Below, piece by piece: positions 1 to 64,000 of a stretch of 64,000 bases of DNA. The DNA lies in contig NZ_SDZL01000006.1 in NCBI RefSeq assembly GCF_004210735.1, forward strand, positions 1-64,000, given 5' to 3'. Numbering within the stretch: the stretch's first letter is position 1; every line of letters begins with the position of its first letter. The DNA is from Brevundimonas sp. (GTDB lineage: Bacteria > Pseudomonadota > Alphaproteobacteria > Caulobacterales > Caulobacteraceae). The notes under the pieces were generated by a model. That model did not search any database. It was not told where the DNA came from and saw nothing but the letters and a program-made list of their open reading frames with translations. Position numbers and translations under genes: made by a program.

Positions 1-32
1 GGTTTGGGGCGGGTTCTGACATGGCGCCGCGC

Positions 33-188
33 CTCTCTCTCCCCGTCCCGGGGAGGGTGGTCGGAGCGAAGCGGAGACCGGGTGGGGAGGGCCAGGCGAT
101 GCTGGGCGCGGCGGATGTTCAGCCTTGCCGCCCCCACCCGGCGTCGCCCTGCGGGCTCAGCCACCCTCCCCGGGACGGGGAGGGAGAG
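33..188. repeat. Palindromic interspersed repeat, family A, copy 1 (MITE-like, about 28-bp terminal inverted repeats)
   Basis: Ends CTCTCCCCGTCCCGGGGAGGGTGG ... CCACCCTCCCCGGGACGGGGAGGGAGAG. Near-identical to the reverse complement of 7521-7675. Confidence 0.85.
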
Positions 189-240
189 GTTGCGCCTTCT
201 GCTTATCGACACCCCGGAACGAATACGGCACAAGCCGCGC

Positions 241-2112
241 ATGCCCTCCGACTCAAGCCCTGCCGCCCTGCCCGCTTCCGCGCGCATGGACGAGGCGCGT
301 GCGCTGCTGGAGCGGGTGTGGGGCCATGCGGATTTCCGGGGCCTGCAGGCGGCGGTGATCGACGAGGTTCTGGCCGGGCGGGACGTCATGGCCGTGCTGC
401 CGACCGGCGGGGGCAAGAGCGTCTGTTATCAGGCGCCCGCCATCCTGCGGCCCGGTGTCGGGCTGGTGGTGTCGCCGCTGATCGCGCTGATGACCGATCA
501 GGTCGAGGCGCTGAAACAGCAGGGCGTGGCGGCCGCACGGCTGGATTCCGGGGTGTCGATGGACGACCGCTCGGCCATCTGGCGTCAGGCGCGGGCGGGC
601 GAGCTGGACCTGTTATATGTCTCGCCCGAGGGGCTGGCGTCCGGCGCCATGCTGGACCGGCTGGGCGAGTTGCAGCTCAGCCTGATCGCCATCGACGAGG
701 CGCACTGCGTCAGCCAATGGGGCCATGACTTCCGGCCGGACTATCGCACCTTGGGCCGACTGGCCGAACTGTTCCCCGGCGTGCCCCGGATCGCGGTGAC
801 GGCGACGGCCGACGCCCGGACGCGCGACGACATCGTCGCCTCGCTGCGGCTGGGCGAGGCGCGGGTGTTCGTCGACAGTTTCGCGCGCCCGAACCTGCAG
901 CTGTCGGCCGAGCGCAAGATCAACGGTTCGCGCGCCCGCACCGACGCCGCCGTGATCGAACTGGTGCGCGAGCGGCGGGGCAAGTCGGGCGTCGTCTATT
1001 GCGGCAGCCGCGACGGCTGCGAGCGCGTGGCCCAGGCCCTGCGCGACGCCGGGACCAACGCCATCGCCTATCACGCGGGCATGGACGCGCGGGACCGCGA
1101 CAAGCGGCTGGAACGGTTCCTGGCCGAGGACGGGGCGGTGATGGTGGCGACCATCGCCTTTGGCATGGGGGTGGACAAGCCGGACGTGCGCTTCGTCATC
1201 CACGCCGATCCGCCGGGGTCGCTGGAAGCCTATTGGCAGGAGATCGGCCGCGCCGGGCGCGACGGCGAACCGGCCGAGGGCATCACCCTGTACGGCCCGT
1301 CCGACATCGCCTGGAGCCTGCGCCGTCTGGAAGGGCGGCCGATGGCCGAAGAGGTCAAGGCGGTCCAGACGCGCAAGGTGCGCCAGCTGTTCGCCATGCT
1401 GGACGGCGCCGTGTGCCGCCCGCGGGCGGTGCGCCGCTATTTCGGCGAGACCGACGCCGGCCCGTGCGGCGTCTGCGACATCTGCGGCGATCCGCCCGTC
1501 ACCTATGACGCCACCGTCCCGGCCCAGAAGGCGCTGGCGGCGGTGCAGCGGCTGGGCGAGCGGTTCGGACGTGGGCGGGTGATCGACCACCTGACCGGGC
1601 GGACCAAGGATGTGCAGCACTGGGAGACGGCGCTGTCGACCTGGGGCGTCGGGGCGGACCTGTCGCTGACCGGATGGCGCGACGTGATCGACCATCTGCT
1701 GTTCGAGGGGCTGCTGGTCGAGGACCCGAACGAGGGCAAGCCGATCATCCGCCTGGGCGATCCCGAGCCGGTGCGATCCGTCTATCGCCGCGAGCGGGTG
1801 GTCGAGGTGCGGCAGGCGCCGGTGCGCGTCGAGCTGGACAAGCCGCGCCGCAACGCCGGTCGCAACCTGGCGGCCGAGGCGCTGGATACCGATGTGCGCG
1901 CCCGGTTCGAGGTGCTGCGCGCCTGGCGCCGCGACCGCGCGGCCGAACAGCATGTGCCGCCCTATGTCATCTTCCAGGACAAGACGCTGGTCGAGATCGC
2001 CATGCGCGAGCCGCGCGATCTGGACACCCTGTCCCACGTCTCGGGCGTCGGGGCGGGCAAGCTGGACCGCTATGGCAAGAGCGTGCTGGAGGCGCTGGCG
2101 TCGGCGGGCTGA
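241..2112 (+). CDS. recQ: ATP-dependent DNA helicase RecQ
   Basis: LPTGGGKSVCYQAPA Walker A, DEAHCVSQWGHDFRPDY, Zn-binding CGVCDICG, C-terminal HRDC-like region. The ATG at 241 is preferred over the ORF start at 4, which runs through the repeat. Confidence 0.95.
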   Translation: MPSDSSPAALPASARMDEARALLERVWGHADFRGLQAAVIDEVLAGRDVMAVLPTGGGKSVCYQAPAILRPGVGLVVSPLIALMTDQVEALKQQGVAAARLDSGVSMDDRSAIWRQARAGELDLLYVSPEGLASGAMLDRLGELQLSLIAIDEAHCVSQWGHDFRPDYRTLGRLAELFPGVPRIAVTATADARTRDDIVASLRLGEARVFVDSFARPNLQLSAERKINGSRARTDAAVIELVRERRGKSGVVYCGSRDGCERVAQALRDAGTNAIAYHAGMDARDRDKRLERFLAEDGAVMVATIAFGMGVDKPDVRFVIHADPPGSLEAYWQEIGRAGRDGEPAEGITLYGPSDIAWSLRRLEGRPMAEEVKAVQTRKVRQLFAMLDGAVCRPRAVRRYFGETDAGPCGVCDICGDPPVTYDATVPAQKALAAVQRLGERFGRGRVIDHLTGRTKDVQHWETALSTWGVGADLSLTGWRDVIDHLLFEGLLVEDPNEGKPIIRLGDPEPVRSVYRRERVVEVRQAPVRVELDKPRRNAGRNLAAEALDTDVRARFEVLRAWRRDRAAEQHVPPYVIFQDKTLVEIAMREPRDLDTLSHVSGVGAGKLDRYGKSVLEALASAG

Positions 2113-2131
2113 GGCCGCTATCGCTTGACCT

Positions 2132-2995
2132 ATGCCTGAGCTTCCCGAGGTCGAGACGGTCCGGCGCGGCCTTGAACCCGTGCTGCAGGGGGCGCGGCTG
2201 ACGCGGGTGCGCCAGAACCGGCCGGACCTGCGCTTTCCTTTCCCCGAGCGGTTCGTGGAGCGGCTGGAAGGCGCGACGGTGCTGCGGCTGGACCGGCGGG
2301 CCAAATATCTGCTGTTCCCCCTGTCGACCGGCGAGACCTGGGTCAGCCATCTGGGCATGACCGGGCGCTTCACCCTGGACGGCGCGCAGCTGGGCGAGTT
2401 CGAAGAGCCGGCGCCGATCGCGGGCAAGCACGAGCATATGAGCCTGTGCGCGGTGAAGGACGGCGCGGCCACGCGGGTGGGGTTCGCCGATGCGCGGCGC
2501 TTCGGCTTCATGGGCTTGATCCCCACCGAGGCGGTGGACGATCATCCGTGGTTCGCGGGACTGGGGCCCGAGCCGCTGGGTAACGGTTTTTCCGGCGCGC
2601 ATCTGGGTGAGGCGCTGGCCGGGCGGAAGCAGAACATCAAGGTGTCCTTGCTCGATCAGCGGATCGTGGCGGGGCTGGGCAACATCTATGTGTGCGAGGC
2701 GCTGTATCGGGCGCGCATCTCGCCGCTGGTCGCCGCCGGAAAGGTGTCGCGGCCCCGGCTGGAGCGGCTGGCGACCGAGGTGGTGGCGGTGCTGCGCGAC
2801 GCCATACAGGCGGGCGGCTCGACCCTGAAGGATTTCGCCAACGCCGAGGGCGGTCAGGGCTATTTCCAGCACCGCTTCGACGTCTATGGCCGCGAGGGCC
2901 AGCCGTGCCGGGGCGACGACTGCTCCGGCGTGGTCAAGCGGATCGTCCAGGGCGGACGGTCGACGTTTTACTGCCCCAGTTGCCAGAAGCGATGA
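2132..2995 (+). CDS. mutM: Formamidopyrimidine-DNA glycosylase
   Basis: N-terminal PELPEVETVRRGL and C-terminal zinc finger CRGDDC...FYCPSCQKR. Confidence 0.97.
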   Translation: MPELPEVETVRRGLEPVLQGARLTRVRQNRPDLRFPFPERFVERLEGATVLRLDRRAKYLLFPLSTGETWVSHLGMTGRFTLDGAQLGEFEEPAPIAGKHEHMSLCAVKDGAATRVGFADARRFGFMGLIPTEAVDDHPWFAGLGPEPLGNGFSGAHLGEALAGRKQNIKVSLLDQRIVAGLGNIYVCEALYRARISPLVAAGKVSRPRLERLATEVVAVLRDAIQAGGSTLKDFANAEGGQGYFQHRFDVYGREGQPCRGDDCSGVVKRIVQGGRSTFYCPSCQKR

Positions 2996-3118
2996 GATTC
3001 AGTGGCGAGAGACGAGTGGCGAGTGGCGAGAAGCGGCCCGCGATCCGCGTCGCACTTGACCTGAAGCCACGACGCCCGCCTCCTGACCTCCTCGCCACTC
3101 ATCACTCGCCACTTAGCC

Positions 3119-3658
3119 ATGACCCAGCGCATCATCCTGTTTCGCGGCATGAACACCGGCGGGGTGCGGGCGCCGGTTGGCGAGCAACGGGCCATGGCCG
3201 AGGCGATGGGGTTGAAGAACCCGCGCACCCTGCTGGCCAGCGGCAATATGGTGGTCGAGAGCGACGCCGATCCGGCGATGCTGGAGGCGGACATCGAGGC
3301 GGCGATGGACAAGACCTTTGGCCTGAAGATCGCCGCCATGGTGCGGACGCCCCGGCAATGGGCGGCGCTGATCGCGAGCAATCCTTTCCGGGCGGAAGCC
3401 GAGGCGCACCCGGCCAGGGCGCTGGCCATGGTCATGAAAGACGGGATCAAACCCGGCGCGCTGGAGGCCTGTCGCGCGCTGGCCGAGGGCGGCGAGGCGG
3501 TCGAGGCGGGGGACGGGGTATTGTATTTCTGGTTCCCGAACGGACAGGGCCAGTCGGGCATCTTCAAGAAGGCGACGCCGCGGATGCTGGGCATGGGCAC
3601 GGGCCGCAACTGGAATACGGTGCTGAAGCTGGCCGAAATGGCCGGTGCGGAGGTCTGA
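3119..3658 (+). CDS. DUF1697 family protein
   Basis: IILFRGMNTGG...LLASGNMVVES...TPRQWAALIASNPF pattern of DUF1697. Confidence 0.8.
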   Translation: MTQRIILFRGMNTGGVRAPVGEQRAMAEAMGLKNPRTLLASGNMVVESDADPAMLEADIEAAMDKTFGLKIAAMVRTPRQWAALIASNPFRAEAEAHPARALAMVMKDGIKPGALEACRALAEGGEAVEAGDGVLYFWFPNGQGQSGIFKKATPRMLGMGTGRNWNTVLKLAEMAGAEV

Positions 3659-3663
3659 CTCGC

Positions 3664-4107
3664 ATGCGCAAGGTTCATCTGTGGATCAGCCTGATCGTCG
3701 GGATCGCCGTCTGGGGCGCCTATTTCGCGCACTTCGTTCAGGGCTTGCGAGCGGGCGAGACCGGCGGGCTGCTGTGGTGGTTTCTGGGGGCGCTGGTGGT
3801 GACGGTCGTGGCCGAGACGCTGGCCACCGGGGCGGTCGCCTGGCTGTTCCGGCGCCGGTCGCGGACGCTGGACGACGGGCCGACGTTGCAGGCGGCGCTG
3901 AAGGCCAGCCATGTGGCGCTGATGCTGCTGGTGGCGCTGGTGCTGGCGGCGGCGGGCGCCCTGGCGCTGGCGGCCGCCCTTGGCTGGAGCCTGGACCTGG
4001 GCGGCGCGCGGGGTCAGGTGATCGCGGCCAACGCCCTGCTGGCCATGGTGGTGATCGCGGAACTGACGCGCGCGGGGCTGACGCTGGCGCTACTGCCGCG
4101 GCGATAG
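3664..4107 (+). CDS. Hypothetical integral membrane protein
   Basis: ORF with four hydrophobic segments, directly downstream of the DUF1697 gene. Confidence 0.7.
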   Translation: MRKVHLWISLIVGIAVWGAYFAHFVQGLRAGETGGLLWWFLGALVVTVVAETLATGAVAWLFRRRSRTLDDGPTLQAALKASHVALMLLVALVLAAAGALALAAALGWSLDLGGARGQVIAANALLAMVVIAELTRAGLTLALLPRR

Positions 4108-4167
4108 CCACCTTTCGCGGGGATGCGCGGGTGGGTATGCAGATCGCATACGTAAGGAGCGCTCCCC

Positions 4168-4956
4168 ATGGCCGACGCCTATGACACCCTGCTGATCGAA
4201 CGCCACGCCGACTGCTATGCGGTGGTGACGCTGAACCGGCCGGAGGCCCTGAATGCGCTGAATTCGGCGCTGTTCGCGGATCTGGCGGCGTTTCTGGATG
4301 CGGTCGAGCATGACGACAACGTGCGCTGCCTGATCCTGACCGGGTCGGGGGACAAGGCGTTCGCGGCCGGCGCCGACATCAAGGAGATGGCGGACCAGAC
4401 ATACGCCCAGATGTATGCCGGCAATTTCTTCGCCCTGGGCCATGACCGGATCACGCGCTTCAGGAAGCCGATCATCGCGGCGGTCAACGGCTTTGCGCTG
4501 GGCGGCGGGTGCGAACTGGCCATGCTGTGCGACTTCATCGTCGCCTCGGACAAGGCCAAGTTCGGCCAGCCCGAGATCAATCTGGGCGTGGCGCCCGGCA
4601 TCGGCGGCTCGCAGCGGCTGACGCGGCTGGTGGGCAAGGCCAAGGCCATGGACATGGTGCTGACTGCGCGGATGATGGACGCGGCGGAGGCTGAGCGCGC
4701 CGGTCTGGCGTCGCGCGTCGTGCCGCACGAGACCCTGCTGGACGAGGTCCGCAAGATCGCCGCGAAGATCGCTGCGCAAAGCCCGCTGGCCGTCATGGCC
4801 AACAAGGAGATGGTCAACGCCGCCCTGGAGACGACCCTGACCCAGGGCGTCCAGTTCGAACGCCGCCTGTTCCACAGCCTGTTCGCTTTCGAGGACCAGA
4901 AGGAAGGGATGGCGGCCTTCGTCGAAAAGCGGAAGCCGAACTTCACGGGCAAATGA
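4168..4956 (+). CDS. Enoyl-CoA hydratase/isomerase family protein
   Basis: Crotonase fold: NRPEALNALN, AFAAGADIKEM, GFALGGGCELAMLCDFIVAS. Confidence 0.93.
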   Translation: MADAYDTLLIERHADCYAVVTLNRPEALNALNSALFADLAAFLDAVEHDDNVRCLILTGSGDKAFAAGADIKEMADQTYAQMYAGNFFALGHDRITRFRKPIIAAVNGFALGGGCELAMLCDFIVASDKAKFGQPEINLGVAPGIGGSQRLTRLVGKAKAMDMVLTARMMDAAEAERAGLASRVVPHETLLDEVRKIAAKIAAQSPLAVMANKEMVNAALETTLTQGVQFERRLFHSLFAFEDQKEGMAAFVEKRKPNFTGK

Positions 4957-5237
4957 GCGGGATCGAGGACGATTGGCGCTATCAGAACGCGAAGGATCTG
5001 CGTGGGCAGGCCTTCGCGTTCAAGGCCTATCGCGCCTATAGCCCGGAGTGGACCCACGATCACTGCGCGGCCTGCATGATCGAGTTGGCTGAGGTGGAAA
5101 CCGTGCCCGACGCCTTGCATGAAGGTTGGGCGATTTCCGCCGCCTATGAGCATGGCGAAGCGTATGAGTGGGTGTGCGCCGAGTGCTTCGAGCGTTTGGA
5201 GACGACTCTGACGTGGACTCGCGTTGACCCCTCCTGA
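4953..5237 (+). CDS. Hypothetical protein
   Basis: 94-aa ORF overlapping the enoyl-CoA hydratase stop (ATGA). Contains two CxxC-type cysteine pairs. Confidence 0.6.
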   Translation: MSGIEDDWRYQNAKDLRGQAFAFKAYRAYSPEWTHDHCAACMIELAEVETVPDALHEGWAISAAYEHGEAYEWVCAECFERLETTLTWTRVDPS

Positions 5238-5320
5238 GCTTTCGGCTATAGCCGCGCGCTCTTGAGATTTCCGCGCCGTGGACGTGTGGTCTGCGGCGTT
5301 TTCGTTCGAAGGTTTGACTG

Positions 5321-5590
5321 ATGGCTAACAATGCCGGCGCCCGCAAGGCGATCCGCAAGATCGAAGCGCGGACCGAAGTGAACAAGGCCCGTCGCACCCG
5401 CGTGCGCACCTATCTGCGCAAGTTCCAGGAAGCGATCACCGGCGGCGACGCCGAGACCGCCAAGGCCGCCTTCGTGACGGCCCAGTCGGAACTGATGCGC
5501 GCCGTGTCCAAGGGCGTGGTTCACAAGAACACCGGCTCGCGCAAGGTGAGCCGTCTGGCCGCCCAGCTGAAGAAGCTGTCGGCCGCGTAA
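5321..5590 (+). CDS. rpsT: 30S ribosomal protein S20
   Basis: [35 protein letters not shown]...[11 protein letters not shown]; adjacent to dnaA. Confidence 0.96.
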
Positions 5591-5647
5591 TCGCGACGGT
5601 TACGGATGGCCCGTTACCGGGCCGTCACGCGAAATACGAGTGATTTC

Positions 5648-5679
5648 AACGGCGAGGGCGCGCAAGCTCCCTCGCCGTT
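5648..5679 (+). terminator. Perfect 11-bp inverted repeat downstream of rpsT, possible terminator (no U-tract)
   Basis: AACGGCGAGGG-cgcgcaagct-CCCTCGCCGTT. Confidence 0.4.
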
Positions 5680-5769
5680 CGCACGTCCGCTTGCAAGTCC
5701 CCAAGCGGGATTCCGGGCTCTCCCGAACGGCGAATTTCACATTTTCCCAAGCCGGGTTGAGCTTTAGCG

Positions 5770-5806
5770 GAGTCAACAAATTTAACTGCCGAATCGTCAA
5801 CGAATC
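5770..5806. promoter_or_regulatory. Cluster of three GANTC (CcrM-type methylation) sites in the dnaA upstream region
   Basis: GAGTC 5770-5774, GAATC 5791-5795, GAATC 5802-5806, followed by TTGACC at 5811. Confidence 0.6.
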
Positions 5807-6011
5807 AGCGTTGACCCGGCCCGTCCCAAGCGTAAGTTTCGGGCTCTAACGCACTTCCATCCCCACACGGATGAAGACGGCGCGAAGGCTGTTTCGCGTC
5901 GGCGGGAGACGTCTGATCTCGAGGTCGACCCCACCTGGAAAGCACCGCTTTTCGGGGCAGGAGAAGTCGTCCCAACGGTCCGGCGGCTTTGAAGGGCGTC
6001 AGGTTCGGTGG

Positions 6012-7499
6012 ATGACAAAAGCGGGTGGCTTAACGATGGCTGGGGGCTTGGCGATGGCGGGTATGACGGATCCTGATCACATCTGGAGCGAGGCGGCCGG
6101 TCGGCTGCGCGCAGAGATCGGGGAAGGTCCGTTCAGCAGCTATATCGCCCCCTCGGCGGTGCGGATCGACAGCGCCGGCAACCTGATCCTGGTGACGCCG
6201 ACCGCCTATGCCCGCGACTGGGTGCGCAAGAACGCCCTGCGCCGCATGAACGAGCTGTGGCTGGGCCTGGACGGCCTGTCGCGCCGTCTGGACGTGCGCT
6301 GCCGCGCCGAGGTGGGATCGATCCCGCCGGCCTCGGCCATGGCCGCCAATCCCGGCCTGCAATCCGCGCCCCGTTTCAACGCCCCGTCGATGGCCAGTCC
6401 GTCCGCAGCCGCTACGCCGACCTTCGCCCCGGTGACCGACGGCGACCGCGCCGTGCGCGCCGCCGGCCTGCAGGACCGGCTGACGTTCGACACCTTCGTC
6501 GAGGGCCAGGGCAACGCCTTTGCGCTGGCCATCGCCAGACAGGTCGCGACCTGGGCCGACGGCCATTTCAACCCGGTCTTCTTCTGCGGCCCCTATGGCT
6601 ATGGAAAGACGCACCTGCTGAACGCCATCGCCTGGGAGGCGCAGCGCCTGCGCCCCGACGCCAAGGTGATCTACCTGACCGCCGAACGTTTCCTGTCGAC
6701 CTTCGTCAAGGCGATGCAGGACCGCCAGACCGCCGCCTTCAAGGAAAGCCTGCGCTCGGCCGACATGCTGCTGCTGGACGACGTCCAGTTCGTGGGCGGC
6801 AAGGCCAGCACGCAGGAAGAACTGCTGTCGACGCTGACCGCCCTGATGGGCGAGGGCAAGCGCATCATCCTGTCGGCCGACCGCGCGCCGATGGCCCTGA
6901 CCGAGGTCGAGCCGCGCCTGCGCAGCCACCTGGCCGCCGGCCTGACCTGCCCGGTCGAGCCCGCCGACCGCGCGCTGAAGACCGCCGTGGCCCGCAACCG
7001 GCTTGAGACCCTGGCCGGCCTGGGCGTCGTCACCGGCGAGGCGCGGACCGAGGTGATCGAGCATCTGGTGGACCGCACCCCCGGTTCGGTGCGCGAATTG
7101 GAAGGCGCCGTGAACACCCTGGCCGCCGTGGCCGGGCCGCGCCTGGCCTCGATTTCGGTCGAGGAGATCCAGACCCTGCTGGGCGCCGCCCTGCGCTCGG
7201 GCCCCGAACGCCGCATCACCGTGGACGAGATCCAGAAGACGGTGGCCGACCACTTCAGCCTGAAACAGGCCGACCTGCTGAGCGAGCGCCGCACCCGGTC
7301 GGTCGCCCGCCCGCGCCAGATCGCCATGTATCTGTGCAAGCAGCACACGACCCGCTCCTATCCCGACATCGGCCGTCGCTTCGGCGGCCGCGACCACACC
7401 ACCGTCCTGCACGGCGTCCGCAAGATCGAGGAGCTGATGCCCAAGGAAGAACAGATCGCCCGCGACGTGGAGGCCCTGACGCGCAAACTGCGCGGCTAG
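6012..7499 (+). CDS. dnaA: Chromosomal replication initiator protein DnaA
   Basis: AAA+ GPYGYGKTHLLNAIA, MLLLDDVQFVGGK, C-terminal HTH RSYPDIGRRFGGRDHTTVLHGVRKIE. Several in-frame ATGs (6012, 6036, 6054, 6063), so the start is uncertain. Confidence 0.95.
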   Translation: MTKAGGLTMAGGLAMAGMTDPDHIWSEAAGRLRAEIGEGPFSSYIAPSAVRIDSAGNLILVTPTAYARDWVRKNALRRMNELWLGLDGLSRRLDVRCRAEVGSIPPASAMAANPGLQSAPRFNAPSMASPSAAATPTFAPVTDGDRAVRAAGLQDRLTFDTFVEGQGNAFALAIARQVATWADGHFNPVFFCGPYGYGKTHLLNAIAWEAQRLRPDAKVIYLTAERFLSTFVKAMQDRQTAAFKESLRSADMLLLDDVQFVGGKASTQEELLSTLTALMGEGKRIILSADRAPMALTEVEPRLRSHLAAGLTCPVEPADRALKTAVARNRLETLAGLGVVTGEARTEVIEHLVDRTPGSVRELEGAVNTLAAVAGPRLASISVEEIQTLLGAALRSGPERRITVDEIQKTVADHFSLKQADLLSERRTRSVARPRQIAMYLCKQHTTRSYPDIGRRFGGRDHTTVLHGVRKIEELMPKEEQIARDVEALTRKLRG

Positions 7500-7520
7500 G
7501 GTCGGACCGAGGCGCAGCGT

Positions 7521-7675
7521 CTCTCCCTCCCCGCCCCGGGGAGGGTGGCTGAGCCCGCAGGGCGAAGCCGGGTGGGGGCGGCAAGGCTGAGCATCAGCCG
7601 CGCCCGGCATCGCCTGGCCCGCCCCACCCGGTCTTCGCTTCGCTGCGACCACCCTCCCCGGGACGGGGAGGGAGA
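7521..7675. repeat. Palindromic interspersed repeat, family A, copy 2 (inverted relative to copy 1)
   Basis: The reverse complement matches 33-188 over its full length with scattered substitutions. Confidence 0.85.
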
Positions 7676-7822
7676 AATTTGTGCTCAGGTTGGCCCGACT
7701 TATCCCCGCGCCACTGGCGACTATCCCCCTGCCCCTTCCTTGCTCCCGGCGCGCAATCCGCTAGTGTCCAAGGCCCTCTATTCGCGGTGACGCCCTGAGT
7801 CGCCGACGCCCGGGCGAGACAT

Positions 7823-8941
7823 ATGCAGCTGACCATCGAACGTTCCGCGCTCCTGAAGGCCCTGGGCCATGTTCAGAGCGTGGTCGAGCGTCGCAACACC
7901 ATTCCGATCTTGTCCAACGTGCTGTTGAGCGCCGGCCGCGACAAGCTGGCCTTCGCCGCGACCGACCTGGACATGGAGATGGTCGACGAGGCCGAGGCGA
8001 CCGTGCAGGTCGAGGGCCAGATCACCGCCCCCGCCCACACCCTGTATGAGATCGTCCGCAAGCTGCCGGACGGCGCCGAGGTCAGCCTGGCCTATAACGG
8101 CGACGATCCCCGGCTGGTGGTCTCGGCGGGCCGGTCGAAGTTCAACCTGCCGGTCCTGCCGTCAGGCGACTTCCCGGTCATGTCGACGGACACCACGGGC
8201 GCCCGCTTCTCGGTATCAAAGGAAGATCTGGCGCGGCTGATCGACAAAACCCGCTTCGCCGTCTCGACCGAAGAGACGCGCTACTATCTGAACGGCCTGT
8301 ATCTGCACACGGTGGCCGAGGGCGGCGTTCCGCTGCTGCGCGCCGTGGCGACCGACGGTCACCGCCTGGCCCTGGCCGAGACCCCGGCGCCGGAAGGCGC
8401 GGCGGGCGGCCCCGGCGTCATCGTGCCGCGCAAGACAGTGGATCAGGTTCGCCGCCTGCTGGACGACGGCTCGGGCGAGGTCCAGGTGCAGGTCAGCGCC
8501 CAGAAGATCCGTTTCGAATTCGGCCACGCCAGCCTGACGTCCAAGGTCATCGACGGCGCCTTCCCCGACTATCTGCGCGTCATTCCGCGCGGCAATGACA
8601 AACAGGCCGACATCGACAACGCCGTCTTCGCCTCGGCCGTCGACCGGGTGGCCACCATCTCGGCCGAAAAGAGCCGCTCGGTGAAGCTGGCCTTCGACAA
8701 CGACCGGGTGAAGCTGACCGTCCGCAACATGGAAGCCGGTCAGGCCGAGGAAGAGGTCGAGATCGGCTATTCCGAAGAGCCGTTCGAGATCGGCTTCAAC
8801 GCCCGCTATCTGCTGGACGTCGCCGGCCAGATCACCGGCGAGACGGCGCATTTCAAATTCGCCGACCCCGCCAGCCCGACCCTGGTGCTCGATCCGGGCG
8901 ATCCGGGCGTGCAGTATGTGCTGATGCCGCTGCGGGTGTAG
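7823..8941 (+). CDS. dnaN: DNA polymerase III subunit beta (sliding clamp)
   Basis: MQLTIERSALLKALGHVQSVVERRNTIPILSNVLL ... C-terminal YVLMPLRV. Confidence 0.97.
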   Translation: MQLTIERSALLKALGHVQSVVERRNTIPILSNVLLSAGRDKLAFAATDLDMEMVDEAEATVQVEGQITAPAHTLYEIVRKLPDGAEVSLAYNGDDPRLVVSAGRSKFNLPVLPSGDFPVMSTDTTGARFSVSKEDLARLIDKTRFAVSTEETRYYLNGLYLHTVAEGGVPLLRAVATDGHRLALAETPAPEGAAGGPGVIVPRKTVDQVRRLLDDGSGEVQVQVSAQKIRFEFGHASLTSKVIDGAFPDYLRVIPRGNDKQADIDNAVFASAVDRVATISAEKSRSVKLAFDNDRVKLTVRNMEAGQAEEEVEIGYSEEPFEIGFNARYLLDVAGQITGETAHFKFADPASPTLVLDPGDPGVQYVLMPLRV

Positions 8942-8957
8942 GCGGTTCGAACCAGAC

Positions 8958-9731
8958 ATGATCAAGCCCTCGACACGGCCTGCCGCAGCTTTGATACGGG
9001 CGTCGGCATTGGCCGTCATGCTTGCCTGCGCGGCATGCGGACCTTCATCCGACGTCGATGCGCAATCCGGTCCGGCCTCGACGGGAGGCGGAGCCGATAC
9101 CAACCCTCTGGATCAGATGGCCGGTGTCGAAAGCCTCGGCTGGCTGACCACGCTGAATGACTTGTACCCGGACGAGTACAGCAGATTGGGCGCCGTGGTT
9201 GATCACGAGGTCGGCAGCGGTTCAGACGTGGTCGCGGCCCGCACGACGCTGATGGAGGCGTTTCTCCCGTTCATGGCGAAGCGAAAGCGTTCGTTACGAT
9301 CGGCAGCCGACGAACTCCTGGTGGATTATTTGCGGCTCAACCTTGCCGCGCTTGAACATCTGAAGACCGAGAACCCGCAGGCGTGCGTGGAGATTGCCCA
9401 GGGCAAGCTGGATCCTTCGACGCAACTTAGCCAAACGGCGTGGACCAAGACGTCAGAGGCGACCGCGCAGCTTCTGAAAGCGGCTCATGGAGCGGAAGCA
9501 TCGCCCGTGGCCCGCCCGGACCCCACCTTAACGGCGGAAGAGCAGCACAAATGGTTTGTGGAAATCGGGAACGCCGGCGCTACGCGACGGACGGCGGAAC
9601 TGCTTCGTGATCCGGCGGCCGCTGCGCGCGCCTCGGCTGACGAACTATGTCAGGTTCGCATCCTCCTGATGAAGGGCGCGCTTCTATCTCCTCCCGAGAC
9701 GGCGGCCAAAATCGTTCTCGCGGCCGGGTAG
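8958..9731 (+). CDS. Hypothetical lipoprotein
   Basis: Signal peptide with lipobox-like LACAAC-G; located between dnaN and recF. Confidence 0.65.
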
Positions 9732-9741
9732 CCGACGTGCG

Positions 9742-10860
9742 TTGATCACCACCCTCACCCTTACCGACTTCCGCTCCTACGCCGCCGCATCCCTGACCGT
9801 GTCGGGTGGGGCGGTGGTGCTGCATGGGCCGAACGGGGCGGGGAAGACGAACCTGCTGGAGGCGATCAGCCTGCTGACCCCCGGCAAGGGGCTGCGCGGG
9901 GCGACGGCTCAGGAGATGGGACGGCGCGAGCCGGGCGAGGCCGTGGGCCGCGCCTGGGCCGTGGCGGTGACGCTGGACGGGCCAGACGGCGAGACCCGAC
10001 TGGGCACCGGTGTACAGACGGCGGGCGCGGCGCGGCGCATCGTGCGCATCGACGGCGAGACGGCGCCGCCGGGGCGGCTGCTGGACCATTTGCGGCCAGT
10101 GTGGGCGACGCCCGAACAGGACCGGCTGTTTTCCGACGCGCGAGCCGAACGATTGCGCTTCTTCGACCGGCTGGTGTTCGCGGCGAACCCGGACCATGCG
10201 GCGACGGTCTCGACCTATGAGAAGGCGCTGCGGGAACGGCTGCGGCTGCTGACGGACCAGACGCGGCCGGCCGACCCCCTGTGGCTGGATGCGCTGGAGG
10301 CGCGGCTGTCCGAGGCGGGCGCCCGCGCGGCCGTGGCGCGTACCGCGGCCCTGGGGGCCTTGCAGGCAGGCATCGACGCGCGGGGCGACCGCCCCTTCCC
10401 CCAGGCCGATCTGGGCCTGACCGGCGAGGCCGAGGCCATGGCGGCGGCGGGCGCGGACGAGACAGACATCGTCAGCCTGCTGGGCGAAGGGTTCGTGCGG
10501 GCGCGGGCGCGCGACGCGGCGGCGGGACGCAGCCTGTTCGGGCCCCATCGCTCCGACCTGACCGCCCTGCACCGGGAAAAGAACCGGCCCGCCGCCGAGG
10601 GATCGTCGGGCGAGCAGAAGGCGTTGGTGCTGAACCTGATCCTGGCCCAGATCGGGCGGCTGGCGGATCAGCCCACCCAGCCCGTGCTGCTGCTGGACGA
10701 GGCGCCGGCCCACCTGGACGAAACCCGCCGCGCCGCCCTGTTCGACGAGATCGAGGCGACGGGTCTGCAGGCCTTCATGACCGGCACCGAACGTGGTCTG
10801 TTCGCGGCGCTGGAGGGACGGGCGCAGTTCGTCGAGATCGCTGGCGGCCGGATTCGGTGA
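9742..10860 (+). CDS. recF: DNA replication/repair protein RecF
   Basis: [66 protein letters not shown] start. Confidence 0.95.
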
Positions 10861-10866
10861 CGCCGC

Positions 10867-11538
10867 CTATCGCTTGACCCAATCGTCCTTGGGAATAGGG
10901 GAAAGCCACTCGTCGCCGAAATCCTTGGCGAAGCAGAACATCCCGCCCTCGTGGTCGTCGTCGATGATGGCCTGGGCCAAAACCGTGTCGATCAGGATGA
11001 GGTCGGGATGACGGGCGGCGCGGAAGAAGCGCGCACTGGGCGGAAAGCCCGCAGGGTCCAGAACCAGGTGTCTGATCCGCATATAGTTTTCAGGACAGAT
11101 CGCGCTGCGGCGCCCCTCTGTCTTGTCGATGTCGATACATTCCGTCGCCAGCAGGGGATGGGCGATGAAATAGGGAAGGATCTGCTCGGCCCGCTTTACA
11201 TGGATGGGCAGGAATTCGACCTCGTCCGCGCTGAGTTCGCGCTCCAGAAACGCCTTGAGGCGGGGCGAGACCACGATCCAGCCGAAGACGTTCGGCAGCA
11301 GGTCCGTCATCCGGCCGCCGTAGCCGACGTACGGGTTGAAGGGGCTGGGTCGATAATTCTTGGGCGGCGGCGTGGGGTCCCAGGTCGGGATCACCAGATC
11401 GCGCGGAAACCAGTCGGCGCAGGAGCCTGCCTCGCGCAGCCTGTAGCCCTGTCCGTCCAGCGCGGGAATGCGATCGGGCAGCAGACGGGCGATGGTGTCG
11501 TCGTCGTCCTCGTCCAGCCAGCATACGAAGTCAGTCAT
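10867..11538 (-). CDS. Imm11/DUF1629-like protein (tandem paralog 1)
   Basis: FGWIVVSPRLKAFLE...VEFLPIHV...PYFIAHPL...CIDIDKTEG pattern; clear paralog of the neighbouring ORF. Confidence 0.6.
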   Translation of the reverse strand: MTDFVCWLDEDDDDTIARLLPDRIPALDGQGYRLREAGSCADWFPRDLVIPTWDPTPPPKNYRPSPFNPYVGYGGRMTDLLPNVFGWIVVSPRLKAFLERELSADEVEFLPIHVKRAEQILPYFIAHPLLATECIDIDKTEGRRSAICPENYMRIRHLVLDPAGFPPSARFFRAARHPDLILIDTVLAQAIIDDDHEGGMFCFAKDFGDEWLSPIPKDDWVKR

Positions 11539-12217
11539 CGGTTCTGTATTTCGCCTGTTCGGCCAGTTCGGCCTCGGTCGGGCACCACGGATCGCCGAAG
11601 TCTTCGGGAAAGCAGAACAGGCCGCCCTCGTGATCGTCGTCGACGATGGCCTGAGCCAGATCGCGGTCGATCAGCACCAGATCGGGATGCCGCGCCGCGC
11701 GGAAGAAGCGGACCCCGGCGGGGATTCTCTTCGGGTCGAGCACCAGGGTCTTCAGAGCAAAGTAGGAGCCCTTCAGGATGGAGCTCATCATCCCCTCGCT
11801 CTTTTCCATGTCGATGCAATCGGCGGCGATTAGCGGATGGGCGATGAAATAGGGCAGGACCTGTTCCGCCCGTCTGACGTGGATGGGCAGGAACTCGATC
11901 TCGTCAGGCCGCAGCGCGCCCTCCAGCAGGGTCTTCAGCCTGGGCGACACGACCCGCCAGCCAAAGGCGTTCGGCAGGATGTCGACCATGCGCTCGCCGC
12001 GCCCGGCGTAGGGGTCCATCAGCAGGGGGGTGCGATAGCCCTTCGGCCGCGGCTGGGGGTCCCAGGTCGGGATCACCAGATCGCGCGGAAACCAGTCGGC
12101 GCAGGACCCGCCCTCGCCCAGTTTGTAGCCCCGTCGGTCCAGCGCCGGGATGCGGTCGGGCAGCAGGTGGGCGAACGAAAGATCCTCGTCGTCGTCGAGC
12201 CAGCAAATGAGTTCCAT
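11531..12217 (-). CDS. Imm11/DUF1629-like protein (tandem paralog 2)
   Basis: MELICWLDDDEDLSFAHLLPDRIPALDRRGYKLGEGGSCADWFPRDLVIPTWDP aligns along its length to 10867-11538. 8-nt overlap (ATGAC-TGA). Confidence 0.6.
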   Translation of the reverse strand: MELICWLDDDEDLSFAHLLPDRIPALDRRGYKLGEGGSCADWFPRDLVIPTWDPQPRPKGYRTPLLMDPYAGRGERMVDILPNAFGWRVVSPRLKTLLEGALRPDEIEFLPIHVRRAEQVLPYFIAHPLIAADCIDMEKSEGMMSSILKGSYFALKTLVLDPKRIPAGVRFFRAARHPDLVLIDRDLAQAIVDDDHEGGLFCFPEDFGDPWCPTEAELAEQAKYRTDD

Positions 12218-12414
12218 GGGCCGCTCCCTAGCCCGTGCGGGTCGCAGATGCGCCTGCGTGCTACGAAGAAGCGACGAGGGGAGCGGGACGCAGGGTTTCA
12301 CTCGCTTTTTCCGCCGAATTTCCTATATGTTGCAGGCTTCGTCGCGGGCCTTGGCCGGCGTCGATTCGGGCGGTCCGTGCGGCCGTTCCTTCCCTGTCCC
12401 GACCGGGACCCTGA

Positions 12415-14865
<2,451 letters not shown>

Positions 14866-14958
14866 AGGTGGACGGCTGCTGCTGCTGAACGTCCAAGGTT
14901 CGTCGCGCGACGAGCCGGTTTGGTCGAAGAATCCACAGGACGAAGGCGTCAGATGCAA

Positions 14959-14987
14959 CCCTGAGAAGACATCTCAGGGAGGTCTTC
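14959..14987 (+). promoter_or_regulatory. Two mutually exclusive hairpins overlapping the Shine-Dalgarno of the 14988 gene
   Basis: CCCTGAGA-AGACA-TCTCAGGG (14959-14979) versus GAAGAC-ATCTCAGGGAG-GTCTTC (14965-14987); SD AGGGAGG 14976-14982. Confidence 0.45.
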
Positions 14988-15704
14988 GTGCATCGCTCCA
15001 GCTTGGTCATCTTGTTCAGTGTCTTGCTATGTTCGGAGGCGGCGGCCCAAAGCCGGTCGCCCAGCCGCGCCTATCAGGCCGAGTATCAGCGGGCGCAGAG
15101 CGCGCTGACGGCGCGCCAGGCGCGCGAGACGCGGGCGGAGGATCGGCGATGCCGCGCCGCGCTTGAGCCCAGCCGAGGCGACCGCATCCGCGCCGCCGCA
15201 GCGTCGGGTAATGCGGATATCGTCCGATCCGGCTTCCGCACCCAGTGCGAGGCGGCGCGCGACATGTTGCAGGGCAAGCATCTGGCGGAGTGGATGGAAC
15301 TGGACGAAGCCTTCCGCGAAGGGCGGCCCTTGCCGGACTTGAGCCAGCCGGACGGCGAGGCCCCCGGTGACGAAGGACCCTCGGCCGAGGAGCGGGCGAT
15401 CGCCCAGGCGCGCAAGGAACTGGAACAACGCATCAATGAAGAGCGTCGTCGCCTGGGTGAGTTGACCCAGTCCAGGGATGACAACGGCTCCTATCAGGCG
15501 TTGGAAAACGACATCGAGGCGGCCCAGCAACGGGTTTCGCAGGCGGAGGACGCCATGGTCAGCCATCTGCGTCAGCATGCGCCCGATGAAGTCGCGGCCT
15601 ATGAATACGAGCGCTGGAACAACGCCAACCGACCCATGCAACGGATCGAAGACGTGCAGGACTTCGCGAGGCGCTATCGCGAGGAGGTCCGGGATCGCCG
15701 CTGA
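14988..15704 (+). CDS. Hypothetical secreted, coiled-coil-rich protein
   Basis: GTG start after AGGGAGG; signal peptide LVILFSVLLCSEAAAQ; charged helical body. Confidence 0.6.
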   Translation: MHRSSLVILFSVLLCSEAAAQSRSPSRAYQAEYQRAQSALTARQARETRAEDRRCRAALEPSRGDRIRAAAASGNADIVRSGFRTQCEAARDMLQGKHLAEWMELDEAFREGRPLPDLSQPDGEAPGDEGPSAEERAIAQARKELEQRINEERRRLGELTQSRDDNGSYQALENDIEAAQQRVSQAEDAMVSHLRQHAPDEVAAYEYERWNNANRPMQRIEDVQDFARRYREEVRDRR

Positions 15705-15879
15705 GGCGGTTTCCGCAGCCTTTCGCGTGGCGGCCGGCGCGACCGAAGCCCTGGACAGTGAGACCCGCCATCAACCGCGCGCGTGACGTCGTCGAGGTCG
15801 CCCCCTCATCACCGTAAGTTCAGATCCTCGTGAGGCGAGGCGCCGACGATTCGCCGTCTTCCTCAGCAAGGCTGGACGG

Positions 15880-16815
15880 ATGAAGCTGTTTCTTACCCTG
15901 CTGACGGTGGCTCTGATGGGCGGTGGACCGGCCCTGGCGCAGTCGCGTCCACCCGCGGCCCCCGCCCCGGTTGCGGCTGCGGCGCCCTTTCAGTCCAGTC
16001 GGATCACGGTCGAAAGCCGCGGCCAGGGCCCTGATGTGATCCTGATCCCCGGTCTGGCCTCGACGGCCGAGGTATGGACCCGGACGGCCCAGCGTCTGGA
16101 CGGGCGCTATCGGGTGCATCTGGTGTCGGTGAAGGGGTTCGGGCTGCTGCCCGCCGCCGACAACGGCACGGGCCCGCTGATCGGACCGGTGGCGGCCGAG
16201 GTGCGGCGCTACATCGCCAGCCAAGAGCTGGAGCGGCCGGCGCTGATCGGCCATTCGATGGGCGGTCTGGTGGCGCTGCGGGTCGCGGCCGACGGCGGGC
16301 CGCGCATCGGCCGGGTGATGACGGTGGATTCCTCGCCCTTCTTTCCGGCCCTGATCAACGCCGGCGCCACGGCAGGCGACGTCGAACCGGTGGCGCAGAT
16401 CGCCTATCAGGCGCTGATGTTCCTGGGTGATGACGCGCTGAAGGCGCAGGGCGCCTGGGGGGCCGAACTGGGCGGAGCGGCCGATGGGCTGTTCGACAGC
16501 GTCGGCTGGCAGGGCGGCGACCGGCGCACCCTGGCGCAGGGCCTGTACGAGGTGATGACCGTCGATCTGCGCCACCGCCTGCCGGACATCAGCGCGCCGG
16601 TGACCGTGGTCTATGGCTGGGATCCCGATGACCGCTCGCCGCGCAGCCATGTCGAAAACCTGCTGCGGGCGGCCTATGCCTCCCTGCCCCGCCCCGCACG
16701 CTATGAGCCGATCCAGGGGGCGGAGCATATGGTGATGATCGACCAGCCCGGCCGCTTCATGGCGGCGGTCGACCGGTTCCTGACCGCACCGGCGCCGGTG
16801 CGCGCCGCGCCCTGA
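15880..16815 (+). CDS. Secreted alpha/beta hydrolase
   Basis: Signal peptide; nucleophile elbow IGHSMGGLVA; late His in QGAEHMVMIDQP. Confidence 0.85.
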   Translation: MKLFLTLLTVALMGGGPALAQSRPPAAPAPVAAAAPFQSSRITVESRGQGPDVILIPGLASTAEVWTRTAQRLDGRYRVHLVSVKGFGLLPAADNGTGPLIGPVAAEVRRYIASQELERPALIGHSMGGLVALRVAADGGPRIGRVMTVDSSPFFPALINAGATAGDVEPVAQIAYQALMFLGDDALKAQGAWGAELGGAADGLFDSVGWQGGDRRTLAQGLYEVMTVDLRHRLPDISAPVTVVYGWDPDDRSPRSHVENLLRAAYASLPRPARYEPIQGAEHMVMIDQPGRFMAAVDRFLTAPAPVRAAP

Positions 16816-16890
16816 TCAGATTCGGGCGCCGGGATCGCTGGACCGCGACCCGTTTCCGGGCTTACCTCTGGCGAAAATCGGGGAATTCCA

Positions 16891-18936
16891 ATGACCGACA
16901 ACACCACCGCCACGCCCGCAAAGCGGCTTGAGCTGACCCTGCGCGCCCTTGTGCTGGGCGCGCTGCTGGCCGTGGTCTTCACCGCCGCCAACACCTATCT
17001 GGGCCTCAAGGTCGGCCTGACCTTCGCCTCGGCCATTCCGGCGGCGGTCATTTCCATGGCCCTGCTGCGGGCGTTCAGGACCTCGACCATCTGGGAGAAT
17101 ATGACGGTCCAGACCGTCGCCTCGGTCGGCGGGGCCATGAGCTCGATCATCTTCGTCCTGCCCGGTCTGGTGATGATCGGCTGGTGGATGGAGTTCCCGA
17201 TCTGGGAGTCGGTGGCCATCTGTGTGCTGGGCGGCGTGCTGGGGGTCACCTTCTCGATCCCGCTGCGTCGGGCCCTGGTGGTCAACGGCGGCCTGCCCTA
17301 TCCCGAGGGGGTCGCCGCCGCCGAGGTGCTGAAGGTCGGCTCGCGCGGCGACGACCAGAGCGAGAGCGCCGTTCGTGAAAACAAGTCCGGCCTGTGGGTC
17401 GTGGTCTGGAGCGCGGTCGCCTCGGCCGGGTTCGCCTGGCTGTCGGCCGGACGCATCTTCGCCGCCGAAACCGCGCGCTTCTTCAAGCTGCCGGTCGCGC
17501 TGGGCGGCGGGGCCACAGGTCTGGGCTTCGGCATGCAGTTCGCCCTGCTGGGCGCCGGTCACCTGATCGGTCTGGCGGTGGGTCTGGCCCAGCTGTTCGG
17601 CCTGCTGATCGCCTGGCTGATCATCGTGCCGATCATGACTTCGCCCGACTATGTCACCTGGCTGCAGGGGATGGGCGTGGAGTCCGTCGCCGCCGGTCTG
17701 GCCGCCGCCTCGCCCGAGGAACTGGCCGTCGGCGTGTGGCGTAACGAGGTCCGCTTCATGGGCGCGGGCGTCATCGGGGTGGCCGCGATCTGGACCCTGA
17801 TCAAGCTGGCCGGTCCGCTGGTGGGCGGCCTGACCTCGGCCCTGGTGGCCCAGGCCAAACGCAACAGCGGCGAAGTGCTGGACCGCACCGAGCAGGATAT
17901 TCCGTTGGGCCTGATCGGCCTGCTGTCGGCGGCGGCCCTGGTGGGCATCGCCGGCGTCCTGACCATCTTCGCCCAGGGCGCGCCGGCCCTGGCCGGATCG
18001 ACCGCCGTCCTGGTGCTGGGCGGTCTGGTCTATGTGATCCTGATCGGTTTCGCCGTGGCCGCCATCTGCGGCTACATGGCCGGGCTGATCGGGTCGTCCA
18101 ACAGCCCGGTGTCGGGGGTGGGCATCCTGGCCATCGTCATCGCCTCGCTGCTGATGCTGGGGGTCATGGCGCTGACGGGCGTGCCGGCGGATCCGGCCTT
18201 TATCGCCTATGCCCTGATCGTCACCGCCGTGGTCTTCGCCGTCGCGGTCATCGCCAATGACAACCTGCAGGACCTGAAGACCGGTCAGTTGGTCGGCGCG
18301 ACGCCGTGGCGTCAGCAGGCGGCCCTGATCGTCGGCGTCGGCGCCGGCGCTCTGGTGATCCCGTTCGTGCTGAACGCCCTGAACCGCGCCTTCGGTTTCG
18401 AGGGCGGCCCGGCGGGCATCGCGGCCGAGCCATTGGCTGCGCCCCAGGCCACCCTGATCTCGGCTCTGGCGCGCGGCGTCATCGGTGGCGATCTGAGGTG
18501 GGATCTGATCGGCATCGGCGCCCTGATCGGCGTCGGCGTCATCCTGCTGGACATGGCGTTGAACCGCGCGACCAATGGCCGGATGAAGCTGCCGCCGCTG
18601 GCCGTGGGCATCGGCTTCTACCTGCCGGCCGCCGTGACCACCATGCTGGTCATCGGCGCCGTGGCGGGCTGGATCTACGAAAAGGGCATGGCCAAGACGT
18701 CGTTCGCCGACGTCGGCCGCCGCATGGGCGTGCTGATGGCCTCGGGCCTGATCGTGGGCGAAAGCCTGTTCGGGGTGTTCAACGCGGGCGTCATCGGCGC
18801 GACCGAGAACGAGGCGCCCTTCGCCCTGATCCCGGCCGACAGCGGCTGGCCCGACATGCTGGCCGGGTTGGCTGTCTTCACCGTCGCGACCATTGCCCTT
18901 TACCGCTGGGTACGGAGTAAATCGGCAAAGGTCTGA
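16891..18936 (+). CDS. OPT family oligopeptide transporter
   Basis: Highly hydrophobic 681-aa protein; LELTLRALVLGALLAVVFTAANTYLGLKVG, GLPYPEGVAAAEVLK. Confidence 0.88.
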   Translation: MTDNTTATPAKRLELTLRALVLGALLAVVFTAANTYLGLKVGLTFASAIPAAVISMALLRAFRTSTIWENMTVQTVASVGGAMSSIIFVLPGLVMIGWWMEFPIWESVAICVLGGVLGVTFSIPLRRALVVNGGLPYPEGVAAAEVLKVGSRGDDQSESAVRENKSGLWVVVWSAVASAGFAWLSAGRIFAAETARFFKLPVALGGGATGLGFGMQFALLGAGHLIGLAVGLAQLFGLLIAWLIIVPIMTSPDYVTWLQGMGVESVAAGLAAASPEELAVGVWRNEVRFMGAGVIGVAAIWTLIKLAGPLVGGLTSALVAQAKRNSGEVLDRTEQDIPLGLIGLLSAAALVGIAGVLTIFAQGAPALAGSTAVLVLGGLVYVILIGFAVAAICGYMAGLIGSSNSPVSGVGILAIVIASLLMLGVMALTGVPADPAFIAYALIVTAVVFAVAVIANDNLQDLKTGQLVGATPWRQQAALIVGVGAGALVIPFVLNALNRAFGFEGGPAGIAAEPLAAPQATLISALARGVIGGDLRWDLIGIGALIGVGVILLDMALNRATNGRMKLPPLAVGIGFYLPAAVTTMLVIGAVAGWIYEKGMAKTSFADVGRRMGVLMASGLIVGESLFGVFNAGVIGATENEAPFALIPADSGWPDMLAGLAVFTVATIALYRWVRSKSAKV

Positions 18937-19027
18937 TCGACTACAGCCCTCGGGATCGATATCCTGTCCGTTGGCCCGGACCGCGATGCGCGACGGGCGG
19001 TCGGGGGATCGACTGGGGGGTCGAAAA

Positions 19028-19789
19028 ATGGGGATTGGCGCACTGCAACGCCGGCTGGACGAGGCGACCTCGCTGGCTCCCGGCTCGGACTTCAGCCTGC
19101 GGGTGTTATGGGTGGCGCCGGTCGTTTGCCTGGGCGTTCTGCTGACCCTCGGCCTGGTCTTGCAGCCCTTCCCCGAGCTGTTTCGGCTGGTGATGCACAG
19201 CGAGGGCGGGGTGGTTGAAAACCTCGTCGTCATCCTGGCCCTGACCGGAGCGGTTATGGCCTTACGATTGGTGGGCGCGAGTGGGCAACCGGCCCTGCTG
19301 CGCCTGTGGTACGGGCTGTTCTTCCTGATGCTGGTGTTCCTGGCGGGCGAAGAGACCAGTTGGGGCCAGCACTGGTTCGGCTGGGCCACACCCGAAAGCT
19401 TCGCCGCCCTGAACGAGCAGGGGGAAACCAATCTGCACAATCTGCCCATCGACTGGATCGAGGACGCACCCAAGACGCTGGTCATCGTCACCATGATGCT
19501 GGCCGGCGGTCTGGCGCCCCTGTTCATCGCCTTTACGGGCTCGGGGCTGCACCTGCCGATGTGGTTGATGGCGATCTGGCCGTCGGCGGCCCTGTGGCCC
19601 ACCACGGCGGTTTATGTCGGCCTTCGCATCGTCGAGCGGGGCATTGCGGCGACGATGGACGTGTCCAGCTGGGGACTGCACTTCCGGCCGTTGAGGGAGG
19701 GGATCGAGGTTTTTATCGCTCTGTTCCTGTTCCTTTATCTCTGGAGCCAGTGGAGGCGACTACGCGCAGCAAGGGCGGCTGCCGCCTGA
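19028..19789 (+). CDS. Hypothetical membrane protein
   Basis: Multiple hydrophobic segments; [16 protein letters not shown] motif. Confidence 0.65.
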
Positions 19790-19981
19790 CCTCTGGTCCA
19801 CCAGCGCTGCCCGTCCCTGTCGAGGTTCCACCGCCACAAGGGCGGCGCTTTCGGCCGCGCGCGCGGACCGGCTATGGCCTTTCGGCGCATCTGCCTGTAA
19901 GAGGCGCCGCTTCTCCCGCCTTTCCGCATCTTTGCAGCGGCCCGGACTTCCGTGGCCGAACACAGTCCGCCCGAGCCCGAA

Positions 19982-21814
19982 ATGAACCTCCGTAACGTCG
20001 CCATCATCGCCCACGTTGACCACGGGAAAACCACCCTGGTCGACCAACTCCTGGCCCAGTCCGGCGTCTTCCGAGCCAATGAGGCGACGACCGAGCGCGC
20101 CATGGACTCCAACGACCAGGAGAAGGAACGGGGCATCACCATCCTGGCCAAATGCACCTCGGTGCTCTGGAACGGTGAAGCCGGCGAGACCCGGATCAAC
20201 ATCATCGACACCCCCGGCCACGCCGACTTCGGCGGCGAGGTCGAGCGGATCCTGGGCATGGTGGACGGCTGCGTCATCCTGGTCGACGCCGAAGAGGGCG
20301 TCATGCCCCAGACCAAATTCGTGCTGACAAAGGCGCTGAAGATGGGCCTGCGCCCCATCCTGTGCATCAACAAGGTGGACCGCGCCCACGCCGACCCGGA
20401 CCGCGTCCACAACGAGACCTTCGACCTGTTCGCCGCCATCGGCGCGACCGACGAGCAGCTGGACTTCCCGCACATCTACGCCTCGGGCCGCAACGGCTGG
20501 GCGACGCTGGACCTGAACCAGCCCAACGACAACCTGGCGCCGCTGTTCGACCTGATCGTGCGCCACGTGCCGCCGCCCGCCGTCCAGGCCAACAAGGACA
20601 AGCCGTTCCGCATGCTGGACGTGCTCATCGAAAGCGATCCGTTCCTGGGCCGCCTGCTGACCGGCCGGATCGAGAGCGGCAAGGCCATCCCCGGCATGGC
20701 CATCCACGCCCTTGACCGCGACGGCAAGGAAATCGAACGCGGCCGCATCACCAAGGTCCTGGCCTTCCGCGGCCTGAAGCGTCAGGCCCTGGACGAGGGT
20801 TCGGAAGCGGGCGACATCGTCGCCATCGCCGGCATGTCCAAGGCGACCGTGGCCGACACCCTTTGCGCCATGGAAGTCACCGAGCCGCTGGACGCCCAGC
20901 CGATCGATCCGCCGACCATCTCGATGACCGTTTCGGTCAACGACAGCCCGCTGGCCGGACGTGAAGGCGACAAGGTCCAGTCGCGCGTAATCCGTGACCG
21001 CCTGCTCAAGGAAGCCGAGGCCAACGTCGCCATCCGCGTGACCACGACCGAAGGCGGCGACGCCTATGAGGTCGCGGGTCGGGGCGAACTGCAACTGGGC
21101 GTGCTGATCGAGAACATGCGCCGCGAAGGCTTCGAGGTTTCGATCTCGCGTCCGCGCGTGGTGTTCCAGGAAGGCGAGAACGGCGAGAAGATGGAGCCCA
21201 TCGAAGACGTCATGATCGACGTCGACGACGAGTTCTCGGGCATCGTCATCGAGAAGCTGTCGGCCCGTAAGGCCGAAATGACCGACATGGGCCCGTCGGG
21301 CGCCGGCAAGACCCGCATCAGCCTGAAGGCGCCGTCGCGCTCGCTGATCGGCTATCAGGGCGAGTTCCTGACCGACACGCGCGGCTCGGGCGTGCTGAAC
21401 CGCGTGTTCAGCCACTACGAAGGCTACAAGGGCGCCATTGCGGGCCGTCTGAAAGGCGTGCTGATCTCGAACTCGGATGGCGACACGGCGGCCTTCGCCC
21501 TGTGGAACCTGGAAGATCGCGGCGTCATGTTCGTCGGCGCCGGCGAAAAGACCTACCAGGGCATGATCATCGGCGAGAACGCGCGCTGGGACGACCTGGA
21601 CGTCAACCCGATCAAGGGCAAGCAACTGACCAACGTCCGCGCCTCGGGCAAGGACGAGGCCGTGCGCCTGACCCCGCCGCGCCAGATGTCGCTGGAACAG
21701 GCCATCGCCTATATCGACGACGACGAACTGGTCGAGGTCACGCCCAAGTCCATCCGCCTGCGCAAGCAGACGCTGAACCCCTCGTTCCGCAAGAAGCGCG
21801 TCCGTCCGGAGTAA
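19982..21814 (+). CDS. typA: Translational GTPase TypA/BipA
   Basis: [49 protein letters not shown]. Confidence 0.97.
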
Positions 21815-21835
21815 GGGTTTCAACCTGACGAAATG

Positions 21836-21869
21836 AAGAAGGCGATCCGCGAGGGTCGCCTTTCTTTTT
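21836..21869 (+). terminator. Rho-independent terminator of typA
   Basis: AAGAAGGCGATCCGCGAGGGTCGCCTTTCTTTTT. Confidence 0.8.
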
Positions 21870-21900
21870 GGCTGCTTTCACATTTGACCTGGCTTCGCCC

Positions 21901-23598
21901 TTACCTTCTCAGTCCCAGCAGCCCTGCCCAACCGCCGCTGGTCAGCAGGGCGACATCCAGCAGGGCGAGGGCCAGCGGCGTGGTGGCGGGCGCGGCGATG
22001 AAGGTCGGGCGCCAGTCGGGGCTGAACTTGGCCTTGTAGGCGCGCAGGCCCGAAAAGCCGTACAGCGCGCCGCCTTCGTCAAACACCAGGGCGCCCACCC
22101 GCGCGAAGATGGGGGCCATTCGCCGGTTCTCCAACCCCGCCAGCGGGGCGGCGCCAAGGCCGAGCACGCGGAAGCCCTGATCGCGCGCCCATTCCATGAC
22201 CCTGACGAACAGATAGTCCATCACCCCCGGCGGCGCGTCGAGGCGATGCCGCATGAGGTCGACCTCCAGTTCATCCCCGGCGACCAGAAGATTGGCGAAG
22301 GCGACGATCCGCCCCTCGACTCGCACGACCGCCAGCGGACCCTGATCCAGATGGTCCGGATCGAACCAGCCCATGGAAAAGGTCTTCTCCGCCCCTTGAT
22401 GGGCCCGCAGCCATAGGTCGGAGACCGTCTTCAGCGCGTCGATGTTTGCGGCAGCGGACCCGGGCGGCATGACTTCGAACGTCGCGCCTTCGCGTTCGGC
22501 GCGGCTGACGGCGGTGCGCAAATTCTGGCGGGAACGGCCGGACAGGGTGAAGGCGCCCAGAGGAACCACGGCGGATTCGCCCACCTTGCGGACCGCCAGA
22601 CCCATGGTGGCCAGATCGCCCAGCAGCCCCTCGCCCACGCTGTAGAAGACGGCGGCGGCGCCGTAGCTGTCGGCCGTTTCGGCGAAGCTCCAGAGCAGTT
22701 CGCGACGCTCGCTCTTCAAGCCGACAGGCTCGCCGAGGGCGATCCAGCGTCGGCCTCGCACGCGATAGGCGATGAAGCTGCGCCCGGACGGGCTGAACAT
22801 CAGCGCCTTGTCGCCCAGCAGCCCCAGCCAAGCCCCCGGAGAGGCCCTGTCGGCGGACACCAAGGCGGCGCGGGCGCGCGCCAACTCGACCGGACCGGCC
22901 GGGCCGTGACTTCTGGCCCCCGGCGCCGTCAGCAGCGACCAGCCCGCCGCCAGCAGGGTCAGCACCGCCAGCCCGCCTGCCGCGCGCAGGAAGCCCGACA
23001 CCTGCCGGTCCGTGACCAGCCGCCACCACAGGTCGTCGGTATAGGCCACGTCGCGATAGGCGAAGAACCCCAGCCACAGCAGGGCGACCACGGCCGCCAG
23101 CAACACCAGCAGCCAGCCCGGCCGCAGCGGCTCCAGCAGACGCGAACGGCGGATGAAGGCGCCCCGGCACGGCGCCAGCAGCACGGCCACGGCCGTCAGC
23201 TCCAGCGCCTCTTCCCAGTCCAGCCCCTTCAGCAACGAGAAGACCGCCCCGCCCATCAGCACCGCCAGCGCCGCCCAATATGCCCCTCGCCGCCGGCGCC
23301 ACAGTCCGGCCGCCAGCACCAGCAGAACAAACCCCGTCACGCTGGCGGCGAAATGCGACAGGTCGATCAGCAGCGGCGGCGCCCACCTGCCCAGCGCCGT
23401 CAGCCGCCCCACGAAGGCCGGCGTCATGGCCGAGATCAGCACCAGAGCGCCCGCGACAAAGGTGGCCACGGCGAACACCTGCGGCGTCAGTTCATAGGCC
23501 AGGCCGCCCAGACGCCGGGCCACGCGCCGTCCGCCATCAATGGCAGCCTTGCTTTGATTGGGGCGGGCTTCGGTCAAATGCGGCTCTGACGGGGTCAT
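21901..23598 (-). CDS. MprF-like protein (DUF2156/phosphatidylglycerol lysyltransferase C-terminal domain with TM segments)
   Basis: Multi-TM N-terminus followed by GRSFIAYRVRGRRWIALGEPVG...SRQNLRTAVSRAEREGATFEV...RVGALVFDEGGALYGFSGLRAYKAKFSPDWRPTF. Confidence 0.8.
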   Translation of the reverse strand: MTPSEPHLTEARPNQSKAAIDGGRRVARRLGGLAYELTPQVFAVATFVAGALVLISAMTPAFVGRLTALGRWAPPLLIDLSHFAASVTGFVLLVLAAGLWRRRRGAYWAALAVLMGGAVFSLLKGLDWEEALELTAVAVLLAPCRGAFIRRSRLLEPLRPGWLLVLLAAVVALLWLGFFAYRDVAYTDDLWWRLVTDRQVSGFLRAAGGLAVLTLLAAGWSLLTAPGARSHGPAGPVELARARAALVSADRASPGAWLGLLGDKALMFSPSGRSFIAYRVRGRRWIALGEPVGLKSERRELLWSFAETADSYGAAAVFYSVGEGLLGDLATMGLAVRKVGESAVVPLGAFTLSGRSRQNLRTAVSRAEREGATFEVMPPGSAAANIDALKTVSDLWLRAHQGAEKTFSMGWFDPDHLDQGPLAVVRVEGRIVAFANLLVAGDELEVDLMRHRLDAPPGVMDYLFVRVMEWARDQGFRVLGLGAAPLAGLENRRMAPIFARVGALVFDEGGALYGFSGLRAYKAKFSPDWRPTFIAAPATTPLALALLDVALLTSGGWAGLLGLRR

Positions 23599-23680
23599 TT
23601 CGGGGCGGGTGAAACAATGCCTTACGCAGCGTGTTCTTCACAACTGCGGGCGCAGGGACCCGTATAGCTAAGGCAATTCG

Positions 23681-24250
23681 ATGATCCGCAAGACCACTCT
23701 TCTGGCTGGCGTCGCCGGCGCGCTGCTGATGACCGCCCCCGCCTTCGCCCAGGACACGCCTCCGGCGAGCGAAACCGCCCCGGCCGAAGCCCAGGCGACC
23801 CCCGCCGCCCCGCAACGCCTCGAACTGCAACCCGGCGCGACCGTGCGCGGGACCGACGGCGAACTGGGCAAGCTGGAAGGCGCGCGTCGCAACGATGCGG
23901 GTCAGCAGGAGCTGACGGTGCGCGGGGCCGATGGCCAGCTGCGCGCTGTTCCTCTTGCCGGCCTGAAGCAGGAAGGCGCGGATGTCGTGGTCGGCTGGAC
24001 CACGGCCGAATATCAGGCGGCCCCGGCGATCACCGGCGAAGCCGCCGCCCCCGCGACGCCCGCGGCTCCGACTGCGCCGGCTGCCCCCGCTGCCCCGACC
24101 ATGCCGGCGGATCCTTCGGTCCCCGCGGCCCCGGCTGAGCCGTCCGAAGCAGCGACCCCGCCGGCCCCGAGCGAAGCCGTTCCGCCCGCCGAACCGGCGG
24201 ACCCGGTCACCGAGCCGACCGAGACAGAGACTGAATCCGAGCCTCAGTAA
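23681..24250 (+). CDS. Secreted Ala/Pro-rich protein with PRC-barrel-like repeat
   Basis: Signal peptide LLAGVAGALLMTAPAFAQ; GATVRGTDGELGKLEG...AVPLAGL; long Ala/Pro/Glu tail. Confidence 0.65.
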   Translation: MIRKTTLLAGVAGALLMTAPAFAQDTPPASETAPAEAQATPAAPQRLELQPGATVRGTDGELGKLEGARRNDAGQQELTVRGADGQLRAVPLAGLKQEGADVVVGWTTAEYQAAPAITGEAAAPATPAAPTAPAAPAAPTMPADPSVPAAPAEPSEAATPPAPSEAVPPAEPADPVTEPTETETESEPQ

Positions 24251-24267
24251 GGGCCATGAAGTCCAGG

Positions 24268-24296
24268 AAAGGGCGTCCCGTCGGGGCGCCCTTTTT
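24268..24296 (+). terminator. Rho-independent terminator
   Basis: AAAGGGCGTCCCGTCGGGGCGCCCTTTTT. Confidence 0.8.
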
Positions 24297-24327
24297 CTTA
24301 CTGCCAACGAAATCAGGGAGTGAAAAC

Positions 24328-24852
24328 ATGAAATCATCCATCCTCGTCATCGCCGCCGTGGCCTGCGCGACGGCCCTGCCCGCATCGGCCCAGGTGCTGG
24401 GCGGCAATGTCGGCGTCGGCGCCGCCGCCCAGGTCGGCGTCCCGGCGACCCAGCCGCTGACCGGCGCCGTCGGCCAGACCATCGGCGACGCCGGCCAGAC
24501 CGCGCGCGACACCACCACCGACGTCGGCGCGACCACACGCGACGCCGTCGATGCGACCCTGAACGCCCAGGTCACGACGTCGGGCGACGCTTCGGTCCGG
24601 ACCGAGCCGGGGCAGGCGTCCGCCGACCTCGACGTCTCGGCCGGGGCCATGGTCCACGGCGCCGACGGCGCGATGCTGGGCACGCTGGTGGGAACCACGC
24701 GCGACACGGCCGGACGTATCCAGGGCTTCGCCGTCCGCTCGGCCGACGGGGCGGTGAAGACGGTTCCCGCCACCGGCGCCCAGGTCCAGGGCGACGTGCT
24801 GGTCACCGGGTGGAGCGAGGCCCAGTTCAAGGCTGCGCCTGCCGCTGACTGA
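24328..24852 (+). CDS. Secreted protein, paralog of 23681-24250 (PRC-barrel-like)
   Basis: GAMVHGADGAMLGTLVGTTRDTAGRIQGFAVRSADGAVKTVPA...VTGWSEAQFKAAP parallels VVGWTTAEYQAAP of the neighbour. Confidence 0.65.
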   Translation: MKSSILVIAAVACATALPASAQVLGGNVGVGAAAQVGVPATQPLTGAVGQTIGDAGQTARDTTTDVGATTRDAVDATLNAQVTTSGDASVRTEPGQASADLDVSAGAMVHGADGAMLGTLVGTTRDTAGRIQGFAVRSADGAVKTVPATGAQVQGDVLVTGWSEAQFKAAPAAD

Positions 24853-24871
24853 TCACCCGACCGGCAAAAAG

Positions 24872-24901
24872 AAAGGGCGGCCCGTGGGGGCCGCCCTTTT
24901 T
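24872..24901. terminator. Bidirectional terminator between convergent genes
   Basis: AAAGGGCGGCCCGTGGGGGCCGCCCTTTTT. Confidence 0.85.
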
Positions 24902-24920
24902 CGGTGGCTGAAGCGCCGCC

Positions 24921-25160
24921 TCAGCGACGCTTCACCAGACCCAGCAGGAACAGCAGGATCACGGCGCCGATGACGGCGACGATGGTCGATCCGATCCAGC
25001 CACCCCACGTAATGCCCATGGCGTTGGCCAGGAAGCCGCCGATCAGGGCGCCGATGACGCCGACGATCAGGTTGGTGATCAGGCCGTGGTTGCGGCCCAT
25101 GATCTGTTCGGCGATCCAGCCGGCCAGAATACCGATGATGATCCAGGCGATAATGCCCAT
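24921..25160 (-). CDS. GlsB/YeaQ/YmgE family stress-response membrane protein
   Basis: MGIIAWIIIGILAGWIAEQIMGRNHGLITNLIVGVIGALIGGFL. Confidence 0.92.
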   Translation of the reverse strand: MGIIAWIIIGILAGWIAEQIMGRNHGLITNLIVGVIGALIGGFLANAMGITWGGWIGSTIVAVIGAVILLFLLGLVKRR

Positions 25161-25327
25161 GGTTTGTCTCCTCCAGAAAGCTCAGCTCTTCCCAACAATG
25201 CGCCACCAGCGCTGCGGTTGCGTAGCTGCAAGGCTGGACGTTTCGTCTGGCAGGCGAGCGCGGCACGACGCTTGCCGCGTGACGGGCGAGCCGTCCCGCT
25301 TCGGGACGCCTTTTGGGGAATGGGGCC

Positions 25328-25708
25328 ATGGCCACCGACATCGACCTTCACCTGGGACGTCGCCTGCGTCGTCGTCGTCGTCTGCTGGGTCTGACCCAGC
25401 AACAGCTGGCCGTTCAGGTCGGCATCCGCTTCCAGCAGATCCAGAAGTACGAGTGCGGCGCCAACCGCATCTCGGCCGCCCGCCTGTGGCAACTGGCCGA
25501 GGCGCTGGAGACGCCCGTCAGCTATTTCTATGACGGTCTGGCCGAAGCGATCGAGCGCAAGGAGAGCGCCAACAGCGGCGGCGAGATGTTTTCCCGCAAG
25601 GAAACCCTCGACCTGATCCAGGCCTATTACCAGCTGGGCGAGCGGCCGCGCCGGCGCCTGCTGGACCTGGCCAAGTCGCTGCACACGGACGGCGAGGTCG
25701 CGGCCTGA
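25328..25708 (+). CDS. XRE-family helix-turn-helix transcriptional regulator
   Basis: LGRRLRRRRRLLGLTQQQLAVQVGIRFQQIQKYECGANRISAARLWQLAEAL. Confidence 0.9.
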   Translation: MATDIDLHLGRRLRRRRRLLGLTQQQLAVQVGIRFQQIQKYECGANRISAARLWQLAEALETPVSYFYDGLAEAIERKESANSGGEMFSRKETLDLIQAYYQLGERPRRRLLDLAKSLHTDGEVAA

Positions 25709-25754
25709 CCGCTCAAGGGTGACTTGGGGGCGGCGCTTGCTGTAAGCCGCCCGC

Positions 25755-26540
25755 ATGACCGAGCATGAAGCCTTCGCCGTCGAGCTGGCCCATGAAGCCG
25801 CGCGCGTGACCCTGCCCTTCTTCCGCGGCGTCAATGCGGAAGAGAACAAGGCCGGGCCCGGCGCCTTCGATCCGGTGACCGAGGCGGACCGCGCGGCCGA
25901 GGCGGCGATCCGCAAACGCATCGCCGAACGCTTCCCCGATCACGGCGTGGTGGGCGAGGAATACGGCGAGGACCGGCCCGACGCCGAACATGTCTGGGTG
26001 CTGGACCCCATCGACGGCACCCGCGCCTTCATCGCCGGCCTGCCGCTGTGGACCACGCTGATCGCCCTGCGCGTCGCGGGGCGGCCGCAGACCGGCGTGA
26101 TCGCGCAGCCGTATCTGGACGAGATCTTTCTGGGCGGCCCGTCCGGCGCGCGCTTGCTGAAGGCCGGCGCCGAGACGCCGCTGAAGACCCGCGCCTGTCC
26201 CGATCTGACGGCGGCGATCATCTCGACCACCGATCCCGACATCTTCAACGGCGCCGAACTGGGCGCCTGGACCCAGGTGCGGGCCGCCGCGCGCCTGGCC
26301 CGCCTGGGCTGCGACGCCTATGCCTACGCCATGCTGGCGGCCGGACGGATCGACCTGGTGGCCGAAACCAGCCTGAAGCCGTGGGACTGGTCGGCGCTGG
26401 TCCCGGTGATCGAGGCGGCGGGCGGCGAAGTCACCAACTGGCGCGGCGAGGCGCCGGACGACACCGGCCAGATTCTGGCCGTCGGCGACGCCCGCCTGCG
26501 CCCCGAGGCGCTGGTGGCCCTGAAGCGGGCGGCGCTCTAG
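25755..26540 (+). CDS. Inositol monophosphatase family protein, likely histidinol-phosphatase
   Basis: DPVTEADRAAE, GEEYG, VLDPIDGTRAFIAGLPLWTTLIAL, KPWDWSALVPVIEAAGG. Confidence 0.85.
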   Translation: MTEHEAFAVELAHEAARVTLPFFRGVNAEENKAGPGAFDPVTEADRAAEAAIRKRIAERFPDHGVVGEEYGEDRPDAEHVWVLDPIDGTRAFIAGLPLWTTLIALRVAGRPQTGVIAQPYLDEIFLGGPSGARLLKAGAETPLKTRACPDLTAAIISTTDPDIFNGAELGAWTQVRAAARLARLGCDAYAYAMLAAGRIDLVAETSLKPWDWSALVPVIEAAGGEVTNWRGEAPDDTGQILAVGDARLRPEALVALKRAAL

Positions 26541-26692
26541 CCCTTCTCCCCTTGGGGGAGAAGGTGGCTTGCGGAGCAAGACGGATGAGGGGGCGGTCAG
26601 CCTCACCCTCGCCCTGAACCCGTCTGCCTGCCGACACAGCCCCCTCATCCGAGCGCCTTACAGCGCCCACCTTCTCCCCCGAGGGGAGAAGG
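26541..26692. repeat. Palindromic interspersed repeat, family B, copy 1 (RIME-like)
   Basis: CCCTTCTCCCCTTGGGGGAGAAGGTGGCTTGCGGAGCAAGACGGATGAGGGG ... CCCCTCATCCGAGCGCC...CCACCTTCTCCCCCGAGGGGAGAAGG. Confidence 0.85.
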
Positions 26693-26693
26693 A

Positions 26694-27857
26694 TCAGGAG
26701 GCCTTGGTCTCTCCGGGCGGCGGCAGCAGGGCGAAGGGATCATCTTCCATCGACACCGCCGCCGCGTCTGGCGTGGCGAAAACCGCGTCAAAGGCGTTGG
26801 TGGGCGCGGGGGTGGGCGCAGGCGCGACCTCGACCGGCGCGGGCGGTTCGACCGGCGCCAGCGGCGACAGGTCCTCGGTCGGCGAGACATAGTCGGCCAA
26901 GGCCTCGAACTCGCGCAGGAAGTCGGCGCGCAATTCGTCCGTCTCCATGATGATCTCGTGCTTCGCGCCCGAAACCTCGACATAGCGGCCGCGCGGCAGG
27001 CGTTTGGCCGCCCATTTGCTGGTCTGTTTCCAGACCCGGTCGTCGTCGGCGGACTGGATCACCGTGGTGGGGATCCTGACCGATTTCAGCGCCTTGGGCT
27101 TGAGCGCCCGCTCGCCCGCGTCCAGCGCGAAGGCCAGCCAGCCCCACGTCGGGCCGCCGATGGCCAGGTGCGGACAGGCGTAAAGCTGCTGCCGCCACAT
27201 CTCGTAGCGGCTGGCGTCGGACGTCAGGGCGTCCTTGTCGAAGGTGTGGTCGAAGGGATCGTCCGGGTCGTCCAGCACATAGTCGCCCGCCTTGCCGTGG
27301 CGCAGGTTCCAGCGGACCGCCAGCTTGACCGACCACATCGATCGCTTGCCGGTGCGGATGCGCAGCATCGGGCTGGACAGCAGGGCGCCCGAGAACCGGT
27401 CCTCGCCGGCTTCCAGCGACAGCAGGTTCAGGGTCGCGCCCATGGAGTGGCCGATCATGACCCAGGGCCGGGGCGCGCGTGTCTCGAACGCGTCCAGCAG
27501 CCGGGCGTAGTCGTCCAGGAATTCCTCGACCGCACGGGCGTGCCCCTTCAGCCGGTCGGGCAGCAGGCGGGCCGACAGGCCCTGTCCGCGCCAGTCGTGG
27601 GCCAGCACGCACCAGCCGCGCGCCAGCAGATTGCCGACCAGTTCGAAATATTTCTCGATCGGCTCGGTCCGGCCGGGGCTCAGCACCACCGTGCCGCGCG
27701 GCCGCGTCGCCACCAGGGCTGAGGGCGTCCAGAAGGCCGCGCGCAGCCGCAGGCCGCCGGCTCCACGGAACCACTCGCCCTGCCCGCCCGGCGGGGAAGA
27801 GGCCCCGGGAACCCCCATCAGGGGCGCCTGGGCGGCGTAGGCGGCGGCTCGGTTCAC
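26694..27857 (-). CDS. Alpha/beta hydrolase (lysophospholipase-like)
   Basis: VVLSPGRTEPIEKYFE, HDWRGQGLS, IGHSMGATL, DDRVWKQTSKWAAKRL. Confidence 0.85.
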   Translation of the reverse strand: MNRAAAYAAQAPLMGVPGASSPPGGQGEWFRGAGGLRLRAAFWTPSALVATRPRGTVVLSPGRTEPIEKYFELVGNLLARGWCVLAHDWRGQGLSARLLPDRLKGHARAVEEFLDDYARLLDAFETRAPRPWVMIGHSMGATLNLLSLEAGEDRFSGALLSSPMLRIRTGKRSMWSVKLAVRWNLRHGKAGDYVLDDPDDPFDHTFDKDALTSDASRYEMWRQQLYACPHLAIGGPTWGWLAFALDAGERALKPKALKSVRIPTTVIQSADDDRVWKQTSKWAAKRLPRGRYVEVSGAKHEIIMETDELRADFLREFEALADYVSPTEDLSPLAPVEPPAPVEVAPAPTPAPTNAFDAVFATPDAAAVSMEDDPFALLPPPGETKAS

Positions 27858-28771
27858 TCAGGCTTCCTGAATTTCAACGTCATGCGATCGCTCTCTCCGA
27901 TCGCGTCGTATTTGGCGCGGTCGAAGGTCGGGTCGGCCGCCTGACCCGCCGGCGCCGTCAGGCGGGTCGGCGGCAGGGTTTCGACTCCGAACGGATGATC
28001 GCGGTTATCCCTTTCATTCGCGTTGATTTCCGACGCGGCGACGAAAACGAATCCGGCCTCGGCCGCCAACTGTTTGACGAAGGCTTCCTGGACATAGCCG
28101 TTGGCCGCCGCGGGATCCTGATCCTCGTCCGGTTGCAGGCGGTGCTGCTCGACGCCCAGCACGCCGCCGGGACGCAGGGCGGCATAGGCGTCGGCAAAGG
28201 CTTTTTCGGCGATGCCCGCGGCCATCCACGCGTGAATCTGGCGCATGAACAGCACCATATCCAGCGTTCCCGGCGGGGCGATCGGCCCGGTCGTGGCGCC
28301 GAAATTGCCGAACGTCATCTCGCCGTACAGCTTGCGGTTCTCGGCGAAGCGGCGGCGGAAGGCCTCGTTCAGGGCCGTCTGGGCGGGATTGGCGTTCGGG
28401 CCGCTCTCGAAACCGATGGCCAGATAAGCGCCGCCGCCCTCGTTCAGATAGGGGGCCAGGATGTCGGCGTACCAGCCGCTGCCCGGCCAGATCTCGGCCA
28501 CCTTCATACCCGGACGCAGGCCCAGGAAGCGCAGCGTTTCGACCGGGTGGCGATAGGGGTCACGCGCCTTGTCCGCCGCACTGCGCCAGGCGCCCGCCAC
28601 GGCCCAGTCCAGCGAGCCCTTGGGCGGGCCTTCGGGTTCGGGCGGGGCGGCCGGCTCGTCCGCCTTCTTGTCGCGGCCGCAGGCGGCCAGACCCGTGATC
28701 GCGGCCGCCGTCGCGCCCATCAGCACAGTCCGACGCGAGGCGAACGAGAGAAGCGACGAAGAACTACGCAT
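27854..28771 (-). CDS. Class I SAM-dependent methyltransferase-like lipoprotein/Tat substrate
   Basis: SRRTVLMGATAAAITGLAAC-G; PGMKVAEIWPGSGWYADILAPYL; RPGGVLGVEQHRL. Paralog of the adjacent ORF. Confidence 0.75.
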   Translation of the reverse strand: MRSSSSLLSFASRRTVLMGATAAAITGLAACGRDKKADEPAAPPEPEGPPKGSLDWAVAGAWRSAADKARDPYRHPVETLRFLGLRPGMKVAEIWPGSGWYADILAPYLNEGGGAYLAIGFESGPNANPAQTALNEAFRRRFAENRKLYGEMTFGNFGATTGPIAPPGTLDMVLFMRQIHAWMAAGIAEKAFADAYAALRPGGVLGVEQHRLQPDEDQDPAAANGYVQEAFVKQLAAEAGFVFVAASEINANERDNRDHPFGVETLPPTRLTAPAGQAADPTFDRAKYDAIGESDRMTLKFRKPE

Positions 28772-28858
28772 GCACGGCCCCCGGGAAGCATTCGGCGAGC
28801 GGCCCGAACGACTCCAGCGAGGCTGGCTTAACCATGTTCCCCGCAGGCGTCAAAACCC

Positions 28859-29680
28859 TCACTGGCTCCCTCCGGCGGTCGCCTCCGGCTTGCGGAAGCG
28901 CAGGGTCATGCGATCACTCTCGCCGATGGCGTCCAGCGCCGCGCGTTCATCCGCCGTCAGGGTGCGTCCGTCCTGCTCCGACCGGCGAACCGGCGGCAGG
29001 CTCCACACACCGAACGGATGGTCGCGGTCGTCCCGGGCGTTGGCGTTCAGTTCACTGCGGGCGTCCAGCACGAAGCCGGCGGCCTGGCCGGCGCGGATGA
29101 CATAGCTTTCGGGCACATAGCCGGTGGGCGCGGTCTCGGTGACGTTCAGGCCCTCGGCGCTGCGGTGTTGTTCGACGGCCAACACGCCGCCCGGCTTCAG
29201 CGCCGCGAAGAAGGCGGCCAGATACGGCTCGACCCGATCCGAGCGGGACCAGTTGTGGAAGGCGCGGGCCACCACGACCATGTCCGCCGTCCCCGGCTCG
29301 ACGCCCATCCCCTCCAGCGGACGGTTGACGGGCACATAGCGACCGCCCGTCGCTCCGGCGTAAGGCTCCAGGATATTGCGCCACCAGCCCGCGCCGCCGG
29401 GTTCGATCTCGACGATGGTCGCGCCGGGCGTCAGCCCCCAGAAGGTCAGGGTCTCGAACGGGTGGCGATAGACGTCGCGGGCGCGGTCCGCCTCGGGTCG
29501 GGCGGTCGAGGCGATGGCGGTTTTCAGCGCCTCGTCCTCATGCAGGGCGGGCATCTCCATCGACAGGCCCTGGCGGTGGGGCAGGCTGGTCGCGGCGTCC
29601 GGCGACTGGGCCAGAGCCGGCGCGGAAAGGGCCGGCGTGGCGAGGGCGAGAAGGGCGGCGGCGAGGACGGTCGTGCGCAT
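28859..29680 (-). CDS. Secreted class I SAM-dependent methyltransferase-like protein (paralog)
   Basis: MRTTVLAAALLALATPALSAPALAQ signal; PGATIVEIEPGGAGWWRNILEPYA; KPGGVLAVEQHRS. Confidence 0.75.
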   Translation of the reverse strand: MRTTVLAAALLALATPALSAPALAQSPDAATSLPHRQGLSMEMPALHEDEALKTAIASTARPEADRARDVYRHPFETLTFWGLTPGATIVEIEPGGAGWWRNILEPYAGATGGRYVPVNRPLEGMGVEPGTADMVVVARAFHNWSRSDRVEPYLAAFFAALKPGGVLAVEQHRSAEGLNVTETAPTGYVPESYVIRAGQAAGFVLDARSELNANARDDRDHPFGVWSLPPVRRSEQDGRTLTADERAALDAIGESDRMTLRFRKPEATAGGSQ

Positions 29681-29895
29681 TGGGCGTGGCTCCGTGTGTT
29701 CCGTGCACACACCCATACGGCGCTTCGCGGCGCCGACAAGGCGGAACCGGCGGTCGGCGACGATTTCGCGCGGCGTCACGGCCACCCCTTGACGGTCGAA
29801 AACCGCCTCCCATCTGTTCATCCGAGAGCGCCGATCCCGGGCTCTTTCAGACCCGCGGGGCCCATCAGGGACCGCAAGGCCTGACCACCCACGCC

Positions 29896-29948
29896 GTCCG
29901 GGGAAACCGCCGGGCGGACCCCTTGCTGATCCTCAGGAGGATGACATG
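29896..29948 (+). promoter_or_regulatory. Candidate SD-sequestering RNA thermometer (ROSE-like) in the hsp20 5' UTR
   Basis: GTCCG...CGGAC stem, then CCTTGCTGATCCTCAGGAGGATGACATG, in which ATCCTC or TTGCT can pair with the AGGAGG SD. Confidence 0.4.
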
Positions 29949-30437
29949 CGTACCTATGATTTCTCGCCGCTCTATCGCTCGGCCGTCGGTTTCGACCGGA
30001 TGGCGAACCTGCTGGAGAGCGCTGCGCGCACCAGCCAGGAAAACGGCTGGCCCCCCTACAATATCGAGACCACGGGCGAGAACGCCTATCGCATCGAGAT
30101 CGCCGTCGCCGGCTTCAAGCCCGACGAGCTGAACATCGAGGCGAAGGAGAACCTGCTCACCGTCACCGGCCGCAAGACCGCCAATGACGACGCCGCAGCA
30201 GCCCGCACCTTCCTGCACCGCGGCCTGGCCGAGCGCGATTTCGAGCGCCGGTTCCAGCTGGCCGACTATGTCGTGGTCGAAAAGGCGGACCTGTCGAACG
30301 GCCTGCTGACCATCGACCTGAAGCGTGAACTGCCCGAGGCGCTGAAGCCGCGCCGGATCGAGATCGGCGCCGGCCAGCCGCTGATCGAAGGCCAGGTCGA
30401 CAGCAAGCCTGCCCCCAAGACCAGAAAGGCGGCGTAA
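29946..30437 (+). CDS. Hsp20/alpha-crystallin family small heat-shock protein
   Basis: [78 protein letters not shown]. Confidence 0.96.
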
Positions 30438-30478
30438 GCCCTCCCCCGACCTTCAAGGTCCTCCATCCCCGATCGACT

Positions 30479-30505
30479 GGGGCGGCGTTCGCGCCGCCCC
30501 TTTTT
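30479..30505. terminator. Terminator between convergent hsp20 and pentapeptide genes
   Basis: GGGGCGGCGTTCGCGCCGCCCCTTTTT. Confidence 0.85.
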
Positions 30506-30509
30506 CGTG

Positions 30510-31799
30510 TCAGCCCTGGGTCGCCTCGCGGACCCAGCCGCCCTGCGCGTCCAGACCCTTGATCGCGGTCAGGTTGGCGCCGGACAGGTCGGTCAGCTTG
30601 GTCTGGGCCCCGTGCAGCAGGGTGCGCGCCAGATCGGCGCCCCGGAACGACGCCCGACGCAGATCCGCCCCCGACAGGTCCGCTGCACGAAGGCAGGCGT
30701 CCGACAGATCCGCCGGCAACAGACGATCCGGCCCCAGCATCAGCGGCCCCAGTTGCGCCTCGCGCAGATCGGCGCCGTTCAGTCGCGCCCCGGTCAGTCG
30801 CGCCCCGCGCAGGTCGGCACGCCGCAGATTGGCCGAGCGCAGGTCCGCCCCCTGAAGCTGGGCGCCCTGCAACTGCACCCCCTGCATATCCAGGCCATAG
30901 AAGACCGCGCCCTTGGCCGACAGGGCCGTCAGGTTCAGTCCGGTGATCGATTTCAGCGGGCGCAGGTCGACCTTGTCGAACACCGAGGGCTGGCCCTTGG
31001 CCCCGCCCGTCTCGCACCACAGGGCGTGTTCACGCAGCATCTCGGCAGCGGGCATCCGTTCAACGGGCGAGCCGGCGGGCCGGTCGTCGGTCAGGGCGCC
31101 CTCCATCCTGGCCCCGTCGGTCCGCCACATGGCGGCCTTGACCCCCACCAGCACCGCGTCGCGCAGGTCGGCGCCGGACAGATCAGCCCCGGACAAGTCG
31201 GCCCCGGCCAGGTCCGCGCCGCGGAAACTGGCCTGTTTCAGGTTGGCGCGCACCAGTTTGCAGTCGCGCATCACCGCATCGGTGAAATCGGCGGCCTGGG
31301 CGATCACGCCGGTCAGTTTCGACCGTTCCAGATTGGCCCCGACGAGGGAGGCGCCGCGCGCCTCGGTCGCGTCGCGGTTCTGGGCCTCGACCAGACGGAA
31401 GCCGATCTTGCGGTCGGCGGCGGCGATGGCCCCCTCGCGCAGGTCGGCCTCGAACAGGTCGGCGCCCGACAGATCCGCGCCGCGCAGGCAGGCGCCGCGC
31501 AGGTCCGCCCGGCGCAGGCTGGCCTCGACCAGAATGATGTCCTGCATGTCCGCGCCGAAGAAGGCGGCGTTGTCCAGCTTGGCCCGGCTCAGGTCGCAGC
31601 CGATCATGCAGGCGGCGGAAAAATCGGCGTCGGTCAGGTTGCGGCCGCGCAGGTCCAGGCCGGTCAGGTCCATCCACGCGAAAACCGCCCGCGCGCCCCC
31701 CGGCTTGGCCTGCCACAGCCGGTCGTGCCGGGCGCAGATGGCGTCCAGCTCGGCCTGCGTCAGGCGCTTGCGTTCGACGGCTGCGGGTTCGGCGCTCAT
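30510..31799 (-). CDS. Pentapeptide-repeat protein
   Basis: Many A(D/N)LxxA repeats (ADLSGADLSGADLRDA, ADLRSANLRRADLRGARL). Two modules, each preceded by an H..LW...GG... segment. Confidence 0.93.
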   Translation of the reverse strand: MSAEPAAVERKRLTQAELDAICARHDRLWQAKPGGARAVFAWMDLTGLDLRGRNLTDADFSAACMIGCDLSRAKLDNAAFFGADMQDIILVEASLRRADLRGACLRGADLSGADLFEADLREGAIAAADRKIGFRLVEAQNRDATEARGASLVGANLERSKLTGVIAQAADFTDAVMRDCKLVRANLKQASFRGADLAGADLSGADLSGADLRDAVLVGVKAAMWRTDGARMEGALTDDRPAGSPVERMPAAEMLREHALWCETGGAKGQPSVFDKVDLRPLKSITGLNLTALSAKGAVFYGLDMQGVQLQGAQLQGADLRSANLRRADLRGARLTGARLNGADLREAQLGPLMLGPDRLLPADLSDACLRAADLSGADLRRASFRGADLARTLLHGAQTKLTDLSGANLTAIKGLDAQGGWVREATQG

Positions 31800-31900
31800 C
31801 GGGCCAGCCTTAACCATGCCGGATTAAGAATGGTTTTAAAAAACAGGCGTTTCGGGAGGCGAGGCCACGGCCCCCTCCCCACAGACAGGGAGGAGCAGGC

Positions 31901-31940
31901 GCGCTCAGGCAGCGAGCGACCGCGTCGCGAGCGTTAGCGC
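31901..31940 (+). repeat. Nested-hairpin element, family C (long form)
   Basis: GCGCT-CAGGCA-GCGAGCGAC-CGC-GTCGCGAGC-GTT-AGCGC. Confidence 0.7.
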
Positions 31941-31941
31941 C

Positions 31942-32574
31942 CTAAAGACTCAAAAGCCCCTGCTCGGCCAGCGCATCCGCCAGATCGCCCGCCGGGGTCC
32001 AGACGCGGGTGTAGCCGGCCTCGCCCAGACGTTTCAGCTCGGTCACCAGATCGGCCTTGGGCGAGGCGACGAAGCGGGCGTCGAACCCGGCGCCGTCCTC
32101 GCTGATCCGCACCATGGGACGGCCGGTCTCCAGCCTGTGCAGGAAGCCCTCGCACAGGACGGCGGCCTCGTCGCCCAGCAGGCCCGTCTCGACCTGCAGT
32201 CCCGACTGGCGCAACCGCTCGGTGCCCCGGCCCGAGGCGAAGGGCGACGGGTCCAGCGCTGCGATCACCACCCGGCTGATCCCTGCCTCGCCCAGGAAAT
32301 GGGCGCAGGATTTGCGGCCCGACGACCGGGCGCCGCACGGCTCCAGCGTGACATAGGCGGTGGCGCCACGCGCAGCTTCGCCGGCCGCCGGAACGGCCTG
32401 TTCTTCGGCGTGGGGGCGCCCGCCCGGCGCGGTCGCGGCCTCGGCCAGCAGCACGCCGTCCTTGGCGATCACGCAGCCGACCGCCGGATTGGGCCAGGTC
32501 TCGCCCATCCGGGCCAGCGCCAGTTCGACCGCGCGGGCCATGAAGCGGCGGTCGTCGTCGGAATAGTTGCTCAT
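31942..32574 (-). CDS. Stand-alone RibD-like cytidine/deoxycytidylate deaminase-domain protein
   Basis: MARAVELALARMGETWPNPAVGCVI, HAEEQAV, VTLEPCGARSSGRKSC. No full RibD reductase domain. Overlaps the gpmA stop (ATGA). Confidence 0.8.
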   Translation of the reverse strand: MSNYSDDDRRFMARAVELALARMGETWPNPAVGCVIAKDGVLLAEAATAPGGRPHAEEQAVPAAGEAARGATAYVTLEPCGARSSGRKSCAHFLGEAGISRVVIAALDPSPFASGRGTERLRQSGLQVETGLLGDEAAVLCEGFLHRLETGRPMVRISEDGAGFDARFVASPKADLVTELKRLGEAGYTRVWTPAGDLADALAEQGLLSL

Positions 32575-33284
32575 CGGATCGCCGGCAGGGGCTGGGCCCG
32601 CCCCTCGTCCAGATATTTCGCCGCGACCGGCTTCAGTGCGGCGTCCAGATCGATCTCCAGCGGATTGCCGGTCGGGATCTCGACGCCGACGATCTGGTCG
32701 TCCGGCACGGCGAACAGGTGTTTGACGATGGCCCGCAGCGAATTGCCGTGGGCCGCGATCAGCACATCCTGCCCCGCCTTCAGGCGCGGCGCGATCGCCT
32801 CGTCCCAATAGGGCAGCACCCGGTCCAGCGTGGTCTTCAGGCTTTCGGTGTCCGGGATCGCCTTGCCGGCGTAGCGGGGGTCGGCGTGGAAATCGAACTC
32901 GCCACCGGCGGCCAGCGGCGGCGGCGGCACGTCATAGCTGCGGCGCCAGACCTTGACCTGATCCTCGCCGTGTTTCGCCGCCGTCTCGGCCTTGTCCAGC
33001 CCGGTCAGGCCGCCATAGTGCCGCTCGTTCAGGCGCCAGTCCTCGACCACCGGCACATCTTTCAGGCCCGCAGCGTCCAGCGCCAGCGCGCCCGTGCGCT
33101 GCGCCCGCGTCAGGACCGAGGTGAACATCACCGCCGGATGGAAACCCGCCGCCGCGATCAGTTCGCCGCCGCGCCGGGCCTGGGCCTCGCCCTCGGCCGT
33201 CAGGTCCACATCGACCCAGCCGGTGAAGCGGTTCTCGAGGTTCCACTGGCTCTGGCCATGGCGAAGCAGGATCAGGCGCGGCAT
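32571..33284 (-). CDS. gpmA: 2,3-bisphosphoglycerate-dependent phosphoglycerate mutase
   Basis: LILLRHGQSQWNLENRFTGWVDVDLTAEGEAQARRGG, LNERHYGGLTGLDKAE, AAHGNSLRAIVKHL. Confidence 0.95.
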   Translation of the reverse strand: MPRLILLRHGQSQWNLENRFTGWVDVDLTAEGEAQARRGGELIAAAGFHPAVMFTSVLTRAQRTGALALDAAGLKDVPVVEDWRLNERHYGGLTGLDKAETAAKHGEDQVKVWRRSYDVPPPPLAAGGEFDFHADPRYAGKAIPDTESLKTTLDRVLPYWDEAIAPRLKAGQDVLIAAHGNSLRAIVKHLFAVPDDQIVGVEIPTGNPLEIDLDAALKPVAAKYLDEGRAQPLPAIR

Positions 33285-33425
33285 CGAAGTCTCCGGTTAC
33301 GTAAGTTACGGGGTAGGCCGCGCCGTCGGGGTCGGTCAAGATTCGCCCGGTTCAACACCCGCACCCATAACGGCGTTCAGGCGTTGGTTGTCGGTCCCGG
33401 CCCACCCGGATAGACTCCCCTTCTC

Positions 33426-33503
33426 ATGTCGGACCGCCTCTTCTTTTCGCTGGCCCTGATCGCCTTTGTGGCGATGACGGCGCTGGCCCTGGTCTGGCCC
33501 TAA
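33426..33503 (+). CDS. Putative 25-aa single-TM microprotein
   Basis: ATG...TAA encoding MSDRLFFSLALIAFVAMTALALVWP; below the ORF track's size cut-off. Confidence 0.4.
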   Translation: MSDRLFFSLALIAFVAMTALALVWP

Positions 33504-33521
33504 GCACGTTCAGGACGCCTC

Positions 33522-35021
33522 ATGACGACGCCGCGCACGGACATCCGCCCCAATACGGCGGAGTACGAGACCCTCCCGCTCGTGAAGCCGACCGGCTTCC
33601 GCGAATATGACGCGCGCTGGATCCTGGAGAAGGAAATCAACCTGCTGGGCATTCAGGCGCTGGGCCTGGGTCTGGCGACCTATGTCCACGAGATCGGCCA
33701 GACCCCGCGCATCGTCGTCGGCCACGACTACCGGTCCTATTCGATGACCGTGAAACACGCCCTGATCCTGGGCCTGCTGGAAGGCGGGATGGAGGTTCTG
33801 GACGTCGGCCTGGCCCTGTCGCCGATGGCCTATTACGCCCAGTTTGCGCTGGACGCTCCCTGCGTCGCCATGGTCACCGCCAGCCATAACGAGAACGGCT
33901 GGACCGGGGTCAAGATGGGCGCCAACCCACCCCTGACTTTCGGTCCCGACGAGATCGGCCGCCTGAAGGAGATCGTGCTGGGCGACCAGGGCGTGAGCCG
34001 CCCCGGCGGCCGTCTGGAGCGGATCGAGGGCTTCCGCGACCGCTACATCGCCGATGTGGCGTCCAAGGTGAAGCTGTCCCGTCCGCTACGGGTCGTCGCC
34101 GCCTGCGGCAACGGCACCGCCGGCGCCTTCGCCCCCGCCGCGCTGCGGGCCATGGGCGCCGAGGTGATCGAGATGGACACCGAGCTGGACTTCACCTTCC
34201 CCAAATACAATCCGAACCCGGAAGATCACGCCATGCTGGTGCAGATGGCGGCCAAGGTGCGCGAGACCGGCGCCGACCTGGCCCTGGGCTTTGACGGCGA
34301 CGGCGACCGCTGCGGGGTGGTCGACAACACGGGCGAGGAGATTTTCGCCGACAAGATCGGCCTGATGCTGGCCCGCGACCTGTCGGCCAGCCATCCCAAC
34401 GCGACCTTCGTCGTCGATGTGAAGTCGACCGGCCTGTACAAGACCGACGAGGTGCTGAAGGCGAACGGCGCGACCACCGTCTACTGGAAGACCGGCCACT
34501 CCTATATCAAGCGCAAGACCGCCGAGATCGGCGCCCTGGCCGGGTTCGAGAAGTCGGGCCACTTCTTCATGGCCGGCGACCTGGGCCATGGCTATGACGA
34601 CGGACTGGTCGCGGCCGGCGCCGTGCTGGCCATGCTGGACCGCAATCCGGGCAAGAGCCTCAGCGAGCTGAAGGCCGCCCTGCCCGACGCCTGGACCAGC
34701 CTGACCATGTCGCCCCACTGCGACGACGAGCTGAAATACGACGTGCTGGCGAAGATCGTGAAGGAATACGAGGACCTGGCCGCGTCCGGCGGCTCGATTC
34801 TGGGTCGCAGGATCGTCGAGGCGATCACTGTCAACGGCGTGCGCGTGCATCTGGAAGACGGAAGCTGGGTGCTGGTCCGCGCCTCGTCGAACAAGCCCGA
34901 ACTGGTGGTGGTGGTCGAAAGCATGCGTTCGGAAGACGACATGCGCGCCCTGTTCCGCGAGGAGGTGAAGCCCCGCCTCGCCGCCCACCCCGAGGTCGGC
35001 GCGTTCAACCAGGAGATCTGA
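33522..35021 (+). CDS. Phosphomannomutase/phosphoglucomutase
   Basis: GFREYDARWILE, MVTASHNENGWTGVKMG, GFDGDGDRCGVVD, RASSNKPELVVVVES. Confidence 0.93.
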   Translation: MTTPRTDIRPNTAEYETLPLVKPTGFREYDARWILEKEINLLGIQALGLGLATYVHEIGQTPRIVVGHDYRSYSMTVKHALILGLLEGGMEVLDVGLALSPMAYYAQFALDAPCVAMVTASHNENGWTGVKMGANPPLTFGPDEIGRLKEIVLGDQGVSRPGGRLERIEGFRDRYIADVASKVKLSRPLRVVAACGNGTAGAFAPAALRAMGAEVIEMDTELDFTFPKYNPNPEDHAMLVQMAAKVRETGADLALGFDGDGDRCGVVDNTGEEIFADKIGLMLARDLSASHPNATFVVDVKSTGLYKTDEVLKANGATTVYWKTGHSYIKRKTAEIGALAGFEKSGHFFMAGDLGHGYDDGLVAAGAVLAMLDRNPGKSLSELKAALPDAWTSLTMSPHCDDELKYDVLAKIVKEYEDLAASGGSILGRRIVEAITVNGVRVHLEDGSWVLVRASSNKPELVVVVESMRSEDDMRALFREEVKPRLAAHPEVGAFNQEI

Positions 35022-35061
35022 CGGCATTTGACCCGGCGCGGTCTTCGGGCGAGGAACGGCC

Positions 35062-36372
35062 ATGGTCGAGTCTTCGCGAGAGCCCATCGTCATTGTCGGG
35101 GCCGGTTTTTCCGGATCCATGCTGGCGGCGCGGCTGGCCGAGGCGGGCCTGCCCTCCGTCCTGATCGGCCGCACCGATGATTTCGGTCTGGGCGTCGCCT
35201 ATTCCACGCCGTTCGCGGGCCATCTGCTGAACGTTCGTTCGAACCGGATGAGCGCTATCGAAGGGCGGCCCAATGACTTCGTCGACTGGCTGACGGTCCA
35301 CCACCCCGACCTGGCCGACCCCGAGGATTTCGCCCCGCGCCAGATCTATGGCCGCTATGTGCAGGACCGGCTGGCGGGCGCCGAGGCGGCCCATCCCGGC
35401 CTGATCGAACGGGTCGTGGGTCAGGTCGCGACCATCAAGGCGCACGGCGTGCGTCTGGCCGACGGCCGCCGCATCGCGGGCCGCGCCGTCGTCCTGGCCA
35501 CCGGCAATCCGGCGCCGAAGACCGCCGAACCGGGCGCCGGCGAGCGCATCATTCCCGATCCCTGGGCGCCCGGCGCGCTGGAACGGATCGGCATGGACGA
35601 CGACGTGCTGATCGTCGGCACGGGCCTGACCATGGTCGACATGGCGCAGGCGTTGACCGCGCGCGGCTGGCGCGGCCGGGCATTGGCCCTGTCGCGTCGT
35701 GGCCTGCTGCCCCGCGCCCATCGTCAGCACCCGGATCATCCCGCGACCCTGCCGCCCGAGGCGACCACCGGCCCGGCGTCCCGCCGTCTGGCCGCCGCCC
35801 GCCGTCTGGCCGCCGAAACCGGCTGGCGCGAGGTGATGGACGCCTATCGCCCGATCACCGCCGACCTGTGGCGCGAGACCGACAGCGGCCAGCGCGCCCG
35901 ACTGGTGCGTCATCTGCGCCCGTGGTGGGACGTGCACCGCCACCGCATCGCCGACCGTATCGCCCAGGCGCTGGATCAGCTGAAACAGGACGGTCGCCTG
36001 ATCGTCCATGCGGGCCGTGTGCGCTGCGTGACGGCCGACGCGGCGGGCGTGATCGTCGACTGGACCCCGCGCGCCGGCGCCGCCCAGCCGCCGCTGCGCG
36101 CCGCCTGGCTGCTGGACTGCACCGGTCCCGGCCACGACGCCGCCCGCGATCCCCTGACCGGGCCGCTGATCGCCGATGGTCGCGCGCGGCTGGATCCCCT
36201 GCGTCTCGGCCTTGATCTCGATGCGACCGGCCGCGTCCTGAACGCCGACGGCGCGCCCGATCCGGCCCTGTTCGTGCTGGGGCCGCCCGCGCGCGCCGCT
36301 TTCTGGGAGACCATCGCCGTCCCCGACATCCGCAAGCGGATCGAGGACGTGGTTCAGGCGCTGACGCCCTGA
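35062..36372 (+). CDS. FAD/NAD(P)-binding protein
   Basis: PIVIVGAGFSGSMLAARLAEAG dinucleotide motif; VLIVGTGLTMVDMAQAL second Rossmann motif. Confidence 0.88.
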   Translation: MVESSREPIVIVGAGFSGSMLAARLAEAGLPSVLIGRTDDFGLGVAYSTPFAGHLLNVRSNRMSAIEGRPNDFVDWLTVHHPDLADPEDFAPRQIYGRYVQDRLAGAEAAHPGLIERVVGQVATIKAHGVRLADGRRIAGRAVVLATGNPAPKTAEPGAGERIIPDPWAPGALERIGMDDDVLIVGTGLTMVDMAQALTARGWRGRALALSRRGLLPRAHRQHPDHPATLPPEATTGPASRRLAAARRLAAETGWREVMDAYRPITADLWRETDSGQRARLVRHLRPWWDVHRHRIADRIAQALDQLKQDGRLIVHAGRVRCVTADAAGVIVDWTPRAGAAQPPLRAAWLLDCTGPGHDAARDPLTGPLIADGRARLDPLRLGLDLDATGRVLNADGAPDPALFVLGPPARAAFWETIAVPDIRKRIEDVVQALTP

Positions 36373-36481
36373 TCGCTCGACGGTGAAAAGTTCTCCCACG
36401 CCGGGCAATGCGCGATTCTGGCGTTCGCTGGCGCGTCCTTCCGGGGTCGGCTATCACGCCTGACGGAGAGGAAACAAAACA

Positions 36482-37768
36482 ATGAACCGTCACCGCACCC
36501 GCGTGCTGGGCGACCGCACGCTCGCGCCCGAAACCCTGATGATGGGCTATGGCTATGACCCGGCCCTGTCGGAAGGCGCGATCAAGGCCCCGCTGTTCCA
36601 GGCGTCCACCTTCGTCTTCAAGTCGGCCGAGGACGGCAAGCGCTTCTTCGAGGTCGCCTACGGCCTGCGCCAGCGCGACCCGGACGAGGCGCTGGGCCTG
36701 ATCTATTCGCGGATCAACAACCCGAACCTCGAGATTCTGGAAGATCGTCTGGCCGTCTGGGACAAGGCGGACAAGGCGCTGGTCTTCTCCAGCGGCATGG
36801 CCGCCATCTCGACCGCCATGCTGGCGCTGGTGCGGCCGGGCGACGTGATCCTGTACACGGCCCCCGCATACGGCGGGACCGAATATCTGTTCGACCGCAT
36901 CCTGCCCCGCTATGGCGTCAAGGCGATCAGCATCCCCGCGACCGAGGGCGCCGACGCGCTGGACGCCGCCATGATCGACGCGGCCCGTCAGGCGAGGGCG
37001 ACCGGCGGGCGTCTGGCCGCCGTCTATCTGGAGACCCCCGCCAATCCGACCAATCAACTGGTCGACATCGCCCGCGCCGTGGCGGGGGCGAAAGCCATCG
37101 ACCAGGCCGAGCGCCCGATCGTCGCCGTCGACAACACCTTCCTGGGACCGCTGTGGCAGAGCCCGCTGGAGCTGGGCGCGGACCTGGTGCTGTATTCTCT
37201 GACCAAATACGTCGGCGGCCATTCGGACCTGATCGCGGGCGGCTGCATGGGCGGCGCCGACATCATGGCGCGGGTGGGCGAGATGCGGACCATCTGCGGC
37301 ACGACCACCGACCCGCACACCGCCTGGCTGCTGCTGCGCAGTCTGGAGACGCTGCACATCCGCATGGAGCGGGCGCAGCAGAACGCCATGGTTCTGGCCG
37401 AGCGCCTGCGCGCCGATCCGCGCGTGAACGAGGTGCTGACCGCCGGCGGCCCGGACGCCTCGCCCGAGCAGCAGGCCATCTTCGACAGCCAGTGCCGGGG
37501 CATGGGCTCGACCTTCGCCCTGCGCCTGCCGGGCGGCGAGGCCGAGGCTTTCCGCATGCTGAACGCCCTGACCCTGTTCAAGCTGGCCGTCAGCCTGGGC
37601 GGCGCCGAGAGCCTGGCCTCGCACCCGTCCAGCATGACCCACTCGGACTATACGGCCGAGGCCAAGCAGCGCAGCGGCATCGGCGACAACCTGGTGCGGC
37701 TGTCGGTCGGCATCGAGAATGTCGAGGATCTGTGGGCCGACCTGCAACAGGCCCTGGCCGCGATCTAA
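36482..37768 (+). CDS. Cys/Met metabolism PLP-dependent enzyme (cystathionine gamma-synthase family)
   Basis: YSRINNPNLEILEDRLAVWDKADKALVFSSGMAAI, YSLTKYVGGHSDLIAGG. Confidence 0.92.
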   Translation: MNRHRTRVLGDRTLAPETLMMGYGYDPALSEGAIKAPLFQASTFVFKSAEDGKRFFEVAYGLRQRDPDEALGLIYSRINNPNLEILEDRLAVWDKADKALVFSSGMAAISTAMLALVRPGDVILYTAPAYGGTEYLFDRILPRYGVKAISIPATEGADALDAAMIDAARQARATGGRLAAVYLETPANPTNQLVDIARAVAGAKAIDQAERPIVAVDNTFLGPLWQSPLELGADLVLYSLTKYVGGHSDLIAGGCMGGADIMARVGEMRTICGTTTDPHTAWLLLRSLETLHIRMERAQQNAMVLAERLRADPRVNEVLTAGGPDASPEQQAIFDSQCRGMGSTFALRLPGGEAEAFRMLNALTLFKLAVSLGGAESLASHPSSMTHSDYTAEAKQRSGIGDNLVRLSVGIENVEDLWADLQQALAAI

Positions 37769-37787
37769 GGCCGGATGCGGCGGGCGA

Positions 37788-39137
37788 TCAGCCCGCCGCC
37801 TTCACCGCCGCGGCCACATCGGCGACGACGCGCTTGACCAGCGCCTCGTCGTCGCCCTCGGCCATGACGCGGATCAGCTTTTCCGTGCCGGACGGCCGCA
37901 CCAGCAGGCGGCCGGCGCCGTTCAGCGCACCCTCGGCCTCGGCGATCGCGGCCTTGACCCCGGCGTCGTCCAGCGGCTTTCCGGCGGAGTAGCGGACGTT
38001 CTGGAGCAGTTGCGGCACGGGCTCGAACTGGCGGGCCAGCTCGCTCATCGGGCGGCCGCTTTCGACCAGGACGGCCAGCACCTGCAACGCCGCCATAAGG
38101 CCATCGCCCGTGGTGGCGTGGTCCTTCAGGATGATGTGGCCCGACTGCTCGCCGCCGATGTTGAAACCGCCCGACTGCATCCGCTCCATGACATAGCGGT
38201 CGCCGACCTTGGTCCGCTCCAGCGTCAGGCCCTCGGCCTTCAGACGCCGCTCCAGCCCCAGGTTGGACATGACAGTGGCGACCACGCCGCCGCCCGCCAG
38301 CCGCCCGCGCTTGGCCCAGTCCAGCCCGACCAGAGCCATGATCTGATCGCCATCGACCACATTGCCCTTCTCGTCGCAGATGATGACCCGGTCGGCGTCG
38401 CCGTCCAGGGCGATGCCGATGTCGCAGCGATAGCGTTTCACCGCCTCGGACACCGTGCCCGGATGGGTCGATCCGCAGTCCGCGTTGATGTTCAGGCCGT
38501 TCGGCTCGACCCCTACGGGGAACACCTCAGCCCCCAGTTCGTACAGGGTCGTCGGGGCCACGCGATAGCCGGCGCCGTTGGCGCAGTCGACGGCGATGCG
38601 CAGGCCCTTGAGGCTGAGCCGCTTGGGGAAGGCGGACTTGGCGATCTCGATATAACGCGGCGGGGCGTCGTCGATGCGCTTGACCCGGCCCAGACGGTCC
38701 GACGGCGCCAGGCCGTCGCCCAGCCCCTCGTCCATCATCGCCTCGATCTTCAGCTCAATCTCGTCCGACAGCTTGTAGCCGTCCGGCCCGAACAGCTTGA
38801 TCCCGTTGTCGGCGTAGTCGTTGTGCGAGGCCGAGATCATGATCCCCAGATCCGCGCGCATCGAGCGGGTCATCATCGCCACGCCCGGCGTCGGCAACGG
38901 CCCGAAAGTGCGCACATCCATGCCCACACTGGCCAGGCCCGCGACCAGCGCCGGCTCGATCGTATAGCCCGACAGCCGGGTGTCCTTGCCGATCACGACC
39001 AGATGGCGACGGTCGTCGTCGGTGCGGAACAGCTTGCCCGCCGCCAGGCCGACGCGCAGGGCGACCTCGGCCGTCATCGGATGGGTGTTGGCGCGGCCGC
39101 GAATGCCGTCGGTGCCGAAGTATTTTCTTTCGCCCAC
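37788..39137 (-). CDS. glmM: Phosphoglucosamine mutase
   Basis: GTG start then [80 protein letters not shown]. Confidence 0.96.
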
Positions 39138-39255
39138 GGCGTCGTCCCTTGCGTTTCGGGGCCGAAAGAAACCTTCCGAAACCCTTTTTTGGATGGCGCC
39201 GGTCCAATCATCCCCTAGATGCGAACCGGGCGGAACGGACCGGCTTAAACTGTCC

Positions 39256-39279
39256 GGCGTCGTCGCGCAAAGCGACGCC
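39256..39279 (+). promoter_or_regulatory. Hairpin in the glmS 5' leader
   Basis: CGTCGC-GCAAA-GCGACG nested in GGCGTCG...CGACGCC, about 30 nt upstream of the glmS ATG. Confidence 0.3.
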
Positions 39280-39308
39280 GTCCCGATCGAAAGCGTGGAG
39301 CGACCATC

Positions 39309-41123
39309 ATGTGCGGCATCATCGGCGTCACCGGCACGGGCCCGGCCGTTCCCCGCGTCATCGACAGCCTGAAGCGGCTGGAATACCGCGGCTACGATTC
39401 CGCCGGGGTCGCCGCCATCGTCGGCGGCGCCATCGAACGCCGCCGCGCCAAGGGCAAGATCCGCGAGCTGGAGGCCGTGCTGGCGGCCGAACCCCTGTCG
39501 TCGACCATCGCCATCGGCCACACCCGCTGGGCCACCCACGGCGCGCCGTCCGTGCCCAACGCCCACCCGCACAAGGCGGGCCGGGTCTGCCTGGTCCACA
39601 ACGGCATCATCGAGAATTTCGCCGAACTGAAGGCAGAACTGCAGGCCGAGGGCCGCGTATTCGAAAGCCAGACCGACACCGAGGTCGTGGCCCATCTGCT
39701 GGACCACAACCTGGCCAATGGCGCCGAGCCTCTGGCCGCTTTCAAGGCCACGCTGGACCGGCTGACCGGCGCCTATGCCCTGGCGGTGCTGATCGAGGGC
39801 GAGGACGAGCTGATCCTGGGCGCCCGGCGCGGCAGCCCGCTGGTCGTCGGCTGGGGCGAGGGCGAGATGTATCTGGGCTCTGACGCCCTGGCGGTCGGCC
39901 CCTTCACGCAGAAGATCAGCTATCTGGAAGAAGGCGACTATGTCGCCATGACGCGCTCGGGCGCGCGCATGTTCGACGCCTCGGGCGCCGCCGTGGAGCG
40001 CGAGATCGTCCAGGTCTCGGCCTCGTCGGCCATGGTCGAAAAGGGCGCCTATCGCCACTTCATGGAGAAGGAAATCCATGAACAGCCCGACAGCGTCCAG
40101 CACACCCTGTCCGAATACCTCGACCTGGTGACCGGCAAGGCCAAGGTCCAGGCCGTCGATTTCGCCGCCGTGGACCGGTTGCAGATCGTCGCCTGCGGCA
40201 CCGCCTTCTACGCCGGTCAGATCGGCAAATACGCGTTTGAAAAACTGGCCGGCCTGCCCTGCGACGTCGAGATCGCGTCCGAGTTCCGCTATCGCTCCCC
40301 CGCCCTGACGCCGGGCACCATCGCCGTGGCCGTCAGCCAGTCGGGCGAGACCGCCGACACCCTGGCCAGCCTGACCTGGTGCAAGGCGCAGGGCCTGAAA
40401 ACCGCCGCCGTGGTCAACGTCCACTCGTCCTCCATGGCGCGCGAGGCCGAAATCCTGTGGCCGACCCATGCCGGCCCGGAAATCGGCGTCGCCTCGACCA
40501 AGGCCTTCACCGCCCAGGTCTCGGCCCTGCTGGCGCTGGCCGTCGCGGCGGGCGTCGCGCGCGGCCGGATCGACGCGGTGCGCGAAGCCGAACTGGTCAA
40601 GGCCCTGTTCGAGGCCCCGCGCCTGATCGCCGAGGCGGTGCAGATGGACGTCCAGATCAAGGCCGTGGCCCATGACCTGGCCAGGGCGACCGACGTGCTG
40701 TTCCTGGGCCGGGGCGCCATGTTCCCCCTGGCCATGGAAGGCGCGCTGAAGCTGAAGGAGATCAGCTATATCCACGCCGAGGGCTATGCCGCCGGTGAAC
40801 TGAAGCACGGTCCCATCGCCCTGATCGACGAGGAGACGCCGACCATCGCGCTCGCCCCCCTCGACGACGTCTATGAAAAGACCGCCTCGAACCTGCAGGA
40901 GGTCGCCGCGCGCGGCGGCCCGGTGATCATGATCGCCCCGGCCAAGGCCCCGGCCCCGCACGGCGCGGGCATCCGCCGCGTCGACGCCCCCGACTGCCAC
41001 CCGCTGATCGCGCCGCTGGTCTATGCCGTGCCGGTGCAGCTGCTGGCCTATTACACCGCCGTGCAAAAAGGCACCGACGTCGACCAGCCCCGCAACTTGG
41101 CCAAGTCGGTGACGGTGGAGTGA
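39309..41123 (+). CDS. glmS: Glutamine-fructose-6-phosphate aminotransferase (isomerizing)
   Basis: [49 protein letters not shown]-terminal [15 protein letters not shown]. Confidence 0.98.
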
Positions 41124-41129
41124 TCTGAA

Positions 41130-41275
41130 CCCTTCTCCCCTTGCGGGAGAAGGTGGCTTGCGAAGCAAGACGGATGAGGGGTTGCGAGACGTTTGAGATG
41201 GGCTTCCGTCTGGCGGTGGCGAGACCCCTCATCCGAGCGCCTTCGGCGCCCACCTTCTCCCACAAGGGGAGAAGG
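41130..41275. repeat. Palindromic interspersed repeat, family B, copy 2 (RIME-like)
   Basis: CCCTTCTCCCCTTGCGGGAGAAGGTGGCTTGCGAAGCAAGACGGATGAGGGG ... CCCCTCATCCGAGCGCCTTCGGCGCCCACCTTCTCCCACAAGGGGAGAAGG. Confidence 0.85.
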
Positions 41276-41367
41276 AAGAGATCGAGCGAAACTCCTGCGG
41301 CGTGAGCGCGTTGGTCGGCTCTTGCGTTTGCGCTATGACGCATAACCTTGGCTGTTCAGGACGACCG

Positions 41368-42246
41368 ATGTCTCATTCCCCCGCCCGCCTTCGCAAGGCG
41401 GTCCTGCCTGTCGCCGGTCTGGGCACGCGCGTGCTGCCCGGCACCAAGACCACGCCGAAGGAACTGCTGAACGTCGTCGACCGGCCGATCCTGTCCTACA
41501 TCGTCGAAGAGGCGCGCGAGGCGGGGATCGAGCACATCGTCTTCGTCACCGGCCGCGCCAAACAGGCGATCGAGGACTATTTCGATCACCAGATCGAGCT
41601 GGAGGCCCAGCTGGCGGCCAAGGGCAAGACCGAGATCCTGCAGATCATGAACGCCGAACTGGCCCAGGCCGGCGAGATGAGCTTCACCCGCCAGATGCAG
41701 CCCAAGGGGCTGGGCCACGCCGTCTGGTGCGCCCGCGACATCATCGGCCACGAGCCGTTCGCCGTCATCCTGCCCGACGTGATCGTGGATTCGCAGCCGG
41801 GCGCCCTGAAACAGCTGGCCGACATCTATGCCGAGGTCGGCGGCAACGTCATCGGCGTCGAGGCCGTGCCCGAGGCCGACACCCACAAATACGGCATCAT
41901 CGACCCCTCGTCGCAGGACGGCCGCCGCTTCGCCATGAAGGGGATGGTCGAAAAGCCCGCCCAGGGCACGGCCCCGTCGAACATGTCGATCTCGGGCCGC
42001 TACATCCTGCAGCCGGAAATCTTCGATCTGCTGGAGACGCAGGAACGCGGCGCCGGCGGCGAGATCCAGCTGACCGACGCCATGGCCCGGCTGATGCAGA
42101 GCCAGAGCTTCACCGCCTATGAATACGAGGGCGTGACCCACGACTGCGGCGACAAGATCGGCCTGCTGCGCGCCAACGTCGCCCTGGCGCTGAAGCGCCC
42201 CGACCTGGGCGACGCCGCCCGCAAGGCGATCGAGGCGCTGCTTTAG
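41368..42246 (+). CDS. galU: UTP-glucose-1-phosphate uridylyltransferase
   Basis: RKAVLPVAGLGTRVLPGTKTTPKELLNVVDRPILSYIVEEA; GLGHAVWCARDIIG. Confidence 0.96.
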   Translation: MSHSPARLRKAVLPVAGLGTRVLPGTKTTPKELLNVVDRPILSYIVEEAREAGIEHIVFVTGRAKQAIEDYFDHQIELEAQLAAKGKTEILQIMNAELAQAGEMSFTRQMQPKGLGHAVWCARDIIGHEPFAVILPDVIVDSQPGALKQLADIYAEVGGNVIGVEAVPEADTHKYGIIDPSSQDGRRFAMKGMVEKPAQGTAPSNMSISGRYILQPEIFDLLETQERGAGGEIQLTDAMARLMQSQSFTAYEYEGVTHDCGDKIGLLRANVALALKRPDLGDAARKAIEALL

Positions 42247-42248
42247 TC

Positions 42249-42674
42249 ATGATCCGGCCCATCGCACCCGCCGACGCGCCCGCCCTGCTGGGCGTCTGGC
42301 GCCGCGCGGTCGAGGCGACGCACCATTTCCTGTCCCCCGCGGAGATCGACGGCATCGAACCGGACGTGGCGGCTTATCTGGCAAGCGGCCAGGGCCTGTG
42401 GACGCTGGAGGCCGAGGGGCGGCCAGTCGGCTTCCTGGGGCTGGACGGCGACGAGCTGGCGGCCCTGTTCGTCGATCCGGACGCGCACCGCCGGGGTTAT
42501 GGCCGCGCCCTGACCCTGTACGCCCTCGCCCACGGCGCCGCGCGGTTGAAGGTCAACGAGGGCAACCCGGGCGCCCGCGCCTTCTACGAACGCATGGGTT
42601 TCGTCGCCGTCGGCCGAGCCGAGACCGACGACGCCGGACGCCCCTGGCCGCTGGTGCTGATGGCCCTGCCCTGA
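42249..42674 (+). CDS. GNAT family N-acetyltransferase
   Basis: MIRPIAPADAPALLGVWRRAVEATHHFLS...LFVDPDAHRRGYGRAL...VNEGNPGARAFYERMGFV. Confidence 0.92.
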   Translation: MIRPIAPADAPALLGVWRRAVEATHHFLSPAEIDGIEPDVAAYLASGQGLWTLEAEGRPVGFLGLDGDELAALFVDPDAHRRGYGRALTLYALAHGAARLKVNEGNPGARAFYERMGFVAVGRAETDDAGRPWPLVLMALP

Positions 42675-42719
42675 CGCCTGCGCCCGCGTTCGACGCAGCC
42701 GACCGCTAACCTGCGCGTC

Positions 42720-42872
42720 ATGGTTCTCCAATTTCAGACTTTTCAGACGGTTCAGACCCTGTTTTTTGGTCGGGATCTGGAACGACACGCCTCACCACCA
42801 CGCTTTCGTCCCTTCTCGCCATCGGTTAGCAAGAAGCCACAGACGAATACGAAGGTTCGACCATGCGCGTGA
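42720..42872 (+). other. Possible 50-aa leader ORF containing three 9-nt TTCAGACNN repeats, overlapping the sqdB start
   Basis: MVLQFQTFQTVQTLFFGRDLE...KVRPCA-stop; the TGA at 42870-42872 overlaps sqdB by 10 nt. No obvious SD. Confidence 0.3.
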
Positions 42873-44086
42873 TGATTCTGGGCGGCGACGGCTTCTGCGG
42901 CTGGCCCACGGCCCTGCACCTGTCGGCGCGCGGCTGGGACGTGCTGATCGTCGACAACCTCAGCCGCCGCAACATCGACAACGAGCTGGAGGTCCAGTCC
43001 CTGACTCCCATCCGCACCATGGGCGAGCGCATCGCCGCGTGGAATGAGATCAGCGGCAAGACTATCGAATTCCAGAACATCACGGTCGGCAAGGAATTCG
43101 ACCGCCTGGTCGCCCTGATCCGCGATTGGGCGCCGGACAGCGTCGTCCACTTCGCCGAACAGCGGGCCGCTCCCTATTCGATGAAGTCGGCGCGGCACAA
43201 GCTGTACACCGTCGACAACAATCTGAACGCCACCAACCACCTGCTCGCCGCCATCGTCGAGAGCGGGCGGGACGTGCATCTGGCGCACCTGGGGACCATG
43301 GGCGTCTATGGCTATACGACCGCTGGCCTGCGCATCCCCGAGGGCTATCTGAAGGTCACGGTGGACACCGACTTCGGTCCGACCGAGCAGGAGATCCTGT
43401 TCCCGCCGAACCCGGGGTCGATCTATCACATGACCAAGACCCAGGACGCCCTGCTGTTCCAGTTCTACGCCAGGAACGACGGCCTGCGGATCACCGACCT
43501 GCACCAGGGCATCGTCTGGGGCGCCCAGACCGAAGAGACCCGTCAGGACGAGCGACTGATCAACCGCTTCGACTATGACGGCGACTACGGCACCGTCCTG
43601 AACCGCTTCCTGATGCAGGGCGCGCTTGGCTATCCGCTGACGGTGCATGGCTCGGGCGGCCAGACGCGGGCCTTCATCCACATTCAGGACACGGTGCGCT
43701 GTGTCGAGCTGGCGCTGAACAACCCGCCGAAATCGGGCGACCGGGTCAAGATCCTGAACCAGATGACCGAGAGCCGCCGCGTCCGCGACCTGGCCGCCAT
43801 GGTCGCCGCCATGACGGGAGCCGAGGTCCACAACGTCGCCAATCCGCGTCAGGAGGCGGACGAGAACGACCTGGTCGTCGCCAACGACCAGTTCCGCGAG
43901 CTGGGTCTGAAGCCGATCACCTTGGCCGAGGGCCTGATGGCCGACGTCACCGACATCGCCCGTCGCTACGCCGACCGCGCCGACCGGTCCAAGATCCCCT
44001 GCGTCTCCAGCTGGAACGGCGAGCGGGCCGAGGCGCTGCAATCGCAGGCCGCGGTGAAGGCCGCCCCACAAGCCGGAGCCGCCTGA
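42863..44086 (+). CDS. sqdB: NAD-dependent epimerase, UDP-sulfoquinovose synthase-like
   Basis: MRVMILGGDGFCGWPTALHLSARGWDVLIVDNLSRRNIDNELEVQSLTPI; VVHFAEQRAAPYSMKS; LGTMGVYGY; SIYHMTKTQDA. Confidence 0.85.
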   Translation: MRVMILGGDGFCGWPTALHLSARGWDVLIVDNLSRRNIDNELEVQSLTPIRTMGERIAAWNEISGKTIEFQNITVGKEFDRLVALIRDWAPDSVVHFAEQRAAPYSMKSARHKLYTVDNNLNATNHLLAAIVESGRDVHLAHLGTMGVYGYTTAGLRIPEGYLKVTVDTDFGPTEQEILFPPNPGSIYHMTKTQDALLFQFYARNDGLRITDLHQGIVWGAQTEETRQDERLINRFDYDGDYGTVLNRFLMQGALGYPLTVHGSGGQTRAFIHIQDTVRCVELALNNPPKSGDRVKILNQMTESRRVRDLAAMVAAMTGAEVHNVANPRQEADENDLVVANDQFRELGLKPITLAEGLMADVTDIARRYADRADRSKIPCVSSWNGERAEALQSQAAVKAAPQAGAA

Positions 44087-44120
44087 GGTCTTGCCCGACA
44101 TCCCCGCTCCCGCAGACACG

Positions 44121-44999
44121 ATGACCGACCTCGCGCGCCGCCCCGCCCTGCTGGTGTTCGGCGGCGGCTGGTTGGGGCGGGCGGCGGCCCGCGATGCCGT
44201 GCGTCGGGGCGGACGCGCCGTGCTGACCTCGCGCGACGCCGAACGCCGGGCGGCGTTGATCGCCGAGGGCTTCGGCGCCGTCGATCCCGCCGATACGACC
44301 GCGCTCAAGGCCGCCGTCGCCGCCGCCACGGCCATCCTGGTCACCGCCCCGCCGGACGCCAACGGCTGCCCCGGCGCGCGGGCCCTCCTGCCGGCGCTGG
44401 GCGGCGACGTCTGGCCCGACTGGATCGGCTATGTCTCGTCCACCGCCGTCTACGGCGACCGCGACGGCGGCTGGGCCTTCGAGGATGACGCCCTGAACGC
44501 CGCGACGTTGGAGGGCGCGCGCCGGGTCAAGGCTGAGCAGGACTGGCTGGACGCCGGGCGCGGCATGGGTCTGACGGTCCAGCTGTTCCGCCTGCCCGCC
44601 CTCTATGGCCCCGGCCGCTCGGCGCTGGAGCGCCTGTGGGACGGCACGGCGCGGATCGTGCGCAAGCCGGGCCAGGTGTTCAACCGCATCCACGTCGACG
44701 ACGCCGTGGCCGGTTTCTTCGCCTCCATGGCGCGCCCGCATCCGGGCCGGGCCTACACCCTGGCCGACGACGAACCCGCCCCGGCCGACGCCGTCATCGA
44801 ATGGGCCGCCGCGCGCCTGGGTCTGCCGCGCCCGGCAGAGATCGATCTGGACGAGCCGTCGGTGTCCGACGCCATGCGCCGCTTCTATCGCGACTCCAAA
44901 CGCCTCTCGAACGCCCGCGCCAAGGCCGAACTGGGCTGGCGCCCGCGCTATCCCGGCTACCGCGAGGGGCTGGAGGCGATCATGGACGCCCGGACCTGA
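44121..44999 (+). CDS. NAD(P)-binding SDR/epimerase-like protein (YeeZ-type)
   Basis: LLVFGGGWLGRAAARDAVRRGGRAVLTSRD; YVSSTAVYGDRDGGW; NRIHVDDAVAGF. Confidence 0.85.
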   Translation: MTDLARRPALLVFGGGWLGRAAARDAVRRGGRAVLTSRDAERRAALIAEGFGAVDPADTTALKAAVAAATAILVTAPPDANGCPGARALLPALGGDVWPDWIGYVSSTAVYGDRDGGWAFEDDALNAATLEGARRVKAEQDWLDAGRGMGLTVQLFRLPALYGPGRSALERLWDGTARIVRKPGQVFNRIHVDDAVAGFFASMARPHPGRAYTLADDEPAPADAVIEWAAARLGLPRPAEIDLDEPSVSDAMRRFYRDSKRLSNARAKAELGWRPRYPGYREGLEAIMDART

Positions 45000-45012
45000 G
45001 CGGAGACCGCCG

Positions 45013-45378
45013 ATGACCGACCACGCCACGCCCAACCTGCCGTCCCGGGATTTCGACCGGACCGAGGCCTTCTATGCGGCGCTGGGGTTCGAGCGGACCT
45101 GGCGTGACCACGGCTGGATGATCCTGAAGCGCGGCGGGCTGGCGCTGGAGTTCTTTCCCTTTCCCGACCTGGATCCGGCCACCAGCTCGTTCGGCTGCTG
45201 CCTGCGGCTGGATGACCTGGACGCCTTCTACACCGCCTGCGAGGCCGCCGGGATCAGGGAAGGCGCGGCCCAGCCGCCCCGCCTGCACCGCCCAACGCTG
45301 ACGCCGTCCGGCCTGCGCATCGGCGGCCTGATCGACCCCGACGGGACCTTGCTTCGGCTGGTGCAAAACCCGGCCTGA
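45013..45378 (+). CDS. VOC/bleomycin-resistance-like protein
   Basis: NLPSRDFDRTEAFYAALGFERTWRDHGWMILKRGGLALEFFPF...LIDPDGTLLRLVQ. Confidence 0.85.
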   Translation: MTDHATPNLPSRDFDRTEAFYAALGFERTWRDHGWMILKRGGLALEFFPFPDLDPATSSFGCCLRLDDLDAFYTACEAAGIREGAAQPPRLHRPTLTPSGLRIGGLIDPDGTLLRLVQNPA

Positions 45379-45398
45379 ACGCACAGCGCGCCCGTGAA

Positions 45399-45438
45399 GC
45401 GCTCAAGCAGCGAGCGACCGCGTCGCTCGCGTTAGCGC
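45399..45438 (+). repeat. Nested-hairpin element, family C (long form)
   Basis: GCGCT-CAAGCA-GCGAGCGAC-CGC-GTCGCTCGC-GTT-AGCGC; differs from 31901-31940 at 3 positions. Confidence 0.75.
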
Positions 45439-45448
45439 CTCTTCCTGC

Positions 45449-46057
45449 CTAGAAAGGCAGGATGTTGCGCTGGCGGCTGTAGCTCATGGTGCCGACATTG
45501 GCGCCCAGGCGCAGGCCGACGCCGGTGCGGATGGGGGCCAGGACGATGCCGTCGGCGCGCTGATAGTTCACGCCCAGACCGGCGATCAGATAGGCCGAGC
45601 CTTCCACGCCGGGGTAGCGGCGATAGATCATGTCGGGGTGGAACAGGCCGTAGACCAGGGTGAAGACCCGGCTGGCGTTGCCGCCCCAGTCCCAGCCGAT
45701 CGAGGCGCCCTGCCAGAACACCTCCTGCGAGGCGGACAGGTCCTTCATGTGCAGCGCGCCGCGCCCATAGCGCAGGCCGGCGACAGCCGCGCCGGACGCT
45801 TCCTCGCCCGCGATATAGGCGGTGGGGCGGTCGCCCTGATCGGAGAAGACGCGTTCGATGGCGCCGCCGATGGCTTCCGAGGCGATGCCCAGTTCGCGCG
45901 ATCCGGCCGCGACCAGTTCGTCGAACGTATAGGCGGGGGCCGTGTTGTCGGACCGGATCGGATAGTTGGGGTCGGCCGGCTGGCGCGTGGCGCAGGCGCC
46001 CAGGGCCGAGGTCGAGGCGACGGCCAGGCCGGAGGCGAGAAGGTGGCGGCGATGCAT
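45449..46057 (-). CDS. eipA: DUF1134/EipA-family envelope protein
   Basis: Signal/lipoprotein N-terminus; FDELVAAGSRELGIASEAIGGAIERVFSDQGDRPTAYIAGEEASGAAVAGLRYGRGALHMK...SIGWDWGGNASRVFTLVYGL. Confidence 0.75.
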   Translation of the reverse strand: MHRRHLLASGLAVASTSALGACATRQPADPNYPIRSDNTAPAYTFDELVAAGSRELGIASEAIGGAIERVFSDQGDRPTAYIAGEEASGAAVAGLRYGRGALHMKDLSASQEVFWQGASIGWDWGGNASRVFTLVYGLFHPDMIYRRYPGVEGSAYLIAGLGVNYQRADGIVLAPIRTGVGLRLGANVGTMSYSRQRNILPF

Positions 46058-46141
46058 GTCGATGGCTCCGGTCGATTTCGACGCGCCCGACTCATCGCGG
46101 GCCCTGCCGCGCACCGTCGCCGCGCTTTGCGGCAGCCTTGG

Positions 46142-46170
46142 GGCTGTAAGGTTAACCGGAGCTTACAGCC
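46142..46170. promoter_or_regulatory. Perfect 9-bp inverted repeat containing a CtrA-like TTAA-N7-TTAC site upstream of eipA
   Basis: GGCTGTAAG-GTTAACCGGAG-CTTACAGCC; TTAA 46152-46155, N7, TTAC 46163-46166. Confidence 0.5.
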
Positions 46171-46191
46171 GGGCCTCGCTCACTGCCGCCC

Positions 46192-46295
46192 GCCTCAAGT
46201 AGCGCAAAGCGCGGTAGGCCCTGAACCGGCCTCAAGCAGCCCGAAGGGCGGTAGGCCAAGCCTCCGGCCTCAAGCAGCCCGAAGGGCGGTAGGCC
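46192..46295 (+). repeat. Three tandem short-form family C nested hairpins (copies 2 and 3 at 38-bp period)
   Basis: 46192-46219 GCCT-CAAGTA-GCGC-AAA-GCGC-GGT-AGGC; 46228-46257 and 46266-46295 GGCCT-CAAGCA-GCCC-GAA-GGGC-GGT-AGGCC. Confidence 0.85.
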
Positions 46296-46303
46296 CCCTA
46301 AGA

Positions 46304-46852
46304 TCAATGCTTGTCGGTCTTGCTGGCGACCCAGTCCATCACGGCCAGCAGCACGCCCGAGGCGACGAAGGTCAGGTGGATGATCACCGCCCACATCAGC
46401 CCCGCCTCGTCCAGCGGATGGCCCGGCTTGCCGATGTTCATGAAGCTTTTCAGCAGATAGATGGCCGAGATCGCCACGATGGAGGCGATCAGCTTCATCT
46501 TCAGGCCCGAGAAGTCGACCGTGCCCATCCACGGCGGCCGGTCTACATGGTCCTCGTCCAGATCCAGTTTGGAGACGAAATTCTCGTAGCCGGAATACAG
46601 GACGATCAACAGCAGATTGCCCGCCAGCGACAGGTCCACCAGGCTGAGGATAGCCAGGATGGCGCCGTCCGAATTCATGTGCCCTTCGCCGATCACGAAG
46701 GCCTGCGGCACATAATAGAACAGTTCGCGCACGAAGACGGTCAGCAGCATGAACAGCGCCGCCACCAGACCCAGATAGAAGGGCGCCATCAGCCAGCGCG
46801 CGCGGAACAGGTTCCGCTCGAACGTCGTCTCGGCCCAGGGTTTCTTGGTCAT
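46304..46852 (-). CDS. UPF0114/TIGR00645 family membrane protein
   Basis: FERNLFRARWLMAPFYLGLVAALFMLL; LVDLSLAGNLLLIVLYSGYENFVSKLD; LLKSFMNI. Confidence 0.92.
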   Translation of the reverse strand: MTKKPWAETTFERNLFRARWLMAPFYLGLVAALFMLLTVFVRELFYYVPQAFVIGEGHMNSDGAILAILSLVDLSLAGNLLLIVLYSGYENFVSKLDLDEDHVDRPPWMGTVDFSGLKMKLIASIVAISAIYLLKSFMNIGKPGHPLDEAGLMWAVIIHLTFVASGVLLAVMDWVASKTDKH

Positions 46853-46855
46853 CGA

Positions 46856-49264
46856 TCAGGCCCTCAGTTCGGCGCCGGCCCTGGCGGCGGCAGCGGTGAT
46901 CTTGCCGGTCAGGGCCTCGATCTCGGTGTCGGTCAGGGTGGCTTCGCGCGGCTGGATCACGACCTCCAGCGCGACGGACTTCTGTCCCTCGGGCACGCCC
47001 TGGCCGCGATAGACGTCGAACACGCGCACGTCGGCGATCAACGCCTTGTCCGCCCCAACCACGGCCTTGACCAGATCGCCCGCCGGGCGGTCGCCATCGA
47101 CCAGGAAGGCGAAGTCGCGGGTCAGGGGTTGCAGCGGCGGCAGATCGGCCGCCGGGCGCGCCTTGCCCCGGGCGACGCGCGGCTCGGGCACTGCGTCCAG
47201 CATGACCTCGAAGGCGACCATCGGCGCATCGGCGCCCAGCGCCTTCAGCGTGCGCGGATGCAGGGCGCCGAACTCGGCCACCACCACCTTGGGGCCCAGC
47301 TGCAGGCGGGCCGATTGACCCGGCCGCCACCAGTCGCGATTCTGTCCCTCGACCAGCTGCAGGGACGCGACCGGCGCGCCCAGCTCTTCCAGCAGGGCCA
47401 TCAGGTCGCCCTTGAGCGCATACAGCGCCTGTTCCGGCTGGCCGCTCCAGTGGCGGGCGGCGTGGGGCGCGATCAGACCGGCGATGACCGTCTTCTGGTC
47501 GCCGGGGCGGTCGCCCAGATAGATCGGACCGATCTCGAACAGGGCCGCGTCGGCGTGGCCGCGCGCGGCGTTGCGCGCCGCCGCCTGGATCAGGTTCGGC
47601 AGCACTGACGGACGCATGCAGTCCAGTTCCGACGCGATCGGGTTTTGCAGCACCAGTCGCTCCGACCCGCCGCCGAAAGCCTCGGCGATCTTGCGGCTGG
47701 TGAAGGACCAGGTGACGGCCTCGCCATAGCCCATGGCCGCCAGCGCCCGGCGGGCGATGCGGATGCGGGTCTGGCGCGGGCTCAGCACGCCACGCGCGGG
47801 TCGGGCGACCTGCGGCAACGGCGTCGACGGCAGGGCGCCGTAGCCGGCGATGCGCGCGACCTCTTCCACCAGATCGGCGGGGCCATCGACATCACGGCGC
47901 CACGATGGCGGCGTGACCCGCCACGGCGAACCGGGAGCGATGTCAAAGCCCAGCGCCTTCAGGATGTCGGCGATGCGGTCGTCGCCCAGCGTCAGGCCCG
48001 ACAGGCGCGCGACATAGGCCGGATCGAAATCCAGCGGCTGCGGCAGGGCGGGCGTCTGACCGGCGGCCACGATGTCCGACGGTTCGCCGCCGCACAGGTC
48101 CAGGATCAGGCGCGTCGCCAGCTCCAGCCCCGGCACGACCGAGGCCGTGTCCACGCCACGCGCGAACCGGTACTGGGCGTCGGAGCTGATGGTCAGGGTC
48201 CGCCCGGTCTGGGCCGTGACGATGGGGTCGAACCAGGCGGATTCCAGGAAGACGTCGACCGTCTGATCCGAACAGCCGGTGCTCTCGCCGCCCATGACGC
48301 CGCCCAGGCCGATGGGCCGTTCGCCCGCCGCGTCGGCGATCACGCACATGGCCGGATCGACCTGATAGGTCTTGCCGTCCAGCGCGATCAGATGCTCGTG
48401 CTCGCCGGTATCGCTGGCGATCTGGCCGCCGCGCACGACGATCTCGGCCCCGACCAGCTTGGCCGCGTCATAGACGTGCAGCGGCCGCGCCTGATCATAG
48501 GCGATCAGGTTGGTCACATCGACCAGCCGGTTGATCGAGCGCAGGCCGATGGCCGTCAGGCGGCGCTGCAGCCAGTCGGGCGACGGCCCATTCTTCACGC
48601 CCCGGATCAGGCGACCGGCGAAGACCGGGCACATCTCGGGCGCCTCGATCCGCACCGCTATCGGCGACGGGAATCCGCCGCGCACCGGCGCGATGTCATA
48701 GGTCTTCAGCGTGCCGACACCCGCCGCCGCCAGGTCGCGCGCGATGCCCGCCACGCCCAGCCAGTCGGGCCGGTTCGGCGTCACCTCGAAATCGATCACC
48801 GGCTCGGCCCCGAACACCGCCGCCGCGGGGGTCCCGACCGCCAGCGTGTCGGGCAGTTCCTGAATGCCGTCGCTGTCGTCGGCCAGCTCCAGCTCGGAGG
48901 CCGAACACAGCATGCCGTTCGACACCACGCCGCGCACCGGCTTCTCGACCAGGGTCACGCCCAGGCCGGGCACGTAAGCGCCGATGGGGGCGTAGATGGT
49001 GGTCAGGCCCGGGCGCGCATTCGGCGCGCCGCAGACGATCTCCTTCATGCCGTCCACCGTCTCGACCTGGCAGACCTGCAGCCGGTCGGCGTTCGGATGG
49101 CGCTCGGCCGAGACGATCTTGGCCACCGTGAACGGCGCCAGCTTGGCGGTCGGGTCCGAGACATGCTCGACCTCCAGCCCGGCCATGGTCATGGCCTCGG
49201 CGATGGCGTGAACGTCAGCGTCGGTCTCGAGATGGTTCTTGAGCCAGGACAGGGTGAATTTCAT
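46856..49264 (-). CDS. pheT: Phenylalanine-tRNA ligase beta subunit
   Basis: [72 protein letters not shown]. Confidence 0.97.
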
Positions 49265-49274
49265 CGTCGTGTCC

Positions 49275-50390
49275 TCAGCTCAGGCCGCTGGCGGCGTTCG
49301 GCGCCGTGAAGGCCGAGAAGCCGTAGTTCTTCATCCACCGCACGTCCGCCTCGAACATGGGGCGCAGGTCGGTGATGCCGTATTTCAGCATGGCCAGGCG
49401 GTCGACGCCCATGCCGAAGGCGAAGCCCTGCCATTCGGCCGGGTCCAGACCGCAGCTGCGCAGCACGTTCGGATGCACCATGCCGCAGCCCAGGATCTCC
49501 ATCCAGCTGTCGCCCTGGTTCAGCTTCAGCTCGCCGCCCGATCGGTCGCAGCGGATGTCCATTTCCGCCGACGGCTCGGTGAAGGGGAAGTGGTGCGGAC
49601 GGAAGCGCGCGTCGATGCTGTCCATCTCGAAGAAGCGCGCCAGGAAGGTCTCCAGCGTCCACTTCAGATGGCCCATGTGGATGTCGCGGTCGATCACCAG
49701 ACCCTCGACCTGATGGAACATCGGCGTGTGGGTGGCGTCGGAATCCTTACGGAAGGTGCGGCCCGGCGCGATGATGCGGATCGGCGGCTCCTGACCCGTG
49801 GCGATCCACGGGGCCTCGGGCTTGTCGCCTGTCGTCTGCATCGTCCGCACCTGCACCGGGCTGGTGTGGGTGCGCAGCACCTTGCGCTCGCCCGTCTCCG
49901 GGTCGGGCTGCAGGAAGAAGGTGTCGTGCATCTCCCGCGCCGGGTGTTTGGGCGGGAAGTTCAGGGCGGTGAAATTGTGGAAGTCGTCCTCGATGTCCGG
50001 GCCCTCGGCCACGGCGAAACCCATTTCGGCGAAGATGTGGGTGACCTCGTCCATCACCTGCATGGTCGGGTGCACGCCCCCCCTGCGACGCGGACGCGAC
50101 GGCAGGGTCAGATCGACCCGTTCAGCCAGCAATTTCGCGTCCAGCTCGGCGGCTTCCAGCAGCGCCTTGCGGTCGGCGACGGCGGCGGATACGCGGTCGC
50201 GCAGGCCATTGATGACCGGCCCGTTTTCGCGCCGCTCGTCCGGGCTCATCGCGCCCATCCCCTTCAGCAGGCCGGAGATGACGCCGGTCTTGCCGAGCGC
50301 CGAGACGCGGATCTCCTCGATCGCCGACACCGTCTCGGCCGAGCCGATGGCGTTGATGAGGTCCAGTTCCAGTTGGGAAAGGTCGGTCAT
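49275..50390 (-). CDS. pheS: Phenylalanine-tRNA ligase alpha subunit
   Basis: [71 protein letters not shown]. Confidence 0.97.
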
Positions 50391-50421
50391 AAGGGTCCGT
50401 CTAGCGGTTGCGGTCCAAAGC

Positions 50422-50455
50422 AAAAAGCCCCCCGGCGCGGGCCGGAGGGCTTTTG
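50422..50455 (-). terminator. Terminator between rplT and pheS
   Basis: AAAAAGCCCCCCGGCGCGGGCCGGAGGGCTTTTGC; GC stem with T-run on the minus strand. Confidence 0.75.
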
Positions 50456-50477
50456 CTCGATCCCGTGCGGGAAAGAC

Positions 50478-50831
50478 TTAGGCCAGGGCCGCGCGAACCT
50501 TGTCGGCGACGGCCTTGAAGCCGGCTTCGTCGGCCGCGATGTCGGCCAGGACCTTGCGGTCCAGTTCGATGCCGGCCTTGTCCAGGCCGTGGATGAACTG
50601 CGAATAGGTGAAGCCTTCGGCGCGGGCCGCGGCGTTGATGCGCTGGATCCACAGGGCGCGGAAGTTGCGCTTCTTGTTGCGACGGTCGCGGTAAGCGTAC
50701 TGGCCGGCGCGATCGACGGCGGCCTTGGCGGTGCGGATGGTGTTCTTGCGGCGGCCGTAGAAGCCCTTGGCCTGCTTCAGAACCTTCTTGTGCTTGGCGT
50801 GGGACGTAACGCCCCGTTTCACGCGAGCCAT
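50478..50831 (-). CDS. rplT: 50S ribosomal protein L20
   Basis: [68 protein letters not shown]. Confidence 0.98.
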
Positions 50832-50851
50832 GATGTTTTTCCTTCGGGTGA

Positions 50852-50891
50852 CCTCTGGCGTTCGCCGCGCGGCGGCTCACTGCTTGAGAGG
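50852..50891 (-). repeat. Nested-hairpin element, family C (long form) in the rpmI-rplT intergenic region
   Basis: Minus strand CCTCT-CAAGCA-GTGAGCCGC-CGC-GCGGCGAAC-GCC-AGAGG; same 5+6+9+3+9+3+5 layout as 31901 and 45399. Confidence 0.65.
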
Positions 50892-50939
50892 CTCAGTTCA
50901 AATTCAATGCGGTGGAGAAGATCTGTCTGCGTGCGCCGA

Positions 50940-51137
50940 TCAGGCGTACGGCATGTAGGATTTGATCTTCTTGGCGTCGGCGTCGGCCATGACCGAGGTG
51001 CCGCGGTTCTGGCGGATGTATTTCGAGTTGTGGCTGATCAAGCGGTGACGCTTGCCCGCAACGCCGGCCTTAACCTTGCCAGTGGCCGTGAATTTGAAGC
51101 GCTTCTTGGCGCCCGACTTCGTCTTCAGTTTCGGCAT
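50940..51137 (-). CDS. rpmI: 50S ribosomal protein L35
   Basis: [47 protein letters not shown]. Confidence 0.97.
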
Positions 51138-51254
51138 TTTCACTCTCTGTCTTTGAGTGGGCGACCGCTCTTCAAGCTGCTTGAGCCCGAGGGGTGGTCT
51201 CCCTGATTAAGAACCGCCCAGGCATGCCTGTTCGCCCGGCGGTTCGGTACGCGA

Positions 51255-51284
51255 AGGCGCGGCTTTTAAGCGAAAGCCGCGCCT
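51255..51284 (-). terminator. Perfect 12-bp stem hairpin downstream of the S9 peptidase / upstream of rpmI (terminator or leader structure)
   Basis: AGGCGCGGCTTT-TAAGCG-AAAGCCGCGCCT; no distal U-tract on either strand. Confidence 0.5.
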
Positions 51285-51297
51285 GGCGCAAGGTCGG

Positions 51298-53283
51298 TCA
51301 GTTCGGGGGGTTGTGCGTCTGAAGGAAGCGCAGCATTTCGGTCAACACCTGCTCGCGCGTGTCGGATCGCGAAAGCCAGTGATCCTCGCCGTTCATCTCG
51401 ATGAACTCGTACGGCTTTCCGGCCTTGCGCAGGGCGTCGGCCATGACCCGGCTCTGGACGATGGGCACGACGTGGTCGTCACGGCCATGCAGCAGCAGAA
51501 TTGGGGCGTCGGCCCGCGCCGCCAGGAAGGCAGGCGACCGGTCGTCCAGGGAGTTGTCGCCGAATCCGTCGGCGCCCATGAAGCGGCTCCAATAGCGTAG
51601 GGCGGGGTTGTCGTTGTAGCCGGTGTCGCGCGCCTCGTCGCGAAGCATGCGGCGCAGGTCTGTGACCCCAGCCCAGGACACGGCGCAACGATAGACCCCG
51701 GGGTCCAGCGTCACGCCGGCCAGCGCGGCGTACCCGCCATAGCTTCCGCCGACGATGCAGACCCGTTTCGGGTCGACGATCCCCTGCTCCGACAGGTAAC
51801 GCACGCCGTCGGACAGGTCCGTCTGCATCTTGCGGCCCCATTCGCCGTAGCCGGCCTCGCGGAACGCGTCGCCATATCCCGTGGAGCCCCGGAAATTCGG
51901 CTGCAGCACCGCATAGCCGCGTGACGCCACCGCCTGTGCCTGGAAGTCGAAGGTCATGGTGTCGTGCGCTTCGGGTCCGCCGTGAGGCATGACGACCAAC
52001 GGCAGGCCGCGCGGATTTTCGACGCCCGGCGGCAGGGTCAGATAGCCATGGATCTTCAGCCCGTCGGCTGCCGGATATTCCACCGATCGCACTGCGGCGA
52101 CCTGTTCGGGTCGCAGATCATAGGCGCTGCCGATCCGCGCCGCCGATCCATTGGCGAAGTTCAGGACATAATAGGTTCCCGGATCCGACGCACTGGCGGT
52201 GTAGACCACCGCCTTCTGCAGGTCGTTGCTCCAGTTCACCAGGTCCGGCGCCTTGCCGGTGAAGGCCTGCTGCACGCGCGCCCACAGATTGCCCGCGTTC
52301 GGGTCGGTCAGGACGATCTGCCGACCGTTGTCGGTCGAGCGGGCCGCCCCGATGAACCGCCGGGTCACCGGATGGAACATCATCGCCTCCGGCCTGAACT
52401 CGAAGCGGACCGGACGCCAGGCGCCGGTGGCGAAATTCACGTCGAAATACTCGGCGTCCTCACGCCCCGGCTGGCTCATGTCGGGGCGACGCGCGCCCAC
52501 GATGACGCTATCCCCCTGCATCCCCAGCCCTACCAGATAGGGCCTGTCCAGCGGCGCGGTGGTCCGCCAGATCTCCTTGAACGAACCGCCCTGGCGCACC
52601 ATCAGCTTCCAGACTTTGGACGCTCGATCATATTCGCTCTGCGCGACCGACTGGCCGGTCGCGTCCAGCACATAGTCAGTGACCTGTCGGCCCATGACTT
52701 CATGCAGCCGGCCACGCCCCGTCTCGGGCTCGATCCGGAACAGGTCCATCCGCTCCGGATTGGCGCGGGCATAGCCTCGGACGAAGACCTGCGGCGTCCC
52801 GTCCACGTCCAGCACGGTGATGTTGTCGAACAGATACGGCAGCACCCCACGGGTGCCTTCGAACACCTGATAGATCTTGTTTTCGGCCGGGTTGTAGATC
52901 TGGGCCGCGAACCATTCGGTTTCGATCAAGCCGATCTCCGGCAGAGCTTCTGACGAAGACGTCGTGACAAGCACACGATCTTCGCCGATCCAGTCCAAGT
53001 CCCTAACCTTGGCGCGGCCGACCGACGCACCCCCGATCTGGGCCCGGCTTTCGACATCAAGCAAGACCAGGGTGCGATCCTCGTCCGCCACCGTAATGAA
53101 GGCCAGGCGCTTTCCTGACGGCGACAGCTCCACCAGCTCAAGCGACGGCAGGGCGCCGTAAACCGACAGCGGCGCCGGTGCGGCGCTCGCCTGGGCCAGG
53201 GCTGCCGATGCAGGCAGGATGGCCAGGCCAGACAAGGCCAGCGCGGCGGCCACAAGGCCCGCGCGGATCGTGGAACGTGACAT
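51298..53283 (-). CDS. S9 family prolyl oligopeptidase-type peptidase
   Basis: Signal peptide; LPLVVMPHGGPEAHDTMTFDFQAQAVASRGYAVLQPNFRGSTGYG; VCIVGGSYGGYAALAG; LLHGRDDHVVPIVQS. Confidence 0.93.
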   Translation of the reverse strand: MSRSTIRAGLVAAALALSGLAILPASAALAQASAAPAPLSVYGALPSLELVELSPSGKRLAFITVADEDRTLVLLDVESRAQIGGASVGRAKVRDLDWIGEDRVLVTTSSSEALPEIGLIETEWFAAQIYNPAENKIYQVFEGTRGVLPYLFDNITVLDVDGTPQVFVRGYARANPERMDLFRIEPETGRGRLHEVMGRQVTDYVLDATGQSVAQSEYDRASKVWKLMVRQGGSFKEIWRTTAPLDRPYLVGLGMQGDSVIVGARRPDMSQPGREDAEYFDVNFATGAWRPVRFEFRPEAMMFHPVTRRFIGAARSTDNGRQIVLTDPNAGNLWARVQQAFTGKAPDLVNWSNDLQKAVVYTASASDPGTYYVLNFANGSAARIGSAYDLRPEQVAAVRSVEYPAADGLKIHGYLTLPPGVENPRGLPLVVMPHGGPEAHDTMTFDFQAQAVASRGYAVLQPNFRGSTGYGDAFREAGYGEWGRKMQTDLSDGVRYLSEQGIVDPKRVCIVGGSYGGYAALAGVTLDPGVYRCAVSWAGVTDLRRMLRDEARDTGYNDNPALRYWSRFMGADGFGDNSLDDRSPAFLAARADAPILLLHGRDDHVVPIVQSRVMADALRKAGKPYEFIEMNGEDHWLSRSDTREQVLTEMLRFLQTHNPPN

Positions 53284-53380
53284 TTAAGAGAGACCCCCCG
53301 TCTCAGAGAAATTTACAGCCATGATCATACGGCCGTCGCGCAATCTCAAGTGGTCATTCTGGGGGACGGGCCTGAAACGC

Positions 53381-53411
53381 AAAACGCCCCGGCGCGAAGC
53401 CGGGGCGTTCT
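53381..53411 (-). terminator. Rho-independent terminator of infC
   Basis: Minus strand ACGCCCCGGCTTCGCGCCGGGGCGTTTTG. Confidence 0.85.
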
Positions 53412-53433
53412 GAAGTTCTGCTGAGCCGGCGCC

Positions 53434-53955
53434 TCAGCGCGGAGCCAGGATCATGATCATCTGGCGGCCTTCCATACGCGGGGCGTATTCGACCTTGGCG
53501 ACCTCGTCGAAGTCGGCCTGGACCTTGTTGAGCAGCTTCATGCCCAGTTCCGGGTGCGCCATTTCGCGACCGCGGAAACGCAGGGTCACCTTGACCTTGT
53601 CGCCCTCCTCGAAGAAGCGATGCATCGACTTGGCCTTCACGTCATAGTCGTGGGTGTCGATGTTCGGCCGCAGCTTGATTTCCTTGAGCTCGACGACCTT
53701 CTGGCGCTTGCGGGCCTCGGCCTTCTTCTTCTGCTCCTGGAAACGGAATTTGCCGTAGTCGAGGATCTTGGCCACGGGCGGATCGGACGTGGCGACGATT
53801 TCGACGAGATCCAGACCGGCTTCCTCGGCGGCTTCCAGCGCAGCAGAAGTCGGCATGACGCCCTGCTTCTCGCCGTTCTGATCGATCAGAAGAACGCGGG
53901 GGGCGCGGATTTCCTGGTTCATACGCGGCCCGTCCTTCACGGGCGGCGTTTGCAT
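53434..53955 (-). CDS. infC: Translation initiation factor IF-3
   Basis: [79 protein letters not shown]. Confidence 0.97.
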
Positions 53956-54080
53956 GGGACGGCGAATGGGCGTCGTTTCCTTATGTGGTCGAAAGCGTCT
54001 GAATCTTCGCAGGGGAAGACGCGCGACACGCGGTCGCGTTCCCCTGCTGGACGCCTATATGACCGCGAAAGCCTTTCGCT

Positions 54081-55031
54081 TCAAGGTTTGACCGCATCAG
54101 GGGCCGGCGCGAAGGCCGCTTGCAGCGCCAGAGTCTCCTCGAACACACGCTCGACCGACAGGGCGGTGATCGGCGCGAAGTCGCCCCGCACCGGCGCGGC
54201 GGCCAGCACCCGCCCCTTCGGCCCCCATGGCGCCTTGTGCCACCACTCGCTGGGACCGAACAGGCCCAGCGTCGGCGCCCCCGTCGCCGCAGCCACGTGC
54301 ATCAGGCCGGAATCGTTGCCGACGAACAGCGTCGCCCGGCCGATCGCCGCCGCCGAGGCCAGGATGTCGCCCGTGCCCACTGCGTCGATGCCGCGCGGCC
54401 CTGCCGCCGCCAGCGCCGGGGCCGCCGCCTCGTGATCACCCGGCCCGCCCACCATCATGAAACGCCACCCGTCAAAGCGCGGTTCGGCCTTCAGCCGCTC
54501 GACCAGCGCGGCCCAGCGGTCCGCCGGCCAGCTACGATCTGCTGCTGTCGAGATGGGCGCCATGGCCAGGATCGGCGCCGGGTCCGCGCCGATCAGCGCA
54601 GACGCCTGCGTCCGGGCCGCGTCGTCCAGGAAGATTTCGGGCTCCATCGTCCCGTTGGCCTTCATCATGCGCGAGAAGGTGACGACCTTGGGATCGCCCT
54701 TCTCCAGCGCCCGGCTGTAGAGACGCCGCTGCCCCGCGCGCAGGAACAGCGACATGGCCGAGCCGCGCACGTCCGCCACCATGGCCCAGCGCACGCCCAC
54801 CGCCTGACGCCACAGGGCGCGCCAGTGGCCGGACAGTTTCTGCTTCTTCCACGGAATGACCTTCACCACGCCGGGCGCCGCGCGGAACAGGGCGGCGGCG
54901 GTCGGGCCGACGGCGACCGTGATTTCGGCCCCCGGCAGCTGGCGGCCGATCTCGCGGATCGCGCCGCTGGACATCACCGCGTCGCCGATGCGGTCGGCGC
55001 TGATGAACAGGACCTGTGGCGCGTCGCTCAT
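54081..55031 (-). CDS. Glycosyltransferase family 9 (heptosyltransferase-like), tandem paralog 1
   Basis: VLFISADRIGDAVMSSGAIREI; ATLFVGNDSGLMHVAAATGAPTLGLFGPSEWW. Confidence 0.88.
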   Translation of the reverse strand: MSDAPQVLFISADRIGDAVMSSGAIREIGRQLPGAEITVAVGPTAAALFRAAPGVVKVIPWKKQKLSGHWRALWRQAVGVRWAMVADVRGSAMSLFLRAGQRRLYSRALEKGDPKVVTFSRMMKANGTMEPEIFLDDAARTQASALIGADPAPILAMAPISTAADRSWPADRWAALVERLKAEPRFDGWRFMMVGGPGDHEAAAPALAAAGPRGIDAVGTGDILASAAAIGRATLFVGNDSGLMHVAAATGAPTLGLFGPSEWWHKAPWGPKGRVLAAAPVRGDFAPITALSVERVFEETLALQAAFAPAPDAVKP

Positions 55032-56005
55032 GCCGCGCCCTTGGCATAGGCGTCGTGCAGAGCCAGCGTGGCGGCGAAAACGGCGTCCACCGTCAGATCC
55101 TCGATCGGGGCGAACTGACCGCGCGTCTCGTTGCTGGCCACCGTCCGGGTCTTCATTCCGCGCGGTCCGTACAGCCACCATTCGGTTGGACCGAACAGGC
55201 CCAGCGTCGGCGTGCCGGCGGCGGCGGCCGTGTGCATCAGGCCGGAATCGTTGCCCACGAACAGGGTCGCGCGCGAGATCGCGGCGGCAGAGGCCAGGAT
55301 GTCGCCCTTGCCCACGAAATCGATCCCGCGCGGTCCGGCGGCGGCCAGGGCGGGCGCCGCCGGCGGCTGATCGCCCGGCCCGCCGACCAGCATGAAGCGC
55401 CAGCCGTCAAAGCGCGGCTCGGCCTTCAATCGCTCGACCAGGGCGGCCCAGCGGTCGCGCGGCCAGCTCTTGCCCTTCTGGTGGGCGATGGGCGCCAGCG
55501 CCAGGATCGGGCCAGGCCCCGCGCCGCCCGCCAGCTGCGGGTCGATCACGGCCGCCGCCTCGGCCCGGGCGCGGTCGTCGATGTACAGCTCAGGCTCCAG
55601 CGCCCGCGGGGCGCGCATCAGGCGCGACACCACCTCGACCTTGGGCACGCCCGTCTCCCAGCCGCGATTATAGATGCGCCGCGTCCCCGCCCGCACCAGC
55701 CAGCCCAGCATCGAGCCGCGCGTGTCGATGACCACGTCCCACGGCTGTTTCACCACCTCGGCCCACAGCCGGACCCAGTGCGACGCCCATTTGCCCTTGT
55801 TGACGACGATGATCCGCTCGACGCCCGGCGCGGACCGGAAGAAGGGCGCCGGCGGGCCGCCCGCCGCCACGGTGATGCGCGCGCCCGGCCATTGCCGGTT
55901 GATCTCGCGCACTACGCCCGAGGCGATGACGCTGTCGCCGATGCGGTTGGGGCTGATGAACAGCACCCGCGCTCCGGATGCAGAGGCGTTCTGGGGGTCG
56001 GACAC
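55028..56005 (-). CDS. Glycosyltransferase family 9 (heptosyltransferase-like), tandem paralog 2
   Basis: VLFISPNRIGDSVIASGVVREI; ATLFVGNDSGLMHTAAAAGTPTLGLFGPTEWW. GTG start; overlaps the downstream paralog by 4 nt. Confidence 0.88.
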   Translation of the reverse strand: MSDPQNASASGARVLFISPNRIGDSVIASGVVREINRQWPGARITVAAGGPPAPFFRSAPGVERIIVVNKGKWASHWVRLWAEVVKQPWDVVIDTRGSMLGWLVRAGTRRIYNRGWETGVPKVEVVSRLMRAPRALEPELYIDDRARAEAAAVIDPQLAGGAGPGPILALAPIAHQKGKSWPRDRWAALVERLKAEPRFDGWRFMLVGGPGDQPPAAPALAAAGPRGIDFVGKGDILASAAAISRATLFVGNDSGLMHTAAAAGTPTLGLFGPTEWWLYGPRGMKTRTVASNETRGQFAPIEDLTVDAVFAATLALHDAYAKGAA

Positions 56006-56072
56006 GCGGATCAGCCTTCACTTTGCTCGCCCTTTCGCTACCAGTCCGGGGCCGAATGCGCGAGAGGAAGGC

Positions 56073-56816
56073 ATGACCGATATCCAGACCCTGACCCGCC
56101 CCGACGGCGAGACCCTGGCCCTCCGACGCGTCGAGGGCGCCGGCCCGACCGTGATCTGGATCGGCGGCTTCCGCTCGGACATGGAGGGAACCAAGGCGCT
56201 GGCGCTGGACGTCGCCGCGCGCGAGCGGGGCTGGAACTATGTCCGCTATGATCATTTCGCCCACGGCCACTCGTCCGGCGACTGGCGGCAGGCGACCATC
56301 GGCCGCTGGCGCGAAGACGCCGTCGCCCTGATCGACAGCCTGCCGGGCCCGGTGATCCCGGTCGGTTCGTCCATGGGCGGCTGGGTCGCCCTGCTGGCCA
56401 CGCTGGCGCGGCCCGAGCGGGTTCAGGGAATGGCGCTAATCAATCCGGCCCAGGATTTCACCGAGCGGCTGATGTGGCCGGGTCTGGCCGATCACGAACG
56501 CCAGGCCATCCTGCGCGAGGGCGAAACCCTGATCGTCGAGGAAGGGCTGGGCGAATACGTCCTGACCCGCCGCATGTTCGAGGAAGCGCGCGACTGGCTG
56601 CTGCTGGACGGCTCCATCGCCATCACCGCGCCGATCCACATCCTGCAAGGCCGGGCCGACGACGTCGTGCCGTGGCGCCATCAGGTCGACCTGGTCGAGC
56701 GGCTGACCGGCGGCGACGTGCGGCTGGACCTGATCGAGCGCGGCGACCACCGCCTGTCCGCCCCCGCCGAACTGGCCCGTCTGATCGCGGCGGTCGAGGG
56801 TTTGCGCGGCCTCTAG
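56073..56816 (+). CDS. Alpha/beta hydrolase (palmitoyl-thioesterase/ABHD10-like)
   Basis: VIWIGGFRSDMEGTKA; VGSSMGGWVALL; GRADDVVPW; DHRLSAPAEL. Confidence 0.85.
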   Translation: MTDIQTLTRPDGETLALRRVEGAGPTVIWIGGFRSDMEGTKALALDVAARERGWNYVRYDHFAHGHSSGDWRQATIGRWREDAVALIDSLPGPVIPVGSSMGGWVALLATLARPERVQGMALINPAQDFTERLMWPGLADHERQAILREGETLIVEEGLGEYVLTRRMFEEARDWLLLDGSIAITAPIHILQGRADDVVPWRHQVDLVERLTGGDVRLDLIERGDHRLSAPAELARLIAAVEGLRGL

Positions 56817-57409
56817 CGCGGGTATGTGTCGATAAAGCTTGGCCGCGTCTCCAGCGCCGCCTGCAAGGTGACCAGCTTCGGACGACCGGTCTTCCAGTCG
56901 TAATCGGGGTGACGGAAGCCGATCCAGGTCACCGCCACGCCCGCCGTCAGCACGCCCATATCGAAGCGATCGGCATCAGGCGCCGCAACCTCCAGCGCGT
57001 CCAGCGCCCGGCCCATGTTGTCCGTCCAGCGCGCCATCCACGACGGCGAGCGTTCATGCTCGGGCCGGCGCTTTTCCAGCAGCAGCTTGACCCCCATCTC
57101 CAGCGCGGCGTTGGCCAGGGTCTCGACCCGCCTGACCGCCCACCGCTCGGCCCCGTCGGCGGGCGACAGGCGCGGTCCGTCGCCCAGCCCATCCAGATAC
57201 TCGGCGATCACCGGACTGTCGGTCAGCGGCAAACCGTCCCCGGCGATCAGGGTCGGCACCTGGACGATGGGGTTGGTCGCCAGCAGCTCCGGCGCATTGC
57301 CATAGGGATCGACCGCGATCTCCTCGACCCGGTCGGCCAGCCCCCGCTCCCGCGCGACGATCCGCACCTTGCGGGCATAGGGCGACGGGGCGGTGATGTA
57401 GAGTTTCAT
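56813..57409 (-). CDS. Glutathione S-transferase family protein
   Basis: MKLYITAPSPYARKVRIVARERGL; NPIVQVPTLIAGDGLPLTDSPVIAEYLD. Confidence 0.9.
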   Translation of the reverse strand: MKLYITAPSPYARKVRIVARERGLADRVEEIAVDPYGNAPELLATNPIVQVPTLIAGDGLPLTDSPVIAEYLDGLGDGPRLSPADGAERWAVRRVETLANAALEMGVKLLLEKRRPEHERSPSWMARWTDNMGRALDALEVAAPDADRFDMGVLTAGVAVTWIGFRHPDYDWKTGRPKLVTLQAALETRPSFIDTYPR

Positions 57410-57441
57410 GTCGCCAGCCCTGACCTCGGCCGCATCAAGGG

Positions 57442-58449
57442 TCAAGGCCGATGGGTCTCGGCGGCGATGCGCGACACGCCGGCGATGGCCGCGGCCCGCT
57501 CAGGCGCCGGGGCGGACGAGTTGGCCAGTAGCGCGACAACGCCGATCACCGCCCCATCCGGCGCCCGCATGACGCCCACGTCGTTGGTCACGCCGACGAC
57601 GCCGTCCCAACTGCTGCTGCTGCCCGTCTTGTGCCCGATCCACCAGTCGGCGGGCGTTCCCGCGCGGAGTCGATCAGGGAAGGTCCCGGTCTCGCCCATG
57701 ACATCCAGAATCCAGCGGGTCGATCCTGCCGACAGCAGCTGGCCGTCGCCCAGTCGGTACAGCAACGTCGCCAGACCCCGGGGCGTCGCCGTGTCGCGCA
57801 CATCGTTCTGATAGGCGCGGAAGGCCGCTTCGCGCCTATCAGGGGGCACGGCGTCAATGGCCGCATCCAGCCGGTCGGGATCGGTGAACTCAGCGCTCCA
57901 CGTCAGGCCGAAGATTTCCGTCTGCAGGCGGCGCTCATCCCGGTCCAGCCGAACGCCGACGATTCCCTTGCGGTCGAGATAGGCCTGGACCGCCGCCGTG
58001 CCGCCCAGCCGATCGATCAGCCAGTCGGTGGCCAGGCTGTCGCTCTCGGTGATCGCCCCCCGGATCAGTTCGCCCACCGTGGTTCGGTGCCCGTCGGGCC
58101 CGATCAGCTTCTCTAGCGGCTGCACGAACACGCTGACGTCGTCGCGCGTCAGCAGCACCTCATCGTCCAGGGTCAGGCGTCCCTGATCCACCGCGTCCAG
58201 CACAGCCATACCCACCAGCAGCTTCATCACGCTCTGCATCGAGATCGGACGGTCACCGTTGGCGCACGCGGCGCCGTGACGGTCGACGATACAGGCTCCC
58301 AGAACACCGTCGGCCTGTGCGGCATGCGCGACCAGCGCGGCCGATCGATCCGCCAGGGGATCGGCGCCGGCGCCGTTCGACACCGGCGCGCAGGCGGCGA
58401 CGGCGAGACCGAGCAGCACGGGCCGCAGGCGGCGAAGGTCAACGATCAT
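57442..58449 (-). CDS. Class A beta-lactamase
   Basis: ISMQSVMK (SxxK), ITESDSLATD (SDN-loop variant SDS), RLDRDERRLQ (omega-loop ExxLN variant), IGHKTGSSS (KTG). Confidence 0.85.
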   Translation of the reverse strand: MIVDLRRLRPVLLGLAVAACAPVSNGAGADPLADRSAALVAHAAQADGVLGACIVDRHGAACANGDRPISMQSVMKLLVGMAVLDAVDQGRLTLDDEVLLTRDDVSVFVQPLEKLIGPDGHRTTVGELIRGAITESDSLATDWLIDRLGGTAAVQAYLDRKGIVGVRLDRDERRLQTEIFGLTWSAEFTDPDRLDAAIDAVPPDRREAAFRAYQNDVRDTATPRGLATLLYRLGDGQLLSAGSTRWILDVMGETGTFPDRLRAGTPADWWIGHKTGSSSSWDGVVGVTNDVGVMRAPDGAVIGVVALLANSSAPAPERAAAIAGVSRIAAETHRP

Positions 58450-58534
58450 GGTCACGCGTGCTTCCCCGGCGCTGAGGCGATCCGCCTCGTCGGCGACAAC
58501 CTGAATAAGAAAGCGTGGCCGTTGTGGGGCGCCC

Positions 58535-59659
58535 CTATTCGGCCGCAGCGCGCGCCGCGTCCAGTTCGGCGGCCTTCTCCTCGACCCGGGCCACGATCTC
58601 ATCGATCATGCCGTCGTTGGCCTGTTTGTGGGCGATCTTGCCGTTCAGATAGATCATGCCCGCGCCCTTGCCGCCGCCGGTGAAGCCGACATCGGTATAG
58701 AGCGCCTCACCCGGTCCGTTCACGACGCAGCCGATGATCGACAGGCTCATCGGCGTGGTGACGTGGGCCAGTTTCTCTTCCAGGATGGCCACCGTCTCGA
58801 TGACGTTGAACCCCTGACGCGCGCAGGACGGGCAGGCGATGATGTTCACCCCCCGGTGACGCAGGCCCAGCGATTTCAGGATGTCGAAGCCGACCTTGAT
58901 CTCCTCCACCGGATCGGCGGCCAGCGACACGCGGATGGTGTCGCCGATGCCCGCCCACAGCATGTTCCCCATGCCGATGGCCGACTTGATCGTGCCGGTG
59001 CGCAGCGGTCCCGCCTCGGTCACGCCCAGGTGCAGCGGGCAGTCGATCACCTCGGCCAGCTGCTGATAGGCGGCGACGGTCAGGAAGGGGTCGGACGCCT
59101 TCACCGAGATCTTGAACGCGTGAAAATCCTGATCCTGCAGGATGCGGGCGTGGTTCAGCGCGCTCTCGACCATCGCATCGGGACAGGGCTCGCCGTATTT
59201 CTCCAGCAGCTCCTTCTCCAGCGACCCGGCGTTGACGCCGATCCGCATGGAGCAGCCGTGGTCGCGGGCGGCCTGGATGACCTCGCGCACCCGATCCTTC
59301 GAGCCGATGTTGCCGGGGTTGATGCGCAGGCAGGCGGCGCCCGCCCGGGCCGCCTCAATGCCGCGCTTGTAGTGAAAATGGATGTCGGCCACGAGCGGGA
59401 CCTTCGCCTCGCGGGCGATGGTGCGGAAGGCGGCGGTGGACTCCTCGTCCGGGCACGACACGCGGACGATGTCGGCCCCGGCCTCCTCCAGCTGACGGAT
59501 CTGGTTCAGGGTGGCGACCGCGTCCGTGGTCGGGGTGTTGGTCATCGACTGGACGCTGATCGGCGCGTCCCCGCCCACAGGAACGGCGCCGACCATGATC
59601 TGGCGGCTCTTGCGGCGCTCGATGTGGCGCCAGGGTCGGACGTGCGTGTGGTCGCTCAT
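58535..59659 (-). CDS. ispG: 4-hydroxy-3-methylbut-2-en-1-yl diphosphate synthase (flavodoxin)
   Basis: [70 protein letters not shown]. Confidence 0.97.
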
Positions 59660-59723
59660 GACGAGCGGAACATAGGCGATCGACGACGGCAAAACCACGA
59701 CATCGGGGTCAGGGCGCGACGAT

Positions 59724-60860
59724 TCAGCCCGGAACGGCCCCGTTGACCGGCAGATCGGCCGGAGCGGCACGCACCGGCGTCGTCACGGGCGCGGGCTGCG
59801 CCGCTGCGACCCGCGCCGCCACGGCCTGGGCCGTCGCCAGACGCTCGGCCTCGGCGCGGGCGTTGTCGGCGGCGATCTGGCGCGCGATCGTCTGGGCCCG
59901 CCCGTTCAGCTGCGCCAGCGGCGTCAGCGGCGCGGACAGGGCTCCGCCGTGCTCACCGTTCAGATAGATGTCGAAGGCGGCCGGCTCTGACACGTCGATA
60001 GTGGCGGCGACGCCGGGCGGCGCGCGCCACGCCTCGCCGGCGGCCATTTGTCGGGCGAACAGCACGCGGCCATCGCCCATCCGCACCACCAGGGTGGCGG
60101 GCTTGCGCGCCTGCAGCGTCACCTGGGACACCGTGGCCGATGCGCCGTGGATGGCGCCCCGCGGGTTGAACGCCTTCTGCACCGGAACAACGCTGACCGG
60201 CGTCAGGGCGGCGGTCGTGCCGTTGACCTCGACGTCCGCCAGCTGGGCTTCAAGGCCCGGGGTGACATAGAAGGCCGGAACGGTCTGGTCGGGCGGCGCG
60301 GGATGTGGCGCGGAAAGACGCAGGCCCTGCAGTTCGGTCTGGCCGGGCACGGCGCCCAGGGTCCAGCTTTCGGGCACCTCGGCGATGTCCGACGGATGCG
60401 CCTTGCGGATCAGGCTGACCCGCTGGAACACGTTCCAGCCGACCACGGCCAGCACCAGAATGGCCACGGCGGCGATGACGCGGGGGGAATGGCGCTTGAC
60501 CTCCTCGAAGGCCACGCCGACCGGCGGCTGCAGCGGCACCGAGGGGTCGGGGCTCTCGCGCTTGAAGCGTTCGATGGCCAGTTGCTCGTCCAGCCCCAGC
60601 TCGGACGCATAGGCGCGGACATAGCCCATCGAGAAAACCCGCGACGGCAGGGCCGAGAAATCGTTCTGCTCCAGCGCGATCAGATAGCGGCTGTGGACGC
60701 GGGTGGCCTGGGACAGGGCGGCCAGCGACCGGCCCGAAGCGTCGCGCGCCTGACGCAGGCCATCGCCCAGAGTCGCGGCGTCCGCGATGGAAGGCGCTGG
60801 GTCCTTCCAGTCGGGATGCGCCCGAAACTCGTCGGGGACGTTCCCCGTATCCAGCGCCAT
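59724..60860 (-). CDS. RodZ-like HTH/DUF4115 protein
   Basis: [61 protein letters not shown], single TM, C-terminal beta domain. Start uncertain. Confidence 0.8.
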
Positions 60861-60984
60861 GACGCCTGACCCCACACTCGACGCACCGGCATAGACCGAC
60901 ATCGCCGTACTCGACCACGGCGAGCCGTTTACCACATGCGTTTGACGGTTCCGGTTCTGACCCGGAGCCCACCCGAACTCATCC

Positions 60985-60993
60985 TGTGGATAA
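60985..60993 (-). promoter_or_regulatory. Perfect consensus DnaA box upstream of the RodZ-like gene
   Basis: TGTGGATAA on plus = TTATCCACA on minus. Confidence 0.4.
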
Positions 60994-61067
60994 CTCATTC
61001 CCGCCCGCCGTTCAACGATCCGTTAATCATCGTCACCGGTTCCGGCTATGTGCCGGGACGGGACGGA

Positions 61068-63359
61068 TCAGACCGCGACGTTCAATTTGCGGGCCAGCGA
61101 CTCGATCTCGTTGCGCACCGATCCGGCCGACGATCCCAGCAGATTGGCCATGCTGCGCCGCGCCGCCGTCAGGTCCGCCGACAGGATCATCCGCTTGACC
61201 GGACCCACCCCGCCGGCGGGCGCCGACAGGCGGGTGAAGCCCAGGGTGATCAGGGCGAACGCCTCCAGCGGCCGCCCGGCCAGTTCGCCGCACACCGAAA
61301 CCGGCGTGCCGGTGTCGGCGCATTTCTTCTGGATCTCGGCCAGGGCCCGCAGCGCCGGGGGCGACAGCGGGTCATAGCGGTCCGACACCAGCGGATTGGT
61401 GCGGTCGGCGGCGTACATATACTGGAACAGGTCGTTGGTCCCGACCGAGACGAAGTCGGTCAGCGGCAGCAGCGCGTCCAGGTGCCACAGCAGGGCCGGC
61501 GCCTCGATCATCGCCCCCACCCGCAGCAGGTCCGGCAGGGCCCGGCCCCGGCGACGGGCCCATTCGACCTCGACGTCGACCAGTTCGCGGGCGGCGCGGA
61601 ACTCGTCCACCGTGGCGATCATCGGGAACATGACCCGCAGCTCGCGCCCCGCCGCCGCCGTCAGCAGCGCCCGCAACTGCAGTCGCAACAGCCCCGGCCG
61701 ATCCAGGCCCAGGCGGATCGCGCGGCGGCCCAGCGCCGGGTTCTCCTCCCGCTCGGCCTCCAGATAGGGCAGCACCTTGTCGCCGCCGATATCCAGGGTG
61801 CGGAAGGTGACCGGCCGGTCGCCCGCCGCGTCCAGCACCAGCTTGTACAACGCCGTCTGCGCCGTCAGGCGCGGCAGCTCGTCCGAGACCATGAACTGGA
61901 ATTCGGTGCGGAACAGGCCGATCCCCTCGGCCCCGGTCGCGTCCATATTCTCCAGATCCACCGCCAGGCCGGCGTTGGTCAGGACCGTGATCCGCGTCCC
62001 GTCCTTGGTCACGGCGGGCGTGTCGCGCAGCAAGGCGAACTCGGCCCGGCGCTGCTCGCGCACCTCCATCCGCGACTGGACCGCCGCCAGCATGTCGGGC
62101 CGGGGACGCAGGTAAGCCTCGCCCGTCTCGCCGTCGGCGATGACCAGGTCGCCCTCGCTGACCCGGTCACGCAGCCCTTGCAGGCGGCCGACGCAGGGAA
62201 TCTGCAACGCGCGGGCGACGATGCCCGCATGGCTGGCGGCCGAGCCTTCCTCCAGCAGCAGGCCGCGCAGCTTGGCGCGCGGATATTCCAGCAGATCGGC
62301 CGGCCCCAGGTTCCGCGCCACCAGTATGGCGTCGTCGGGCAGGTCGCGCTGGCCCGGCTGATCGCCCGCCAGCACCCGCAGCAGCCGGTTGGCCAGGTCC
62401 TCGAAATCATGCAGCCGCTCGCGGATATAAGGATCGCGGGCGCTGGCGAAGCGGGCGCGGTGCTCGTTGCGGACCCGGTCCACCGCCGCCTCGGCCGTCA
62501 GGCCCGACCGCACCGCCTCTTCCAGCGACCGGTTCCAGCCCCGGTCGTCGGCGAACATCCGATAGGTTTCCAGCACCTCGAACGAGACGCCGCCCAGCTT
62601 GCCCTGGCCACCCTCCAGCATGGTGTCGATGCCGGCCTTCAGCGTGATCAGCGCCGCCTTCAGCCGCACCTCCTCGGCCACCGGGTCGTCGGACAGCAGC
62701 CGTTCCGGCGGCAACGGCGCCTCGTGCAGGACCACATGGCCAAAGGCCAGGCCCTCGGCGAATTTCTGGCCCTTCAGCCGCTCGGGCCGATGTGGCGCCA
62801 CCTCGACGTCGCGGAGTTCGGCCTCGGCCAGCAGTTCACCCGAGGCGACCGTCTCCGCCAGGACCATGGCGATGGTCTGGATGTCCTCGACCTCGTCCTC
62901 GTCATAGCGACGGGCCGCGCGGTTCTGGACCACCAGCACGCCGATGGCCCGGCCGCCGCGCAGCAACGGCGCGCCCAGGAAGGCGTGGTACGGGTCTTCG
63001 CCCGTTTCCGGACGGTACGAGAAGCTGGGATGCGACGGCGCGTCCGACAGGCTGATGGGCTCGGCGCTCCGCGCCACCTCGCCCACCAGACCCTCGCCGG
63101 GCCGCAGCCGGGTGTTGTGCACGGCCTCGGGGTTCAGGCCCTCGGTGGCGAACAGCTCCAGCTCGCCCGTCGCGCGGCGCAGATAGATGGAGCAGACCTC
63201 GGCCACCATCGACTGGGCGATGATCCGCACCACCAGGTTCAGCCGGTCCTGCGCCGGGGTCGATCCCCCGCCTGCCAGTCCTGCGCCGGCCATGGCCTCG
63301 CGGATCTGGCGCAGGAGGTTTCTCGGCCCCCTCGTCGTCAATCCGCCCTTGACCATCAT
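61068..63359 (-). CDS. ptsP: Phosphoenolpyruvate-protein phosphotransferase of PTS-Ntr (GAF + EI)
   Basis: N-terminal GAF domain; GSAASHAGIVARALQIPCVG; GIGLFRTEFQFM; TFRTLDIGGDKVLPY; SVGTNDLFQYMYAADR; VSVCGELAG. Confidence 0.95.
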   Translation of the reverse strand: MMVKGGLTTRGPRNLLRQIREAMAGAGLAGGGSTPAQDRLNLVVRIIAQSMVAEVCSIYLRRATGELELFATEGLNPEAVHNTRLRPGEGLVGEVARSAEPISLSDAPSHPSFSYRPETGEDPYHAFLGAPLLRGGRAIGVLVVQNRAARRYDEDEVEDIQTIAMVLAETVASGELLAEAELRDVEVAPHRPERLKGQKFAEGLAFGHVVLHEAPLPPERLLSDDPVAEEVRLKAALITLKAGIDTMLEGGQGKLGGVSFEVLETYRMFADDRGWNRSLEEAVRSGLTAEAAVDRVRNEHRARFASARDPYIRERLHDFEDLANRLLRVLAGDQPGQRDLPDDAILVARNLGPADLLEYPRAKLRGLLLEEGSAASHAGIVARALQIPCVGRLQGLRDRVSEGDLVIADGETGEAYLRPRPDMLAAVQSRMEVREQRRAEFALLRDTPAVTKDGTRITVLTNAGLAVDLENMDATGAEGIGLFRTEFQFMVSDELPRLTAQTALYKLVLDAAGDRPVTFRTLDIGGDKVLPYLEAEREENPALGRRAIRLGLDRPGLLRLQLRALLTAAAGRELRVMFPMIATVDEFRAARELVDVEVEWARRRGRALPDLLRVGAMIEAPALLWHLDALLPLTDFVSVGTNDLFQYMYAADRTNPLVSDRYDPLSPPALRALAEIQKKCADTGTPVSVCGELAGRPLEAFALITLGFTRLSAPAGGVGPVKRMILSADLTAARRSMANLLGSSAGSVRNEIESLARKLNVAV

Positions 63360-63399
63360 GGCTCCCGTCGCCGTCGCGCGTCCCCGCGCCTGTTGAACC

Positions 63400-64000
63400 C
63401 TATACCGCGTCCAGCCCGTAGGCCGAATGCAGCGCCCGCACCGCCAGTTCGGCATAGGCCGCGTCGATCAGCACGCTGATCTTGATTTCCGAGGTCGAGA
63501 TGGCCTGGAATTTCACGCCCTTGTCGGCCAGCGCCCTGAACATGGTCTGTGCGACGCCCGCATGACTGCGCATTCCCACGCCGATGACCGAGACCTTGGC
63601 CACGTCGTCGTCGACGCGGATTTCCTCGAACCCGATCTCGGCCTTGGCCGCGGTCATCAGTTCGGCGGCGCGGGCGGCGTCCCGGCGTCCCGTGGTGAAG
63701 GTCAGGTTGACCGCGCCTTCGGTGCGCGCCTGGCTCTGCACGATCATGTCGACATTGACGTTGGCCTCGGCCAGCCGGGTAAAGACATCCGCGGGGGCGT
63801 CCGTCCGGTCCGACAGGCCCAGCAGGGTGATCCGGGCTTCGTCACGGCTCATGGTGACGCCCGAGACGATGCGCTTTTCCACGATCTCATCCTCATCGCA
63901 AATCAGGGTTCCGGCGGCCGCCGGCAGGTTTCCGTCGGCGTCCGGCTCGACAAAGCTGGACAGCACCCGCACGGGCACCCGCTTGGCCATGGCCAGTTCG
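63400..64000 (-). CDS. lysC: Aspartate kinase, 3' part (truncated by window edge)
   Basis: Tandem ACT domains: ITLLGLSDRTDAPADVFTRLAEANVNVDMIVQSQ...KVSVIGVGMRSHAGVAQTMFRALADKGVKFQAISTSEIKISVLI. Confidence 0.93.
   Translation of the reverse strand, partial: ELAMAKRVPVRVLSSFVEPDADGNLPAAAGTLICDEDEIVEKRIVSGVTMSRDEARITLLGLSDRTDAPADVFTRLAEANVNVDMIVQSQARTEGAVNLTFTTGRRDAARAAELMTAAKAEIGFEEIRVDDDVAKVSVIGVGMRSHAGVAQTMFRALADKGVKFQAISTSEIKISVLIDAAYAELAVRALHSAYGLDAV

Follow-up and report, generated by a model that had tools for sequence, protein, structure and literature searches.

The ends of IS200/IS605-type elements and integron attC sites are folded single-strand hairpins with strand-specific unpaired bases. 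RAYT-linked REPs are palindromic repeats defined by a GT(A/G)G tag (PMC3686654). The GTAG-1 REPs of Pseudomonas, as presented in PMC3686654 and in the main text of PMC3733652, combine this tetranucleotide with two unpaired nucleotides, a variable palindrome, and a GAT-like 3-nt tail, as in the example GTGG-GA-GCGAGC-TTG-CTCGC-GAT. A second group, the CGTC REPs, is described in the main text of PMC3733652 as alphaproteobacterial and REP-like, with no dedicated transposase known. These repeats carry a CGTC (TGTC, CCTC) tag, 8-9 bp stems, 4-5 nt loops, and CCA tails, and they occur mostly as HH dimers.

The repeats described here from Brevundimonas work like REPs, since their layout, CAAG-YA-palindrome-GRT, parallels the GTAG-GW-palindrome-3-nt tail of the GTAG-1 REPs. 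They are palindromes of 20-40 nt with a variable complementary stem in many dispersed intergenic copies, and they also resemble GTAG-1 REPs, as portrayed in PMC3686654 and the main text of PMC3733652, in size, intergenic location at gene 3' ends, compensated stem variants, and tandem amplification. They differ in carrying a CAAG tag instead of GT(A/G)G, an additional complementary 5-bp outer helix, and clusters that are mostly head-to-tail rather than predominantly inverted HH or TT pairs, and no RAYT lies beside any CAAG copy found. Because both the tag and a flanking cognate RAYT are missing, as are the CGTC tag, 8-9 bp stem, and CCA tail, the CAAG repeats belong to neither the GTAG/RAYT nor the CGTC superfamily. 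Their internal loop and outer helix are undescribed for CGTC REPs in the main text of PMC3733652, which also makes no mention of Brevundimonas, Caulobacter, or a CAAG tag. Searches found no papers on REPs of these two genera, and a literature search with the core sequence returned unrelated primers only. The likeness to IS200/IS605 ends and attC sites is one of general architecture, as neither an associated Y1 gene nor a cassette structure was seen.

Seven copies lie in the 64,000-nt window, the whole stretch of Brevundimonas DNA analysed. The sequence-only reading had claimed six, and all six are real and were located as written, except that the first short copy begins at 46191 rather than 46192 and has a mismatched outermost pair; the seventh had been overlooked. 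The first long form (31901..31940, plus strand; GCGCT CAGGCA GCGAGCGAC CGC GTCGCGAGC GTT AGCGC; 63 bits with the covariance model) has a tandem G.A/A.G mismatch in its inner stem, and the minus-strand gene at 31942-32574 has its stop codon 1 nt from the end of the element. The second (45399..45438, plus strand; 64.5 bits) has a fully paired inner stem and a GTT tail, and it is flanked by the convergent genes 45013-45378(+) and 45449-46114(-). Three short forms make up a plus-strand array: unit 1 (46191..46220; 48.5 bits) with the C-C outermost mismatch, unit 2 (46228..46257; 52.6 bits) with a GAA triloop, and unit 3 (46266..46295), which is matched by the short-form covariance model and lies 8 nt from the stop codon of the minus-strand gene 46304-46852. 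The third long form (50852..50891, minus strand; 56.1 bits) sits between rpmI and rplT, immediately upstream of the rplT start. The seventh copy (51159..51188, minus strand; GGGCT CAAGCA GCTT GAA GAGC GGT CGCCC) is a decayed short form upstream of rpmI in which TCG replaces TAG, and it still scores 28.7 bits (E ~8e-7). As the earlier reading had held for its six, all seven are intergenic, at 1 to 151 nt from a neighbouring gene, with approximate gene limits taken from a codon-bias gene caller made for this analysis.

Pattern counts exclude a chance origin. A loose regular expression gave about 8 random matches per simulated window, and a specific pattern was used in its stead. CTCARGYAG-N6..24-GNTAG occurs five times in the window against 0.01 expected. 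Further copies, whose absence the sequence-only reading would have taken as a refutation, exist outside it: across the 2.83 Mb draft Brevundimonas genome the wider pattern matches 47 times and its reversed control 15 times, and for the stricter CTCAAGYAG...CGRTAG the two counts are 39 and 2. Together with covariation that surpasses shuffled controls, these counts rule out coincidence and confirm that the nested-hairpin elements are a genuine family, repeated dozens of times in this genome.

Copies in the Brevundimonas genome fall into two length classes. The 22 long copies have a 34-nt core, a C-CGC-G tip, and a 9-bp inner stem, and the 23 short copies have a 24-nt core, a 4-bp inner stem, and a triloop that is mostly GAA. 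A minimal class with a 20-nt core and a GC-GAA-GC tip prevails outside Brevundimonas among the matches listed. All classes carry CT-CAAGYA-G on the 5' side and C-G(A/G/T)T-AG on the 3' side; the tag is CAAG, or CAGG in a few copies, and the internal loop CAAGYA/GRT is strand-specific and near-invariant across many genera. The outer helix reads NNNCT/AGNNN, and its three arm bases beyond CT/AG vary freely yet stay complementary. Among 161 copies from named genomes, arm pairs 1, 2, and 3 are Watson-Crick in 94, 96, and 89% of cases and pair 4 in 27%, which is chance level; the outer helix is therefore exactly 5 bp long. About nine A-rich positions (37-68% A) follow the 3' arm, with no such bias in the 5' flank. 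Clustered copies mostly share a single orientation with few opposite-facing neighbours, and the array period equals the hairpin, its arms, and a linker of about 8-9 nt (35 and 38 nt in genome G039).

The tandem G.A/A.G mismatch that had been noticed in two long forms of the window is recurrent: of the 129 long-form copies gathered for this analysis whose tip is CCGCG, 92 have GA/GA at this place. The tail base is a purine in 80 of these 92 and a pyrimidine in 13 of 20 copies of the fully paired class (Fisher p 5e-6, with relatedness of copies left uncorrected). Since the mismatch class goes with a purine tail and the paired class with a pyrimidine, the long forms seem to split into two co-adapted subfamilies.

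Stem pairing covaries beyond composition in both length classes of the Brevundimonas genome, which bears out the earlier suggestion of covarying stems around an invariant asymmetric spacer in a structured family of REP-like size, position, and layout. The covariation score is 0.449 against 0.113 in shuffled alignments for the long form (22 copies) and 0.341 against 0.088 for the short form (21 copies), and the minimal form compared across genera reaches 0.342 against 0.087. In each case none of 500 shuffles scored as high, and the signal vanishes once the partners are slid by one column. G.T wobbles are rare, at 2 of 308 inner pairs. Where arm pairs 1-2, the inner arm pairs, are broken, the CAAG strand carries G.T 18 times and A.C 4 times (p 0.004), an excess suggesting that it is this strand that must fold. 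When the loop of the GC-NNN-GC tip is left unconstrained in the search, a GNA triloop occupies it in 73 of 92 arm-bearing minimal copies. Because GNA triloops dominate and the sequence d(GCGNAGC) forms a hyperstable mini-hairpin in DNA, this preference favours a DNA-level fold, short of proof. A mini-hairpin DNA serves to stabilise aptamers in PMC4686876. The minimal 26-nt form folds no better than its shuffles with standard DNA or RNA parameters.

Nearly every Brevundimonas genome carries the family above background level, and the named long-form matches are largely from this genus among the matches listed. In sampled sister genera of the Caulobacteraceae the pattern is at background level, but some genera in two further families of Caulobacterales have the repeat, with the highest count (188) in the 2.4 Mb genome G039, whose congeners G047 and G275 are low in copies. 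The distribution of the family across Alphaproteobacteria is patchy: most sampled families lack the repeat, one 1.7 Mb genome has 62 matches, and copy number ranges from a few to about 190 per genome. The minimal 20-mer occurs, among the matches listed, in Erythrobacter, Qipengyuania, Sulfitobacter, Shimia, Asticcacaulis, Parvularcula, and Robiginitomaculum, and also in actinobacterial MAGs of Nitriliruptorales and Euzebyaceae. Nearly all listed matches have complementary arms, though the arms were outside the search pattern. The Nitriliruptorales copies point to cross-phylum transfer or contamination of the MAG. One Nitriliruptorales MAG (L125:6820-7095) contains a 21-nt variant (CTCAAGTAGCGACAGCGGTAG) as two tandem pairs.

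Arm-bearing copies also occur in more than 40 phage-like IMG/VR contigs, several of which hold multiple copies, and some adjoin putative integrase, repressor, or replication genes. Nearly identical arrays of three minimal elements (L421:11714-11805 and L417:181-272) sit upstream of genes in a putative Mu-like phage region. A blastn search of INPHARED phage records with a 36-mer gave nothing credible (E ~5 at best).

Element positions in bacterial genomes were compared with gene ends and replication origins. In the Brevundimonas genome the 3' end of the element is often 4-15 nt from an opposite-strand stop codon, and a similar gene-end placement is described for REPs in the main text of PMC3733652. 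A hand tally of three single-contig genomes with dnaA located, which took the terminus as opposite dnaA, showed no clear replication-strand bias (about 46 against 37 loci). In the single-contig congeners G062, G035, and G008, elements appear dense near dnaA and nearly missing at the presumed terminus.

Orthologous loci reveal gain or loss of copies and coordinated stem change between close genomes. Several congeners carry a long form in the rpmI-rplT gap, with arms and stems that differ in sequence but remain complementary, and it is missing from others. Upstream of rpmI, too, several congeners have a short form. The comparison of genomes G025 and G001, which are 95.7% identical at the rpmI-rplT locus, took in about 290 kb of regions chosen as rich in elements. 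Among the first-genome copies, 26 have an intact orthologous element and 19 have none detected, and one array has three units in one genome and one in the other. The inner stem is identical in 15 of the 26 orthologous pairs, and 9 of the 26 copies show two-sided complementary inner changes, comprising 13 base pairs and 8 independent cases, as two map to one target. One such pair reads GAGCCGC-CGC-GCGGCGAGC in one genome and GAGCGAC-CGC-GTCGCGAGC in the other. One-sided changes affect only 3 inner pairs. The outer arms show 8 differences, none of them compensated, so short-term renewal is confined to the inner stem.

Independent mutation does not readily account for so many two-sided changes at such low divergence, which suggests that they are single events, either hairpin-templated copying or the transfer of a tip from a different copy. 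Template switching creates hairpins and keeps them through complementary changes (PMC8794818), and the likeness lies in both arms changing complementarily in one step. The process in that study is a general mutational one, whereas its target in the present case would be a family of dispersed repeats. A search between G025 and G001 for a clean empty site with exact insertion boundaries yielded none, as the sequence around differing sites is too diverged for junctions to be read. A CGTC-like second repeat (CGGGATGACG and similar) often adjoins CAAG elements in these two genomes, for example at L362 upstream of 4362(-) and at L348 near 10610; the window has a single bare GGGATGACG at 11005, which is at chance level.

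The explanation favoured here, with moderate confidence, is that the elements are CAAG-tagged REPs, a RAYT-less, REP-like family of DNA hairpins in which hairpin-templated copying (or tip replacement) and selection together preserve the pairing of the stems. The unit would act mainly as folded DNA, one strand forming the 5-bp outer helix, the asymmetric loop CAAGYA/GRT or GTT, the variable inner hairpin, and the triloop, followed by about nine A-rich nucleotides. Copies may be gained through a trans-acting factor that reads the CAAGYA/GRT loop without a detectable Y1 transposase, and they may then multiply locally into head-to-tail arrays. Stem complementarity would be renewed when one arm is templated onto the other or when the hairpin tip is replaced from another copy, while purifying selection probably maintains the loop. 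Effects on the host, such as mRNA 3'-end stability or tuning within operons, would be secondary, as with other REPs. This explanation is supported by the GTAG-1-like layout, gene-end sites, covariation, exact helix, GNA triloops, rare G.T pairs, coordinated change, and turnover. Mobility of the unit is deduced from its patchy distribution and its presence or absence at loci, because no propagating protein was identified. The missing clean empty site, the uncompensated outer arms, and the folding of the minimal form no better than its shuffles speak against this explanation, as do two observations that would also fit RNA: a sense bias in phage-like contigs and the excess of G.T over A.C.

An RNA-level element, a rather doubtful alternative, would make the sense hairpin a protein-binding or processing signal (for mRNA stability, translation, or antitermination) that is used by phages and was recruited upstream of rpmI and rplT. 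Copies in phage-like contigs are oriented sense in 55 cases and antisense in 21 (copies not independent), and three related viral contigs keep copies upstream of one and the same small gene. The 18 to 4 ratio of G.T to A.C agrees with this proposal, and so do the elements that several species carry at the orthologous rpmI and rplT sites, each with its own complementary stems. Orientation in bacteria is mixed, however: in the Brevundimonas genome, counted from core coordinates with our own gene caller, the two flanking genes both run antisense to the element at 18 copies, converge at 15, both run sense at 11, and diverge at only 2 of the 47 matches. Copy numbers that run from a few to about 190, with most sampled alphaproteobacterial families lacking the repeat, are unlike a housekeeping signal, and the minimal 2-bp inner hairpin with its GNA triloop is favourable in DNA. 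No Rfam 15 covariance model matched at its gathering score or with a credible E-value.

It is unlikely that the elements are ordinary REPs once spread by a RAYT that has since been lost from the genus and most carriers. The GTAG-1-like layout would fit such a history, and the alphaproteobacterial CGTC REPs are likewise without a flanking transposase in the main text of PMC3733652. The search for Y1 genes used PF01797 and is sound, because the positive controls in E. coli and Caulobacter vibrioides match. The cognate TnpA-REP (Y1 HUH) gene that the sequence-only reading had proposed to look for is absent from the window genome. The set of relatives gave no Y1 gene in 56 of its 61 genomes, and among 39 element-bearing genomes drawn from many genera 33 gave none. 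The remaining 6 of 39 carriers have one, which is consistent with loss elsewhere, but the sequence retrieved around the Y1 genes found (flanks of about 0.4 to 1.5 kb) contains no element. Genome G039, with its 188 copies, and nearly the whole genus Brevundimonas also lack a Y1 gene, and the tag is CAAG rather than GT(A/G)G. The REP/RAYT origin raised in that reading is thus not supported in its literal form.

It is highly improbable that the elements are transcription terminators or simply result from a GC-rich composition: the hairpins are GC-rich and lie downstream of stop codons, but an intrinsic terminator is ruled out by the lack of a T-run after the hairpin on the CAAG strand, where the flank is instead A-rich, and composition by the invariant 6x3 loop, the outer helix of exactly 5 bp, and covariation that no shuffle reached.

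The CAAG-tagged REPs prove to be a much wider family than the window showed, with hundreds more copies in related bacteria and others in phage-like contigs. As a tentative extension, they may form a third large superfamily of palindromic repeats, CAAG-tagged and nested, which an enzyme other than a Y1 RAYT would carry as folded ssDNA from bacteria to phages and back, with tips rewritten concertedly at fixed loci. The sequence CTCAAGYAG...CGRTAG inside a 3-nt variable complementary frame is a sharp and easily searched signature, and because many genera and phage-like contigs share it, the trans-acting factor is open to phylogenetic profiling. Coordinated inner-stem changes between close genomes allow a direct test of hairpin-templated concerted evolution against slow compensatory mutation. 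REPs rank with the most common repeats in bacteria, and the CAAG repeats bear on how families without a RAYT, of which they would be one, originate and spread.
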